DNA from: Kalaharituber pfeilii
Lineage: Eukaryota > Ascomycota > Pezizomycetes > Pezizales > Pezizaceae
Length of the DNA: 64,000 nucleotides
Direction of reading: 5' to 3'
NCBI GenBank assembly: GCA_015179045.1
Contig: WHUZ01000113.1
Location: forward strand, 62,001-126,000
A model generated the notes under the pieces. That model saw only the letters and a program-made list of their open reading frames with translations. It had not been told where the DNA came from and searched no databases. This document shows, in pieces, positions 1 through 64,000 of this stretch (within the stretch, counting starts at the first letter, position 1; every line of letters begins with the position of its first letter). The position numbers and the translations under genes were made by a program.

Positions 1-153
1 TGAAACCTAGGAAGGCTACATACTTAACCTCCATACCCATCCACTTACACCTTGTCAGAAGGTTGGTAACCATGCTTGGCAGCTACTTGAATGCTCAACA
101 ACTACTCCTGCTATTACAGTACAAGACAGATACCAGTAGTAAAATAAATATTT

Positions 154-631
154 GGACAGGGGCTCGCGCATATTATGCGCTATGCAGTACTTGGCAGGGG
201 ACTAGTCCAAAATTTCATGGCAGAAGTGTCCGAAGTTTAATACATAAAGGGTATTCGGACAGCTGACATAATGAATTTGGGTCTCTTCCATTCAATATCT
301 AGTACCTAAGTATGTCCTGCCATGGCGAATAGCGGTAAGTGGGGTTTGCTATCAAAAAAAAAAAAAAAAGTACCTAAGTATCAGAGTATCAGAAAGTACT
401 AATATTCTAATAGATTTGGAGATTCTGTTCTGAAGGCCATTTCGGAGTTGCTTCAGAGGCTGTTGACATACTATTTCAGAGGCTGGCTATTCGAGAGGCT
501 GCTCTAGAGGCTGCACGAGAGGCATTGTTTTAATAGTTATCCTATATTACGCAACCACAAAGCCGCCTCGCAAATAGCCAGCCTCTAAAATAGCATGCAG
601 AACATAGCGCATAATATGCAGGAGCCTCCTG
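154..631. repeat. Diverged inverted repeat, possible MITE relic
   Basis: The left arm at about 154-187 and the right arm at about 593-631 are inverted copies sharing GCATATTATGCGCTATG and a GGACAG motif near their ends. A second inverted pair lies inside (GGCTGGCTATT at about 481 against AATAGCCAGCCTC at 574). No clear target-site duplication is visible, so a transposon origin is inference. A type B LINE tail (314-369) sits inside the structure. Confidence 0.4.
302..381 (+). mobile_element. Type B LINE-tail insertion with 12-bp TSD
   Basis: A perfect direct repeat GTACCTAAGTAT at 302-313 and 370-381 flanks a 56-nt insert (314-369). The insert is a type B tail of about 40 nt (CCTGCCATGGCGAATAGC..., GGGGTTTGCTATC) followed by about 16 A. 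This is the hallmark of target-primed reverse transcription of a 5'-truncated element. Confidence 0.85.
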
Positions 632-1256
632 TCCGAATACTTATTTTACTAGCTAGTACCACTCCACAATGAAAACTTCAATAAATATTAAGAAATCCAA
701 ATAAAGACAATCAAGGCTAGTAATTGAGAGAAAGATACTATCAAATGCGATATATTGTTGAGTAATAACATTTATTATATTGGGTATCTCTTCGACCGGT
801 TGAAACCCCTCTTTCCTGCATTAGTGTATCTTGGCGATGATGGACCATTTCTGAGAGAATATCTTTCCCACTCTTTAGATTATTTATAACGAGGGACAGG
901 ATTATCGCAAGCAACTAATCCCTTGTATTGGTGGAGCTAGATTATTTCAATCTTGAAAATACCTTCTGTATTAATTTCGCATAAGAAAATGAAATCCAAG
1001 GTAAAAAGGAGCTGACTAAACAGAAGAGGATAGGAAATGGAATTTGAACACTGCCACTCCAACTGAGAACGTGGGGTCCACAATTCGGTGCTAATTTCGT
1101 TAGCGATAGTAGACATTTCAGTTAGTCGGTGAAAATCCTTACCGAACACGGTCAAACGTTGATGAGAACAAGGATGCGGGGGAGGCTGTGTCATGATCGC
1201 CTAGAACTCAGGTGCATTAGATTCTACATTCATGAGCAGTGCCGCGTGCAATAGCC
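382..1256. other. No gene seen
   Basis: AT-rich sequence with the right arm of the inverted repeat and short AGGCTG repeats at 440-515. There is no ORF with recognisable protein character and no RNA gene was recognised. Confidence 0.5.
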
Positions 1257-1341
1257 GCTGAAGGTTTCCCTGCATAATAGGCTGGCAGCCAGTACGCGAG
1301 GGTCACGTGAGCCAAAAAAAAAAAAAAAAAAAAGCTGAAGG
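1257..1341 (+). mobile_element. Diverged type B LINE tail with 8-bp TSD
   Basis: GCTGAAGG at 1257-1264 and 1334-1341 flanks an insert ending in GGTCACGTGAGCC and about 20 A. The GGTCACGTGA end is type B, but the upstream hairpin is strongly diverged. It lies just 5' of a probable gene. Confidence 0.6.
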
Positions 1342-1521
1342 AGAGAGAGAAGCCTGTGGTACGGAGACTGCGGTAAGCTCCGCCCTCGCTTCCAAGGAAC
1401 GGGTTGACCGAAACCACGCCATCTTAGTCTCCAGACTGTCGAAGCCTTGTTCAATCGCCGTTCTCCTCCTTCGCCAAAATAACAATTATTTAGGACAGTC
1501 AAATTCAATCGGAAGCCGAAA

Positions 1522-3232
1522 ATGGGCTTTTGGACAGGTATGTTTAGCATGATGCGCATACTGGCATGCGTTTTCATGTTCACGGTCGGCGGCATCTCTG
1601 CTTCACATGCGAAATCCATCAGGGCGTTACGTCACCCACCCGAGCTCATGAGAGCAGCAGTTCTCGGAGCCGTATTTGTAGCTACCCTGCTTCCTTTTCT
1701 GCATCGTTGCATAGTGCTTTACCACAGGTGGATTTAACTAGGTGACGTGACCGCAGGGCTGCATCGGAGGTTTCTGGTCCTTGGTCGACTTGATAAAATG
1801 CCGGAACAATGGCCTACGTGTACGCCCCTATTTTCATGAGCGCGATGCCCGACCTGACATGCACCATGTCACTTATGTCTTCATCTGGGTATCCATGGAC
1901 TTGATGCTCACTGTGGGCTTCGCACTTGCGGCAGTGGAGCAATCAAAGTATCTCCCTAGGCCACTCGGCGAGTGCCAGAATCTTGCGCAGCTGAAACCCG
2001 ATGGTGGGAATGAAAAGAGCTATTTTGATTTGTTATCAGAAGTGCTGCCCAGTGACGGCAATCTAAGTGCGGAAGGCGTGTGTAGGGATTTTGTGTTTAC
2101 GTGGATGTTCAATATTACTATGGCGTAGGTTGACCTTGGTGGCGTGTTACTTTGGGCCGGTGCGGGGCCAGAGATGAAAATAGGGGATAAAGTTAGCTGA
2201 TATCTATAGTGTTCTTTCGGGGCTCGCTTGCCTTCTTGCCTCATACTGTGTCGTAGAATACTTCTTCAGCCCATCTACAGCGGCCATCTCTTATCTGCAC
2301 TACTGGACCCGCATCTCGCAGCGTCGCAGCGCACGGCGCTACCGCTCAAGGCGTGCACTAGATACCGAGAAGGCTCAGCTGGAGCTTGCGAAAAAAGGAT
2401 GTGCGCAGGCAGCTGTAGATGCTGAGCTTGGGCGACAAAAGCCAGTCAGGGTATCGAGTGGAGAAGTGTATTTGGTAGAAATGCTGGGAAGGTATGCAAT
2501 TGTAACGGCTTTGGCGAAAAGCTGCCATCATGTGGACTTTAGGAGTTTGATGAGGGTCTCACGGGTTGTGAGGGCGGCGGCACTCGGGGCGATGGGAGCA
2601 GAGATGGTGAGGAGGATAACCTGTAGCTCGGGGAGTAAGGCACACTGTTGGAGCTGTGGGGGTCAAATTTGTAAGGTAGTTGGCCTTTTTGATTATACTC
2701 CTACCCTCATGGACTCAGCTAGAAGAGACTATACAGCAACAGTTTTGCGCTGACATTTCCTTCAAAGGACTGTACCGTCTCTCGGATTCTCCACCATTCG
2801 AATGAAGTCTCCTTCCACCGCAACTGCAAACCCCACTGCGTAGGCTGCTACCGCCGCAACCGATCCTACTACCGGCTGAAGTTGCTATACTGCAACAACC
2901 AGAAGGACTACTGGTGGTGGGTCCCCCCACTCAAGTTGTGCTCCTGCGACAAGCAAGAACTTGGTGTAGTGGGCTTCTACGATGTGAGTCTTTGTGGGCT
3001 ATGTGGGCTGGAGTTTGATCAGCTGGCTTTGCTTGAGAGGCGACAGAGAAGGCGGCTGGTCATGGATTCGGACTTTGACGAGGCAGGGAACGTTGTGGAG
3101 GGTGGATGGAGATGTTTAGAGTGTAGGAAGTGTATGAAGCGGGAGGATGCGGAAAGGGTGTGGTGGACATGTGGGCGTTGCGGCAGGGATTGTGGCGCGG
3201 AGGCGGAGTTTCATGAGCAGGGCTTCAGGTAG
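1522..3232 (+). CDS. Probable multi-exon gene with Cys-rich C-terminus, function unknown
   Basis: Several open stretches on this strand look like exons of one gene, although I could not resolve every junction. The first ATG considered, at 1522, is followed after six codons by a GTATGT donor-like site. The 1590-2130 region encodes hydrophobic segments that could be membrane spans. The 2466-2680 stretch has an HCWSCGGQIC Cys motif next to a GTAAGG donor. The last exon (about 2750-3232, stop at 3230) is rich in CxxC pairs: HCVGCYRRN, KLCSCD, SLCGLCG, RCLECRKC and TCGRCGRDC, interspersed with aromatic residues. This suggests zinc-binding ribbons, but I do not recognise the family. A type B LINE tail sits about 190 bp upstream of the first ATG. 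The exon phases between about 2680 and 2760 did not join cleanly in my hands, so the gene could be decayed or the model wrong. Confidence 0.4.
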
Positions 3233-3266
3233 AGAAGCGTTTGTGCAGAGCTTTTTTATCTTTGTA

Positions 3267-3328
3267 TTTTTTTTTTTTTTTTTTAATATATACCATTACC
3301 CTTGGGCTGCCGCTAAGGGTAACATGAG
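3267..3328 (-). mobile_element. Poly-T tract with diverged LINE-tail-like hairpin
   Basis: A T tract (3267-3284) is followed by AATATATACCATTACCC and a CCCTT...AAGGG hairpin. The arrangement is that of a minus-strand LINE tail, but the sequence matches types A and B only loosely and I found no duplication. It overlaps the last few hundred bases after the Cys-rich gene. Confidence 0.35.
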
Positions 3329-3549
3329 ACGTATAGTATAAAGGAGACAATAGTACAGCTATTAACGAAACCCCAACCGGATTAATAAACCACCCAGGAC
3401 TCAAGACCGTCGTTACTAACGTAGGTTGAAGCAATCGAAAACCACACAAGACCAAAGTCAAATTAGTCCACGGTTTTCCCTTGCACTGTAGCCAGAAATG
3501 AAAATACATGAATAACTCAACACCAAGGGAATCTATCTGTTCGGGGCCA

Positions 3550-3700
3550 GCCATCTTAGCGGGCTACTCATGACTGGCCCAGGCCAGCCATTTCTTCCAC
3601 ACAAAAGTGGATAGCCCGGGCCAGTAGTCCGCATTCCAAGGTGAGTGGCCCGGGCCATCCATATTTGTGCTGGCTGGCCCGGGCTACTGGTCAGAATTCC
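3550..3700. repeat. Cluster of GGCCCGGGCC palindromes
   Basis: Four variants of the palindrome (TGGCCCAGGCCAG, AGCCCGGGCCAG, TGGCCCGGGCCA, TGGCCCGGGCTA) lie within 150 bp, each next to an ACTCATGACTGG- or CAGTAG-like sequence. One further copy is at about 4285-4300 and a weaker one at about 34262-34290. Origin unknown; possibly a decayed palindromic repeat family. Confidence 0.6.
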
Positions 3701-4036
3701 GAATAAATACCCAGCATACCTGCATACTAGAGTGAAAAATTTGCATTTATCGTTGCCCTACAGAGAACCAGACGCAGCCGCTCCCGTTGTCTGCCTTCGC
3801 AAATATACTGATTAAGTATATAAGATCCTAAGTAGTTGCAGGACGTCTCGAGATATTCACTGTCACCGCATTCCCCACACTCCTCTACCGCTAGTATCTC
3901 TTCTCGACCTGTGCCGGTTCAAACACCAGCCAAAAATGCAGTAACCACGTCCCTCTTCACCCTCTTTGTCATCCTGATGTGGAATGCCAAAATCAGGTTA
4001 AAGAAGAGTCAGATGATGAGAAGCGTCAAGAGGAAA

Positions 4037-4133
4037 TGATGATGTTCATATTTTTTTTTTTTTTTTTATATATCAGTACTCGCATGCCGCCCTAAGGGCT
4101 ATGGCGAGGCATGGCGAGGTGATGATGTTCATA
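4037..4133 (-). mobile_element. Type A LINE tail with 14-bp TSD
   Basis: TGATGATGTTCATA at 4037-4050 and 4120-4133 flanks T(17), TATATCAGTACTCGCATGCC and the GCCCTAAGGGC hairpin with CTATGGCGAGG. This is type A in minus orientation. GCATGGCGAGG is partly repeated at the 5' end of the element. Confidence 0.85.
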
Positions 4134-5668
4134 GTACTATTCATGTCAGTTCAGAAATGATGTACTATAAAGCAGCAACATCTCCACTCATGTATCTGAT
4201 CATGCATCTTAGCTCGTTTTTGGTCTTTTATCCTTGTGAATAGATCAGTGGCCCGCTTTAGTGATGAGTAACCCAGTTACCGACTGGCCCGGGCCACTCA
4301 TGGGTAGACAGGGCTGGCCCCGAACATATCCACGTCGTATAATTCTGACCCTTCCTGCTCCTTGCACACAGCGACTGAACAAGCTTTCTTGAGCCTCCCC
4401 TACCGTAGCAGTACCTCCTTCCTCTTCAACCACCAAATTCCCACAATCCTTCCTATCTCCCTGTTCGCAGCCTCCAGCATATTCCGGACCTTCCCGAATT
4501 TCCTCCTCGGAGCTACTCCATGTATTACAATCGTGCGATTAAGCCGCTGGTTTGCGGGAATGGTGGCCGGGCGTGGCATGGAACTGTACTAGGGTGGTGA
4601 TGGAGGGCGGATGTTAGTGGTAGCCGTAGTGACAGGGCCCGATTCTGGGATCTTTTTTGCTGCTTCTCTATCCAAACTTGGTAATACGCCATTTTAGAGA
4701 TACGACAGATGTCCATCTGGTGAGTGACACAGGTGTAGGTTTAAAATACCTCCCATATTTTACTGTCCTATTTCGAGCATGTCTCTCGCAATAGCTGCTC
4801 ACGTAAATTTGGGCCTTCCAACAGGCATGGGAGTGGATGGCTCAGGCGGTTACTTAGAGCTGCTACATATTGGGGAGGGTCCCGTATCTCACTTTATTCA
4901 ATGCAACAGTGTGTACCAGATGATGCAACTCGCCGAAGTGATGTACAGTAGGTACGTATTTGGGCAATGTTTAGCCCCGAGACATTCTGAAATTATGTCG
5001 CATACTAGTCTCGGCACACAATTGCATATATTTACAACAAAGTTTTAGATACCGTAATTCAGAACAGTGCCTAGGTACTATCGACGGGATGACAGAATGT
5101 TCTCTGCTAGTTCAACGCCTAGTTGTAGCAATTGCATTGCACCCTGCATAAGTGCTCAAATCTGTACCGATTGTAGCATATTACTAAGCGAATGCCAGCA
5201 ACGAATGCACCCACTAGTTCCAGAAACGGCTAGCATTCCTGCAGATGCCGCATACCGTTGTCACAAATAAAATCAGTGCAGCGTTTGTTAGCATATGCAA
5301 ACGGAGATACGTAAACAAAACCAGTCCAATGAACACATAACAGAACGGAAAATAATTCTCGCTGTTAAGAGGAAAGAAAAAAGCAAAAAGGCACTTAAAA
5401 AGCTGTCGTTAGTTATATTTTACCGAACTAAGATATGTGACTTGACGTTGTCAGGCCTCCAACGTAACTTGTCTGCGCCGCATTACCCCGGCAGTACCCT
5501 AAAGGATCTCTATCACTACCGCTGCAAACTTCCCGAGATTCTGCCTATAACTTGTAGAAGCCCCCACCGTTCTTGATTCAATATTACTCCTCCTAATTTG
5601 CAAAAAAATTGCGAGACGGCCTGCACAATACAAGACACTAGGAACAAAATCGCTTTTGTACTAGTACC
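4134..5668. other. No supported gene
   Basis: Short ORFs up to about 93 codons are present on the plus strand (for example 5295-5576, Lys-rich). They have no family resemblance, no good splice context and no codon signature I trust. One GGCCCGGGCC palindrome lies near 4290. Confidence 0.5.
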
Positions 5669-6614
5669 ATGGGGAACGTTAATAGTACGCATGTCTTCGA
5701 CCCTCTCATCTTGGAAAGCCGGTTCGTCAAAATCACCGTCGTCGAGGGCTCTCCTCGCCCTCGCATTGCAAACACCGGAGCCAGTTCTCGGGAGTTCTTA
5801 GCGTCCAATTGTAACATTGGAGCGCAAAATTCAGTCTTCTATGTCCACAAGGATCTACTGGCCTCGAAGTCGCCAGAGTTGTTCAAGCATCTCAACATCA
5901 ACATGGATGAGATAACGTTGAGAGGAATAGAGAGACAAACAATTCAGTCCTTCTTAGAGTGGGCATATCGTGGCTGCTATGTCTTGCGCGAAGACGTGAA
6001 ACAAATGTAATAGATTTCCCCCCCGCCCTTAAACCTTTCGTTGAAATGCGTGTCTCTATAATGTAAAAGGAGAACTAACTTGTATCGGTGAATGCAACAG
6101 CAAGCATGCAGAGCTCGAAACCGTGAAGGAAATGGCTTCACCAAGAGCGCTGCTCGAGAACACAAAGCTTTATATCTTCGCCCACCGTTTCCAAATCACC
6201 GCGTTACAGCACCTAAGTATCCGCTACATTGAATCATCAGATTTGCCTGGTCTTAAACTGAAGGAGGGGCACCAATATAACGCGGTGCACTTGTTGAGAG
6301 CCGTTAACTATGCAGTTGATAATTTACCCAAATCTGGCGATCGCTTACTGACGTGCTACATTAAGATGCTGGCGTGGGCGTCAGACCGCATTGCTTCACT
6401 ACCTGAATTCTCAGAACTGATCCAGGCCCACCCTGAGATAGCGGTCGGTATTTGCAAGTTGGGGAACAAATCGAACGTGCCTCCATGGTCGGACCGACTA
6501 GAGCCCGCGGAATCACCACAGGGGAAACATCAACCATGGCTTACGAAAACGGCAACCGACAACTTCAGCATGGTTAGCTCTGGCAGCTCCAGTAGCTTCT
6601 GTAGGATTTCCTAA
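5669..6614 (+). CDS. BTB/POZ domain protein, two exons
   Basis: The model joins 5669-6006 and 6101-6614, giving 283 residues. The 94-nt intron has a GTAATA donor, a CTAAC branch-like site at about 6075 and a CAACAG acceptor, and the codon split across it reads through in frame. Residues about 20-105 look like a fungal BTB/POZ fold: the FVKITVVEG strand near the start, then FYVHKDLLASKSPELF, which is the conserved H-K-x-L-L-A-x-x-S-x-x-F motif, and a following TIQSFLEWAYRGCY helix. The second exon continues with the post-BTB helix TKLYIFAHRFQITALQHLS, typical of this family. Fungal single-domain BTB proteins of 250-350 residues are common, and most have no assigned function. BTB domains generally mediate dimerisation or Cullin-3 binding; neither role is shown here. 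The C-terminal 60 residues look disordered. Confidence 0.85.
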
Positions 6615-7446
6615 TGTCATGTGCAACCATGTAGGTTGTGGATTGATGCTTTCTGGGGATGCACGATACGGTACTAGGAGTGTGCGAGATTCTAGTCTTT
6701 CATTGACTGCAGGCTTGCGTGACCGTCGTTTGTATGTAATGTATTTCTAGCTCTGCTGCTCTTACTGTTCATGGATCATGTACTAGTACTAGAGCTGTAG
6801 CTAGCATTGTAGTTTGCATAACTTGTCATTCAGGACTGTCATCAAGACGGTCCTTGCAGTCCATTAGCCCATATGAACAGTGCTATTTTCAATTGAGGTA
6901 GTACAGGAAAAAAGGAAAGAGAAAAAAAATAAATCAATTGAGGAATCTTGCATAGTCACTGCATAATGTGGGATACACAACTTTGAGACAAATTATCTCT
7001 CCGTTCGATCTATCTTGTCTTGCAATATCGTGATAAAAATATAGCCTGACGCGGTCCGAGCGGCACGCCTGCAACGGCACGGAGAGGTTCCGCAATGTAA
7101 GTACTTTGACCTGCTATCAGTCGGCCGACTATAAAGCACCGAGACGGATGTCCTGAAATGGAATGATCTGCCGAGCCATCCACAACTCAGTCACTGCTTC
7201 ATGTCGGCGGCCGTCACTACCTAGAAGAATTAGCCCGCAAATCTCTAGTGGTGCGGAGACTACTAGTAGCTCAGGCCAGTCATGACTGAGTCTTCCGACA
7301 TGAGTGGCGCAGAACAGATCTATCATACTGCAACCCGGTTTGCTATTACTTGGCATTGCTAGCGCTGCTTGTAAATTTATAAATGCCGGACCTTCGAATG
7401 ATGCTGGAGATAGTGACAACCAAGAAACCATCGTCGATAACTTAGC
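6615..7446. other. Intergenic, nothing recognised
   Basis: Region between the BTB and MYND genes, which point the same way. It should hold the 3' end of the first and the promoter of the second. No repeat or RNA gene was recognised. ORFs on both strands around 7130-7450 overlap the MYND gene and look like shadows. Confidence 0.5.
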
Positions 7447-8265
7447 ATGTCGGACTCTAACTCGCCAACCCACATCTGCGTCGTCTGCGGCCAGCCCTCG
7501 AAACACTTCTGCAGCAGATGTAAGACCACCAGGTATTGCGGCAAGGAATGCCAGAAACGCGACTGGAAGGACCATAAGCGACATTGCGTTTCCAAATCGG
7601 CAGGTGAAGCCAAGCCAGCGAAGCTTTTTGCCTTTGGCACGAGACCGGCGCCCTTCAACCTGTTGCCGTCCGACTTGTACGAACCATTCCCCCAGCCGCC
7701 GCCAGCTGAGAGCACCATCGGCGTCGTCATACATTGCTTGGGTGACCAAGCATCCTTTCGCATGCCCAAATTCGTCGAAACAAGAGTCGGCGATTTACTC
7801 GGTATTGAACCTTTGAATCTCCGCAGCGGGCATGTAGCCCCAATCACTGCTCTCATTGAGGTCCCAATCAGAGTTTACCAGCTCCCAGTCTCGGATGCCA
7901 AAATGAGTGACACATCGTGGGACCCCAGCAACCAACCCGCCACCTTTCTCCATTTGAATCCTAAAGACGGTTGGGCGCCCCTTTATTGGCAAAACGAAGT
8001 TGGCAATGTTATACTCGTGCGTAAGGACGGAAAACGGTTGCTCCAGGAGCACGCAGAGGCAATCTGTGATTATTGTCAATTTTACATTGGGCCATTGTTT
8101 GAAGAGTGGATGGAGGATTATCCGAGCGTGCCGGTGGGAAAGCGAAGGGTAGATAGTGCGATGACGAAAGAGGGGTTTCTCAAGTGGTTGGAACGGGACA
8201 GGATGCAAGGAGGGTGGGGCATTCGGCTGGAGAAGTGGACCTCTCCGTATGGTGTGACGGAATGA
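7447..8265 (+). CDS. MYND-type zinc finger protein
   Basis: An uninterrupted 272-residue ORF begins with a MYND finger at residues 11-47. All eight ligands are present: C11, C14, C22, C25, C31, C35, H43 and C47, with the family-typical spacing and the WKDHKRHC ending. The remaining 225 residues have no domain I can name. They contain the hydrophobic stretches STIGVVIHCLG and CDYCQFYIGPLFEEWM and a C-terminal RMQGGWGIRLEKW. This arrangement (N-terminal MYND plus a lineage-specific globular region) is frequent in basidiomycete and ascomycete genomes. MYND domains usually bind proline-rich peptides, so a protein-interaction role is the default inference. No SET domain is visible, so it is unlikely to be a methyltransferase. 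The ATG is chosen because the finger begins ten residues after it. Confidence 0.88.
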   Translation: MSDSNSPTHICVVCGQPSKHFCSRCKTTRYCGKECQKRDWKDHKRHCVSKSAGEAKPAKLFAFGTRPAPFNLLPSDLYEPFPQPPPAESTIGVVIHCLGDQASFRMPKFVETRVGDLLGIEPLNLRSGHVAPITALIEVPIRVYQLPVSDAKMSDTSWDPSNQPATFLHLNPKDGWAPLYWQNEVGNVILVRKDGKRLLQEHAEAICDYCQFYIGPLFEEWMEDYPSVPVGKRRVDSAMTKEGFLKWLERDRMQGGWGIRLEKWTSPYGVTE

Positions 8266-8932
8266 GTGGTGTGTACCTATGAGCAAGAAGCAGGTCGCGA
8301 GAAGGTAAAACATGAAACGGCGTAGGAAATTCTTTTGCGGTTTATTTTCCCCCTGATGATGTAAACGTATATGCTCTCTTTCCTGGAATGAATTTAAGAA
8401 AGCTCAATAGTCCATTGTTGTACCTTGTGAACAAGTTACATAATCTGCCAATAAACGCGGAAGAAAAAGAATTGGACCTCAGAGAATTCTTGAAAGGTTG
8501 AAAAATCTCCTTCGACCAAGAGATCCCGTAGAGCTGTGCACAAGATCTCGCGTAACAGAATACCTCTTTGTCATAAGAGACCAACGCCTTGTGATCTGCC
8601 CTCACTTTTCACGAAACAAAGGCCTCTGTTACTGATCGACATCTAGAGTCCTACCTGAGATATTTGTTTCACTAGTTCAGCAACAGGGAGATTGGGTATT
8701 TTTTCTCGTTTCCTGCCTGTCGCTTGCGCCATACTTCCTACCATTTGGGTACTGCATTGATATAAACCGTAGATGTGGATATTGCTAGATAATTCTTCCA
8801 ACCAGTCCACCTTCCAACTCCCTTAACTCCATCCACTGTTGGCACATAGTTTGCACATATCCCAACTATTCCATCCTTCCTCAGCGCTGAATTTCTCACG
8901 GGGCAATTCTTCTTCGGTCCGCCACGCGAAGT
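8266..8932. other. No gene seen
   Basis: Downstream flank of the MYND gene. An 87-codon ORF on the minus strand (8342-8605) has no recognisable features. Confidence 0.45.
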
Positions 8933-9010
8933 GAACTAAGCCACGTCCTTGTCATACGATGGAAGCCTGTATGTAGGATTATGTTACCAAAAAAAAAAAA
9001 GAACTAAGCC
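8933..9010 (+). mobile_element. Diverged type B LINE tail with 10-bp TSD
   Basis: GAACTAAGCC at 8933-8942 and 9001-9010 flanks a 58-nt insert that ends GGATTATGTTACC and 12 A. The TTATGT end is type B and the hairpin is diverged. Confidence 0.7.
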
Positions 9011-9986
9011 TACCCTATACTTCATCGTTGAGCTGGAGTATTCTTGAACATCCCTGATATTACGGATCCGTGGTAGGGACATACATAATTCCGGCGTCTA
9101 GTGCAAACATGCCGAAATGCTCCACGGAAATTGGTCTTATCTCCCCGTCAACTACGCCATCTCAACGTTTGAGCCTTCCTCCGCTTGCACCCTAGTGCGA
9201 TACAGCATTCTATCATCAGTCAAGTCATGCTCAACTGATATCTATAGTGTCTCTGCAGCCGTGCATTTCATGGCCAATGATTGTTCTATCGCGTGCTTGT
9301 GAGAGCCTAAGTCGATAGGGACTACATATATTGTTAATGGGACGAGATCAGAGGATTGCTAGTGCCCATATGTTTTAGTCTTCGTAGTTCAGTGATAAAT
9401 GAAGGATTTGAAATCTAGCCTCTACAGTACGTAGTAGAAATAGGCAACAGTACTGTATTGTAAAAAACAAAAGCCTGTTAACGACCAATGCAGAAGTAAG
9501 CATGCGAAATAAAGAACTATCGTGAAAACAGTGACATTGGAAACAATACAATGCCAACAAAAATGACGAAAAATAGTATGGAATTCATTGGAGCAAAAGT
9601 CAAAGGAAAATCCTGGCTAAGATTCTTGCTGCGCTGACAGGGATTTGTAAGTACTGAACAGGGAAGCTATGGTGCCAGAAGTGGTGCTAGGCTGCTTCCT
9701 GAATGCTGTACATCGTAATATCAGGCCCAAAATGTCCCACCATCGTGTGGTACAGATTATAACTCTGAATGGTTATTGTACTGGTTTCCACCATCGATGA
9801 ACTGAAGTGCACCTTGGGATGAATCAATATAATTTCAGTTACAAGCCTGCTAGTGGTGTATCACTAGAGCTCCTTCGTGGTGCCAATTTTCAATTACCAA
9901 TACCCCTTCTATTATAGACTTGATCATACTCTCCCTGACCTGTTCCGACATGATCCTCCTAAAAAATACATACCAACCTAACTGTC
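9011..9986. other. No gene seen
   Basis: Small ORFs only (up to 61 codons on either strand). It contains the 3' flank of the minus-strand membrane-protein gene that ends at 9987. Confidence 0.45.
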
Positions 9987-12520
9987 TTACCTACTCACCA
10001 ACCCTATAAACTTATATCCTATATTCCCATCCTTATACTTTTCAACTATTACCCACGGCTTGTCATTCTCCTCCTCGGTTGGAAATCTCTCCTCTGCCAA
10101 CAGTGCGTTGATTGATTTCAAATCATCCTCCACTACCAACGTACCCGACATAACCCACCCTCCCAAAAGCATAACAAGAACCTGAAGCCCTGTGATGCCG
10201 ATCAAAATCCAGAATAATCGTTGCCACTTGACAGATAATAGTGTCTTCGACGTGTCCTGCGATGTCCCTACTGTTTGGTTGCTCTTTGGAAGCCATGTAT
10301 CCAAATCTTTTACTACTATCGCGACTGAACGTGCCAGAACCCCAGCCAGAATAGGCACAGGAAGGCCCCCGGGTACGCTCCACTTAGGCATAAAAAATGG
10401 AGTTGAGCCAGACCAGATTGTGGTGAAGTAACCACGTGCACACTGGCAGCCAATCACATCGTTAAGGAGAAATTTGGAGAGCTCGAGAAGGATGATTTGA
10501 CTGGGATGACATTCGCTCGGCAACTTATACCAAAAGAATGAAGATCCGCCAGTGTATTCGACAGTAATCTGGCAATCGTAACAGGGGAGATCCTTCAGGA
10601 CTGAGATTTTATTCAGAGCATCAGACATAGCTACGCATGCACCTGAGAGCAGGTTTCATGCTTGTTAGCACTCATCAAATGTAGAGCAAGGTCACCACTT
10701 ACCCATCAGTATGCAATTCGGCCCACAGGTGAATGCATTACTGTGATAGGCGTAGAGAAGCCAACCAGCATTCGATCCGGATTCAGTCTTGTTAACAGTG
10801 AGAGGAAAATATGTTCCCCCCGCATGGCCTTATTCACCTGGCATCAGTCAATATTCCCGTGCAAAATAGGACAGGCGTACTCAGATCCTGCTTGTGTAGA
10901 GCCTCAACCCTCGCGCAAGTGCTGTTTATCTGTATCGTCCGATTCTCCTCTGACTGGAACTTCTCTTTCTCACCTGCATACTTCAGGGTATAACTATACA
11001 TAGCGGAGCTCATAGCTCCTTGATCATCAATAATTAGCGTCAGCTCAGGGACCTTAAGTGTATCCCAGTCGCTCATGGTCATAATTCCAGAGTTTGTGGA
11101 GTTCCTCAAGTCCTCTGGCAAGGGCTCTTGTGGCGCGATCCGGAGTAGGGAATCTAGCAGTATATCTATGGTTACCTCGTTATGGATGATGAGCCAATCT
11201 TAGCATGCATCCCTTGGTAGCCCCTGGGGGCCGACGTGATAATAATCAGGTTTATCAATTACGAACATAAGGAAATAATGAAAAAAGATGAGAGAACGCC
11301 CAAACATCAGTTAGCCACGTCGCAAGCGGCAAGACGAAAATGGCCATCCAACGTAGGCAAAAATGACTCACTGTTAATCCCGATGGACGGCTGATTTCTT
11401 TTACTCATAATATCCTCCTCGAGCTTGTACCATTCCGTTACCTCAAGTGTCCCATCCATTGGCATGTCATTATCATTATAAGTTAGACCCAGAAATCCAA
11501 CGCTTAGGCGTCCCCCAAAACTGCTAATCACGAAGAGGAATGCTAGAGTGCTGGAAACATCCCAGGACTTGCGTTTGAGATGTGACCAGATGAGGAGTGT
11601 GTAGGTGCCGAGACTGCATCGTACGATATGGCTGATCTAATATATGTAATACACAGTGCCAAAGTTAGCAAACCTGCCACATACAATTTTTTCCTTTTCT
11701 CTCCTCGTTACTCGTGTGCAGCCGTGCTGGCTTATGATTGGGCATGGCTAGCGTTCATGAAGAGAAAGATAAATACAAAGTACCCATAAATAATCCTCGC
11801 TAGTATTGTGGCCAAACACAAGTAAGCAAATCCAAACAGACCCGTTACAAACATGACCCACGATTCTCACCAATATCACGAATTTGAGAGAGGAAGAAAT
11901 GTTTAACACAAAGAATTTACCTCCTGCTTTGTATTTGTGCCTATTTGCAGCAGGCAGCCCCTTAGTAATACCCCCACTTGATCAAGCAAGTAACCAATCC
12001 CGATACTCATTGTTGCACAAAGCATAATCGCAATCATATTAAACCATCTCTTGTCGATGATATCAAGAAATGGTTTGGCCTGATAGGCACCTAACGTAAC
12101 GCAGAACAGCACTTCGAGGACGAGATTAGCAAGGAAATTGGGGATGGTGCGGTAGCATATCCTCTGAAAGGTGAGAACTGGGTAAGTTGGTGGCATGAGA
12201 TTCGTCTTCCGAACAGGAGAGTTACTGATGTCGGCATTGACTCTGGAAATGGAGGATTGCGTGAAGGTTCCAGTGCTCACATTAGTGGATGGTTGATCCA
12301 GCGGCTTCTCTTGGTCATTAGCTTGAGATGATATTTTTTTTGCCCAAGAGATATCAGAGTTGGCATTGGCTTCCGGAATGAACGATTGTGAGATAATGTC
12401 AGTGGGCGTATTAGTTGTGAGTTGCTCTGGAGGTATTCCTTTGTTGTCGTGTTGAACGAGGGGAGGCGGTTCAAGTTTGATTGAGTTATTGTTAGCTGCT
12501 GGACTTGCATTCCTCTCCAT
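9987..12520 (-). CDS. Multi-pass membrane protein, at least five exons, function unknown
   Basis: Exon A (12520 to about 11922) starts at an ATG and gives a Pro/Ser/Asn-rich tail of about 110 residues. Two hydrophobic segments follow: FLANLVLEVLFCVTLGAYQA and FNMIAIMLCATMSIGIGYLL. Exon B (about 11638-11370) reads ISHIVRCSLGTYTLLIW and STLAFLFVISSFGG. It ends at a GTGAGT donor whose split codon joins in frame to exon C (about 11204 onward). Exon C continues IIHNEVTIDILLDSL into a glycosylation-site-rich region (NRT, NST). A region near 10730-10830 reads FTCGPNC. A GTAAGT donor leads to the last exon (about 10645-9987), with the hydrophobic segment LFWILIGITGLQVLVMLLGG near its end. Near 10830 the frame shifts by one and I found no clean intron, so the gene may be damaged or have an unmodelled junction. 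The overall plan (cytosolic tail, N-terminal membrane cluster, extracellular loop, C-terminal span) resembles the protein at 58318-60585. Confidence 0.6.
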
Positions 12521-13528
12521 CACTGACTGTTGGGTATTCCTTCGAAAAATGGTGATGCTGCACTAGGTGGCTGGAGGTCCTCTGGGACACACGGGCAGAT
12601 CTATTGCAATCAGAGAAGCCAATTTCTTTCTACTTGTACTTTACCGCCTTCTTGCCGCTTTCAACACCAGCGAAGGTCGTAGGTTATGAGTTTATAGTAT
12701 TTCCTTGTTGTTTCCTTTGCACTTGATCTCGTCATAGAGCTGAGGGCGGCATACGAGACGTAACGATATTAATAATAAGGAAAATAAAATCTCTACTTGT
12801 ATTCCTCATACTCTATCTTGAGTTGCTCTGGCAGGGCTGAATCAGTCAACACTGCCTCAGTGTTTTGCTGAATTGATTTTTGCGCCTACTTGAATTATAC
12901 GCACTAATTACGTTGGGATCCGAATACGTCCACGATGTCCAGAAATGCCAAACTATTTTTAACTCTTGTCCGTGCGTCCGGTGTTCTGAAACATACTCTA
13001 ATAAAGTAAGACAGAAGAGATTGGTTGCCAGAACAATTAGCCAATAGCATGAAACTCTATGTGATTTGTGTTACCTCTCTTGCATGGTAAACCCGTTTCC
13101 TCCAACGGGACAACATGTAACTTCCTCTGGTTGCCTTATTGCACTGCCTTGTCGTCTCGATCACACAAGACTGATAGAACATTAACAGTGATCGATCTGT
13201 AGCAAAACTGCAGCTGCAGCCCGGCCATCACTTCATCGAATTACAGTCTCGATTCTTATCACATTTGAACCGTGAACAATTGGTGAGCGGGAATGCCCAA
13301 TATGTTGTAGCGTGGCTTCGTCAAAACTCTGCAGGACAATTTGTTAGCTCTTACTGAGCGTTGCTGCATTTGCGGTTTTACTGGTTCGCTTTTCCAATAA
13401 AAACCGTATTTCTGTGGGAGATACGAGTACCTCTGTTACACAGATCTTACACACGGCTCCAATGACAAGCTGGGATCGGATTATTAAGGAGTCAACAGAG
13501 GCGCAGGATCAAGTGACTGAGAGCTGAC
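12521..13528. other. No gene; one type A relic
   Basis: Contains a tail-less type A relic on the plus strand at about 12728-12772 (CTCGTCATAGAGCTGAGGGC... then ATACGAGACGTAACGATATTA). No coding region was recognised in the rest. Confidence 0.45.
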
Positions 13529-13588
13529 TTTTTTTTTTTTTTTTTTCCCTACTATCAGTACTCATAAACCGCTTTGGGTTATGGCGAG
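13529..13588 (-). mobile_element. Type A LINE tail with altered stem
   Basis: T(18) is followed by a tail reading, on the minus strand, CTCGCCATAACCCAAAGCGGTT and then GAGTACTGATA. The inner stem is AACC/GGTT instead of GCCC/GGGC, so both sides changed together. No clear duplication was found, so the insertion is probably old. Confidence 0.65.
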
Positions 13589-13833
13589 ATTAAATACAAA
13601 GGAAATAATTACAAGGATGAAAATCAAAAGTGCAGTCTCCCCAATGTCACTTTCCTTCCCATCTCAGCGGCTCTACCAGGTGATCTGTTTCGTCTTCACT
13701 CGCTGTGTGCCTCCTCATTACCTCTAGGCCGCCTAGCTACTTCCTCCTCCAAACCTTGCACCTGGACCAGATGTGTGCAGATGTCTCCTCTTCCATGCCA
13801 CACATCTACACTATGGCCCATCTGCCTTCCCTG

Positions 13834-13858
13834 TCAAAAAAAAAAAAAAAAAAAAATA
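13834..13858 (+). repeat. Poly-A tract of unclear origin
   Basis: About 22 A follow CCTTCCCTGTC. ATGTCTCC occurs both 60 bp upstream and right after the tract and could be a duplication, but the sequence between does not match tail type A or B. Confidence 0.35.
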
Positions 13859-14192
13859 TGTCTCCATGCCCTCAATCCTTTTCCACCCAGCAGTCCTGGG
13901 AGCTGACTGATAACGATCCTCATTACTAAACAATGAATAATACTTTAAGAAATACAATACAACAAAAAAATTATTACATAAACTGGTGGACAATGTCTGC
14001 GATCCTAGCTGATTGAGTATATGCTTACACAAAAGCAGTGCCTGGCACTTCAGTCACGAACTCTGAGAATCAACATTAACTGTGCTCAGGTTACTGTAGG
14101 TTGTTTGAATATTCCCCATACTACTTAGTCGCCACCAGTAGCGTTGCAATGTGCGGTCTACGTATACCGACAAATGAGATATTTAGTGTAAC

Positions 14193-14271
14193 TCAACGAC
14201 ATATTTTTATATATATATATATATATATCAATACTCGCATGCCATCCTATGGGCTATGGCGAGTCAACGAC
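14193..14271 (-). mobile_element. Type A LINE tail whose A-tail has become a TA microsatellite
   Basis: TCAACGAC at 14193-14200 and 14264-14271 flanks the insert. The tail proper is CTCGCCATAGCCCATAGGATGGC and then GCGAGTATTGATA on the minus strand. Where other copies have pure A there is a run of about ten AT units. One stem base has decayed (GGATGGC). Confidence 0.75.
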
Positions 14272-14495
14272 GTAGCAGCCGATTGAGGTGCACATAATTA
14301 TGTAAACCCACCAACCAACACCGGTTCGAATCTATCAACATGGGCGCCGCGGAACCTCACCCTCAACCGCACTCGCGGAAAGAGGATTTAAGGGCGCTGG
14401 CCACGCCCGTTGCAAACCACTCGTCAGCGCAGTATAATTCCAGACATATGGTGAACTGGCCTTTGCACTGCAATCCTCGTCTCACCAGTGGAGTT

Positions 14496-14570
14496 GATGA
14501 GGCGGGTCTCGCCATAGCCCTCAGGGCGGCACGCGAGTACTGATATTAAAAAAAAAAAGATGAGGTGGGT
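14496..14570 (+). mobile_element. Type A LINE tail with 12-bp TSD
   Basis: GATGAGGCGGGT (14496-14507) and GATGAGGTGGGT (14559-14570) flank a bare 40-nt tail, CTCGCCATAGCCC-TCA-GGGCGGCACGCGAG, plus TACTGATATT and an A run. The insert starts exactly at the first base of the hairpin. Confidence 0.85.
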
Positions 14571-14701
14571 AGAAGGATGACAGCTGACTTTTGTTTTCGA
14601 TGGCGAGAGAAAGCGATGGATAGTGGTTTGCTACTTCAATGCTGTTATCTTGATTCGGTTTATTTATTACAGTACTGCGAATTTTTCCTCATATCCTTTA
14701 A

Positions 14702-14756
14702 GTATGTAGCTCCGGAGCTGTATACGAGTAATGATATTTTTTTTTTAAAAAAAAAA
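14702..14756 (+). mobile_element. Type A LINE relic ending in T-run then A-run
   Basis: GTATGTAGCTCCGGAGCTG, then TATACGAGTAATGATAT, then T(9)A(10). The inner stem is AGCTC/GAGCT, again paired. The T-run directly before the A-run is unlike the usual tail. Confidence 0.5.
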
Positions 14757-15292
14757 GAAGCAACCCCTGCATCCGAGTTTTCCCGAAAAAAGGAATTACC
14801 TCTTACCCTGCTTTAAGGATCTTTCTGCGACAGCCCATGTTGAGGTTAGCCGCCCGCGCATGACAGGTAATGTTGATCCATTGACAAGCTTTGATCATCT
14901 GTCTTGTTTGAAATCTCGAGTGTCTCCTGCGTTCAGCGCTCACCATCTTCAACGGCTTCTGCCGTCCTATTGCCTACTGGGGAAGCTGGGCGTGGTGGTC
15001 ATATCTAAGAAGAGAGCAGATACCTGTCGCAATGGGTTGGAGAAATGGCGGTCTTTAGTGGCAAGAGTGACCATGGCATTTCCAGTAAGAATAAGGAGAG
15101 ATGTGGTAGAAGAATTTTCAAACTTAAAGTCGGTGCACTCGTTTGCAGAGTGGCAAAGAATCAGAGTGCAAGCGAGTGCTCTGAAATCCAAGGAGCAGGG
15201 GACGTTGCAGGACTGCGATAGCATCCAATTTCTGAGAGGAGAGCTGAGATGGAAGGAGGGGTTACCGCTAGTGGGTTTTTCCCAACACGTAA

Positions 15293-15379
15293 GTATAGGT
15301 GATACCCTGCCATGGCCAAGTGCTACAAGCGGGGTTATGTGATTAAAAAAAAAAAAAAAAAAAAAAAAGTATAGGTGAT
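15293..15379 (+). mobile_element. Type B LINE tail with 11-bp TSD
   Basis: GTATAGGTGAT at 15293-15303 and 15369-15379 flanks ACCCTGCCATGGCCAAGTGC, then AAGCGGGGTTATGTGATT and about 24 A. A clean type B insert. Confidence 0.88.
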
Positions 15380-15472
15380 GTGAGGCAGAAGAGGCGACCT
15401 CTCGACATGTTTTGAAAAGAAGAGGAACGGGAATCGCATTGGCAGAGCTGCTATGGGTACGTAGGTTTTTTC

Positions 15473-15474
15473 TT

Positions 15475-15505
<31 letters not shown>

Positions 15506-15687
15506 TATCATTAATCGCGTGCCGCCCTGTGGGCTATGGCGAGGTTAGGTACAAAGAATTTTTTTTTTATATTATTAATCGCGTGCCGCCCTTCGGGCTA
15601 TGGCGATGTTTAGGTACATGAAAAGAAAAGAAAGGGTGTCCAATCCTAAAGTCCCGTTCAGTCTTGTCTCTATTGCCCCGCCCGTTC
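15473..15687 (-). mobile_element. LINE 3' end, tandemly doubled type A tail
   Basis: On the minus strand the ORF2 end at 15687 is followed by about 85 nt and then a first type A hairpin (GCCCGAAGGGC, about 15567-15604) with a short A(8) run. A repeat of GTACCTAAC comes next, then a second hairpin (GCCCACAGGGC, about 15507-15543) with a long A-tail (T tract 15473-15504 on plus). The two units share the sequence before the hairpin, so the last roughly 63 nt of the element are duplicated head to tail. Confidence 0.75.
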
Positions 15688-16556
15688 TAGTACAGTATGT
15701 CCATCAGTCTGTCTCTGTCTCCGTCCGTCCTGTCCCCGTCGTCATCCCTCGGGCGACATAGGTCTTCAATGCCTCTCGGGCATCTCTGTTCCCATACCCT
15801 GCACTGGGTCAGCACGTGTTGGGTCGTCTCGTAATCTTCACCGCACCAGTGGCACTCCGGGTTGTCAGCGGTGCCGGTTTTGAATTTCCAATGTCGTAGG
15901 TCCTTGCCCCCGAGGATGTCGGCTAGGGTGGCAACCAGTCGTTGTAATGGTTTGTATGTGATTTCTAGTCTGTTCCTTTCGGAGGCTCTGTTGGTCTTGG
16001 CTTGCTGCCTCCACCCGGCCTCCGTGACTGTTTCGTCTTGGTATTGTAGGTAGGTGCCTATTTTGGCTGCCTCGTCCGCTTCCGTGTTGCCGGGAATTCC
16101 TTTGTGTCCTTTCACCCACATGACTGCCACGCCCAGGCCTCCTGCTTCTGCTCTTTGTTCCCATGCCTCCCTAACTCGTTGTGAGGCCCCTTCGTGGTTA
16201 GGTTCCCCGTTGGCGATTCTCTGGAGTTTGGTTATGGCTGTCTTGGAGTCGGTAATGATCAGTAGCTCGTTTGCCAGGCTCTCTAGGGCTTCGCTCATGG
16301 CAAGCAGCTCTGCGTCGTTGACCGTGCCCAGGTATCTGGAGGCCCGTTAATGGGGGTGTTCTGTGAATGTCCCTGCCCCGGTGATGTCGTTCATCCGGCT
16401 GCCGTCTGTGTGAAAGCTGGTCCACCCTTCATCTTCTGCGTCGGCGATTGCTTTCTCCCATTCCGTGTTTGTGGTGTCTGCCGGGAGTGTTGGTAGCCGG
16501 GCCAGAGGTACAAAGGAGAAATCGGAAATAGACGGAAATCCTTCAACGTTAAAGAT
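15687..16556 (-). pseudogene. LINE ORF2 C-terminus: RNase H domain and CCHC zinc knuckle
   Basis: This is the 3' part of a LINE polymerase gene of the fungal Tad/I type. The RNase H fold shows all four acidic residues in context: FHTDGSRM (first Asp), NDAELLAMSEALESL (Glu), IITDSKTAI (Asp) and NTEADEAAK (last Asp), with the VMWVKGHKGIPGN motif before it. After a basic linker comes a CxxCx(n)HxxxxC knuckle, CHWCGEDYETTQHVLTQC, the usual end of these proteins. One in-frame TAA interrupts it between TEHPH and RASRYLG (near 16349), which a single C-to-T change from CAA would explain. The reverse transcriptase and endonuclease are absent, so the copy is 5'-truncated at about 16.6 kb. It ends about 85 nt before a type A tail, which shows that type A tails derive from this kind of LINE. 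Confidence 0.88.
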
Positions 16557-16611
16557 AACTAAGAAACCGCTAGCGTCCCCTCTGCCTCGTGGGTAGTGGG
16601 TAGATCGTCTC

Positions 16612-16683
16612 TTTTTTTTTTTTTTTTTTCCTTTAAAGAGAAAAACGTAACCTCGCACACACATGTGCTCGCCATGGCAGGGC
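16612..16683 (-). mobile_element. Type B LINE tail next to LINE 5' truncation point
   Basis: T(18), CCTTTAAAGAG..., ACGTAACC and then GCTCGCCATGGCAGGG. This is type B in minus orientation with extra bases before the A-tail. No convincing duplication was found. Confidence 0.6.
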
Positions 16684-16689
16684 AAGTGA

Positions 16690-18080
16690 ATGGGTCCATC
16701 GACAAAAGGGAGAGGTCGTGCAGGCGCCGTTTCGGCAATCTACCTTTCTTTGATTAATTTCTCTTTTTCCATTATTTCCTTTTCATGTACAACAGTCTCC
16801 ACATAGTGTGTCAACATACCAGTACAGTAATACCATACAAAATATACATTAAAGGCCCAACTGCTCCGTTGTAGGCTGTGCTGACTTTCTTAAACTTATT
16901 GGGACTTTGTTATGAGATCGTGGCATCAGATTTTGATCGTAGGGTATATCGTGATTCGTGAAGGGTCGTTGAAGAAGATTATAGATTAGAATGAGAGAAT
17001 ACAAATCGAATAGACTGGAGGTAGCACCCTTTGACGGTATCAAACGTTAGGAAAGGGTATTGCGTTGTCATCAATACTCTTGCTTGAAAAAAAAAAAAAA
17101 AAAAAAGATATGCAAGCATGAAAGCAAAGTGCAGCCTCCATCGATAGATTCAGGTCCATCATATCCAAGAAACATTGTTATTTTGACACGCCAACCCCAC
17201 TGAGCAAGCAAAATACGCTCCACCCGCCAAATCTCACGCATGCATCTCCGCACGCTGCTGCTCAACAAGCCCTATTCACGCAAAACCACTTCCACCAGCT
17301 GGCGAAGGTGTGTGCAAGTGCGGAATGATAATAGCTGAACACATGTACGCTATTACATTCTCACAATAGGGAGGGAGGACAGTTCGGAATGTAAGTGGTG
17401 CGGAATGGAGGAGGATACAACGATCACATAGCCGGACTAGGTCCGAGGCGATGAGGAAGCCTGCGGCAAACAGAGAAGACAAACCGGACCATCGGCGGGA
17501 TCTGATAAGATGGGTGCAGAGGCAACGGACGACGGGTTTGGTTTCACATCTGTTGACTCTATTTCCTTTCTTTGGAGACGTGCCGTGACGGTTGAGGATG
17601 TTACTATTTTATTATTATCTCCTTCGCACTTAATCTGTTCATAGCCTATGGTACGGTATACAAGTAGCGAGGTAAAACAATAAAAGAAAAATGGAGAAAT
17701 AAAAAGCCATTTCCTACGTCCGACATTATCCTTCACTTTTTTTAGTCCTCACTTCCTCATTAAAATAACTAACTCGAACAGCATCGATATCGATATTTCA
17801 ATAGCGGAGCAAGGAATTTGAATTTTCAAAATGCGAGTTGATGATGTAATCTGCTTTTTCTCTCAACACAATATGCGGACAGAAGTTACGAGATATTCAT
17901 GAAATACGGAATTAAGTACAACACAACACTGCTTCTGACCTCATCCTGTCCAATTTCAACCCTCCAGATGTGCTTCTCACAGCGCCCTGACGTGTTCCGA
18001 TTAGCAAAATCACATCTGGAGAAAAGATTATTCACCAGTGGCTGCTCACGTAGGTATTCGATGTTTGTAACTCCAACCAT
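16690..18080. other. No gene seen
   Basis: Contains an A(21) run at about 17085 with no visible tail, and a very diverged type A-like stretch at about 17630-17690. Small minus-strand ORFs (17276-17736) have no recognisable features. Confidence 0.45.
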
Positions 18081-18668
18081 CTACCCCATCACATGGGATC
18101 CGTATATTTTTTCCGCCAACACTCTCAACTTCATCGGCATCAAATTATCCTTATATTCCTCCTGCACATCCGGCTTCTCAATTGCACACGCTAATTCACT
18201 CCATTCTCCCTTCTTGAGGCCCAGCTTGATACACTCCCCTCTCGCCTCCTTGTTCCACCACTTTGGCAACACCTTCCTGTTCTTTTCGGCCAGGTCAAGG
18301 AATTCCCTGAACCCAACTACGGGGTTCTCGCCGGCATACAGACCCATTGCCTCGCCCTGGTACATGTACATGTCCTCGATGCGGAGGCGGTAGCTGTCGA
18401 TTAGGCGCTTGTAGACCTCCTGTTTGGGGAGGGAGTGGAGGAACTCGTCGCCGAACGCGGCGGCGAGGCCGGCAGCGTCGGAGACGCTGTGGGCTTGGAT
18501 TGTGGGACGGCTGTTGGGACGAGCGCTGCCGCTAGCGATAGAGCAAGTGCGCTTGTGCTTCTTCCAGTCGGCTTTCTGGCAGTCACGAGTGCAGTAGTAG
18601 GTGGTGTGGCATTGGCCGCAGCGCTGGCTGGCGGGCTTCTGACAGGTGGCACAGGTTCCGGCGTCCAT
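18081..18668 (-). CDS. MYND-type zinc finger protein
   Basis: A single-exon 195-residue protein. The MYND finger occupies residues 6-42 with ligands C6, C9, C17, C20, C26, C30, H38 and C42, and ends WKKHKRTC. After a Ser/Arg/Pro linker comes a helical region from about residue 75. It reads [18 protein letters not shown], then [20 protein letters not shown] and [15 protein letters not shown]. This C-terminal module, with the R-x-E-D-x-Y and LP-x-WW patterns, recurs in many short ascomycete MYND proteins, whose role is unknown. The long GC-rich ORFs on the opposite strand across 18347-18677 are shadows. It is not closely similar outside the finger to the MYND gene at 7.4 kb, so it is unlikely to be a recent duplicate. 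Confidence 0.9.
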
Positions 18669-20019
18669 TGTCGCTGAATTAATATTGTTGGTTTTTCGAT
18701 CGCTGGTTTTTCAGGTGGTTTAGTTGGCACGTTTTCAGGGAGCAGTTGCCTTTGAGGAGGTAGAAATACCTGCTCCCACCTTCCGCGTCCCGTCTGGGCG
18801 CACTGACCTCGCTTGCACTAATCTACGTCACCATCTGCCACAACTTAGATAGCTTCCCGCTGTCGCAGTTGCAACCACACTAGTCGCAGTTCCAACTCTA
18901 ATAACATCTTGCTAAGACGTGCCAATCCCGGCGATGCTGTCAATGCACTGCTTCATTAAGTTAGGTAGGCGCCAGCGTGTGTTGACTTCTACAGCTATGC
19001 GGTCCTGGTATCAGATTAGTTGGCAGCCGGGCGCTGAACAAGGTTCTACTAAGCGGATTTTGCGGTGTTGCGAGTAAAGTTATTTGGTTAACTTCAAAAA
19101 TTGATACTTTAACCAAGAAACATGCTTAGATTTTGCAGTGCTTTTGAGACAACTTTTGCGGCTATTTTTCTGCATCTCTACTGAGGATCTTATCTTATTC
19201 GAAAGCTTTCCTTTTGCCCAGGCTGATGCTCTGCTTGATTCTTAACACATAAATGGGCCAAATGTTACTCTTTTACTCAAGTACATAAAGCTTCAGAGGA
19301 TGATGAAGATTGGCTCAATGGAGTAACTGTTCGTGGTCACCCACATGGACAGTTCAGAGGAATAAGAGTCTCGGATAACTGAGAAGGGTCATACTAGCTT
19401 TCTCAAGTGATAAAACAAGCTTTGTGTTGAGAATAAAATTTTCTCGGATGGGGAAGATAACCAGCAAAGTTCCGTTATATTTAATCGAACTTTGCCTGCT
19501 ACACCAGCCACAAACAATTCGTCACTACAGCAACCGTGATTAATAATTACCCGAATTGCTTTACCCGGACGTTGCAAAATCCGGCCTACTTGATTTTCTC
19601 GCTCCCGATATGTCGTTTGTGTCTGAAGTATCATGACCCTGAGGTTTCTGAAGAGTCTACTTGTCATGATCCGTCATATAAGTCACTACTGTTTTCTACG
19701 GTATACATGCACGCAATATGAAAAAAAGACTTTACGCTAGCAGGTAAAAAGTTTTCAATACCAAGGAAGAATGTCTGAAGCTACTACTGTAGCCGGATTC
19801 AAATGTCCTGAGTAATGAGTATTCGTAGTACCTACTTGGTACGCACTGCAATCGGTTCAGTACTGCCAAACTACTAGTACTTCTACCCGTACCTAGGCTT
19901 TTCTACACTTAATAGTCACACCATTCACCTCCATCCAAACGGAAAAAATCTCTTGTCTCTGACATAATTCCCGAGGGGACCGTCAATTCTCGAGGGCCGC
20001 GGGCCGCTCGTGAATCTCA
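18669..20019. other. No gene seen
   Basis: Upstream flank of the minus-strand MYND gene, then AT-rich sequence. Small ORFs at 19389-19721 on both strands look spurious. Confidence 0.45.
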
Positions 20020-20113
20020 GGCTCGCGCACTTTTTCTTTCTGCCTTGGCGAACAGCTGCACGCGGGGTCATGTGATTAAAAAAAAAAAAAAAAAAAAAAA
20101 GGCTCGCGCACTT
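20020..20113 (+). mobile_element. Type B LINE tail with 13-bp TSD
   Basis: GGCTCGCGCACTT at 20020-20032 and 20101-20113 flanks a 68-nt insert: TTTCTTTCTGCC, TTGGCGAACAGCTGCACGC, GGGGTCATGTGATT and about 23 A. The target is GC-rich. Confidence 0.88.
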
Positions 20114-20537
20114 CCGGGCCGTTCGTGAAAGGACTGCCCGACAAGCTCATTGATTTATCCGAGCTGATGGACCGGTGAGTATGCATTCGAAATATATCGG
20201 ACTAAACTAAAACTGTGTGCATGCTACCGTAGTGGGATTATTGCCTCATGAAAATCTACATGTGTATTTCCCACCATTAGTACTTCCTTGGCACCCTCGA
20301 CTCAGCTGCATACTTCTGCAGCCATATGCGCAACCGTGCGGAATATATTCAGTTTTGCTCCATAATGAAATGAGGGGGTTAGTCTCATGCCGAGGGGCCA
20401 CGGTCTATCATTGATACCGAGCCCCTCCACCAAAAAAAAAGTAAAATAAAGTAAAATAAAATAAAAATAAAGATTAAAAATCAACAATAAGATTTAAATA
20501 CATGCAAATGGAATCGTTTTATGTATACATGTTACAG

Positions 20538-21220
20538 TGGATGACTTCCCATGGGCGCAGATTCACAGACCCAGATCCTAGTCCAAATCTGCGCCAGACC
20601 CCGATTCCCATATAGCAACTACAATTTAAAATTCTCAGATTCCCAGATTCTCAAATTTGTCAGCACATCACGCGCCAGCACCTTTACAAAGGCAAGCACT
20701 TTATGCACTGATTATTGCATGCAAAATTATCTACGCCTATCGCTCACACTTTTAGCACTCCTGAATGGTGATAAAGACATTGCCAGGGAGTGCGACCTTG
20801 TGGATTTTGCTGTAATGCTGCTCAAGTCAATAAAATCACCTTCATCATTATCACTTGATTTGAAGGCCCAATAGACTCAAGCAAATAATTAATAGAAAAG
20901 CTTCTTTGAACTCATCATCTGTATGAGTGGAGATATTTTGGCGTAGACATGTGTTTCGGTGTCAATTTAAGGGGGATGCCATATTAATTTTTGGTGTTGA
21001 GGGTTAGATATATGCAAATTACAAGATATGCAGTTTTGATTTTATGTCGCCTAACCCCTTTTGTTCCTCTGTGAAAAATTTCCGTGAATCTGGAATCTGG
21101 CAGAGGAAGGGGGAGGGGGTTCTGCCAGATTTGAGAATCTGGACGCGTACGGGGGGGTTGAAAATTTTCTGGGCGATCTTTCACTGATAACTGTGAATCT
21201 GTGAATCTGCGCGTCATCCA
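20538..21220. mobile_element. Non-autonomous inverted-repeat element of unknown class
   Basis: The ends are inverted: TGGATGAC then GCGCAGATTCACAG at 20538-20575 on the left, and the same order on the minus strand at the right (21200-21220, without a 9-bp spacer). A second inverted pair, CCAGATTCTCAAATTTG, lies inside (about 20644 and 21125). The interior carries no transposase-like ORF. No unambiguous target duplication is seen, so the superfamily is open. Confidence 0.6.
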
Positions 21221-21402
21221 GTATGCAATTTCAAGTTTTACCGGTACCCCGCTTCCAGTTGTACAAGGCGGCGCAGCAACATAAGTTTGCTAGGCTCGTA
21301 TAATGTGAAATAAAGCACTGTTTTCATCAGCATTATTACCAATATCACCACAATCCTCTCCCTTTCCCCTTATACACTGTACTACGGATCATCATCCTCA
21401 AC

Positions 21403-21864
21403 ATGCCCGATACCTGGTACACTACCGAAGGCAGTGGCGGAGAGGCCCTAAACCACGGTTACGAATTCCAAGGGGTGCTCTGTTACGTTTTCACCGATTT
21501 TGTACCTGGCACCGTACCCGCTTTGCAGACATTCAGCAGCACTCTATCGACGCACTTCTTCACCACCCACCTTTCCGCCTACAAAGCCGCAATTAAATCG
21601 GGGGGGTACAAAGGTCACCGGGTTTGCTGGTACATGTTCCCGGATAGCGCTGACAAGCCCCGAGATAACGTAGTGGCACTGTACAGCTGGTACAACGCTT
21701 CAACGCACGAACGTGTGTGGGTGCCACCGGAGAATACCAAGGGAGTGCACCTGAACGGGTTTATCAAGGAGGGATTGATGGGCTACGGTCTCAAGGCTCC
21801 AATATCCGATAGTGCTTTTGAGATGAAGTTTCTGAAGCCACTCTACCAGTGGCGCCGGTCATAG
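21403..21864 (+). CDS. DUF5648-like secretory-type repeat protein
   Basis: A single-exon 153-residue ORF. It carries two imperfect copies of a repeat typical of fungal DUF5648 proteins. The first reads GYEFQGVLCYVF with THFFTTHLSAYKAAIKSGGYKG. The second reads VVALYSWYNASTHERVWVPPE with KEGLMGYGLK. The family pattern (aromatic Y-x-W-Y-N, T-x-x-H-F-x-T, then G-Y-x-x-x-G) is recognisable, so I assign the family with moderate confidence. Its biochemical role is not established. Many members are secreted, but this one has no signal peptide. The ATG is the first in frame and follows an upstream stretch rich in CACC and ATC. TATA-like and pyrimidine-rich sequence precedes it at about 21360-21375. 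Alternatively it may be a fragment of a longer repeat protein. Confidence 0.7.
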   Translation: MPDTWYTTEGSGGEALNHGYEFQGVLCYVFTDFVPGTVPALQTFSSTLSTHFFTTHLSAYKAAIKSGGYKGHRVCWYMFPDSADKPRDNVVALYSWYNASTHERVWVPPENTKGVHLNGFIKEGLMGYGLKAPISDSAFEMKFLKPLYQWRRS

Positions 21865-22653
21865 ATGAAGTTGAGTGAGAGTTTGAAGGGGGTCATAAGC
21901 AGAAACGAAGTTTTGATGGTTGTCAGTGTTTGCGCATTATGGGACGGTTGGTAAATAGTCGCGGAATGTAAAGCAGTTGCAAATCTATACGTAGACGTCA
22001 AGCGTGAAATATGCTCGCTATCAATTCCGGTAGAGTAAGTATTGTTGAAGGCGTGCTGATTCTTTTCCTGTCATGGGACATCCTGCAAGTAGCCCACCTA
22101 AGGCACGAGGAATCCCACATATCTCATATCGAACTGTAAAGGTGATAGTTACGAGGTAGCCCAATGAGCCACTACAATAGCTATAGCTGGTCGCTCAATT
22201 GTCTTTCCCTATATGTATGCTGGCAGTCTCAAACCTGGTGCTGGGTATATGTATGGATGCGTTACATACGGTCTGGCATGGCATCGTTTCGTACCTATTG
22301 AATGATTCAACTATGTTAGTGTCTTGCCGCATGGTCTCACATATGTTTAGATATTCCTGCATAATCTCAGCATTACGTTCATGTATCGTTGAAGACGTGT
22401 ATCATGTAACAATATACGAAGCCATACCAAAGCCCATAAAGATGACGGGGCCGAGGAGCCATTCGAAGGTCAATACTCTTGCGTTATCCCTAAATACCTA
22501 TACCGACATGTTTAGCTATTAGGCCCGTTTCCAGCGTCCAGTATCCTTTCTGCCTATTAATCCAGAGCTCGAGAGGTTGCTTCAGAAATAATTACTATTC
22601 GTCCTGTTAGCGCTCTTGTGTGAAGTACCTTTTGGTAGCTTTGGGCGCCTCTC
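21865..22653. other. No gene seen
   Basis: AT-rich flank. A 107-codon plus ORF (22199-22522) has Cys, Met and His scattered without a pattern and no splice support. Confidence 0.45.
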
Positions 22654-22736
22654 AGATATGCGACTCGCCCGAGCAGCTGCGCGCGGGGTCACGTGACACA
22701 CAAAAAAAAAAAAAAAAAAAAAAAGATATGCGACTC
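22654..22736 (+). mobile_element. Type B LINE tail with 12-13-bp TSD
   Basis: AGATATGCGACTC at 22654-22666 and 22724-22736 flanks CCCGAGCAGCTGCGCGC, then GGGGTCACGTGACACAC and about 22 A. The insert keeps only the second half of the type B hairpin. Confidence 0.88.
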
Positions 22737-22954
22737 TTCGATGCATTCGAACTATTTTTCCCGTTGGTGCCACAGAACCAAGCCAACGACCGATCAGACC
22801 AACTCACGACAAGACAATTCATGCACCGTAGGTCTACTAGATATGCTTCGAAATGAGCTTTTGGCATGGAAACCTCTAAACAAAGCCAAGCTCATTCCTT
22901 GGGAAACCGGTGCTGATGGCTCACCCTTGCTAAGCAACAATGCTCTTCTCGCTA

Positions 22955-23188
22955 TCCGAAGACATAGAAACCCCCCAGAGACGGAGACAGGGATACACTG
23001 GCAGAGCTGCTGGAATGGGTTGGACGATCATAGGAGTGCTTACTTCTCTCTTCTTCTCTTTTCCTCTTTTTCTTCTCCTTAGTTATTCATCTGATATGTA
23101 TCTAAGCAATACCTCGCCATAGCCTTACAGGCGGCATGCGAGTAATGATATAAAAAAAAAAAAAAAAAAAAAAAAATCCGAAGACATA
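22955..23188 (+). mobile_element. Type A LINE 3' fragment, about 210 nt, 12-bp TSD
   Basis: TCCGAAGACATA at 22955-22966 and 23177-23188 flanks a longer insert. About 140 nt of LINE 3' sequence are followed by CTCGCCATAGCCT-TAC-AGGCGGCATGCGAG, TAATGATAT and 25 A. The inner stem is GCCT/AGGC, a compensatory pair. This copy shows which sequence precedes the tail in the parent LINE. Confidence 0.88.
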
Positions 23189-24389
23189 TAAATCAATGTA
23201 AAGCAAGCAGAGAGGATCTTGTAGAGTTTGAACATAACAATCTAGCACTGGGATTCGCCTGCACATTTAATTAGTTTAGTGATGAGTGTTTTTATTCCCT
23301 TTATCACAATGGCAGAACTGCGACTAGATATACAAGCGAAAAAGATGTGGTCAGTCTACTGTAACTGGTAAGTTAGCATGCATGCACGGGAATCCAGCCA
23401 TTCTGTAACTAAGTGGAGTGTGCCGGAGGATACAAGAGGGGACAAGTTGGAGAGAGACCTACATTGTCGCAGCTTGCATGTTTAAAGGAGCAGTGAGCAC
23501 TGCAGAACTGGTGATCCAAATGATCAACAAGGAGCCGATAATTAGGAGTATCAATGTAACGGATTCAAGGTAATGTCCCTCACAATGCGAGGGCCTTTTG
23601 GGATATAAGGTATGTTATGCGAGAACTATACGTGATTTTGCTCCTTCTGTAACTATGTGTGAGAGGTATGAAGTGGATCTTATGTTTACAGACACGAGAG
23701 TGGAGAATAATTGACTTTCAATAGGAGACGCTTCTCTACAATAGTTCGTACCAATGACAGTAGCAATGATCTGCCTGTTACCCGAAGTCAAAATCGTGCC
23801 TTGGTCCATCTACGGGAGGTGTCTCTATACTAAATTTGTAAATCGGCTAATAAATTGTGTGTTTGTAAGGTGCTCCGTTTGCAAGCCTCTTTCTCCAAAG
23901 AGCGGTTACCACTACTTACAGTACCGGGCCAGCCATGAACATGGACAAAGTCAACATCGGCCCGATTGAGCAGTAGGAGAGAGTTTATGTTACCTTTGTT
24001 GGAGCGAACGGCATGATGTTGGAATAAGCTTCATTGATGCTTTAAGCTCTATTTAACCTTTCACACGTGCCCTAGTTACATATTGACTTCGATTTTTCAT
24101 AATGTCAGGTCTTGACAGTTGTGCAGAGTTTTCAGCACACATCTATTAACGGCCCCGCATGCGCGCCTTCTGGTTACGAGACTAGCGCGCCTTCTATTCT
24201 GGTCTTCATACCCCAGACATGGAATTTTAGGGTCTTGTGTCATGCGCCTCAGTGTAATTTGAAGGCTGCCTCTATGGCAATACGTATTGCTCAACTTACT
24301 AGATATAAGATCAGGTAAATGTGTAGGAATTGGGGACTGTCAGCGTAGCGTGTAATAACGGTTTAGACAACAAAGACGCCCTCGAATCT
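23189..24389. other. No gene seen
   Basis: No ORF above 71 codons and no repeat with clear ends. A GGGCCAGCCATGAACATGG sequence near 23926 loosely resembles the palindrome cluster at 3.6 kb. Confidence 0.4.
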
Positions 24390-24589
24390 GTTGCGGGCAG
24401 GATAGCGAGCAGGCCCGAGGTGGCAGGGTGCGGAGGAGAAAGTGTCCTGGGGTGAGCTGTCACGCCGCTGGTGGTGGAGGTCGAGGTGATCGACCTCAGC
24501 TAGCTATAGGCAAGAGGATTGAGGCCAATGAGAGAGTCAATGCGAGAGAGGCAGAAGGAGCAGACGGCACAGAACTCGATAGGATGAAT

Positions 24590-24838
24590 GGGCCACAAAG
24601 GGCGGCCTGCATCAATTAGTCGATCAGGAAGAGAAAGCAGGATAATCGCCCTGGCAGTGATGGGAGGACTTAGAAGAGAAAGGGTGGAAGCAGGAGAAAG
24701 GGTGGAAGCAGGACATAGTAGAGGGGAACCCGGTCAAGGAATTTTTTTTTTTTTTTTTTTATTTCATTACTCGCGCCGGTCAAGGAATGATTCGCCAGCC
24801 TCGTCAGGTCCATCTGAGAGATATCTCAGGAGCTTCTA
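24590..24838 (+). mobile_element. LINE C-terminal relic (paralog of 57.2 kb copy)
   Basis: The stretch reads GGLRREKMEAG-like residues: GGLRRERVEAGERVEAG, then a Gly/Arg-rich run and RQPRQV. It aligns by eye with the relic at about 57275-57360 (GGPRREKMEAGESREQPSG then WQPRFG). A duplicated GGAGAAAGGGTGGAAGCA unit is present here. It was later interrupted by a very short type A insertion. LINE origin is inferred from the zinc knuckle next to the paralog. Confidence 0.5.
24730..24788 (-). mobile_element. Ultra-short type A insertion: 15 nt plus A-tail, 13-bp TSD
   Basis: CCGGTCAAGGAAT at 24730-24742 and 24776-24788 flanks T(18) and ATTTCATTACTCGCG. On the minus strand the insert is only CGCGAGTAATGAAAT plus A-tail, so nearly the whole hairpin is missing. 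The duplication is perfect. Confidence 0.9.
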
Positions 24839-24945
24839 GATGATATTTCTGGAGTTTCATAGCTCAGGACTGCAGCATTCGTACATAATGTATTAAGGAA
24901 TATGCATAACTAATTGGGTATATACAGATGGATATTCCTGCTGAT

Positions 24946-25008
24946 CCCTACTTCCTGTCTTTTTTTTTTTTTTTTTTTAATATCACATTACCCCCCCTAC
25001 TTCCTGTC
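24946..25008 (-). mobile_element. Ultra-short type B insertion with 14-bp TSD
   Basis: CCCTACTTCCTGTC at 24946-24959 and 24995-25008 flanks T(19) and AATATCACATTACCCC. The element strand reads GGGGTAATGTGATATT and A-tail: about 16 nt of type B. Confidence 0.9.
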
Positions 25009-25125
25009 AATACCTAAACCCACAGGATACTCAGGATATATTCTCCTACATGTAGAGTTATATTCTAGAGCATTCTGAACATGCCTCATAGTTTTAGGAT
25101 TATATAAAGACTGAATATATAAATT

Positions 25126-25135
25126 CACTTCTAGC

Positions 25136-25170
<35 letters not shown>

Positions 25171-26518
25171 ATCACGTAACCCCGCATACAGGCTCTCAGC
25201 CTATGGCAAAGACCCCTTTATTACCCGGAGACAGATCTGTGACACCAGATTGTGGGCTGGATCACCCATGCTACTTATCTATCTACACAACTTCACCGTG
25301 GCTGCAGATGAACAAACGCAAACAGACAGTGGACCAAGTGCAATAATACATACAATGGATTCTTGATCAGTCTCCATTGCATCCTCCCCAGACCTACCCA
25401 CCTGCTTTCCTTTGTCTTTCCTTCCTCTATCCCACTCATACACATCCCATCTGTACTTCTTACCTCCGATGCATAGAGTCTCTGGTATGTGACTAGTCCT
25501 ACCTGCCCCCTCCAGGTAAACGACAACAAAACTAGTCACCTTTCCCTCCCTCCTCTCTTGCTTCAACAGCCATCTAGCCCCAGCGATTTTTGTGCCCAGT
25601 TCATTATCCACCTCCAACCACTTCCAAACATTCCCCAGTCTCTTGGTCACTGCTTTCCCATGAACTACTATTGCTGAAGTCGCAGGTCGTATTTCCGGCT
25701 TATTTGGTAAAAGGGGCTTGCTCTTTGTAGTAGAAGTGGCCCTAAAGGTGATTGTCTTCCCTTTGGTGCGGGCAGGTGGGTCTCTCTTCTTAACGCTGGA
25801 TAGGGTGGGAGGGTCTGGCCTGATCTTTGGGGGAGTTGTGGAGGTTTGGGCAGCCGCTTCTGCATATGAGGGTCACTCTGTTTGCATATCTATATTACGC
25901 ATAGGTGGAGTAGACATGTTTAGTTTTGTGGAGTCTGGCTCAACTCTATCGTACTTTTCATGAATAGAACTTGTGAAGAGTTGGATATTCTTAAGGTGCA
26001 GATGCAGCAGCTCATATCTCTCCTCAAGATCTACTCTTTCAGCCACTGCTATCTCATAGAAAAGATTGTGCACCACATCTAAGACAAAAGCTGGCAATGT
26101 CTTTTGAAGTTGGGCTGCCCATTCCTCGGCTGAGGAGTTGAAGTTCAGTGGTAGGCGAGAAAGTGGTGGTATTGATTGGTTTGATGATGGCGGTGGTGGT
26201 GTTGTAGGTGCTGGTGGCTGTGGAGTAACCAGTACGAACCGATTTCCTCAGTGGCCACCCCTTGAGCCTTTATGGAAGCTCATGTTGCGTGTTTGACCGA
26301 TCAGTGAGTGGTTGTAGGTAAGTCACGTCACGTGCGGAGGGGACGCGTCGTGTGTGGCTGACGTGGCAAAAACAATTTATGGGGATAAAATTGAATCAAC
26401 AGAATCAGCGTACTGAAAGCTATTGGTCCAAGTAAGGTTCATGAGTAATCCTGTTGTGGTTGCGAAGTCGCTCCAAAAACTCGTTCTGTGGAGGTTGTTG
26501 TCGGTGCACTTCTAGCAA
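25126..26518 (-). mobile_element. ORF1-only LINE unit with perfect 12-bp TSD and type B tail
   Basis: CACTTCTAGCAA at 25126-25137 and 26507-26518 bounds a 1.37-kb insert on the minus strand. It has about 220 nt of leader, one gag-like ORF (26283-25279), about 110 nt of trailer ending in a type B hairpin and GGGGTTACGTGAT, then an A(31) tail. There is no room for a polymerase ORF. Because the duplications bound the whole unit, it was retroposed in this form. It ties type B tails to a LINE-like ORF1. Confidence 0.88.
25279..26283 (-). pseudogene. LINE ORF1 (gag-like) with two in-frame TGA codons
   Basis: 335 codons in one frame from an ATG at 26283 to a stop at 25279, interrupted by TGA after codon 11 (GGH then GNRF) and after MQTE (near 25900). 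Both stops would be CGA (Arg) before a C-to-T change. The N-terminal half has a Pro/Thr-rich leader and a helical region (FVLDVVHNLFYEIAVAERVDLEERY), then a basic Pro/Thr/Lys linker. The C-terminal region, GARWLLKQERREGKVTSFVV with GGKKYRWDVYEWDRGRK, matches the form seen in ORF1 proteins of fungal Tad-like LINEs. There it follows a variable linker and often precedes zinc knuckles, which are missing here. Inference: a recently active non-autonomous derivative, now mutated. Confidence 0.75.
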
Positions 26519-27815
26519 TGACAATATATGTATGGATATTAGCTCACCACTTGTTCCATATGTATCCAATTATCATGAAACATTCCAGACCTCTTGAATA
26601 CATACTATAGAAGGTATAGGCACTTGCTCAAGGTCATAAATAGCCATCTTGCCATTTTACACCTGCATAGAGTCCAGATGCCTAATTGGGCAACTAGCAT
26701 CATAGAGGATCATTCAAAATTTACAATTGGCTAACTGAGGTGCGGAAGTTACTTTCCTATACCTCTCCAAGCTGTATGTGCAACTTGGTTATCTTCTATG
26801 AAGATTTGGCCTTACAGGAGGCTGTTGTTTTAATTTCGGAAGTGTGCCGGATCCCAGTAATGCGCCGGATCCCGGCCAGTGACGTTATGATAGTAGATAG
26901 TATCTCTACCTCGATCCTGGAATATAGGTCCCTGCCATACCGATAGACTGGTACCTGTACTCTGTGCAGGGTTTTGATCCTAAGTGAGAAAAAAAAAAAA
27001 TTGTGGAAATGGCTTTCAAAATGGCCGCTGTGACGGGTCGGAATAATCCTTCAATATTGGTAGCTATGGTTATTGCAGAAGGAACGGCACTGAACTTCGG
27101 GCACCATAATTTCTCATTTTCCAGCATCCATCATAATGACATATCATCCTTGATAGGAGTCGAATGGAAGCCTCATTACAAGCCAAATCACCTTCATCAA
27201 ATATTTTGGTTTATGCAAGTATGATAAAACTCTTACTGCTTCCGCCTGACATTCAAACATGGGACTGCGTACAGTTGTTTTGAGCTCGCTATCGTCTGCT
27301 GTAACGACTGGAGGTAAATAAATGGGGACTTCTTTTTCAAGCTTTTCATTGCTCACACAGGTAATCTGGTACTGGCACAAGCTAGTATAAGGCTAAGCGA
27401 ATCCAAAACCCGAATCTAAATTGGCCTTGGTGAAGATGTTCAAATATTACAAAGATTTGCAATAGCATAAGTAAACACGTAGCGTTAGGGAAAATATGAT
27501 TTCCAATTACTCAAGCTCCGACAACTTACAACGTAAAATGGAACTGATCAATTTTTTGCAGTGACGAGTGGATGTGACCTGACATAACAATTCGCTTTGA
27601 GCACGCAACAGAACACGTAATATCTCATTCTCCATTCAAATTAGGTGAAGTGTGATGTCGCACACTAACAAAATTCGTGAATTCTCCTGTAGGATATCAG
27701 TTTAAAACCGATCGCTAGTGGCGATAAGTCTAGCACCTTTGATTGATCCTGCAATGCGGGGTTGGCAATTTCAAGTGTCACATTTGATAGCGTTAGCGAC
27801 GTGTACCTGAGGTGA
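26519..27815. other. No gene seen
   Basis: AT-rich sequence. Direct repeats of GTGCCGGATCCC-like units occur at about 26842-26875. An A(12) run at 26989 has no tail sequence. ORFs at 26906-27380 have no recognisable features. Confidence 0.4.
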
Positions 27816-28660
27816 ACAGTCTACCCTTGCTATACCGAATCGCTAAAATCTGGTCCGGTATAGCAAGGTTCCGGCATAGAATAAAATGCTTGGCAGACAG
27901 GGTGGTGAGAAAGTTTTGCAAATCTAAATAGTTACTGAAATAGGAAATGAACGAAGTAAACATCAACTTGTTTATATATCCAGCCAAATACATCAATATG
28001 TGTTGCTCACAATATCTAGAAAACATCGGGCTTTAGAAGCATCAAATATGTAAATGTTGACTAGAACCAAAGTATGCTAAAGAAAAGTTAAGTGAATTTG
28101 GTAAACATTTTCGAGATACGTTGGTAAGATTACGTACTTTAACTTAACTGTGATAACTATCTAACCTATTATTTAGGGCTGATCAGTAGCTGTATCTACT
28201 TTGTCAGATATCTTGAAACAAAGTGATAAGTGCTTAACAATTAACCTCAGAAATGATAGTCCATGGAAAAAGAAGCAACGAAGTGCCCAGTTTCCATTAC
28301 TTGAACAAAATTGTAGCAAGTGATGGTAGCAGCGGCAGTAGCAGAAGCAGTGGTAGCAGCAGTGATGGCAGCCAAGTGTGAAGTAGTACGGTCGGAGGGT
28401 TGGTGCAACCAGACTAAGTGTGAAGTGGGGTAGTCTAAGATGTATTAGTATTAGTGTATCCAGTATCTATAATAAGTATAAAATTTTTCCTCTTCTTGGC
28501 GTGAAACTGGAAGTTTTTATTTGTATGGAGACAGGGGGGTACTTGTCCGGAGGTTTCTGTCCGGACTGGAATTGTTAGGGCGTCCGGTATAGCAAGGGCG
28601 ATTTGTATGGGGAACGGATGTCGCAGGCAGAGGCCATCCGGTATAGCAGGGGTGCACTGT
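27816..28660. mobile_element. Pogo/Fot-like non-autonomous DNA element
   Basis: Inverted ends: ACAGTCTACCCTTGCTATAC at the left (27816) and, on the minus strand at the right, ACAGTGCACCCCTGCTATAC (28660). Internal copies of CCGGTATAGCAAGG occur at about 27856 and 28582. No transposase ORF is present. The right quarter aligns by eye with the element at 39.6-40.3 kb. The end sequence recalls pogo/Fot-type elements (CAGT...); no TA duplication is evident. Confidence 0.7.
28320..28372. repeat. GCAGTGGTAGCAG-like trinucleotide repeat
   Basis: Impure GCA/GTA/GTG triplets (GGTAGCAGCGGCAGTAGCAG). It lies inside the DNA element and has no coding context. Confidence 0.5.
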
Positions 28661-28685
28661 ATTCACTTGTACAAGACCATCGAAT

Positions 28686-28694
28686 TGCGCTTTC

Positions 28695-28736
<42 letters not shown>

Positions 28737-28784
28737 CACATAACCCCGCTTATCGCTACTCGCTATGGCAGGGCGTGCTTTCTA
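28686..28784 (-). mobile_element. Type B LINE tail with 10-11-bp TSD
   Basis: GCGCTTTCTA (from about 28687) and GTGCTTTCTA (to 28784) flank a T tract of about 32 and TAATATCACATAACCCCGC, then GCTACTCGCTATGGCAGGGC. This is one of the longest homopolymer runs in the window. Confidence 0.8.
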
Positions 28785-28827
28785 AATGAGCTGAGTAGAA
28801 TTGAGGGGCCACCCCTTTCGCACACCA

Positions 28828-29278
28828 GTAGAAACGTGGAGACCCCAGAATGCAGATGGTGTGGGGAAAGAGAACACATGTGGGGAGAGTGCAGAGTTTG
28901 GGGCCAGAAATGGCCCGGGGTACAGATGGCTATGAGAGAACCCCCAGCATCAGAAGAGGGGGAGGGTGATCGACTAGCGGCGATTTTGGAATGAGCGGGG
29001 AGACAATAGCCTCGGGGTCATTTCACTCTGGTAGACATGCTGACATGGGCAAGGACAGGACGAAGGACATCTATTGCAACAGTTTACTTGAATCTCTTTA
29101 CGGGGGTGATGTAGTCAGTTTGCCATTTTCTTTACGGGGGTGACGTAGTTAGTCAGATTACTTACTTTTATGTATTTCTTTATTTATGCCCTATGTACTT
29201 AACCTCGCCATAGCCCATAGGGCGGCATGCGAGTAATGATATAAAAAAAAATAAAAAATAAAAAAACCGTAGAAACGT
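28828..29278 (+). mobile_element. Type A LINE 3' fragment with zinc knuckle, 10-bp TSD
   Basis: GTAGAAACGT at 28828-28837 and 29269-29278 flanks about 430 nt. The first part encodes the CCHC knuckle CRWCGEREHMWGECRVW. Then follow about 300 nt of trailer, the hairpin CTCGCCATAGCCC-ATA-GGGCGGCATGCGAG, TAATGATAT and an interrupted A-tail (A with single T). It links knuckle and tail in one insert. Confidence 0.88.
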
Positions 29279-29602
29279 TAGAATCCCGCACACGCGATGC
29301 TCATTTCGAGCTGCGATTTTGATTTCCCCAATTTGCTGCATTGCAATCGTTTTCGTTCACATATTGCTTTTCTTGTCACTATTACAACCCACTATCAAGC
29401 CGCTCTCATTGGCCCAAATTTCACACTGTTGGCAGCAACAACGCCATTACATTGGCCCCCCCCAACGTACTTGCACCAACGTCACACCTAGCGATTTGAA
29501 CTAATTCCTGCCGACTCCAGGTCTACGCTACTGTACCTTAATTCAGCACCAACTGCAACTAATGTAGTAGCAAACAAATCACCAGCGTTGTTGACCCTCC
29601 CT

Positions 29603-29706
29603 GCCGCTCCTACCGCCCCTACCGTCCCTAACCGTCCCTACCGCCCCTACCGCCCCTACCGCTCCTACCGCCCCTACCGCCCCTACCGCCCCTGCCGCCC
29701 CTGCCG
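29603..29706. repeat. 9-bp minisatellite (CTACCGCCC)n
   Basis: About eleven imperfect units of CTACCGCCC, with CTACCGTCC, CTACCGCTC and CTGCCGCCC variants. A GCGAGCGTAGCGAGCGGG segment follows. All three plus frames stay open through the array, which explains the ORFs here. No gene is supported. Confidence 0.8.
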
Positions 29707-30294
29707 CCTGCTCTGCGAGCGTAGCGAGCGGGTATTCTCTCGTCAAATTGTACGAACGTACGGACCCCATGCCACTCGAGAACTCTACAGTCTATTCAGC
29801 TACAGGACTGGAGAATGCGACTATGTTGACATGTAAAACGGTGCATATGATTATAAGAAATACCTTTTTCATGCATAGAGCCAGGCAGTACCCCCTTGTC
29901 AACAGTGTCAAGGGACCTGCAAAATTGCATCCCGAAATCACAGAGCCAGCTCTATATCTTGCCCGCTTTGTCATCTTGAGCTTGGTCTGAAGAATTGGAG
30001 CAGGGCCAGCTTTAAATCATCTTCTCCATTATCCCCGCCTGATTGTGATTATAAGAACCCCCAACATGCAACGCTGTAAATATTTATCAAACGGAATCTA
30101 GGGTCTCCTCAGATTTTCGGTGATTCTTGTCTGTTCGTAACTGAAAATCTCTTTTTCCTTGAGTCGGCCATTGTGTGATTGCCAGTATATACGGGTTGAA
30201 TAAGAACAGCAATTTTGTCAATTATTGTTTGGGTTAATCAGCGGCTTCCTTTGCTTCTTGGTATTTACATTGAATATACCAATACTTGTGGAAA

Positions 30295-32599
30295 ATGCCC
30301 GTCATTTCCTTCGGTACGAGCGATTCGTTGCAACCGACGCGTATAGGTGGTTGGATACAGATTTATCTATGCTAATCCCCCTCCGGGTAACTCATAAGAT
30401 TCTTCCGATATCCGCATCTGCGTCCCTGCAGCACAGCTCTACGTTGCAGAGCCGTGTACCCTTGTCCTCAAACCTGCAGACGAAAATATCTCCGAGACGG
30501 ACATCGGAGTTGATGTCGAGAAGCGATTGCCTGTTATTTGTACGTACTCAAATCACTCACGCCTCCTGATACCAATAGTCACTCACGTGACTGCTTCTCC
30601 GAATCCAGCAATTTTCTGCTCCCACTTCAACCCCCACGGCAGCTTCGCGCCGCTTCCCACACCCGCCCTTGATGCCATCACTGCTTGGACTAACGCCGCC
30701 AATGAAAAAATTACCATTCCGAAACAACGTCATAACTCCGACCTCATTCTCCGCCGAGCAATTCTCTGCGCCGAGGACCAGTCGCTCACGTTCCTGGAGA
30801 CCGGGCTTACAAATTATGTCCTTGAGGCATTTGGTGCATTTCTTTTCCCCTGTGGGCCGGGAGTGATTCGTAAGGGACCGTGGGAGAATGGCGATGCGTC
30901 TGCTACTGCCTGCCCCAAAATTGATGGAAGTCTGTTTCAAGACCTGGACTTGGGGACACTGGGGTCGCTAATTGAGCACTGGACCCGCAGCCCCGAAATT
31001 CCCGCCCCCAGTGATGCTCATGTTTTGGACCTCAAGTATTTCGAAAATCGTGCCCACGAAGATCGTGCCAGCCGCCTGTCGCACATCACAACAGAAAACG
31101 AAATTGCCGATCCATACAACGTCCCTCCGCGCCGGGTGTGGGACCTCAAATTTAACCGCGTGATCCCATACCATCTGGCTCAGGCAGTTTCTCCAAACGG
31201 AAAAGTTGACTATGTCGCCATCTCACACAGCTGGGTTGCCGGGACCGAATTGGTGGGTGTGCAGACGCCCATCAACGGGTTTGCGTGGCCGGTGCCGATT
31301 CCGCGTGAATTGGACTTGGAAATAATTCGGAATGAAGTGTTAGGTAATTTTCCCACTGCACGGTACTGCTGGCTTGATGCGCTGTGCTTGAGACAGAAGA
31401 GGGCGTTGGATGTGCGGACTGTCAGGGAGGTGCCTGACGGGAGAAAAAAGTGGATGGATGTCTTAGAACTGGCACAGGAGTTGGAGGATGACTCACTCAG
31501 GAATGAAGAGTTGCGGATCGATGTGCCGACAATAGGAAATATTTACATCGATGTGCATGTATTGAGGTACTATAATGGCCTCGGGAGACAGCTAGCGAAT
31601 CTGGCGTGGGATGCACCGACACACTGGCTAAACCGCGCATGGACATTACAAGAGAGTCGACCCGGGGGAATCAAGTCTGTTGTAGCAGGTGGCCTCCCCG
31701 CAGGCTTCTCGAGTAGTGATTACTTAACTAGGATCAAGGGCACAAAGAATGGTACGACTGTTAGCCTTGGAGCTGCAGTGAAGGTCCTTGAAGATGTGGT
31801 CGCACTTCTCGGTGGCGGGGTATTTGCGCTGGCGAAGGAGATGGAGTCGCGGGCGTCTTCGAACAGAACAGACAAGATTGCTGGCCTGAGCTATTTATTG
31901 GAGTTACCGAAACTGCCGGCATATGATTGGACGGAGGAGATTGAGCTGTCGTGGATACGGTGTCTAAAGGCCATGCATCCTGGCATGAGAAAGGAGATCT
32001 TCTTCACAAGCCCTACCATTTCTTTGAGAGGCACGCAGGAGGAGCAAGTGTCGTTCTGGTATCCGTCGTGGGAACATATCAATTCGTTTCCACCGGCCTT
32101 CGGATCAGATTATCAGTCACTATACAGGCCGCAGCAATACGCAGCACGCACTGCGCAGCCGCCCCAAACAAAGGAATATAGTCTTGTCCCCATGGGACAA
32201 GCGCCAGAACCGACTGGAGTAGCACACTGGCACGAGCTCATGCTCTACCTGGAGACTATACATGTCCCCGTGACTATTAAGTTCAAACGAGGGACCGAGT
32301 ACGTCGTAACTTCAGCGGGAAAGGGCAGACGGAGATCATTTAGCATTCACAGGTCAGAGGGCTACGAACCGTTAGCACCAGGTTACTTCTATGTGACCCA
32401 GCAAGGAGCAGAAGGGATTAGGGATGGCCCGTATACGCTTGTACCGGCCCCGACACGGAAGCCTATGAAGCGGGAGCATTGGATATGGGCACTGTGTGAG
32501 GATTTGGGAGGAGGAGTATACGCGAAGGCGGGATTGCTGCTTGGCGAAGATATATTGTGGGTTTTAGTAGAGAAACCGGCAGCATTGTATCTGAGATGA
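30295..32599 (+). CDS. HET-domain (heterokaryon incompatibility) protein, two exons
   Basis: The model joins 30295-30313 and 30399-32599 for 739 residues. The first ATG gives a 19-nt exon, MPVISF. The 85-nt intron (GTACGA donor, TCATAAG acceptor) restores the frame, reading DSSDIRICVPAAQLYVAEPC. The HET core begins about residue 276 with YVAISHSWVAGTE, where other members have SYxW. Then come CWLDALCLRQ (about 329), matching the conserved WIDxLCINQ, and LNRAWTLQES (about 420), matching RxWTxQE. These are the three signature blocks of the family in order and at typical spacing. HET proteins trigger cell death when different fungal individuals fuse; partners and specificity cannot be read here. 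The 275-residue N-terminus and the C-terminal 270 residues show no named domain. No stop or frameshift is seen. The splice model is mine; a longer 5' exon cannot be excluded. Confidence 0.85.
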
Positions 32600-32735
32600 G
32601 TAAGTCCCCGAGATAAAAAGTAAAGGTCGAAGGTGAAAATGGGTAACACGAGAATTGCTGCCGTGCAACCAGGATGATTATGGAAAACTCACGTTCATGG
32701 CTGTACATCAGGATGTGTCCAGTTGGAAATGCTAC
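32600..32735. promoter_or_regulatory. 3' flank of HET gene
   Basis: AT-rich flank with AAAAGTAAAGG and no other feature. The gene's own polyadenylation region presumably lies here, before the nested LINE tails. Confidence 0.3.
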
Positions 32736-32742
32736 AGAGGAG

Positions 32743-32773
<31 letters not shown>

Positions 32774-32899
32774 CTTCAATATCATTACTCGTGGGCCGCC
32801 CTTTTTTTTTTTTTTTTTTATATATCACATGACCCCGCGTGCAGCTGTTCGCCATGGCAGGGCTGTCTGCCGCCCTGTGGGCTATGACGAGAGAGGAGT
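32736..32899 (-). mobile_element. Type A LINE tail with a type B tail inserted in its hairpin
   Basis: Outer insert: AGAGGAGT at 32736-32743 and 32892-32899 flanks a T tract, CTTCAATATCATTACTCGTG and the type A hairpin, which is split. Inner insert (32803-32868): GCCGCCCT at 32795-32802 and 32869-32876 flanks T(18), ATATATCACATGACCCCGCG, TGCAGCTGTTCGCCATGGC and AGGGCTGTCT, which is type B. Removing the inner insert and one duplication restores an intact type A tail. Confidence 0.88.
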
Positions 32900-35128
32900 T
32901 TTTCATTCTGCCCCTTCTATGACGAGAGTTGTGATGATGCCATAATTATATCCTGTCCGACAGAGATTATAGTGATCTTGATCCAGTATTTATGAAATCC
33001 CATCATGGTGTCGACAGCTTTTCTGCGATATTTCGCTCGAACCTTATATGCACAATATAAAACCTCACTTCATTCGAACAAAAAACCCATCACAGGTATC
33101 CATGTTGTAAGATACGACAGAAAGTATCCACTACTGCCTTTCGATGGACTGGAGCAGTGAGAACTGGCGGAACGAATGTACGACCAAATGCGAGTGCGAG
33201 TGCGAAAGCGCGGGTGCGAAAAAGAAGAGAAGAGAACGTTGTTCATTATATGTGCTACAGTACAGAAAGTCTATATATATGATAGCCATGAACGCCTCAC
33301 GTGCTGCCCTTATCTCCACGTGCCTTCCATGTCAAGCTTACCTTTACCCATCCCGTCGTCGTCGTCACAATGTGCTTCACCACTTTTTGCCAGAAAAGGT
33401 GACTTCAGCCACTTGGAAAATCGTAACATGTAGTACCGAAGGCACTTAGTACATGTAGTTACATGCAAATGTATGTACCTTTCGGGTACAGTATACCTTA
33501 CTTAGTAGTACTTCTATAGTAGCCGTCATCTCCTGTGAGACTGTGAACGATTGTAAGGCCCTGGGTGCGCCCATCTCCTTCGCATCAATCCCGCCCATCT
33601 GCAGTAGAGAGAAAATCGTGAGACACAGTTATGGAGGTGTCGCAATAAGAGGTGTGAGTTGAGGAATTCTGAGGCAATTTTGTAGAACTGTGAACTTCGG
33701 CATCTGGTAATCCTGCATACTATACTGATTCTACAGTATTTTGCCAGGAACTCCAAACCGGTATATCGCATTGAGCTAGATAAGTGAAAAGGAAATTGTC
33801 CTAACATTACCGAGCGCCTCAATTGTATCTCAAGTTTCAACTGGACGTTCACTGCCTATGAATAGGCAACTTCCGCATCTCAGTTTGCACCTATCGGAAA
33901 TTGACAATGGTGAAGGGTAAGTAGACTCTCGATATAAGAATGTCATCGGGCAGGGGGGCGGGGTATATATTCTTATATCTTATATGGAACTAAGTACAGG
34001 ACAGGAGATACGGAAAGGCGCGGAATATAAAATAGGTGCAAAAGAGGCTCAAGGAAGTACAGGAAACAAACATACCTAGAAGTAAAGAGAATAAGGTCTG
34101 GAAAAGTGCTAAGAGGAGTTGATGAAGGTTCTTGGGTGCCGTAACTTTACAGGTGGGGCAGTGCGGGAGTATTTCTTGTCGATAAGCTTACTCTTAGAGG
34201 TCTAGCATTCGCTCAATATAAGAATATGTGCCGGGCTATTCGTAACAGTGATTCAGTCACCACTGGCCTGGGCTCTGGGCCACTCAGTAGCACGGTTCAT
34301 AATTTTTTTTCTCTAGCACACTCGACTTTACATTCTCTTTCCCCCTCCTCCAACACTCGTCTCCCACTCTTTTGTCATTCCTTTTCCCGTTGTAATGAAG
34401 GCTCAACAGCATCCACTGTCTTGCACAGGATAGCGGTATCTAGAGCTGGCGGAACGAGGTCTCAAGGGCGGTCTCAATGGTCAAGTGTCAAGAAGGATAT
34501 CATAGGTGGCCTGTAGTCTTGTCTGCGATTTCTGGTCTGTCTGATCTATATCTACGTATCCATGTTTATCCCTACTCCAGCCTTGCCTGTCTGATGCGCG
34601 TATACAGTGCTATCTACATCAATTTATAGACCACCTTCGCCTTCCAACTAAACCTATACATCCACATCTCGCTTCTTATATAAACCCAATATATATGCGC
34701 TAGCGTTTGGGGCCGTGTTTAGCCTTATTCTTTCCATCGGTACTGTGGTTACCACCACACCGTGTTCAGCCTATAGTGCATATTTGATATCAAAGTTTGC
34801 GTTCATTGAACTGCACGCAAATTAGTCCGGTGTTAACCTAATTAGCAGTTTCAGGCCAGTTTGTAAAATGTGTACGTGAGGTCACTTAGAGTCGTATATA
34901 ATCGAGTACTGTCTTTGAAAATAGATCTTATCTGGTAGATTATATATATATTGTAGTGTCTACAAGCCATTCATCCAAAGCTCTCTCCCAAACCACTCTT
35001 GCTAGGCTATTTATTCTGGTTTCCGCCCGTGTATAAACCACCTGTACCCGTCAATAAAACTGTCAGCCATAGATCACGTGCTGCTGGGCCCACGCATCAC
35101 GTAATAAGACTACGGCCTCAACATCAAC
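32900..35128. other. No gene seen
   Basis: Contains a sequence (33294-33385) that is a paralog of the 41.24-41.4 kb region, and one weak GGCC palindrome at about 34262-34290. The longest ORF is 108 codons, with no recognisable character. Confidence 0.45.
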
Positions 35129-36473
35129 TCACCCATAACAGTAATACTTATTCCTATACAACGACTGCACTACCTGATTACACAAATTCTCCACCTCCTT
35201 TCTGCTCCATCCCACCCCAGTTAACAACTGGACTGCAAACGGGAATGTGCTTTCCACGGCCCCAATTCTACCCCACTTTCCTAGTTCCTTGAGCCTCTTA
35301 TCCTTTGGCCAGTCTCCTAGGGGCCACACCGCCCTCTGCTCTACTACATCCACGAATCCCGCTTTTTCTAGTCGAGCTCTCATTCCTGCAGCAATGTCGA
35401 GGGGACGACCACACTGAGAAGCGGCGTTGAGGACGTGGTAAAAGTACGTGGAGATCGGATGCCCCTCTGAAAGTGCAGTCAGGGGCGTCCCGTCCGAAAG
35501 GCGTACTTGGCAGTCGTAGTCCTGAAATTCGATATAACCGCCAGGGACGAGTTTTCTACCCGCAACATGCGAATCATTTTCCACATTAGCTATATGCATA
35601 TATGTTACCAGCCATGCACGGCGGTACGCTAAAGAGTGGCTTGCGACGGATCATATGTTAAATTAGGGGAAACCCACGCATAAGTTTGTTCAAGAGCTTT
35701 ATCCCAATTCCTAAAAGACCCACTCAAGCTCCGGATATGTATAAAATCAAAATAGTTATCGTCGTATGGCCACTCCTCTTCCATGTCCTCGATTTCGAAA
35801 GTGCAATTGGGCGGGACCCTGCATGTTCCATGTAACGTTGCCATTCGTTAGTCAAGATGTTATCAGTAAACCGCAGTGGGTAAACAGCCTACCATGCAGG
35901 TTGAATCGGGCTGAGGTCAGTCCCAATGACGGAAGCAGCAGGGAACTCCCTAGAACATGGAACAGTGGCATAAACATTCATTCTCCATTACTTCCTCTTT
36001 CCTGCTACTTGCTTCCAAATTGCACCTTCATATGACCATAGCTAAATCCACTCACTCAGCAAAATCCAAGGCCCAAATTCCTGTCCCTGTCCCTACATCC
36101 AGCACTTTCCTTCCCGCTCCCGTTCCTGTGGGCGCAAGATCACTTTCTAGCCCCTCCCACCAATTGAGAGGCGCCGTATACAATTGCCCTCCCAACAACG
36201 ACAACCAGATGTGGTGATACAAGTCCAGCCTCTCCTGCTCTCGTTCGTCATTCGGCAGGAAATAATGGGCAGACTTAAACCTGTCGGAGTGATAACGCCG
36301 GCCATTGGCGTAGGTGAAGTTGAAAATGGAGGAGATGGTTGAAGCGGCGGCGGAGGAATTTATGCTTTTGTTGCAACAGGGTTAATTGGCGGGATTTCTC
36401 GCTTGATAGGGCCTAAAAGCGATGCTTACGAATATCCTTCAGAGTCGCTCGGAAATTCCAGTTGATGATCCAT
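35129..36473 (-). CDS. LaeA-like SAM-dependent methyltransferase, five exons
   Basis: Five exons on the minus strand, 36473-36430, 36364-36056, 35949-35893, 35818-35678 and 35555-35129, total 978 nt and 325 residues. All phases join and every junction is GT-AG. The N-terminus reads SSIFNFTYANGRRYHS, then the family signature SAHYFLPNDEREQERLDLYH. SAM motif I is VLDVGTGTGIWALDFAEEFP (residues 102 on). The acidic-loop motif VIGTDLSPIQPAW and the post-motif WPYDDNYFDFIHIR follow. GGYIEFQDYD and the helical C-terminus complete the class I fold. This layout is typical of the large LaeA-like family of ascomycetes. LaeA itself acts with velvet proteins on secondary metabolism, but most paralogs have no known substrate. 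No biosynthetic cluster surrounds it here. Confidence 0.9.
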
Positions 36474-36815
36474 GTCCTCCTATGGTGCCATGCGATGTCA
36501 TTCATGTGTTAGCAGTTTCCTCCCTCTCAAATAACTCTATACCTCTTTCCCAAATTTCGCACTCCACTCCAATCATCCCAATTCAAATATGAAGACTGTC
36601 ATGAAGTAAAGAACTTCGGTTATCTGCATCCAGAAATCACTACTCCATCCAACATAACAACCAGAATTTCAGAGCTCCCTCTTCTCCGCCTTTCCAACTC
36701 TTGCAAGGTTCTCTTTCGTTTATCCCCTGCTATATTTTCTCATTAATACAGTTCCCGTGTCTATAGCCCATATGTGCAAGTGTCCATTTGTTTCGGGCAA
36801 AATATTACATCCAAA

Positions 36816-37400
36816 TTAAGTTTCCTCGCCAAGCGACCACATCTTGCTCGCTGCTAAGCGTTCTATTCCCGTACGCACCTCACGCTAAGAATGAAGAACA
36901 TGAATAACACATAAACTTACATCAACCTCAACGGAGGTCCCTTCGGCGTCGTTTGCCTTAACTTGCCCCAATGGAACCGCAGAGCCTTGCGTATACGTTG
37001 GATCTGGGCTCGGTGGAAGTGCGGTAGCGTTAACTGGTGTTTGCATCATCTTGTGCGGTGCAGTTTCCTCTTCTGTTGTTGAGTCGCAATGTCGATGCCC
37101 TCCGGAAGGACTGGATCAAAACGTATAAATAACTTGAGCAAGCAGAGAAAAGTTTGAGGAAAGAAAATGAATGCAAGGGAGTTGAAATAAAGCGAAAAAG
37201 TCTTTTGTCTCGCAGGCTTTGTTTCCTTACTTACTTCCGAAATAAAGTAAATGAAATCGAACACGATGGTCAGAGCGCCAACAATACGAGACTGGAAGCT
37301 AGCAAGTCGAATACGAAAGGCGCATGCCATATAAAAAGTATTGGCACCACGGTGGTCTGACTTAGCGACAGGGGGAAGTCAAAGAACAACGGTCTGGCCT
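36816..37400 (-). CDS. Possible multi-exon gene with membrane segment, uncertain model
   Basis: A stretch at about 37350-37233 reads FRIRLASFQSRIVGALTIVF then DFIYFISE, ending at a consensus GTAAGTAAG donor. A second stretch (about 37107-36921) reads TTEEETAPHKMMQTPVNATA and further, ending at GTAAGT. A possible last part reads REVRTGIERLAASKMWSLGE. The hydrophobic stretch would be one membrane segment. Against it: the 36-nt intron needed before the last part is very short, one phase did not join, and no start exon was found. I do not recognise the family. Confidence 0.3.
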
Positions 37401-37464
37401 GTGCGTGGAGTGCACTGGCGTGGGTCCCTCCGTCATAAGTGACAGGCATCACTCTTGCCTGCAT

Positions 37465-38079
37465 GAGGTTGTGAAAGAAATAACAATTACGGATATTAGA
37501 GACCTTTGCTGTAAGTAGAGCGTCCCATGTGCCCAGAAACCAGGTTGTCGACCCTTGTAAGCTCTAGAGGGGCTCAACTTTGCACCTGTAATTCAGCTCC
37601 AACAGGAGCAGCTACACACCCAGTTTCCTACTCCAAACTCAGAAGTTAATTATTTGGGTTTCTGGAATTCTTATGATATCTTCTACTGTGCCATAGCTAT
37701 CGTGGTTGCTGAGGTTAAAATTGTAGAGCTTTAATCGTGGGGTGAAGCTTTCGCTGGGAGCTTCACAGAGCTCTAGAGCTTACGCTGCGCCACACTTCAT
37801 TAACTAGCAGGGGTACAGCAGGGTTCGGGAAGCTCTAGAGCGTCTTGCGAAAGGTCTCTATTGCATGGTTAAGACCACTTTGTTCCATGTTTATTTTGAC
37901 TACCATTGGAGGGCAGGCAGCACATTCTTTGTCCAACTCTAAGCAAAGACATCCCTGCACAGTTTACCCTACTCCTACACGCGTCAAGGGCAGGGCGCCT
38001 TGTTTTGAGAAGCACATGCATGTAGCAATCGGTATCACTAACGCTGCTTCATCCACGTCCATCGTGTCATCCCGCTCCT
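37465..38079. other. No gene seen
   Basis: CTCTAGAG- and CTTCAC-containing stretches occur. GAGCTCTAGAGC-like motifs recur at about 37560, 37772 and 37835. Nothing coding was recognised. Confidence 0.4.
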
Positions 38080-38561
38080 TCCCTTTTTCCATTGTACCCA
38101 CTCTCCTCCACTCCTATAATTCCGAGTGCAGCCATCTCCCCGACAACCTTACCTTCGCTGGTCTTCTTCCCTTCCCTCCTCTCTTCAACAACCATCGGGC
38201 TGCAACTATCCCCTCCATCCATGGGTTCGCCTTCTCCATCTAGTCCCTAACCTTTCCCAGCTTTTGGTTGTTGCAATTCCAATTCTCACAATTGCGAGAG
38301 CAGATTGAGGCAGGTTCAACTGTCTCTTCCCAGCCTGTGGCCTGTTAACTTCTTGCTTGGGGGGTATTTTCTGGTTTTGGGTGGAGATTGGGGTGTTAGC
38401 TTTATTGTAGCCTCCTTCGTATCTTTCGAGGGCTTTGAAGACTGCCCTTTTGCTGGATTGGAGGGCTTCAGCTGCATAATGAGAAACAGTTGCCGATTCA
38501 GGTTGCCATGCATGACATCAATACAGTGGATCGCAAACTTTTGATCGATTATCAAGATCAA
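38080..38561 (-). pseudogene. LINE ORF1 relic
   Basis: On the minus strand the region reads KPSNPAKGQSSKPSKDTKEA in one frame. Further on it reads GIVAARWLLKRGGKGRRPAK, which matches the ARWLLKQERREGK block of the ORF1 at 25.3-26.3 kb. The basic Pro/Ser/Lys linker before the block is likewise the same in type. Stops and at least one frameshift are present, and no tail or duplication was identified. The reading is by eye; a protein alignment would settle it. Confidence 0.45.
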
Positions 38562-39583
38562 GACTAATGATTATTAGCTGCTAGTCTGTCGCTAATTAAT
38601 AGGCTAGCGATACCATAACGCAATCAAAATCATCTGCAGAACGGGTGGGTATTTGAAAGCTTTGACATGATTTGTTGAAATACATCTGAGTAACTGAAAA
38701 CGTGCATAGGCCTCTCGTATATTTTACCCGATCCACGTTTCCGTGCTGCCTTGGCGATGCTCAAGTCCACCCTCCCTTATCATCAGCCATGCTGGTCACA
38801 TATTTTTGATATGTTAAGCATATTACCGATGAGTAATGTTCCGTGTTAACGCCCTGAAAGCTATGCGTTTGTGTTATGACAATGATGACATTGAAATATG
38901 CTGCTCAAATTCATGTTGATTCACTACTCTAGTTCAAAGGAGTTTCGGTGGAGATGCGAATGGTTTCGATTACTTTGTTTTGAACTTGAAAAACAGTAAA
39001 CCGCATATTGTAGTTCGAACCGTCCCGATTGCTTGAGTACTGGTATGTGCAGATCGCGCCCTCTTTGAAGAATATCTATATATGATAATTATTGTCCTCC
39101 TTAGCTCTACTAAAGTGAGCCATAATCCCAGAAAGAGTAGAGGTGTGCCAATTGATCTCATCCAAAGTAGCCTGTTTCCACAACCAACCAGCTCGATGTC
39201 ACTGGTTGTCATGATTTTTTTCCGAGCACCTCAACATTCTCTTCTTTATAAGACTAGATTTTCTTTTGATAGGATTAAAATGTGGAGACTTTAGAGCAAA
39301 GCTTAAACAGAAATCGGAACTCTTATTGGCAGCTCCTGCAATCGCACACTGTACTGAGTACATCAAAGCATGTAGTTTTAGGTACATCTAGTATGCTGGT
39401 AGAAATAGCCTTCTAGGGTACATTAGCATATTGCAAGCTAAGTATTGTAGCTCTTCTATTCGGCAACCTCCAGACCTACATATGTTTAGTAACTGCAGAG
39501 CTACTTTATTATTTTACTTGCCTTGCATTTGGTGTAACTAGCATGTATTCAATAACAGAGGCAGAGAGCGAAAGACTATGATA

Positions 39584-40263
39584 CGGTTTTCCCTTGCTAT
39601 ACCGGATCTGTAAAATCCGGCCGTTATAAAACAAAATGCTTGGCAGAAATACAATAGGGATAGGCTGCAAAATAATGGAAATTGCATAATTATTAATGGG
39701 AAGTGGATCGACAATGACAACCTAAGTTAATTATATAAAGTCAAGTTTAGTAAGCATGTTCAAGGTGAATGCAAAGGTGGGGCAGCCAAAATTGGACGTA
39801 TCAGTATTAGTGTATCCAGCATAGCAAATATTATTTGTATGGAGACAGGGGCGTAAGTGCCTGACAATTCCTGTCCGGTCCGGTATTCTTAGTGTGTCCG
39901 GTATAGCAAGAGTGTTCTATATGGGAACGGAATGTACCGTATTAACTCACTTAAGAGGTAAAACACAAACGCGCGCTTTGGTGGTCTTGGCAAGCCTCTT
40001 AACGCCAGTGCGCGTGTACTACGCACGAGCACGCCGAATTACCGCGATGCTAACCTCAACAGCACGGAAACTGATAGTGACGTGACTCCCAAAAAAAGAA
40101 AAAAGAAAAAAAAAATACCAATATTGTACCAAAGCGCGCGCTAGCGCGATCAATAGCGTCCAAAGTTCTGCCAAGACCACACTAGCGCGCGTTTGTGTTT
40201 TACCTCTTAAGTGAGTTAATACGGTAGCAGCCTGAGAGCGTCCGGTATAGCAAGGGAAAACTG
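39584..40263. mobile_element. Pogo/Fot-like non-autonomous element carrying a nested MITE
   Basis: Inverted ends CGGTTTTCCCTTGCTATACC (39584) and, on the minus strand, CAGTTTTCCCTTGCTATACC (from 40263). Internal CCGGTATAGCAAG copies and a GTGTATCCAG block align by eye with 28440-28660. The element is interrupted by the MITE at 39937-40224. Confidence 0.75.
39937..40224. mobile_element. MITE with long inverted repeats and TA target duplication
   Basis: The ends CCGTATTAACTCACTTAAGA at 39937 and the same on the minus strand at 40224 continue as inverted repeats for about 55 bp. The arm includes GGTAAAACACAAACGCGCGC and GGTCTTGGCA, with few mismatches. TA lies on both sides (39935-39936 and 40225-40226), the signature of Tc1/mariner-type insertion. 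The interior is about 180 bp and A-rich in part, without an ORF. Confidence 0.85.
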
Positions 40264-41242
40264 CATGTGGATATTGTCAGAAGATAATAAATGCGGGCAC
40301 GGGCTATAGCCTTGGACCGGTGGTTACACTTCACAGCAATATGAGCCACATTACATAATTCTTTATACATTACTGTAATTCACCACAACGTGACGTGCAC
40401 CACGTCCCGAAGCACGTTTTACACCAAAACTGACCACGCGCGACAACATATATCTCAACCACCAGAATAGAATTCTGTATGTAACATGTATACTAGTTAC
40501 ATCAAGGACTATTCTTCATATTCTACACCTTAGCTTCTTCAGAAATATTGCTTTAAAGGATTTATCACTCATGAAATTCACACCGTGAATTGGCATAGGC
40601 TTGGCATATATTTTTCGCTGTGATATCACTAGTATTGAATTCCACCTTATCACACCTGAATTAAATCTGATAAAAATACTAGAACACTTGAATAACAATA
40701 TTTTATCTTATTCAAAGATGTGAGAAGCATGTCAAGAAAATTTCTAAAGAAGTGGTAGAGTTATTCACAAAATTCATATTCTCATAGAAATTGTATGCAA
40801 TAGTTGTATAGGAAAACTACCAGAAATGGCAATTTGATATATGAACTAGGCATTAAACAACATTAAGCCAATTAAAACACTACTTGTAATCATCAAGAGG
40901 CCTATTGGGGAGACTCTCTAGCCACAAGTCTGCAGGTATTCTGGTGAGCATTGACGGGAAGTAGTACACCCTCCCCTCCAGTGCACTTTGTATGGGAATT
41001 CTATATAAATGCATGCCAAGGCATCAATGAAAAACTCATAGTGCCATTAATCGACCACAAGAAGCATGATCATGGTCTGTTGTCATAACATGAGAAAGCA
41101 GGTTTGCATATGTTGTTTTCAGGTTTTTGTTCTAACTGAGGATTTCTCGTTATCACCAAAAGTTGTCTATATATGTCGCTTTATCTTCCTGTATCTATTG
41201 CAATGCAGCAAGCGAACGTATCCAATTCAATAAGAGTTAAGA
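40264..41242. other. No gene seen
   Basis: AT-rich sequence without recognisable ORFs or elements. Confidence 0.4.
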
Positions 41243-41293
41243 CCTCACGTGCTTCTCTTATCTCCACGTGCCTTCCAAGCCAAGCTTACTTTA

Positions 41294-41384
41294 CCCATTT
41301 CCGTCATTACAAATGTCCTGCCATGGCGAAGAGCTGCATGCGGGGTCATGTGACAAAAAAAAAAAAAAAAAGCCCATTTCCGTC
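41294..41384 (+). mobile_element. Type B LINE tail with 12-bp TSD and an empty-site paralog
   Basis: CCCATTTCCGTC at 41294-41305 and 41373-41384 flanks ATTACAAATGTCCTGCCATG, GCGAAGAGCTGCATGC, GGGGTCATGTGAC and A(18). The surrounding sequence recurs at 33294-33385 without the insert. Confidence 0.9.
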
Positions 41385-41399
41385 GCCGTCGCCACAGTG

Positions 41400-42513
41400 C
41401 CTCTCGTACTGTATCATAGACCCCTGCACTTAACTCTAATGCAAGGCTATCAATGGTTCCTCGAGGCCCACTTTCACTGAATTGAACATCGTGTAAACAG
41501 ACGCCATCCAATAGGCCGCTCGGGCACCGCAGCATGGAACGCTAGCTTGCATCTTACATCTGTTTGGCCTAAATTTAGGAGACCCAGCACCAACTAGCTA
41601 GTCTCTCCTGGACAAACATTCCTATCGGTACGCCCCACTTAGTCTAACTTCCCAATTGATGGAATCAATACCTTGGCTGCGCTCACTTCATGACCCTTCA
41701 CAGACGATCCGACAGTTGGTGAACGCTGAGTTGTCGACAGTGGCACCGGTTGGCGCCTCTACAGTTCGCTTGATTAAACTAATAAAGGTTTTCGTGAAGT
41801 CAAGCTAAAATGAAACTAGGGTTAGCCTCTTGCACAATGCCACAAACGTGCAGTCTGCAGTGCAATTCCAATGGCCATTGTTGTCAGGTTGCATAGCGGT
41901 GACATGGGTGGACCTTCTGGCATATGCAGACTTATGGTATTTAAGGATAGCTTTGACTCTTTTATAGGAGCGCATCGTCATCAGAATCGACTCTCTTATA
42001 GGCTTCGACCTTCGCCACCGGCTTTGTCCTTACACACCACTAGCGCTGTGGAAGACGGATTCATCTACCAAGAATGAAAGACTCCACCGGGACTAACGCG
42101 TGAACTGAGAGAGAATAATAGCGGACAAAAGATGTAACTAGTCGCTATTCCACAAAATCAGTCGCTCTCTTTTCTTAACAGGTCAAGTAATGAAATAAAC
42201 TTCCCCTGGCTTCCCGCTGTGACCATCGTGGGCCCACCAGTTGGTCTTCATGTTTCTACCCGTCTCATCAGTTCCACTAGTAATCGCATGCTCACATCAT
42301 ACCGTTTTTGTCTCAGTCATGGTCTTCCTTTGGGCAAACTTCGAACTGTGTTTCTGAGGAGCTCGATGACATATCCTAAAAACCTGAACTTGGGCACCAG
42401 GGTACCGGTAATCTTGTAGAAGGCAACCAACAGATTGGCTTTATGCTTTATTACACTCAGTTTTGGGAATTCTCTCTGAGAGAAACTCCTAGTAGGCTTC
42501 TACTATACGATTC
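41400..42513. other. No gene seen
   Basis: Small ORFs only. ATTCC and CAATTGATGG stretches without repeat structure. Confidence 0.4.
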
Positions 42514-42989
42514 GAACGTTAAAGCATGGAGGGCCGACGAGAGCAAAAGGCTACAGCTGTCGTACCGGCCACTGGAATACCTGGGGAAGAGGAGGAGGGT
42601 AGCCACGCTCGCAGGCATGTTGGGGAACAAGGGTTTGCGGCAGTGGAGACACCAGATAGGGAAGGACGACTCACCGGAGTGTAGGTGGTGTGGCAAAGCC
42701 CTCGAGAACTTTGCGCACATTATGAATGAGTGTGAGGCGTGGAAGAAGAGACTACACTACCGAGAGGGGAGATGGGGTTGAAGCAGCCAACGAAGGCAGA
42801 AGGGGAAGGAGACATGCTGGCGGAGGTTTTAGACTGGGCGGCAGAGTAATTCCTTTATTCTTCGATTCTGTTATTCCACTCTCTTTCTCTTTTATTTCCC
42901 CATCTTGTATCTAATTTCTCGCCATAGCCTGTTAGGCGGCATGCGAGTAATGAAATGAAAAAAAAAAAAAAAAAAAAAAAAAGAACGTT
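42514..42989 (+). mobile_element. Type A LINE 3' fragment with RNase H-distal region and zinc knuckle, 7-bp TSD
   Basis: GAACGTT at 42514-42520 and 42983-42989 flanks about 460 nt. The first 260 nt encode KAWRADESKRLQLSYRPLEY, then RRVATLAGMLGNKGLRQWRH and the knuckle CRWCGKALENFAHIMNEC. These align with the end of the ORF2 at 15.7 kb (LEITYKPLQRLVATLADILG, DLRHWKFKTG, CHWCG). The frame runs from the start of the insert without stops up to the ORF end near 42781. Trailer, hairpin GCCT-GTT-AGGC (compensatory pair), TAATGAAAT and A-tail follow. Confidence 0.88.
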
Positions 42990-43658
42990 GTATGAGTGGG
43001 ACGTGGCTTGAGCACATTTTTCCGTAAATCCTATCGATCACATGTTCATGATTGGAAAAAGCTGATAACCTGAGAAAGACACAAGTTTAAACTACTCTGT
43101 CATGTTGACTGAGATTTGTCTTTTTACTTTCAGATATCCCGGAATTAAGTGGGAACTATATATGCAGGCAGGGTTTACCTTTTTATGGAAACCTCTGCGC
43201 AAAGCGCGTTTAACGAACCCTAGCTATCATACACACAGCAAGCGCACCTCCACAAGACGCTAACAAGGCTGGTCCTAGTCTTTCTACCTATTCCTGTCGG
43301 CAAGGCTATGATACCGATAGACTCGTAACCAAACTTAGTCAGCGGTCGCATGCCGATAGACTAAGTTCTGCTCAGAGGTACAAAAATCTTGACTAATGGC
43401 AAGCAGCAGTAGATAACAAAACGCGTCTTGGCGTTGACTTGTTCAACAAATGTACAGTGCTTGCATTAACCTAAATCAGAAATCACACGGAGCTTTGGTA
43501 ATTTTGATGATATCACATTTCTTTCTGCACTTTTGACCACGGTTCAGGGCTCGCAGTATCCGTATTCTTTTTCTAAACTTCCAAATGCATAATCTCACCT
43601 GGTTAGTTCCCACAATACCCTGTTCAAGATGCCCATCGCTCATGGTGCAATCCTACGG
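42990..43658. other. No gene seen
   Basis: 3' flank of the small membrane-protein gene on the minus strand. Nothing else was recognised. Confidence 0.4.
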
Positions 43659-44291
43659 TCATTGAATCCATCGATCCGTCAAATACCCCGTCGTAAATGC
43701 ATACACCGCTTTATGAAGCAAATCGATGATCTGCTCATTCACCGGCCACGTCCTGTTCCCCAATGTCCTGTCAGCACTCCAGTCACTAATTTATAATTGT
43801 CCTTGGGGTATTTACCAAGGTGGCGCCCCCACCCCCATCCAATTTTCCAAGGTCTGGTCGATACTCAACCTTACTCCCACAAACAAGAAATCCGCAAACG
43901 GCCCCCTAAGCCCGTACAGACTCATCAACGCCCTTATGATGGCCCCAAGAGCACCTTGGCCGTAATGCATTGCCATGTTAAGCGGGAAGGCGAGATTCCG
44001 CGTTTCGACGTCACGAGGCGAGAAGCCGAGGAGTCGCGCCAGCGTCATGCCTGGAACGTAGGAGTCGGGACGGGACGTGATCGCTTGCTCGAGTTTCTCA
44101 GTGGCGGTCATGCTGCGAAGCTTGGAATTCAGCTAGCTGCTGAGTGATGCATGCGGGAGATTAACATATCATAGAGTGAAGAATACTCACGCAATAACGC
44201 CGATGATTCCGGCGCCCATGCCGTAAAACATCACCGTCCCCATTGAAAGTCGCGGTATGGGACGGTCAGAGATGGATGGTCTTCGAGACAT
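43659..44291 (-). CDS. Small conserved-type membrane protein, three exons, function unknown
   Basis: Exons 44291-44191, 44112-43816 and 43767-43659 total 507 nt and 168 residues. Introns of 78 and 48 nt begin GTGAGT and GTAAAT, and every phase joins. The N-terminus MSRRPSISDRPIPRL is basic. A glycine-rich hydrophobic stretch follows (MGTVMFYGMGAGIIGVIAMT), then SYVPGMTLARLLG, a second hydrophobic stretch (LNMAMHYGQGALGAIIRALM), FADFLFVGVRLSIDQ, and finally LLHKAVYAFTTGYLTDRW. The pattern of short Gly-rich spans with charged turns, and the MTATEKLEQ motif after the first, suggests four membrane segments. I recall similar short ascomycete proteins without a name but cannot assign a role. The ATG is the first in frame in exon 1. 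The gene ends near 43659, and no neighbour shares its promoter. Confidence 0.75.
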
Positions 44292-45236
44292 TTCGATATT
44301 GCCGTGTTCAACGATGAATGTATTGAAAGCTAACGTTTGTTCTTCCTCCGTTAGAAGTTCAGGGGAGCTTTTGATAACCGCGTAATGACGTCAAGGAGCC
44401 CGGGAAGTGACGTAATTCCCATCGTTGAGGTAAAGAGAATCAAGGTTAGAGCAGATTTGAAACAGATGTGAAAGCAAACCTTAAATACGGTGTGGGAGGC
44501 GGGGTCCGGAATTTAGTTAGCGACTAATGTAAGGCGTCGATATCAGCACCGTGGATCATGCGATGGTATAAGATCAAGGCACGTGTAATAGAGCTTAAAT
44601 AGGACGGAGACATATAAGTTACATAGATTCATCATTCATTCTACATCTACCTTCTTCATTACTATAATTTACTCTCTAAGATTAGCTTACTACGTGGATA
44701 AACCACCTCCAAGTAATGTGACCACTTTACAACTCCTGATGAACAGGTAAATGATCCCAGCAGAGAGACTAGTGATGGAGTCGTGCGCTCACAACGTACG
44801 GTGAAACTAGGTGGGAAGCAGCGTGAGAGACATTATTTGAATGAGCATTTGCATGAGGTCCTCCGCATTCTTAGTTACAGCGATTGGTGTAAAACTTCGA
44901 TACAGATTCAGGGCGCATACAGTATCGCATGCGACCTCATTTAGCGTCGACGTCGCTGCGCTGTGATACTGGTACAAATCCATTTTCGGCAGATACGTAC
45001 GTATATGCTTGCCCTTGCACTGCATTTCCTTGAATTATTCATATACCTCCGCTCGCTAAGAGAATTCTATCATGACTAACTTTGCTTATTTCAATTTTCC
45101 TCTCAGGATGGGCACGTTTCATTCACTTGAGTTTATCATTATCGAATCCACAAGCGATTCGAGAACGACACCGGTAGTTCATTTTCAGTTAAAATTCGTA
45201 GCCATACGATGCAATAGAAATGTCGGGGTTTGGGAG
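44292..45236. other. Promoter side of the small membrane-protein gene; nothing else seen
   Basis: AT-rich. TAACGTCACG-like and GTGACGTAA sequences (about 44381 and 44407) lie about 100 bp upstream of the ATG at 44291 and resemble ATF/CREB-type sites. This is a suggestion only. Confidence 0.35.
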
Positions 45237-45354
45237 CTGAGTTCACTGCTTTCCTTCTTTTTTTTTTTTTTTTTTTTTTTGGCTTTTGGTTCATTACCTA
45301 CTCGATGCAGCCTTGCTGATCACAAGAGCTACAGGCTGGACTGAGTTCACTGCT
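45237..45354 (-). mobile_element. Diverged LINE tail with 14-bp TSD
   Basis: CTGAGTTCACTGCT at 45237-45250 and 45341-45354 flanks TTCCTTC, T(24) and a tail reading, on the minus strand, AGCAAGGCTGCATCGAGTA, GGTAATGAACC and A. GCATCGAGTA-GTAATGA fits type A loosely. The duplication is perfect. Confidence 0.8.
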
Positions 45355-45851
45355 GAAAGAAACCCAAAACCAAACTACTCAGGGCATGATTCAGAACTAC
45401 AGTATTACCTTGGAAAGATGCGTAAGACACCTGAATTCCCCGAGTGAGTCGAGCATCTCGTGAACACGCTACCTAAGTGACTAAAGGCTCAATTGAACTA
45501 ATGTTCATGTGTCCCTCTGATATTTACGCCCCAGGGCACTACGCCTGAGAAAACCACACTGAAACAGCAACAGAACGATGCGAAATTACAAGTAATACTC
45601 CAAAGGTAGTTCTCACGTTGTCATTGCGGGAAAGCAACTCATCTCGGTAACACGAGTAACACGCTACTACTATTTCCACTGGTGGATCTCAACTCACTCC
45701 AGAGACAAATGACGAATCAAACAACAAATCAATCCTATTGGAAGTCACACAACCCACAATTCTCCAAAAAAAAGCACATCAATCTCCCACAGACCAAGAA
45801 ACATGCGGCCAAGAAGAAAACACGCGTTTCTTCCTCCATTCTCGCCCATCC
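45355..45851. other. No gene seen
   Basis: 3' flank of the GFA-fold gene. Small overlapping ORFs on the plus strand at 45682-46065 mirror that gene and are shadows. Confidence 0.45.
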
Positions 45852-46340
45852 TCACCATGTTCCCGGCGCAACCGGCACCTTCTTCAGTCCCTCATGCCAT
45901 TTCTCGTATTTTCCATCCCAGTACCCTTTTACCTTCATCGCCTCAGTTGAGAAATCGACTTCAGGGTCATCAAGTGTCACCGCATTGATCACAAGCATGT
46001 CCATTGTCCCATCCAGGATCTTCCCTCTCTTATGTGTCTTCACGCCACACATCTTGCAGAAATAGTAGTGGACCGTTTTCTTATAGAACGTGTAGTCGCC
46101 GACATTGGCAGCAAAGTCTGGAGAGGATGGGGACGGCGTGAGGAGGGAGAAACTTGAGATGGATTCGGGATCCCAAATGGAGAGGCAGTGGATGTTGCCT
46201 TTTAAGCAAATGCTACAGTTGCATTTCGTGAGATCCCAGGTAGTGGGGTCTTCTGGGAGAGAAACCGAGTAGGTAAGGAGGCCACAGTGGCATGAGCCTT
46301 TGTAGGTCTTCTTTTGCATGGGAGCAGATTCAGAAGACAT
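45852..46340 (-). CDS. GFA/Mss4-like fold protein (glutathione-dependent formaldehyde-activating family)
   Basis: A single exon of 162 residues from the ATG at 46340 (MSSESAPMQKKTYKGSCHCG). Upstream codons in the same frame are open but show no family likeness, so this start is preferred. The zinc ligands are all visible: CHC at 17-19, CNCSIC at 40-45 and FCKMC at 94-98. They occur in the characteristic order CxC, CxCxxC, CxxC with the GSCHCG and KCNCSIC motifs. Between them, LTYSVSLPEDPTTWDL and DYTFYKKTVHYYFCKMCGVK give the usual beta sandwich. Family members have been linked to glutathione-formaldehyde chemistry, but most fungal members have no proven reaction. The C-terminus, with VNAVTLDDPEVDFSTEA, is standard. 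No disruption is seen. Confidence 0.9.
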   Translation of the reverse strand: MSSESAPMQKKTYKGSCHCGLLTYSVSLPEDPTTWDLTKCNCSICLKGNIHCLSIWDPESISSFSLLTPSPSSPDFAANVGDYTFYKKTVHYYFCKMCGVKTHKRGKILDGTMDMLVINAVTLDDPEVDFSTEAMKVKGYWDGKYEKWHEGLKKVPVAPGTW

Positions 46341-46937
46341 TTCGTTGGAGGGAATCGAGGTAGAATGGTGTTTAGATTGTTGACGCTGGCTTTTGGCTGG
46401 GTGCAGGAAGACCTTTTTTCGAAGAAAGGGTGCAGAGAGGATGAGATGGTAATGACTCTCAGCAGAGGAGCAATTGGGGACCTTAATATACCTTTCAAAG
46501 CCTCCTACAAAGGGAGACATATCGCCCCACCTTGGCCGGGGAAATGTTCCCCTGTTTGTTCTTTCTGCGCTACATGGAGACATTATGCACAACGCGACTC
46601 TCAAGTGGCCATAGTTCACCGGTAATACTCCCATGTCAAGGACTGAATAATAATCAGGCAATCAACTCCGGAAACATGAGAACGTCGTAATCGCAATAGG
46701 CAATGCTGAGTGACCTCAGCATCCCCAGGACAAGTCTTGGTTTGTTGGTGGGGCGCCTGTGGTCTTGATCGATCGCAGTGGAACTAGTGGATCCAAATCC
46801 GTGTCCAACATGGCTTGCTATTGGTTTCTGCGTTATGAACCTACCGTGTAATGGCCGAGACAGATGGTAATTCCTCTTTCTTCACTCTCCAGAACATGCC
46901 TTCTTCACCGCAGCGCGCTCGGGATCTTTTCTGCTCA
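46341..46937. other. Upstream flank of the GFA-fold gene
   Basis: Promoter region of the minus-strand gene. A pyrimidine-rich stretch on its strand (CTACCATTCTACCTCGATTC) lies directly before the ATG. Nothing else was seen. Confidence 0.35.
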
Positions 46938-47059
46938 CTGGTCCCTCGCGCCCTGTCAGGGCCGAACGGCTGCTAAGCGGGGTTTGCAAAATTAAAAAAA
47001 ACAAAAAAAGAAAAGAAAAAAAAAAGAAAAGAAAAAGAAAAAATCTGGCCCCTCGCGCC
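46938..47059 (+). mobile_element. Type B LINE tail with interrupted A-tail, 15-bp TSD
   Basis: CTGGTCCCTCGCGCC (46938-46952) and CTGGCCCCTCGCGCC (47045-47059) flank CTGTCAGGGCCGAACGGCTG, CTAAGCGGGGTTTGCAAAATT and about 50 nt of A with scattered C and G. One mismatch in the duplication and the A-tail decay point to an older event. Confidence 0.8.
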
Positions 47060-48058
47060 GGTGTAACGCGTTCGCGACGTGTTGCGGGGTAGCAATTATT
47101 TAGTCAGTTTCAAAGACACCGGTAAGCACGCGTAAATTAGCCCACGCAGATAGAGCACTAAGATAAACTGCGGGGCTGGTACTGTATTAATTTCCACGTG
47201 CACAACACACGAACGCGGGAGAACATGAGCAGCACTAGTCAACAACGGCCTGCAATTGGGAGACCACGCGTACCACAATTGTATCCGAGGCTCACTGGTG
47301 ACTCATTTTCTTGAAATTGCTAGGTTGTCTCCCGACTTAATGCGAATTGGAATCGACTGGACCTGCAAGATTTTGATTCGCCTACAGCTAGCTAGATCAC
47401 AAACGTGTAGACTAAGTCGACCGTAAATAGACCGCGTTTGTTGCTAAACTGAAGGCCTTTTAATTCATTTCCTCTAGCAATGGTTCCGTTTTGCTTGCTT
47501 GTATACCCAACGCTCGAAAGTCAGGGTAAAGCAAATAAACGTTAACTGCCTCAGTGCGCATGTTCTGGGGCGTCTATCACAAGCAAGAGTATGGTTATTC
47601 GCCACTGGGAGACATGGGAACACAATGCCTCCCTCGAGTGATAACCTCCGCTGCATGCAGTAATTTTCAATCAGGGGACAAGAGCCATCCTACATAGATT
47701 CATGCACATCATTCTCCCTGAGGCTCCTTTGCATCTCATTCCGAGGTGACGCTAGCTGAAATCCTGGCAACAAAACCTCGACATACTGTAACTTTGCATC
47801 AACCCATCTAGTAGGTGAACGTGGGGGATTCAAAAGTGACATTCTAATGATAATCCCAACAAAAAGACTATCACTATGTCTAATGCAAGTTCATAGCCAA
47901 CACAATCTTTGCTGCAACATGGAGTCGATTAGTCTCAAGCAGCCGTGGACAAAATGTTCGAGATATTTCGAAAGATAATTTTACCGGCTCAATGTATACG
48001 TACTGGGGAATTGCTTTAATTTCACCATCTACATATGATTGGGGTCTTGCATGATCTC

Positions 48059-48089
<31 letters not shown>

Positions 48090-50026
48090 CCACTTGGGGA
48101 ATTACCGGTTTTGCCTCTTTCCGTATCCCCTGCTCCAAAGGGTAGTTATTGTTCCTCTACAGCAACTATGGTCGTTGTGCGCTGGGGGTGTTCGGATTAG
48201 AAGGTGCAATTTTTTTTTTTGTGTGTGTGCGGTGAATATGGACGTGAATTTTGGAATAGGCATACTTTGAATCTTCCCCCACCCAACAAAAGGACATTTT
48301 AGGCTGTGAACTTAGGGTGAACATTGGCCATGTTCTTTGTGGCTTGCACTCATCAACCTTGCTTCACCTTCCACCCCGCAATCAACTACCACCTCTGTTT
48401 GTGCGCTGTTTACCTCGTTTTCAAGGTTCCTCATACAAATATCGTGTATATATGGCATCTTTGTGCATGTAGACTGTATATAATGCCATACTCTCAGGAA
48501 CAAGGCTACAGTATCACATCAACCCTAGCTGTTTGTAATATAGCCAGCACTTATTAAATCTATCACCCTGACCAAATATCGCAACCACCTTCGCCTGTAC
48601 ATGAACCTCTGAATACCTGACGTTGTATTCGCACATGAGCCCCCCCCCCTCTGCTCCCATATTGGACAGGTTTTGTACGAACCCTGAAATTTGCGGGTAA
48701 CTTAATTAGTACTCATGCTAAAATCCTTAGAGTTGCGTGAGGTTTTGCAAGTTAGCCTGAAAACTCAGGAATTAACTATCGGTACACTACAAGCGTTGTG
48801 TGCAGAATTGACAACTGGAGGTTGAGAGGTATGTGGAGTGCGCGCACGATGTTGTACTAAGATAGAACTTTCTTAAGTGGTAGAGGAGTACTTTGGCTCA
48901 TTTTTTGCGTTTATTGGGTGTAAATATCTTGAGAATTGAGTGTTGTAGGAATTCTACAGTCTTAAGGATCAGTTTTCCGGATTTCGCAAGGGGAAATTTT
49001 CAGGACTTGGAAATAATAAACACAATTGTTGCTAAGGCAACGTATTTTTTTTTTCCCCCCGAAATCCGGGGGTTTGTAAAACCTCTCTATTCATGGATAT
49101 TTTGGGCGAATAGTTACAGGTATTGCTGTTAACTCCTCGAATATTCTTTTTTATATGAAGAACTTGTGAGCAAAAAAACATCCAAGTGCTCAACTTTTTC
49201 CCTACTGCCATGACCCTGTTGGCTCTGATGTTTCAATTCAATTGCGGAGTTTTTAGTAACATTTGATTGATGCTCTACGAAAGTAATAGGTGTATCTATA
49301 TGAGGCCTATCTAGAGTGGAGCGGAAGATCCAGGAAAGCTTAACCATTGCTCGTTCCCGGAAATGCCTCCGGACTAGCCTACGGTTGGGTGGACCGGAAG
49401 TAGAAAAGATGTGCGGAAGGTTAGCTTGAGACCTTTTCCTGTACATTCAGAACATCTTCGGTGCCTTTGAACTTGCATTTCTTCACACACCAGAGACCTT
49501 TATCCTCTACAGTATCCATAACAATTGTGCATAGCAATTCCTTTGACTTGCCCATACCCATAGTTCCCCCATTGAGCTTTAGCGTCTTCCCCTCCACACC
49601 CCTGGTCACGAGAACACAACCCCAACGTTCTACTCGGAGGTACAATTCAAATCCCCCCATATCCCACCCAACCGAACTGTTCCGAACATGCCACCGCCCA
49701 GAAATAACAAGCACGCAACAAGACAACAAAGCTTGCAAGCACTGTTGAACAATAAAAACTCAATATGATACCCCAAACAACAAACGAAACAAAAACCAAA
49801 TGAGCTAATCCAATAATAACAACAAAACTCCTTCTCCGGGGAAAAAAGAACAATAAGCTGTCGCGCATGAAGAATCCAACAGATAGTCATCACAATAAAT
49901 AAAAGACGAAACCAATACATCCTCAGAGCTCCCATTTCGGGTCCCTGTAACGAATGTTTCCTCCAATTTCTGGACCCTCTCCCCCACAGTTCTATTCCTC
50001 CCTTGTCACCGCACATGCTCCTACGC
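47060..50026. other. No supported gene; two T tracts
   Basis: A T(24) tract at about 48058-48082 is followed by AATTTACCCACTTGGGGAAT and has no clear tail. On the minus strand at 49129-49738 two overlapping frames (about 105 codons each) have mixed hydrophobic and basic residues and could be remnants of a gene, but no joining site or family is evident. At 48640 a C(10) run. Confidence 0.4.
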
Positions 50027-53004
50027 CTATACCAAAACCACCCTGGTCCCACCCCTCTCCATCCACCCATGGGTCTCCTCCCGATCTTCCCTCTCCTCCG
50101 GGTCCTTCCACCTCCACACTGCGCCCGGCACAACCCTCCTTAGCCTCCCCAACAGCCCCTCCTTGTCCCCGCCCCTCTCCTTCTCTGTGTACCATGCCCG
50201 CCCCCTTGGCGGACACTGCAACAGCTCTACTTCCAGCTCCGGGTATCCAGTCTCTACCTGCGCCCTTCCGTTCCCTTGCTCATCCCCTCCTACAGGCGCC
50301 TGTGGTGGCATTCCGAATGACGCGGGGGAGAAGAACGAATACGGGGACATTTGGTCCGCGTTCTCCCTTCGCTCTTGATCCTGTGCATATACTGCATATT
50401 GATGAGTATAGCTCTGTGCGTGGTACTGGTGGTGGTCTAGCGGCTGCCAAGGCGGAAACTCGAGCGGGATCGGCGGAGGCACCGGTTTGCGATGGATGCC
50501 GTACGAGGTGTTCAGGCTTGATATTGTTGAGATGGTCCCCGCGCGGGTTGGGATGGTGGTGTACCCCGTGTCGGCGCTGGCGGTCGGTTCGGGGAACCTG
50601 GGTGAGTCGGGCGGTGTTGGGATCAGCGAGAGCCGGTCGGGGATGCAGAAGCTGTCGCGGAGTTGTGCGACAGGGGGACGGGGACGCGGATGGTACGTTA
50701 TAGGCTCGGAGCGGTGGATTTCGGGCTCGAGCTCCGGTTCCTCGGTGTCGATGTCGGGCACATCGCCCCATACCTGCGCGAGCTGCTCGGGCGAGAGGTA
50801 GTCTTCGTAGATTTCGGACGGTGAGGAGATGTTGCATGAGAGTGCCGGGAACTCGCTCTCCCAGTCGTATTCATCCGGGACGGCGCCAGATGGGGTTGAT
50901 ATCGCAATCCCGATATGTGCATCGTCGGAATAGTTACGGTCTACGGGAGAGATCGGGGTCGGCGGGAGATTCACCCCCACTTCGCGATTCAAGCACCCAG
51001 CGTCCCGCTCGGAATTCGTTGGAGTCGGCAGCCCCCATCCCGGCTTCAGCAGCCTCCGCGGGTTCCGCGGCGGCGGTGTCGGAGGGATCGAGGCGACCTC
51101 CGCACCCGCTTGCGCGTCCGCCTGTCCTTGCGCGTCCGCCTGTCCTTGCGCGTCCGCCTGTCCTTGCGCGTCCGCCTGTCCTTGCACGTCCGCCTGTCCT
51201 TGCGCGTCCGCCTGTCCTTCCTCCTCCTGCGGCGCACTGAGGCACCTGGTAGACAGATTGAAGCCCGTGTGCCGCACAAACCCCGCCTCCAAGTCGTAGT
51301 CACCGTCGGACGGCGACGGCGGAAGCGGCTTGTTTACGTTGAGGTTAATGCTGCTGCTTCGTGGTACTACCGACCTGTACGGCGCGGAGAGGCTCATGTT
51401 CAGGCTGACGCTCCTGCCATGCTTCTTATCACCATGATTGCCCTCTGTGCCCACCGATAATCTCGACTTATTCGTCCACCCCCGGACGGGCGTCACCGGC
51501 GCACTCGCTCCTCCGCTATGGCCAACTTGTGGTTTCCCGCCACTATCCTTCCTCTCCTCCTCCACCCAAACCGGCCTTATCTCGTCCTCTTCCTCCCCAT
51601 CCACCGGCCCAATTTCCTCAAAGTGCCACCCAAAATACACCTCATCTGCCCAGCTCCCCAAGCTCCCTTTCTTCCTCTCTAACCTCGCCAACTCCATCTT
51701 CACTCTTGACAGCTGCCTCCTTACATCCGCTGTGCCGCCCAGTGTGAACTCCGACTCATTCACTGTCATCCCTATTACACCCTCTTCTTCCCCGAGCCCA
51801 GGATCGTGCGCGTTCATGTTATCTACTTCAGCGGCTTCCACCAGTTGCAACTCCACTACCGCTGCCTCCTCCCTCACTCCATCTAGCCTGGTTCCCACAG
51901 CCTTGAGGCCCGCTAATATGGAAACTAGCCTCGCCTTCGCCTCCCTCCTTGACAATTTCTTCAGCCTTCGCCCGCCTTGCTCCATGCCTGCAATACCGGT
52001 ACCCACTGCCCCGTCCACTCCATGTCTACAAATTTGCTGCGGTGGTGGCGGGAGAACGATGCTCGGTATCCGGAGTAATAGGGAGGTATGTATTTGCCGC
52101 AGTTGGTCAAAAAGGTGGAAAAACGTGGTATCTAAATGCGCAAGATCAATTTCGAGCGAGAGCAAGGTTGTGAGGAGGTGTGATTGGATCTGCGTCAGGA
52201 GGTTGGCGGAGGGGGGTGGTGCGGTGATGTTGGTGCTTGTGCTGCTTCCTGAATCACCGGAGGAGGTGTCAGCCGTGTATTCGCTCGGAGCGCTGTAGTC
52301 TGTTGTTCTGTCCGAGTACGAGCGGGGGCGCCTCAGGGGGCGAGTGCCTTCATGAGGATTTGACATAGCGAGCAGACCCGTAAGCGCTGTGGAAAGGGAT
52401 TTTTGCTTGCGCTTTGGCGAGTTTCTCGTTCCGTCCTTCTGCTTGCTAGGTGTGATAGTAGTGGTGCTGGCGTTGATATCTTTGAAATGATTACTATCGA
52501 TACCGTCAATGTCTTGGATGGTCTCCAAATTCAGTGATTTCCTCAGTGAAAAGATGAAGGACTTGGTCCTCGACAGTCGATGAGTTGGTGGAACCTGCGG
52601 AGATTGTCAGAAAACAGGACCCGCAGTATAAACACCCATATATATACCCGAAGATATGAATACGGATGGACCTTACAAACCTGTAAACTTGACTTCCCCT
52701 TATCCCCTGGGGGTAGTAAATTCAAGTCCAAATCTGCAGGCGATATCGTAATGGTTGGCGATTCTGCTATTATAGTTCGAGGACGCCGATCAAATTGACC
52801 CTCAAGTCCACCCCAAGTTGCTGCCAAAGTCCTGGTATCCTCACTTGCAAAATCAAACGTCCCCACTGGAATCTCCAGTGGTAATAACTGCGATGCGGGA
52901 CGTCGACGTTGCAATCGCTTGGGGCGGCCTCCGGTGTATATAACATTACCATCAGTGGTAGCCCCCTTCATTATAAGCGAGTTCCGGGTCCACAATCCTG
53001 ACAT
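50027..53004 (-). CDS. Large proline/serine-rich protein with coiled-coil segment, two exons, unknown function
   Basis: Exons 53004-52681 and 52594-50027 (86-nt intron, GTTTGT...CCGCAG, phase 0) give 963 residues. The first exon starts MSGLWTRNSLIMKGA and is basic. The junction region, RLSRTKSFIFSLRKSLNLE, reads smoothly, so the second exon does not begin at its first internal Met. After a low-complexity Ser/Thr/Pro stretch, helical segments follow at about residues 215-270 (LLTTLLSLEIDLAHLDTTFF, EAKARLVSILAGLKAVGTRL, EEAAVVELQLVEAAEVD) and again near VRRQLSRVKMELARLERKK. These suggest a coiled-coil or helical bundle. At about residues 568-605 lies a GQADAQ hexapeptide array from an 18-bp minisatellite. 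The C-terminal third is Pro-rich with PP-x-PP and SPR motifs and ends RGGTRVVLV. No catalytic domain is visible; scaffold or cell-polarity roles would be guesses. No stops interrupt it. Confidence 0.75.
51105..51222 (-). repeat. 18-bp in-frame minisatellite (GQADAQ)n
   Basis: About six units of an 18-bp repeat, GCGTCCGCCTGTCCTTGC on the plus strand, with one ACGTCC variant that gives QADVQ. It encodes GQADAQ in the large minus-strand gene. The array has no frame-breaking change. Confidence 0.9.
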
Positions 53005-56000
53005 AATTCGCTTGATGTTTGTTTCCCGGGGATGAAAAATGCAACTGCTTCCAGATTTATTTTTTGCTGGTGATTTATGCGTTCATGCGCGAATGTTAAT
53101 CGATATACTCGTGACGTAACGCAAGCCGAATGCTAGATGCCCAGCGTCGGAGGTTACGACGGCAACAGCGGTTGGTGGAGCGGCTAACGTACCCAGCAAA
53201 TAAAAACAATCGTCAACGGGGATCACCGGGGTGGCAGCATTAGTTTGTAGCGGCAGCCTCGATACTTGTTTACTTCTGCAACGTGCAAGAAAACTCCGTC
53301 TAATCCCCGGATTTCGGCGTTGCCAGCAAGTAGTACTAATATCCAAGTAGCTCTATCCACACAAAGTGCTCGGAACCTCCGAAGCAAAATATGGAGACCC
53401 CGATGGGATAGTGTTCCGCAACGCCAAAGATTTTCGAAAAGGTTTAGTTTGCCTTGACAGTACCCCGTTTTGCTGTACGCTTTTGTTGCCTTGCAACTAG
53501 ATAGCGATGTATCGGTCCCAGGTTTTCCGCTCGTATCTTAAAACCGCCGTTTGCGGGGTGGAAACGTTCCGGATACCGATGGGGAATGTTGTGTGACAGT
53601 GCGGACTCGAGGTCAACGCAACGCAACGCAACGCAACGCACCGCAACGCTCGGTGAAGTTGAAGGGTTGATAAATGCAACAGTTTCGTGGCGTCTGAAAC
53701 CTTTAAGTTTTGTAAGGGATAAAAGGGAAGAAGACCTCGCGGGTCGCGCGGGTGGGGTTGAAGGTGATTTAATCTGGAGAATAATAATCTGACGGCGTTC
53801 TGCAGGTCTTGCAATGCCGTGCCGTCACAAGCTTGAATTCCTGCTCAAGAGCCCTGTGCTACTATGTTAGTCCATCCAGTCCTAGCTGAGAAATCGTGCC
53901 ATGCTGCGGCTGTGCAGATTGGATGGTATATTCAGCTTGATGCCTCAGACATCTAGCCCACAAAAAAAAACCAATCGGCTGATCCCGCCGTATACACAAA
54001 GGAGCATGAGCACTACGCGTAAACGTAGAATGTGTTCAAAGCCCACGCGCAAGGCGCAGAAAATCATTTCATGCACCCAATAATCTTAGAGGAAAGAGGC
54101 AGAGCTCTTGAGTGTGCATACCGGTCCTGTTGGCACGGTAGAGGCACATACAGGTATTAAAGAAGATAACAAGGGTAGTTCATGGCACCGCAAGAGAGAG
54201 TGAATCATACAAAAGACTAAATGGCAACCAGCAGTGCACGGCAGGCTGACTGAGAACGATCAATTGAAGTTCCGGGGTAAGGCGGAAGGCTTCGGAAAGG
54301 TGGAGATGGGCGCGGGATTTGAGATTAGAGGCGGGGCTTACCGAATTATTGGAAGACTTCTCCGGAAGAAATATCTATTCGTTCCAAAAATGTGTGGCGG
54401 AGCACGCGAGAATTTTGGGAGGCTGCCAATAGGTTCGCAAAAGGGTTCAGTTGGGAATGGGACCTGCGATATGGGAATCATCCGGAGTGGATGGAGCAAG
54501 TGATAAATAGCTGACTGTGGACTTCAAGCTCGAGAGTATTTACATTTCCTGACTCATTCAAGAATATTTTGATCGTCGCTCCGATCAGTAACCTGAAAAC
54601 TAGAGGAAGGGTTACAGATTTGATTCCACAGAGAGTACTAGATAATTGTATATCGCAAGAGCTCCTTGATTGTAAATTTATCAAAGCTCAGGATAGATTT
54701 GATTCGGAATGGATATGATGTGAGATACAATCGTAGCAGCTAGTGCACCCATTCAAGAAGGAGGGGGGTATATTTTCAATTGTTTTCTACTATCTGACCA
54801 CCATTATCAGATTGGACGGAGCATTTTGCGTTTGAGACGGCCCAGAAGGTCATGGTCAATAATGCAGAGCTTGGCGATCAGATGTTTGGAGTTGCAGGTT
54901 TAGTTAGGCGGGGATGGTGGAGTTGTGGATGTGCCTGATCTATGTACTCTACGCCGTTGTGTTGTGGCCTTTCAAGCAGTGAGCAATCTATGTACAATAA
55001 ATGATCAACACTTTCAACTGGTTTATATTAATAACAACAGTTGTACAAACTAATTGCCAGCGACTGCATATGGCCAACGGAGACAAAGCACGATGGAACA
55101 CAAAGTGGAGGTGATTGAGATGGATCAAAGCTTTCATAGATAGTGAAAGCGTTATTATTAGTAACAGACATTGTGGTGGGGGGCCAGTCCGTCAGGTGGC
55201 TCACTTTGTCACAAAGAGCCCTCGTCGGAGACATGTGGGGGCGAATTAACGTGGTGATGAATTAGCTTTAAAGGATTAAGAGGAGAAATCTATGGGGGAA
55301 ATTTACGCTTGGGCGGGAATTAATACACGAGCGATAGATTTCACCGATCGGGTGCGTTGCTTTGTTTTTAGCTGTAGAGTACGTCAGTAGGAATAAGCAA
55401 TATGCAGTGAAATGTTATCGCCAATGAAGTATCATAGTTGTTGTGCCACCGAATCATTTCGGTATTTTCCGCTACCGGCACCTTGTTATTTTTGTAAAAT
55501 ATATGTAGATAGACTCATACCGATACCTGCGCCCCTAATACCTATTGCTTTTATGTTCTGTTGGAGAACGAAATCAAATACTAGTGTTACTGAGGGTCTG
55601 GTAACTCAGAACTTCCCATCTTTGCAGCGCACTACTGGATGAGGTGAGAGGGGGGTTGACTGTAGAGATGGTCAGGAGTTCGACTTGTAACGGCAGTCTT
55701 TCTTGGTCGATATGACCACAAGAGAATGAAGGAGAACTTGCAACACTCATGAATCATTCCTTTTTTTTGCGCACAATTAGTCCCTCATTGTGATGTGTTT
55801 TTCAGCTTACATCTATATAATTGTAATTGTGTAAGCATAATCAACAATAGCATTGTGCAGTGTAGCATAAGCGCCCGCATATGAAACCTGAGATGATGAA
55901 ACGTTAAAGCACGAGTGGTAGAAGCGCCACAGGATACTTTGCACAGTTACTTGTGGCGGTGGTGGCGCCAGTTTGATGTTCTGTAAATCAGTTGTGAAAG

Positions 56001-56735
56001 CATGTAGTTTAGGTTCCAGGCTTGGCGTTACGCCACTGAATGCTGATTCAGCGCCAAGAGCTCTTGACATTACCCTGAACACCCTTAGTTGCCCTCAAGC
56101 TTATGGGGACATCACCAGTTTCGTAGCCAGAGATACAGATTCTAGTATTTAATACTTTAGCCTGATCTTGAAAGTACAATAATTTCAACTACGCTCCATC
56201 CCCAATTTCTACATTGGCAGGTTGGTTGAAAGCCATTCTTGCGATTCTTATTCCACAACGTGTTGATTTTTGTTGACACCACAATTGAAATATGCCTTAC
56301 CTTGCCCGGTGTGACTAACATATGCATCTGTACAGTGATCTCTCTGCAGCACGAGAGACTTCGTACGGATTTTGGGAGGGAATGTATCGGCGGTCGAGCT
56401 TTGCTAATGACCGCAGTTATGAGACTTGAATTACAGTACAGCATAGTGTTGCAATACAGTAATGTTATTATTGGGACTTGTCGACGCGCCGTAAACCATT
56501 TTGAGGTTGAGCTGATCGACCTAAAGCTAGGCAAGGAGGATCTCCCAGCGAAAGCGGGAGAAGACAATTGGGGAGGCTAATGGTGACTCATTGGACATCT
56601 TCAAAAGATGGCAGCAGCAGGGACGAAGGGGAAGCAGGCGGCGAGTAGTGCTGGAAGCAGTGGTGGCAGGTGAAGCGCAAGATGCCGATGGGTGGGCACC
56701 AAGGCAATCGTCGGGATGGCGAGGTAGCTGGCATG
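53005..56735. other. No supported gene
   Basis: Promoter side of the large gene, then sequence without clear features. A pentanucleotide array (CAACG)n at about 53613-53648 is the only repeat seen. ORFs up to 136 codons (for example minus 56157-56567) have no family likeness. A small A run near 53963 has no tail. Confidence 0.45.
53613..53648. repeat. Pentanucleotide repeat (CAACG)n
   Basis: Six tandem CAACG-type units with one CACCG variant, in a GC-rich 36-bp stretch without a gene. Confidence 0.7.
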
Positions 56736-56815
56736 AAGGGCACCCTCTTTTTTCTTTTGGTTCACATAACCCTGCATACAAGCCACAGCCCTATGGAAGG
56801 GAGAAGGGCGCCCTC
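56736..56815 (-). mobile_element. Type B LINE tail with 12-bp TSD
   Basis: AAGGGCACCCTC (56736-56747) and AAGGGCGCCCTC (56804-56815) flank TTTTTTCTTTTGG, TTCACATAACCCTGCATACA and AGCCACAGCCCTATGGAAGG. The minus strand gives a type B tail with a decayed stem and a short tail. Confidence 0.8.
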
Positions 56816-57099
56816 GGGGCTGTCTGTTGGAAACCATGACTAGCTAAGGCATATTGGCCGCGCCCTGGCAGTCCTCTATTTTCTATATATGTATGGTTTT
56901 AGAAGCCTCGTCATGCATGAAAAAATCATCAAGGAAATCAGTCGTGTCGTATCCTGCGTTATCCCTCTATTTTTCTACACTGTCAGTGCAGGGTACAAGG
57001 GTGAGACGCGACGGACAGGCGGTTCGTGCCAAAAGTTAGTCCGCATGAGCAAGGAGGAGAGAAAGCAAGCTGGGTTCTGCAAGGGGGAATTTCGTGAAG

Positions 57100-57374
57100 T
57101 GTCGCAGGGGGATCTCGCACTAGCTGCAGACTAGCAAAGGTGGAGATATGTGGAGAAGATGGATTTGTGGGGAGGATCCACGCTGCAGACGCGGAGAGGT
57201 GTGGAGAGCGCAGCACGTGATGTTCGAGTGTAGGTTTCTGGAGAGACTCAAAAGGAAAAAGGACGAGGATGGGGGTCCTAGTCACGGGAGGACCTAGAAG
57301 AGAAAAGATGGAAGCAGGAGAGAGTAGAGAGCAACCCAGTGGAAGAATGGTTTGGCAGCCTCGATTTGGGATAA
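57100..57374 (+). mobile_element. LINE C-terminal relic with decayed zinc knuckle
   Basis: Translated on the plus strand it reads a degraded knuckle (CRRGE...QHVMFECRFLERLKRKK) and then GGPRREKMEAGESREQPSG with WQPRFG. The first Cys pair is broken. The GGPRREKMEAG part aligns with the 24.6-24.8 kb relic. No A-tail of its own remains, since a type B tail is inserted just after it. The sequence upstream (56600-56700) is unassigned. Confidence 0.5.
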
Positions 57375-57454
57375 CCGCAGGGCTTTTTTTTTTTTTTTTT
57401 ATCTCACGTAACCCCGCTTGCAGCTATTCGCCATGGTAGGGCAGCCGCAGGGCT
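57375..57454 (-). mobile_element. Type B LINE tail with 10-bp TSD
   Basis: CCGCAGGGCT at 57375-57384 and 57445-57454 flanks T(17), ATCTCACGTAACCCCGCTTG and CAGCTATTCGCCATGGTAGG. Clean type B, minus orientation. Confidence 0.88.
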
Positions 57455-57588
57455 GGACAGCACGTCTAGTGCCAAAATTGTGCACGCGGCAGGTAGATAC
57501 TTAACCTGGCCTGGGTATATAGGCCCCTGAGGTAGGCTGATATTGTAGCCTGTTTGCGGGTCTTGTAACCCCCCAAAAAAAATAATTT

Positions 57589-57673
57589 GTTTGGGATTGG
57601 TTTTTTTTTTTTTTTTTATATCACATGACCCCGCTTGTAGCTGTTCGCCATGGCAGGGCAGTTTGGGATTGGT
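57589..57673 (-). mobile_element. Type B LINE tail with 13-bp TSD
   Basis: GTTTGGGATTGGT at 57589-57601 and 57661-57673 flanks T(17), ATATCACATGACCCCGCTTG and TAGCTGTTCGCCATGGCAGG. The hairpin is complete, and the insert is 59 nt including the tail. Confidence 0.9.
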
Positions 57674-58317
57674 GCTGAGCGTGGAAGTTTACAAATATTC
57701 CGACGTTGGCACTGCACATTGTCTCCATGGTATAAGTACTAGTATTCTCTGTATTTCACCACACTTCGGACAAGCAGTAGTTATGATGTTCGTTTTTGTA
57801 TATCAAGTACTGTATGCTAATTATTACGGAAACGTTCCCATGCAAATCAACGTATAAAATACCCGCTATAAAGAATCTAAAAGCACACCCGTCTGAACCC
57901 GAATTCACCTCCAACGTACACGTAAACATGCCCTCGCGGGGGTAAAGCACTCCACCCCAAATCTCAAAGAAAATTCCCTAGCCTGGAGACTACCATATCA
58001 CGCATCATCCCAATATAATCACCACAATATGAAGGTATTCACGCATTAGAAGAGGAAAGAGGGAAAAAAGCACATGCCCAAAAGTTGTTGGAAATCGTGA
58101 CACTAATTAACGTCTCTTCAAGTTTCACTTAGTCGAAGTCAAAGAAAGAGGAGAGTGACATGAAGGGAAAACAAAACAAAAGAAGTTAATAAAATAAAAT
58201 AAAATACAATAAAATTTATTGCAACTCTGACAGAGGGGTCAGACAATGAAAGTAATTGAGAGAGGGGGCACTGATGTAATCGCCGAAAAGCGTGCTTTCC
58301 TTCCCAAAAGTGAGAAA
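57674..58317. other. 3' flank of the membrane-protein gene
   Basis: AT-rich, with AAATAAAATAAAATAC near 58190. No gene or element was recognised. Confidence 0.4.
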
Positions 58318-60585
58318 TCAACCATCGCTTGTTGAATCTTTAGAGGAATCCCCTGGCGCATTAGGTCTCTTGTCGCCGTCCATTGGCAAGGGTGTTGACT
58401 CCAAATGCACTCCATTATTCTTATCGCTATCAGGGGGCGATGGCTCTTTTCCCGTCTTAGGGATATCTAAGCTTTGTACGCTAGGATTTTTCAACTTGGA
58501 CCAACGAAAATGCGTACGCCCCTCCATGCTTTGGTCAGACTTCCAGGCTCGATCGTATTCACGGTGCCTATTGGACAAAGTCAATCGATATCGATAGTCA
58601 TCTCCGTATTTCCCTCTTAATATAGTAGGCTGAGGTGGGGGAGGTGGAGAGAACGTCCATTTGTCAGCTGGATTGACTTTTGATGTGATAGGCACTTCCC
58701 GGACAAGAGGTACTGCCCCTGTTTGCCCTTTCCAGAACGTGTGTAGATGAAAATCCTTTGGACCAATGGGCGGTTCTGGGCTGGTCTGCGCTGAGGACTT
58801 CTCATCCGTGTTCTTGACCAGCACTGGAGCATGTGGGCTACTTGCCAGCTGCTGATCGACGATTCTGTAGAGTTGAGTGGCTTGGATGACAGTGACAAGC
58901 ATGACGAATCTCTCATACCAACCTGGTTTCTCATTGTTATAATGATCTGGTAACCGCCTCCCCACGCGAAGCACGAAAAGGATTAGAATGCAGACCAACA
59001 AAATCAGGGGGATGCCCACAAAATAACCAAAGCGGAATGTCGAGACAGTACTAACGGTGAGCACAAAGTCCCCCGTTCCTGGCAGCTTTCGGTCTCTCTC
59101 TCCTAGAGCGTTGTACTTTGTATTGAGGTTGGAATCCACACCGGCTAATGCAGCATCTCGAAAGATATCTCTTGTTGCCACAAAGGCTGCAAGCACAAGC
59201 CTCTTCATTTCTTCTTCTGCTGATGCATTTTCTGCGTCTAGAACGTGCACGTTTGGAAGCATCTCTGCGGCGGATTTCAGGATTAAGCTACTCAAAACGT
59301 TGCCCAGGTTTGCTATCATCGGTGAGGTCATTTCTGATTTAAGAATACTCCTAAGTCCTTCTGGTAAGGGCGCTATGTTGTGCTTTAAGAGTGTGTGCAA
59401 ATTTCCCTTCCACCCTTTGTATGACCAACGGTCATCCTGCCTACAGGACAGTGGTGGCCTCTTTGCTTTGGTTCGGAAAGTAATCCCTTGAGGGACCCCA
59501 ACAGCTGCGCTTTCGTTGTTGGGCATCGGTATAGTTTCTGTAATATACCATGGATCACTACTCCTGGTCGAACTCAATTTATTCCCAGTAGCAGGAACAA
59601 TCGCAAAATAGCTGGTGGTGCTGTTCCTTTCGGAGGGTTGGACAAGGTAGATTGGGGTCCGAAAAACAGCATAAGGTGGCTCATCTCGGCGCAGCCGAAC
59701 TCCAACAAGGGGTTGTTGATCGCGCAATGCCTCTTTTTCGTCATTAGTCCGCCTATCAACAGGCCACAAGTTCCAGACATCCCATTCTGATACGGTAGCA
59801 TTATACCAGTCGTCCTTGAATTCGCAATGGCCCCTGACTTCAACAGCCAAATGTGAAAGATGTTGCAGCCCCATATCGACTCCAGTAACGTTGTATTCAT
59901 ACTCCAGACTGTATCTCACTTCGTGGCCCCCTGGGGTCGAAGAAGATTGCCTGTGCAGCCTCACTCGATCCCTTCGGGTCACTTGGGAGGCTTCTATGCT
60001 TCCCACTGCTCGGATTGCACCCTGACTGGCATACTTTTGCTTCAGGAGATCCAGGCTAATACTAGTACCTTGCAGGTTCCAGGCAGGATAGTATACTGCC
60101 CGTTCGTTCACAGGTGCGACATTTCCAATAATGAGAAGTTTCGGGAACAAGAGTGATAGGGTGATGTTTCCGCAGAATATACCCAAGGCCAGGAGGAGAA
60201 TAGCAATGCCGTAAAATACAGCAACCCACGTATATTCTTTCCTCGCCTTCTCTTTCTGGCGCCATAATCCCCATAAAACGCGGTAAACATACTCTATCAT
60301 TACAACGGACGCGTGGAAAGGGTCATTGGCATTCCAGGCGGCGACGAGCGCAATATATTGTATCCGATTCAATTCCCGTTGCGAAAGAATCAACAAGAGG
60401 AGGCTGATGAGAACATTCCACGCGGTTAAGAATATGCCAGTGATGAAGAGAGTGTACAGAGCTGTGAAGAGCTGAGAATCAGCCTGTGATAGTGCCAATG
60501 CGGTTTTGCCGCCAGCACTGTCTGGCATGTGGAATTTCTTCCAAAGGAGGTACGTCTCGATCATTGGGTCTGTGAAGACATCCAT
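58318..60585 (-). CDS. Predicted multi-pass membrane protein, 755 residues, function unknown
   Basis: A single exon from an ATG at 60585 to a stop at 58318. Hydrophobic segments lie at about residues 40-68 (LFTALYTLFITGIFLTAWNV, then ISLLLLILS) and 120-150 (WVAVFYGIAILLLALGIFCG, NITLSLLF). One more lies near 545-570 (FGYFVGIPLILLVCILILFV). Between them is a 370-residue loop with several N-x-S/T sites (NVT, NAT, NST) and Cys residues, probably outside the cytosol. The C-terminal 180 residues are basic and Pro-rich (SPEPPIGPKDFHLHTFWKG, SPPPPPQPTIL), probably cytosolic and disordered. The plan (N-terminal span cluster, large extracellular loop, one C-terminal span, cytosolic tail) is common in fungus-specific proteins of unknown function. 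It resembles the gene at 9987-12520 in plan, though no clear block match was found by eye. No stops or frameshifts are seen. Confidence 0.8.
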   Translation of the reverse strand: MDVFTDPMIETYLLWKKFHMPDSAGGKTALALSQADSQLFTALYTLFITGIFLTAWNVLISLLLLILSQRELNRIQYIALVAAWNANDPFHASVVMIEYVYRVLWGLWRQKEKARKEYTWVAVFYGIAILLLALGIFCGNITLSLLFPKLLIIGNVAPVNERAVYYPAWNLQGTSISLDLLKQKYASQGAIRAVGSIEASQVTRRDRVRLHRQSSSTPGGHEVRYSLEYEYNVTGVDMGLQHLSHLAVEVRGHCEFKDDWYNATVSEWDVWNLWPVDRRTNDEKEALRDQQPLVGVRLRRDEPPYAVFRTPIYLVQPSERNSTTSYFAIVPATGNKLSSTRSSDPWYITETIPMPNNESAAVGVPQGITFRTKAKRPPLSCRQDDRWSYKGWKGNLHTLLKHNIAPLPEGLRSILKSEMTSPMIANLGNVLSSLILKSAAEMLPNVHVLDAENASAEEEMKRLVLAAFVATRDIFRDAALAGVDSNLNTKYNALGERDRKLPGTGDFVLTVSTVSTFRFGYFVGIPLILLVCILILFVLRVGRRLPDHYNNEKPGWYERFVMLVTVIQATQLYRIVDQQLASSPHAPVLVKNTDEKSSAQTSPEPPIGPKDFHLHTFWKGQTGAVPLVREVPITSKVNPADKWTFSPPPPPQPTILRGKYGDDYRYRLTLSNRHREYDRAWKSDQSMEGRTHFRWSKLKNPSVQSLDIPKTGKEPSPPDSDKNNGVHLESTPLPMDGDKRPNAPGDSSKDSTSDG

Positions 60586-60811
60586 GTTGTACTACGAGGC
60601 TGTCAACTCGAAATAAAGCAAGTCTGCGAATGTGAATTATTAGCATAGTTTTCGAGTCGAGGGCTCCCTTCAAACATTGGAAAGATATTTGCTCAATATT
60701 GAAGGAGGAAATACCTCGAGTACAAGCAGGCAAGACAACAGCCTAGCGGTCTGCACTGTGACTTGCTTGCTGTCCTAACAGTTCACCACCAACCTGCTTA
60801 GAGAGGTATTC

Positions 60812-61122
60812 GAGGTTGTGCTATTCCGGGTCGGGAAATGCAACGAGAAATTTTCGTTCCGGGCTGCGAAGGTGTGGAGGAAGGAGAGGAGAGAGGAGAG
60901 AGGAAGGAGAGGGAAGAGGTGGAGAGATATAGGGGAGCCTCCCCGATGCAGAAACTAGAAGAACCGTCCGGAAGTTTCTGGAATCAGGTTTCTAGAAGGG
61001 GAGAGGGGGGGGGTGGAACGGGGATGTGTATATAGAACTTTCTTTGTTAAGCCTGTCTCCGGGCTTTGAGGGGTTGCCCAGGGACCCTGTCTTGGCTTAG
61101 CTCTGCAAGCGGGGTTACGTGA

Positions 61123-61166
<44 letters not shown>

Positions 61167-61176
61167 GTTGTGCTAT
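60812..61176 (+). mobile_element. Type B LINE 3' fragment of about 340 nt with 13-bp TSD
   Basis: GAGGTTGTGCTAT at 60812-60824 and 61164-61176 flanks a purine-rich 3' fragment, the type B tail CCCTGTCTTGGCTTAGCTC, GCAAGCGGGGTTACGTGATT, then T(15)A(27). A 65-codon Glu/Arg-rich ORF (60838-61035) lies in it and may be the end of a LINE protein. This is the longest type B copy besides the ORF1 unit. Confidence 0.85.
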
Positions 61177-61461
61177 CGGTCCGAAGCCACGAGGAAAGCA
61201 GGTAATCAATGTGACCTCAACAGGAAACTGGCCACGGTTATTTATCGTGCCTCAATTCACATGTCTCACACGAGATGTTGCCTCAATTCACATGTCCCAC
61301 ATGAGATGCGAATGTTCTATGAGATTAGATCAGCATGCCTAGACCAATCAACATTTGCTCGATGTGAACAGAAATGCTGTAGATTTTTTTTTACGAAACT
61401 CATTACCCTTCATCTTGTAATACCAAATGAAGTGCAGTTCCGCCTCGCCCCGCTCTGACAA

Positions 61462-61548
61462 GGCTATACAAACTCCCTACCATACGCTTGTAGCTTATAT
61501 GCGGGGTTATGTGAACCAAAAAAAAAAAAAAAAAAAAAAAGGCTATAC
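61462..61548 (+). mobile_element. Type B LINE tail with 8-bp TSD
   Basis: GGCTATAC at 61462-61469 and 61541-61548 flanks AAACTCCCTACCATACGCTT, GTAGCTTATATGC, GGGGTTATGTGAACC and A(22). The target is not A/T-rich at the 3' side. Confidence 0.8.
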
Positions 61549-61664
61549 GAGCAGTGAAACAGGGAGAAAAGAAAAAAGAAAAGGAAAGAGTGCGGTTCCA
61601 TCTGTTGAAGGCTTGAAACGTGATAACGATGCGTAAGTATTTGAAAGATTAAATGGGGAGAATG

Positions 61665-62273
61665 CAGTGTAACCTTGCAATAACGAAACAATAATCTGCC
61701 AAGATTAGTCATGTGCGTGGCGGCCGAATTTATGGCAACAAATCCCAACTCCGTGATTTTCCTCCTTACGGAAATAACTGGAGTAGGAAAAACAAGAGTA
61801 CAAAATTGAGTACTGAGGTATTGATCAAGGACTATGCAGATGCAAAATCAATCATGTTATTGAAGCAAAATTGCCTACAAAGCCGAACCCTAAGTTAGAA
61901 AAAACAGCAACTATGCAAAAAGGAGACTGGAGCTGCAAAATCAAAAAGGAACTCTAGAGACAGTTCGAAAGCATTTCACAAATGAATCTGGTACATTCCA
62001 AGGGCACCTTTTTGGTGGAATTGGGCTAAAGCTAACTGGGAGTTTCTGGTTATGCAATTGGGTGGTCCTTATTAGTCATGAATGCCACTAGCCATTTTTT
62101 GTTATAGCAAGAATAATTTAATTTGTATGTAACTTTTGCTCAATCCAATTTTTGTTTCATTATTTTCGTTATAGCAAGACGTTTTTGGGTGCGAGCGGAA
62201 TGATGGCTCTGTGGAATTCTCAGTATAGCAAGGTTTTCGCTATAACGAGTTTCATTATAGCAAGGCTACACTG
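61665..62273. mobile_element. Pogo/Fot-like non-autonomous element
   Basis: Inverted ends CAGTGTAACCTTGCAATAAC (61665) and, on the minus strand, CAGTGTAGCCTTGCTATAAT (from 62273). Extra copies of TTATAGCAAG occur at about 62103, 62170 and 62224. Only small ORFs occur inside. No TA duplication is visible. Confidence 0.7.
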
Positions 62274-62538
62274 TACCAACAGAACAGCCTCAATCATTGC
62301 TCATGAATGAGGTTGCAGATGCCATCCGCTGGAAATGAGCAACCATCGATCATAAGATAAATGCCCAATCAGACCACACGTGTCCTGGCCATAATTGGAT
62401 AAAATATAAATCACAAGGCTTGTGATAACATACCCCTCGGGAATCGTTGAGCATGCATCACAACGCAGAGTGGCTAACCTAGAGCTCCTTATGGGATATT
62501 GCTGATTGCGGAAAGTAAGGAAAGAACTACTCAGTATT

Positions 62539-62617
62539 AGGCAACTTCCTTTTTTTAAAAAAAGAAACAAAATCAGTACCCGCTTGTAGCCTAATGGCAC
62601 GGCGAGCAGGCAGCTTC
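62539..62617 (-). mobile_element. Diverged type A LINE tail, T-run/A-run end, 10-bp TSD
   Basis: AGGCAACTTC (62539-62548) and AGGCAGCTTC (62608-62617) flank CTTTTTTTAAAAAAAG, AAACAAAATCAGTACCCGC and TTGTAGCCTAATGGCACGGC. On the minus strand it reads GCTCGCCGTGCCATTAGGC and GGGTACTGAT. The T(7)A(7) run is at the tail end. Confidence 0.65.
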
Positions 62618-62801
62618 GTTCAAGTTGCACAAGCCAATGTCTCGCTTTTTGTGCTTGCAATTTTGTTCACAGGTGCAGGCACCTGAACCACGAGTTCAGG
62701 AACGATATGTGTATGAACATCACTCTGCCTCATACAGTCCTGAACGTAGTTGACAACTGACGAAATTCGCAAATTCGGGAGTGAGTGGGTTCTCTTATTC
62801 G

Positions 62802-62812
62802 TCTAGTGGACG

Positions 62813-62843
<31 letters not shown>

Positions 62844-62894
62844 GCGTAACCCCGCTTGCAGCTATTCGCCATGGCAGGGCAATCTAGTGGACGT
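62802..62894 (-). mobile_element. Type B LINE tail with 12-bp TSD
   Basis: TCTAGTGGACGT at 62802-62813 and 62883-62894 flanks a T tract of about 26, AAACGCGTAACCCCGCTTG and CAGCTATTCGCCATGGCAGG. Hairpin complete. Confidence 0.9.
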
Positions 62895-63803
62895 AACAGG
62901 CATCTAAACTTTAGCTTAGTTCAGAGCTGGCATCAGTTTCAACACTAAGAATGTGAAACAATTTATATGCAAGGGCCTAATACTGGAACTAGGTTGGCGT
63001 TTGTTTAGGCCTACACCTGTTCATTACTGTACACCTCCAGAACTCTTTTATTCCTCAACTTGAGAGCTATTCAAAAGCTAAGACCAGAAAGTGCTGTGAT
63101 ACCCATATTCGCATAGGAATTTGTTGTAAATGGCAATAAATACTCTCCTAGTTCCTGTACTATTGTAAATAATACCGTTAGGGTGAGGATATCATCAGAG
63201 TAGCGTTCGGGCATGTAGCGGTGCATTACTACCATGCAGTGATGAGATGTGGATGCAACGATACCGATACATACGTTTCTATACTGGCTTTTCTTGCTCG
63301 GTTTTGATTTGTACGGCAGGGCACCCCCAGTATAGTTTCGCCCGAAGCAACGCTCATTTTGTTCGGTCCCGTTTGGGTTGGCCAAAGTAATAGTGACAAG
63401 GCCTACTATTATTTGGAAACTATGCCAGCAATTCAAGAACGAGGTGGCCAACCAAACACGCATATGATGGGTTATTCTCGCCCAGGACATGAATCCATAT
63501 CGTAATGCCATGCGGGCCAGGTAAGGCCCCACACAGGGAGACAACTATATGAGTATCAATCAGAGTTACATTCTATAAAATTCCACCAAATGACCGCTTG
63601 CTGAAACAATTTCCACTTAGGAATACGACTCCCCAGTTGCAAGTAAGGTATTGTCCATTTGCGAATTGTTCCCACGCTGCATTATATTAGCCAATTGTGA
63701 TTGTTGAGATGCACAATTCCGCTGTTTTTTGTGAGTCTTCCCCGGTTTCAACACACGACCTCGTATTGCAGGGTTCAATGACATTATCTACGTACAACTA
63801 CAT
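62895..63803. other. No supported gene
   Basis: A 157-codon minus ORF (63071-63544) has hydrophobic stretches (FQIIVGLVTITLAN) but no family likeness, and I do not support it. Confidence 0.4.
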
Positions 63804-63827
63804 GCCGCACAAGGCAAGCGATTAATG

Positions 63828-63860
<33 letters not shown>

Positions 63861-63871
63861 CCGCACAAGGC
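63804..63871 (+). mobile_element. Ultra-short type A insertion: 14 nt plus A(30), 12-bp TSD
   Basis: GCCGCACAAGGC at 63804-63815 and 63860-63871 flanks AAGCGATTAATGAT and about 30 A. Only the last 14 nt of a type A tail are present, so the insertion carries almost no element sequence. Confidence 0.9.
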
Positions 63872-64000
63872 TCAATTAATTACCATATGGGCCAAGGCGT
63901 AGCCAACTGGATTCAAGGTATGACTTAGAATCGCATTATCGTTCTTATTAGCCAGAAATCCCTTGAGTCTTTCATGGTCAGCCTCCCTTGACGCTTCATA

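What the first reader, a model, noticed from the sequence alone, without database searches (positions are those of the whole stretch)
302..63871. Genome-wide scatter of minimal LINE-tail insertions from two families
About 20 inserts in 64 kb carry only the last 15-70 nt of a LINE plus an A-tail, and 7-15-bp TSDs prove each is a separate retroposition. Two tail types recur in both orientations. Truncation this severe as the predominant outcome is unusual; in most genomes 5'-truncated LINEs are hundreds of bases long. Seen directly: duplications and tails. Established: target-primed reverse transcription leaves TSDs and A-tails. Inference: the polymerase falls off early, or short RNAs ending in the hairpin (a SINE-like species) are the template.
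Basis: partly seen in the sequence, partly recalled or inferred. Interest (0 to 1): 0.85.

Follow-up and report, generated by a model that had tools for sequence, protein, structure and literature searches.

The report
Tiny LINE copies cut at hairpins
In a desert-truffle genome, many of the sampled copies of a jumping gene consist only of its last folded hairpin and a run of A's, and their left edges fall at the foot of RNA hairpins, as if half-degraded RNA had been copied into the genome.

Summary
In the window 19 A-tailed inserts have target-site duplications (TSDs; about 1 of 47 A-runs expected by chance); 18 of them have bodies of 14-52 nt. There are three tail types, not two, each the 3' end of a LINE in the same genome (very probably Kalaharituber pfeilii, 78 Mb). 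The tail is a covarying stem-loop; paralogous empty sites confirm target duplication.

The interpretation needs changing. In pattern-drawn samples 5' ends are neither smooth nor a single SINE start: long LINE copies, plus a spike at the foot of the terminal hairpin (30 of 33 TSD-defined type-A copies, two nested rows set aside; 13 of 17 type-B). A second spike lies at the foot of the next hairpin upstream (8 of 8 TSD-defined). Type-A copies do not run on into LINE sequence beyond the spike (LINE base at -2 in 1 of 12). Tiny copies are common for type A (31 of 80 TSD-confirmed; 47 of 80 lack the LINE word) but a minority for type B (15 of 68).

Best explanation: the templates were 3' fragments of LINE RNA whose 5' ends were already set at hairpins, probably by 5'-to-3' decay, then copied to the end. 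RNA ends were not measured. Not seen in the listings of nine literature searches.

The parts
301..381 (+). tiny type-A insert, body 40 nt, TSD AGTACCTAAGTAT
1257..1341 (+). tiny type-C insert, body 49 nt, TSD 8 nt
4037..4133 (-). tiny type-B insert, body 52 nt, TSD 14 nt; its first 10 nt repeat the start of the hairpin (possible template jump)
8933..9010 (+). tiny type-C insert, body 46 nt, TSD 10 nt
13521..13908 (-). longer type-B LINE copy, 370 nt (A-tail included) between 9-nt direct repeats
14496..14570 (+). tiny type-B insert, body 40 nt, TSD 12 nt with one mismatch
15291..15379 (+). tiny type-A insert, body 41 nt, TSD 13 nt
20019..20113 (+). tiny type-A insert, body 45 nt, TSD 14 nt
22654..22736 (+). 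tiny type-A insert with an internal gap in the hairpin, body 35 nt, TSD 13 nt
22954..23188 (+). longer type-B LINE copy, 209 nt (A-tail included) between 13-nt TSDs
24730..24788 (-). type-B insert beginning inside the hairpin, body 15 nt, TSD 13 nt; empty paralogue at 57300-57363
24946..25008 (-). type-A insert beginning inside the hairpin, body 16 nt, TSD 14 nt
28689..28787 (-). probable tiny type-A insert, body 45 nt, weak TSD (score 7)
32736..32903 (-). type-B copy with TSD of 12 nt (one mismatch, score 8), carrying the nested type-A insert
32795..32876 (-). tiny type-A insert nested in the type-B hairpin, body 49 nt, TSD AGGGCGGC
41294..41384 (+). tiny type-A insert, body 49 nt, TSD 12 nt; empty paralogues at 33295-33372 and in L049
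46938..47059 (+). tiny type-A insert, body 41 nt, TSD 15 nt with one mismatch
57375..57454 (-). tiny type-A insert, body 44 nt, TSD 10 nt
57589..57673 (-). tiny type-A insert, body 43 nt, TSD 13 nt
60812..61176 (+). longer type-A LINE copy, 339 nt (A-tail included) between 13-nt TSDs
61460..61548 (+). tiny type-C insert, body 48 nt, TSD 10 nt
62802..62894 (-). tiny type-A insert, body 43 nt, TSD 12 nt
63804..63871 (+). type-B insert beginning inside the hairpin, body 14 nt, TSD 12 nt

Best explanation
The tiny inserts are products of target-primed reverse transcription by LINEs whose 3' end is a stem-loop, probably a recognised one, followed by poly(A). The templates were not full LINE RNAs but 3' fragments whose 5' end lay at the foot of a hairpin: usually the terminal one, less often the next one upstream. 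The enzyme copied the fragment to its end, often a few bases were added, and the copy was joined to the target. The trimming is most likely 5'-to-3' RNA decay that halts at a hairpin, the terminal one probably shielded by the bound LINE protein. Shown: LINE origin, TSDs, empty sites, covarying hairpin, two discrete 5' ends at hairpin feet, and for type A mostly non-LINE bases beyond them. Inferred: that the end is an RNA end, and that decay makes it.
For: Type A, the first 80 places of the list: 35 have TSD score >=9; 30 of these begin within -4..+2 of the hairpin, one each at -7, -38 and -93, and two (L068, L070) are nested inside another tail. Type B, the first 48 places: 17 with TSD >=9, 13 at -2..+1, others at -11, -31, -66, -88. 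Swapped-flank control 47 of 2420, 3 of 2420 at the peak. TSD-free check: in the 47 of 80 type-A copies without the LINE word, base -1 is G in 43 of 47 and conservation is lost at -2 (commonest base 16 of 47), while 33 of 33 linked copies have G at -2. Of 12 tiny type-A copies reaching beyond -1, 1 has the LINE base at -2. Second hairpin: 20 of the first 24 places (four already held left out): 8 with TSD >=9, all at -2..+1 of its foot; the other 12, by eye, run on into LINE 3'UTR; an earlier, not random, set of 21 rows gave 8 with TSD >=9, 7 of them at -2..+2. Hairpin: 96.8% of cells paired, 21 cells changed on both sides against 6.6 in shuffles, 0 of 500. Parent LINEs: EN, RT and RNase H in one ORF for type A; type-B tail downstream of RNase H in 14 of 20 loci; RT and RNase H upstream of a type-C tail. 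Empty paralogues up to 98.6% identical. In print: a LINE 3' stem-loop is bound by ORF2 protein and needed (PMC4176376, abstract and two sections); in R2 transgene insertion template instability goes with more 5'-truncated inserts and a stable 5' fold is proposed as a barrier to 5'-3' exonucleases (PMC11331408, passages).
Against: No RNA data exist here, so an RNA 5' end is not shown. In the LINE context the predicted helix extends one pair further (G at -2 with C), so the end lies within one base of the foot rather than exactly on it. The bases added beyond the foot are clearly non-LINE only for type A; at the second hairpin the base at -1 equals the LINE base (T) in 3 of 9 copies (by eye), about what chance would give, and in type B two of the three tiny copies with extra bases (L126, L138) have bases that the LINE also has there. 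The model does not by itself explain why LINE group A1 (GGGA before the hairpin) yields mostly long copies while A2 (GGGG) yields many tiny ones. The small hairpin between the two feet gave no ends in the TSD-defined rows. Of 68 type-B copies 15 are TSD-tiny. Three of 15 window inserts begin inside the hairpin, which looks like aborted copying. Of the five covariation measures, 'further pair types' does not exceed shuffles (8 against 8.6; 475 of 500) and 'pairs changed on both sides' does so less clearly (4 against 2.2; 7 of 500).
Confidence: 0.6

Rival explanations
1. The reverse transcriptase stops by itself: it is bound to the stem-loop and lets go once it has copied through it, so long RNAs give tiny copies.
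For: LINE proteins bind such stem-loops (PMC4176376). A minor class beginning inside the hairpin exists (bodies 14, 15, 16 in the window).
Against: Stalling is expected at the 3' foot of a hairpin, before it is copied; the ends lie at the 5' feet after full copying. Of the 31 tiny type-A copies only L075 has the AGGG that a stop at the next hairpin's 3' foot would leave, and there the AGGG is part of its TSD. The same rule holds at a second hairpin. In type A, bases beyond the end are mostly not LINE bases (1 of 12). LINE groups with nearly the same hairpin differ in their share of tiny copies: A at -1 in 25 of 33 linked but 2 of 31 tiny copies.
Confidence: 0.18
2. True SINE-like genes: dedicated short RNAs starting at the hairpin foot are transcribed from master loci and mobilised by the LINE.
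For: Sharp start; type-A tiny copies are enriched for certain variants (GGGGTCA 23 of 31 against 4 of 32 linked, p 7e-7); 9 of 31 tiny copies have a core not seen LINE-linked in the data in hand.
Against: 22 of 31 tiny copies have a core also found LINE-linked, and the enriched variants are found on LINE group A2. Several tail types and a second start at another hairpin would need several independent start sites all at hairpin feet. No tRNA and no Rfam match at gathering score in the window. The usual body is about 42 nt.
Confidence: 0.13
3. Trimming happens on DNA: a long first cDNA strand is cut back from its 3' end until a DNA hairpin stops the nuclease, before joining.
For: The foot of the cDNA hairpin is the same position, so the ends alone do not tell the two apart (inference; no call).
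Against: In the one tandem copy (4037-4133) an internal unit also begins at the hairpin foot, where no DNA end would have been exposed; a single case.
Confidence: 0.07
4. Ordinary smooth 5' truncation, or chance repeats.
For: Long copies and scattered ends at -11, -31, -82, -88, -93, -114 do exist.
Against: Thirty of 33 type-A ends fall in 7 of about 150 positions searched; 8 of 8 in 4 positions at the second hairpin.
Confidence: 0.02

Closest known systems
5'-truncated LINE copies
   Same: Same 3' end as a LINE, A-tail, TSDs, no coding content.
   Different: Besides ends spread along the element there are two spikes at hairpin feet; the usual tiny copy keeps about 42 nt.
LINE-SINE partner pairs with a shared 3' tail (stringent-type LINEs; PMC4176376, introduction read)
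   Same: A short element carries the 3' tail that its LINE also has.
   Different: No separate 5' head; no tRNA and no Rfam match in the window; more than one tail type behaves alike.
Aspergillus fumigatus SINEs (PMC5063351, abstract read)
   Same: Short TSD-flanked non-coding elements in an ascomycete.
   Different: The tRNA-related ones are 140-493 bp and the 5S-related ones 259-343 bp; they derive from small RNAs and are few.
R2 insertion with unstable RNA templates (PMC11331408, passages read)
   Same: Template instability goes with 5'-truncated inserts; one or a few extra bases occur at some junctions.
   Different: An engineered assay in human cells; no record of ends at hairpin feet in a genome in the passages read.

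Membership tests
5'-truncated LINE copies | 3' end identical in kind to a LINE of the same genome | tested here: met
   Type A: L039-L042, L044, L043; type B: 14 of 20 RNase H loci; type C: L199 with L050
5'-truncated LINE copies | TSDs and A-tail | tested here: met
   with swapped-flank controls in 14 and 34
5'-truncated LINE copies | 5' ends spread along the element | tested here: not met
   Met for the long copies; not met for the spikes. Spread ends are typical of the class rather than strictly defining (recalled).
SINE | non-coding, mobilised by a LINE through a shared 3' tail | tested here: met
   short bodies and shared tail; mobilisation itself is inferred
SINE | small-RNA-derived head with internal Pol III promoter | tested here: not met
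   the tiny copies hold only LINE tail; ARAGORN 0 and Rfam 0 on the window; A and B boxes were not searched for separately
SINE | own transcript | not testable with these tools
   no RNA data
stringent-type LINE | conserved 3' stem-loop | tested here: met
   covariation on 35 type-B tails; folds
stringent-type LINE | stem-loop needed for retrotransposition | not testable with these tools
   needs a cell assay
Tad1 or I clade LINE | EN, RT and RNase H in ORF2 | tested here: met
   L039 ORF 1248 aa: PF14529/PF03372, PF00078, PF00075
Tad1 or I clade LINE | place in an RT tree | not tested
   no tree was built

The most novel reading that the evidence does not exclude
The genome keeps a record of LINE RNA decay: insert 5' ends mark where decay paused on folded RNA, so 5' truncation in these LINEs is set largely by the state of the template and not by the enzyme. 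The stable terminal hairpin of about 42 nt with its A-tail then behaves as an independent mobile RNA, perhaps mobilised in trans, which would make it an extremely small retroposon.
Probability: 0.35. Interest if true: 0.85.

Novelty: new variant of a known kind. Interest (0 to 1): 0.66.

Why it matters
Why LINE copies are 5'-truncated is a long-standing question: weak enzyme, host repair, or damaged template (recalled). Here ends fall on discrete hairpin feet in many independent copies, so the template-damage answer can be tested directly by mapping RNA 5' ends. The tiny copies are also a natural deletion series: they suggest that a terminal hairpin, about ten bases and poly(A) are enough for insertion in this genome.

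Tried and rejected
Smooth truncation alone: rejected for the spikes. A single SINE master: disfavoured by shared cores and several tail types. An early idea that tiny type-A copies form a lineage without LINE counterparts was dropped after searches showed LINE-linked copies with the same variants. An argument from the G-U pair at the foot (RNA against DNA trimming) was dropped because in the LINE context the helix extends by one pair. Rfam: no match at gathering score in the window. tRNA: none in the window. Template jumps: one clear case in the data in hand; L073 is ambiguous; L068 and L070 are nested inserts. Loci of LTR-type RT hits (part of L009-L038) served only as extra sequence in the scans. 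Other desert truffles were not compared: the collections described are prokaryotic, viral, phage or plasmid, and metagenome scans were capped at 0.

Rows dropped or doubtful: 3 of 38 type-B rows (one deletion, one insertion, one degenerate); L068 and L070 set aside in the type-A ends (nested). L086 at -66 and L222 look spurious but stay in the counts. No A-tail was found in L111, L150, L174, L184 (A) and L002, L099 (B) and in L205, L210. L093 and L095 look like segmental duplicates, so type B may be 12 of 16 independent; among the 12 long rows, L234, L236 and L242 share flanks. L192, a probable duplicate of L189, is not among the rows. Sampling followed list order (contigs C1-C9 for A and narrow B; 20 of the first 23 places, all on C1, for broad B, leaving out the narrow core; C1-C33 for the second hairpin), not at random, and needs an intact core, so copies that begin inside the hairpin are missed there.
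Full report
What is in the window. The window is part of contig 17 of a 78.0 Mb genome in 360 contigs. The host is very probably the desert truffle Kalaharituber pfeilii (Pezizales): two proteins named K. pfeilii sit on contigs of 788,036 and 769,238 bases, which are the lengths of contigs C124 and C135 of this genome. Of 47 A-runs tested, 18 have a TSD score of 8 or more against 45 of 2162 swapped pairs; one more was found later. The 15 with score 9 or more have bodies of 14-16 nt (3) or 35-52 nt (12). Three longer inserts between direct repeats are also present.

Where they come from. Three tail types occur. A LINE with one 1248-aa ORF holding endonuclease, reverse transcriptase and RNase H (L039) ends in the type-A tail; four further copies of LINE 3' ends (L040, L041, L042, L044) and a different LINE (L043) do too. 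Type-B tails lie about 0.5 kb downstream of the RNase H match in 14 of 20 loci brought in by that domain (L047, L048, L050-L052, L055-L061, L063, L064). A type-C tail in L050 lies just downstream of an open frame with RT and RNase H domains in L199. The A2 copy in L198 has only broken frames, one with a weak RNase H match (26.4 bits, cut-off 25.8). The genome is rich in such elements: 1529 first-look RNase H candidates, of which 150 were scored. Exact-pattern counts are 1046 for A, 715 for one narrow B core and 4677 for a broad B pattern, with no match of the patterns read backwards.

The tail is a real RNA hairpin. On 35 distinct type-B tails (3 of 38 rows dropped) the named structure pairs in 96.8% of cells, with 21 cells changed on both sides against a shuffled mean of 6.6 (0 of 500 shuffles reach it); sliding the partner leaves 17-48% paired. 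Two measures are weaker: pairs with a change on both sides 4 against 2.2 (7 of 500), further pair types 8 against 8.6 (475 of 500). Folds of A and C tails are alike in form; z-scores of the six sequences folded range from -0.6 to -2.4, so the covariation is the stronger evidence.

Targets were duplicated. Joining the flanks with one TSD copy finds paralogous empty sites: L008 (empty in L044 at 98.6%, L049 and L042 at 97.9%, L039-L041 at 89%), L094 (L047, 96.9%), L106 (window 25444-25565, 93.4%), window 41294-41384 (window 33295-33372, 87.3%; L049, 80.5%), window 24730-24788 (window 57300-57363, 79.7%; L041, 75.8%), and weaker cases at 69-78%. These are paralogues in one genome, not strains.

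Where the copies begin. Eighty type-A places (the first 80 of the list) and 48 type-B places (the first 48) were read. TSD score 9 or more was found at 35 and 17. For A, 30 begin at -4..+2 of the hairpin, one each at -7, -38 and -93, and two are nested in other tails. For B, 13 begin at -2..+1, the others at -11, -31, -66 and -88; the 35 type-B rows that are not tiny have, by eye, LINE-like words just upstream. Swapped flanks reach the threshold in 47 of 2420, at the peak in 3 of 2420. A broad type-B set of 20 gave 2 tiny copies, ends at -82 and -114, one spurious match, two without A-tail, and 13 with a tail but no TSD of score 9 in reach. Without using TSDs: of 80 type-A copies, 33 carry the LINE word GGGA/GGGG before the hairpin (one of them, L075, is a tiny copy whose target ends in GGG) and 47 do not, of which 30 are TSD-confirmed tiny; in the 47 the base at -1 is G in 43 and conservation vanishes at -2, while the 33 linked ones have G at -2 in every case, as the word demands, and stay conserved to -30. 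Genome-wide 296 of 1046 carry the word next to an intact CCCTGCC.

A second spike. LINE group A2 has another hairpin about 38 nt upstream. Of 175 exact copies genome-wide, 20 of the first 24 were read (four already held left out): 8 have a TSD score of 9 or more and all 8 begin at -2..+1 of that hairpin's foot; the other 12, by eye, continue into LINE 3' UTR. An earlier set of 21 rows, chosen for other reasons, gave 8 with TSD, 7 of them at -2..+2 and one at -55.

What the ends say. Ends sit at the 5' foot of a hairpin, after it has been copied whole. A polymerase blocked by structure would stop at the 3' foot. Of 12 tiny type-A copies that extend beyond -1, only one has the LINE base at -2: the copy does not run on into LINE. 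That is what running off the end of a template, with a few added bases, would look like. At the second hairpin and in type B the few added bases agree with the LINE about as often as chance or more, so the point rests on type A. One tandem copy (4037-4133) has an inner unit that also begins at the foot. The predicted helix in the LINE context is one pair longer than the copies, so the match is to within one base.

LINE groups differ. Tiny type-A copies are enriched for GGGGTCA (23 of 31 against 4 of 32, p 7e-7) and for C or T in GCA[CT]GCGGGG (18 of 31 against 3 of 32, p 5e-5). Both variants occur on LINE-linked copies of group A2, and 22 of 31 tiny copies share a 34-nt core with a linked copy. 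Why A2 seems to give many tiny copies and A1 mostly long ones is not explained; one thought, untested, is that RNAs copied by their own freshly made protein stay long while RNAs used in trans are partly decayed.

Mechanism and rivals. The best account is insertion of 3' fragments of LINE RNA whose 5' ends were set at hairpins, probably by 5'-to-3' decay (0.6). Rivals are intrinsic stopping of the enzyme (0.18), dedicated short genes (0.13), and trimming of cDNA (0.07). In print, LINE proteins bind such 3' stem-loops and need them (PMC4176376: abstract and two sections read), and in an R2 assay template instability goes with more truncated inserts (PMC11331408: passages read). Nine literature searches ran; their listings showed no title or abstract start that reports LINE copies ending at hairpin feet; only open-licence papers are searched and most listed papers were not opened. 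Passages of PMC7550596 and PMC13295347 were also seen and do not report it.

Verdict. The sighting is sound and better than it looked: not just short, but cut at defined places. It is a variant of known LINE truncation, with a mechanism that one RNA experiment could settle.

Noticed in passing
window 32736-32903: A tiny type-A copy is nested inside the hairpin of a type-B copy, which gives their order of insertion.
   Followed up: partly
window 3267-3330: An A-tailed element with another hairpin (TTACCC...GGGTAA) that fits none of the three tail types; no TSD found.
   Followed up: no
G000 contig C1: Tails are uneven: on C1 (2.99 Mb) 17 of 19 listed type-A places and 46 of 52 listed type-B places lie in the first 561 kb, suggesting repeat-rich and repeat-poor compartments.
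   Followed up: no
window 30527-32599: Open frame of 690 aa whose relatives include proteins named heterokaryon incompatibility proteins in desert truffles and other fungi.
   Followed up: partly
window 51091-51234: 18-bp tandem repeat inside a long open frame (50027-52528).
   Followed up: no
window 39935-40010 and 40151-40226: 76-nt inverted repeats 86% complementary with 140 nt between them, beside repeated CCGGTATAGCAAGG words; perhaps a small DNA transposon.
   Followed up: no
L040 3090-3540: Very AT-rich stretch downstream of the LINE 3' end, of a kind that repeat-induced point mutation could leave (recalled).
   Followed up: no
window 24730-24788, 24946-25008, 63804-63871: Three inserts begin inside the 3' half of the hairpin (bodies 14-16 nt), a minor class that looks like aborted copying.
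   Followed up: partly
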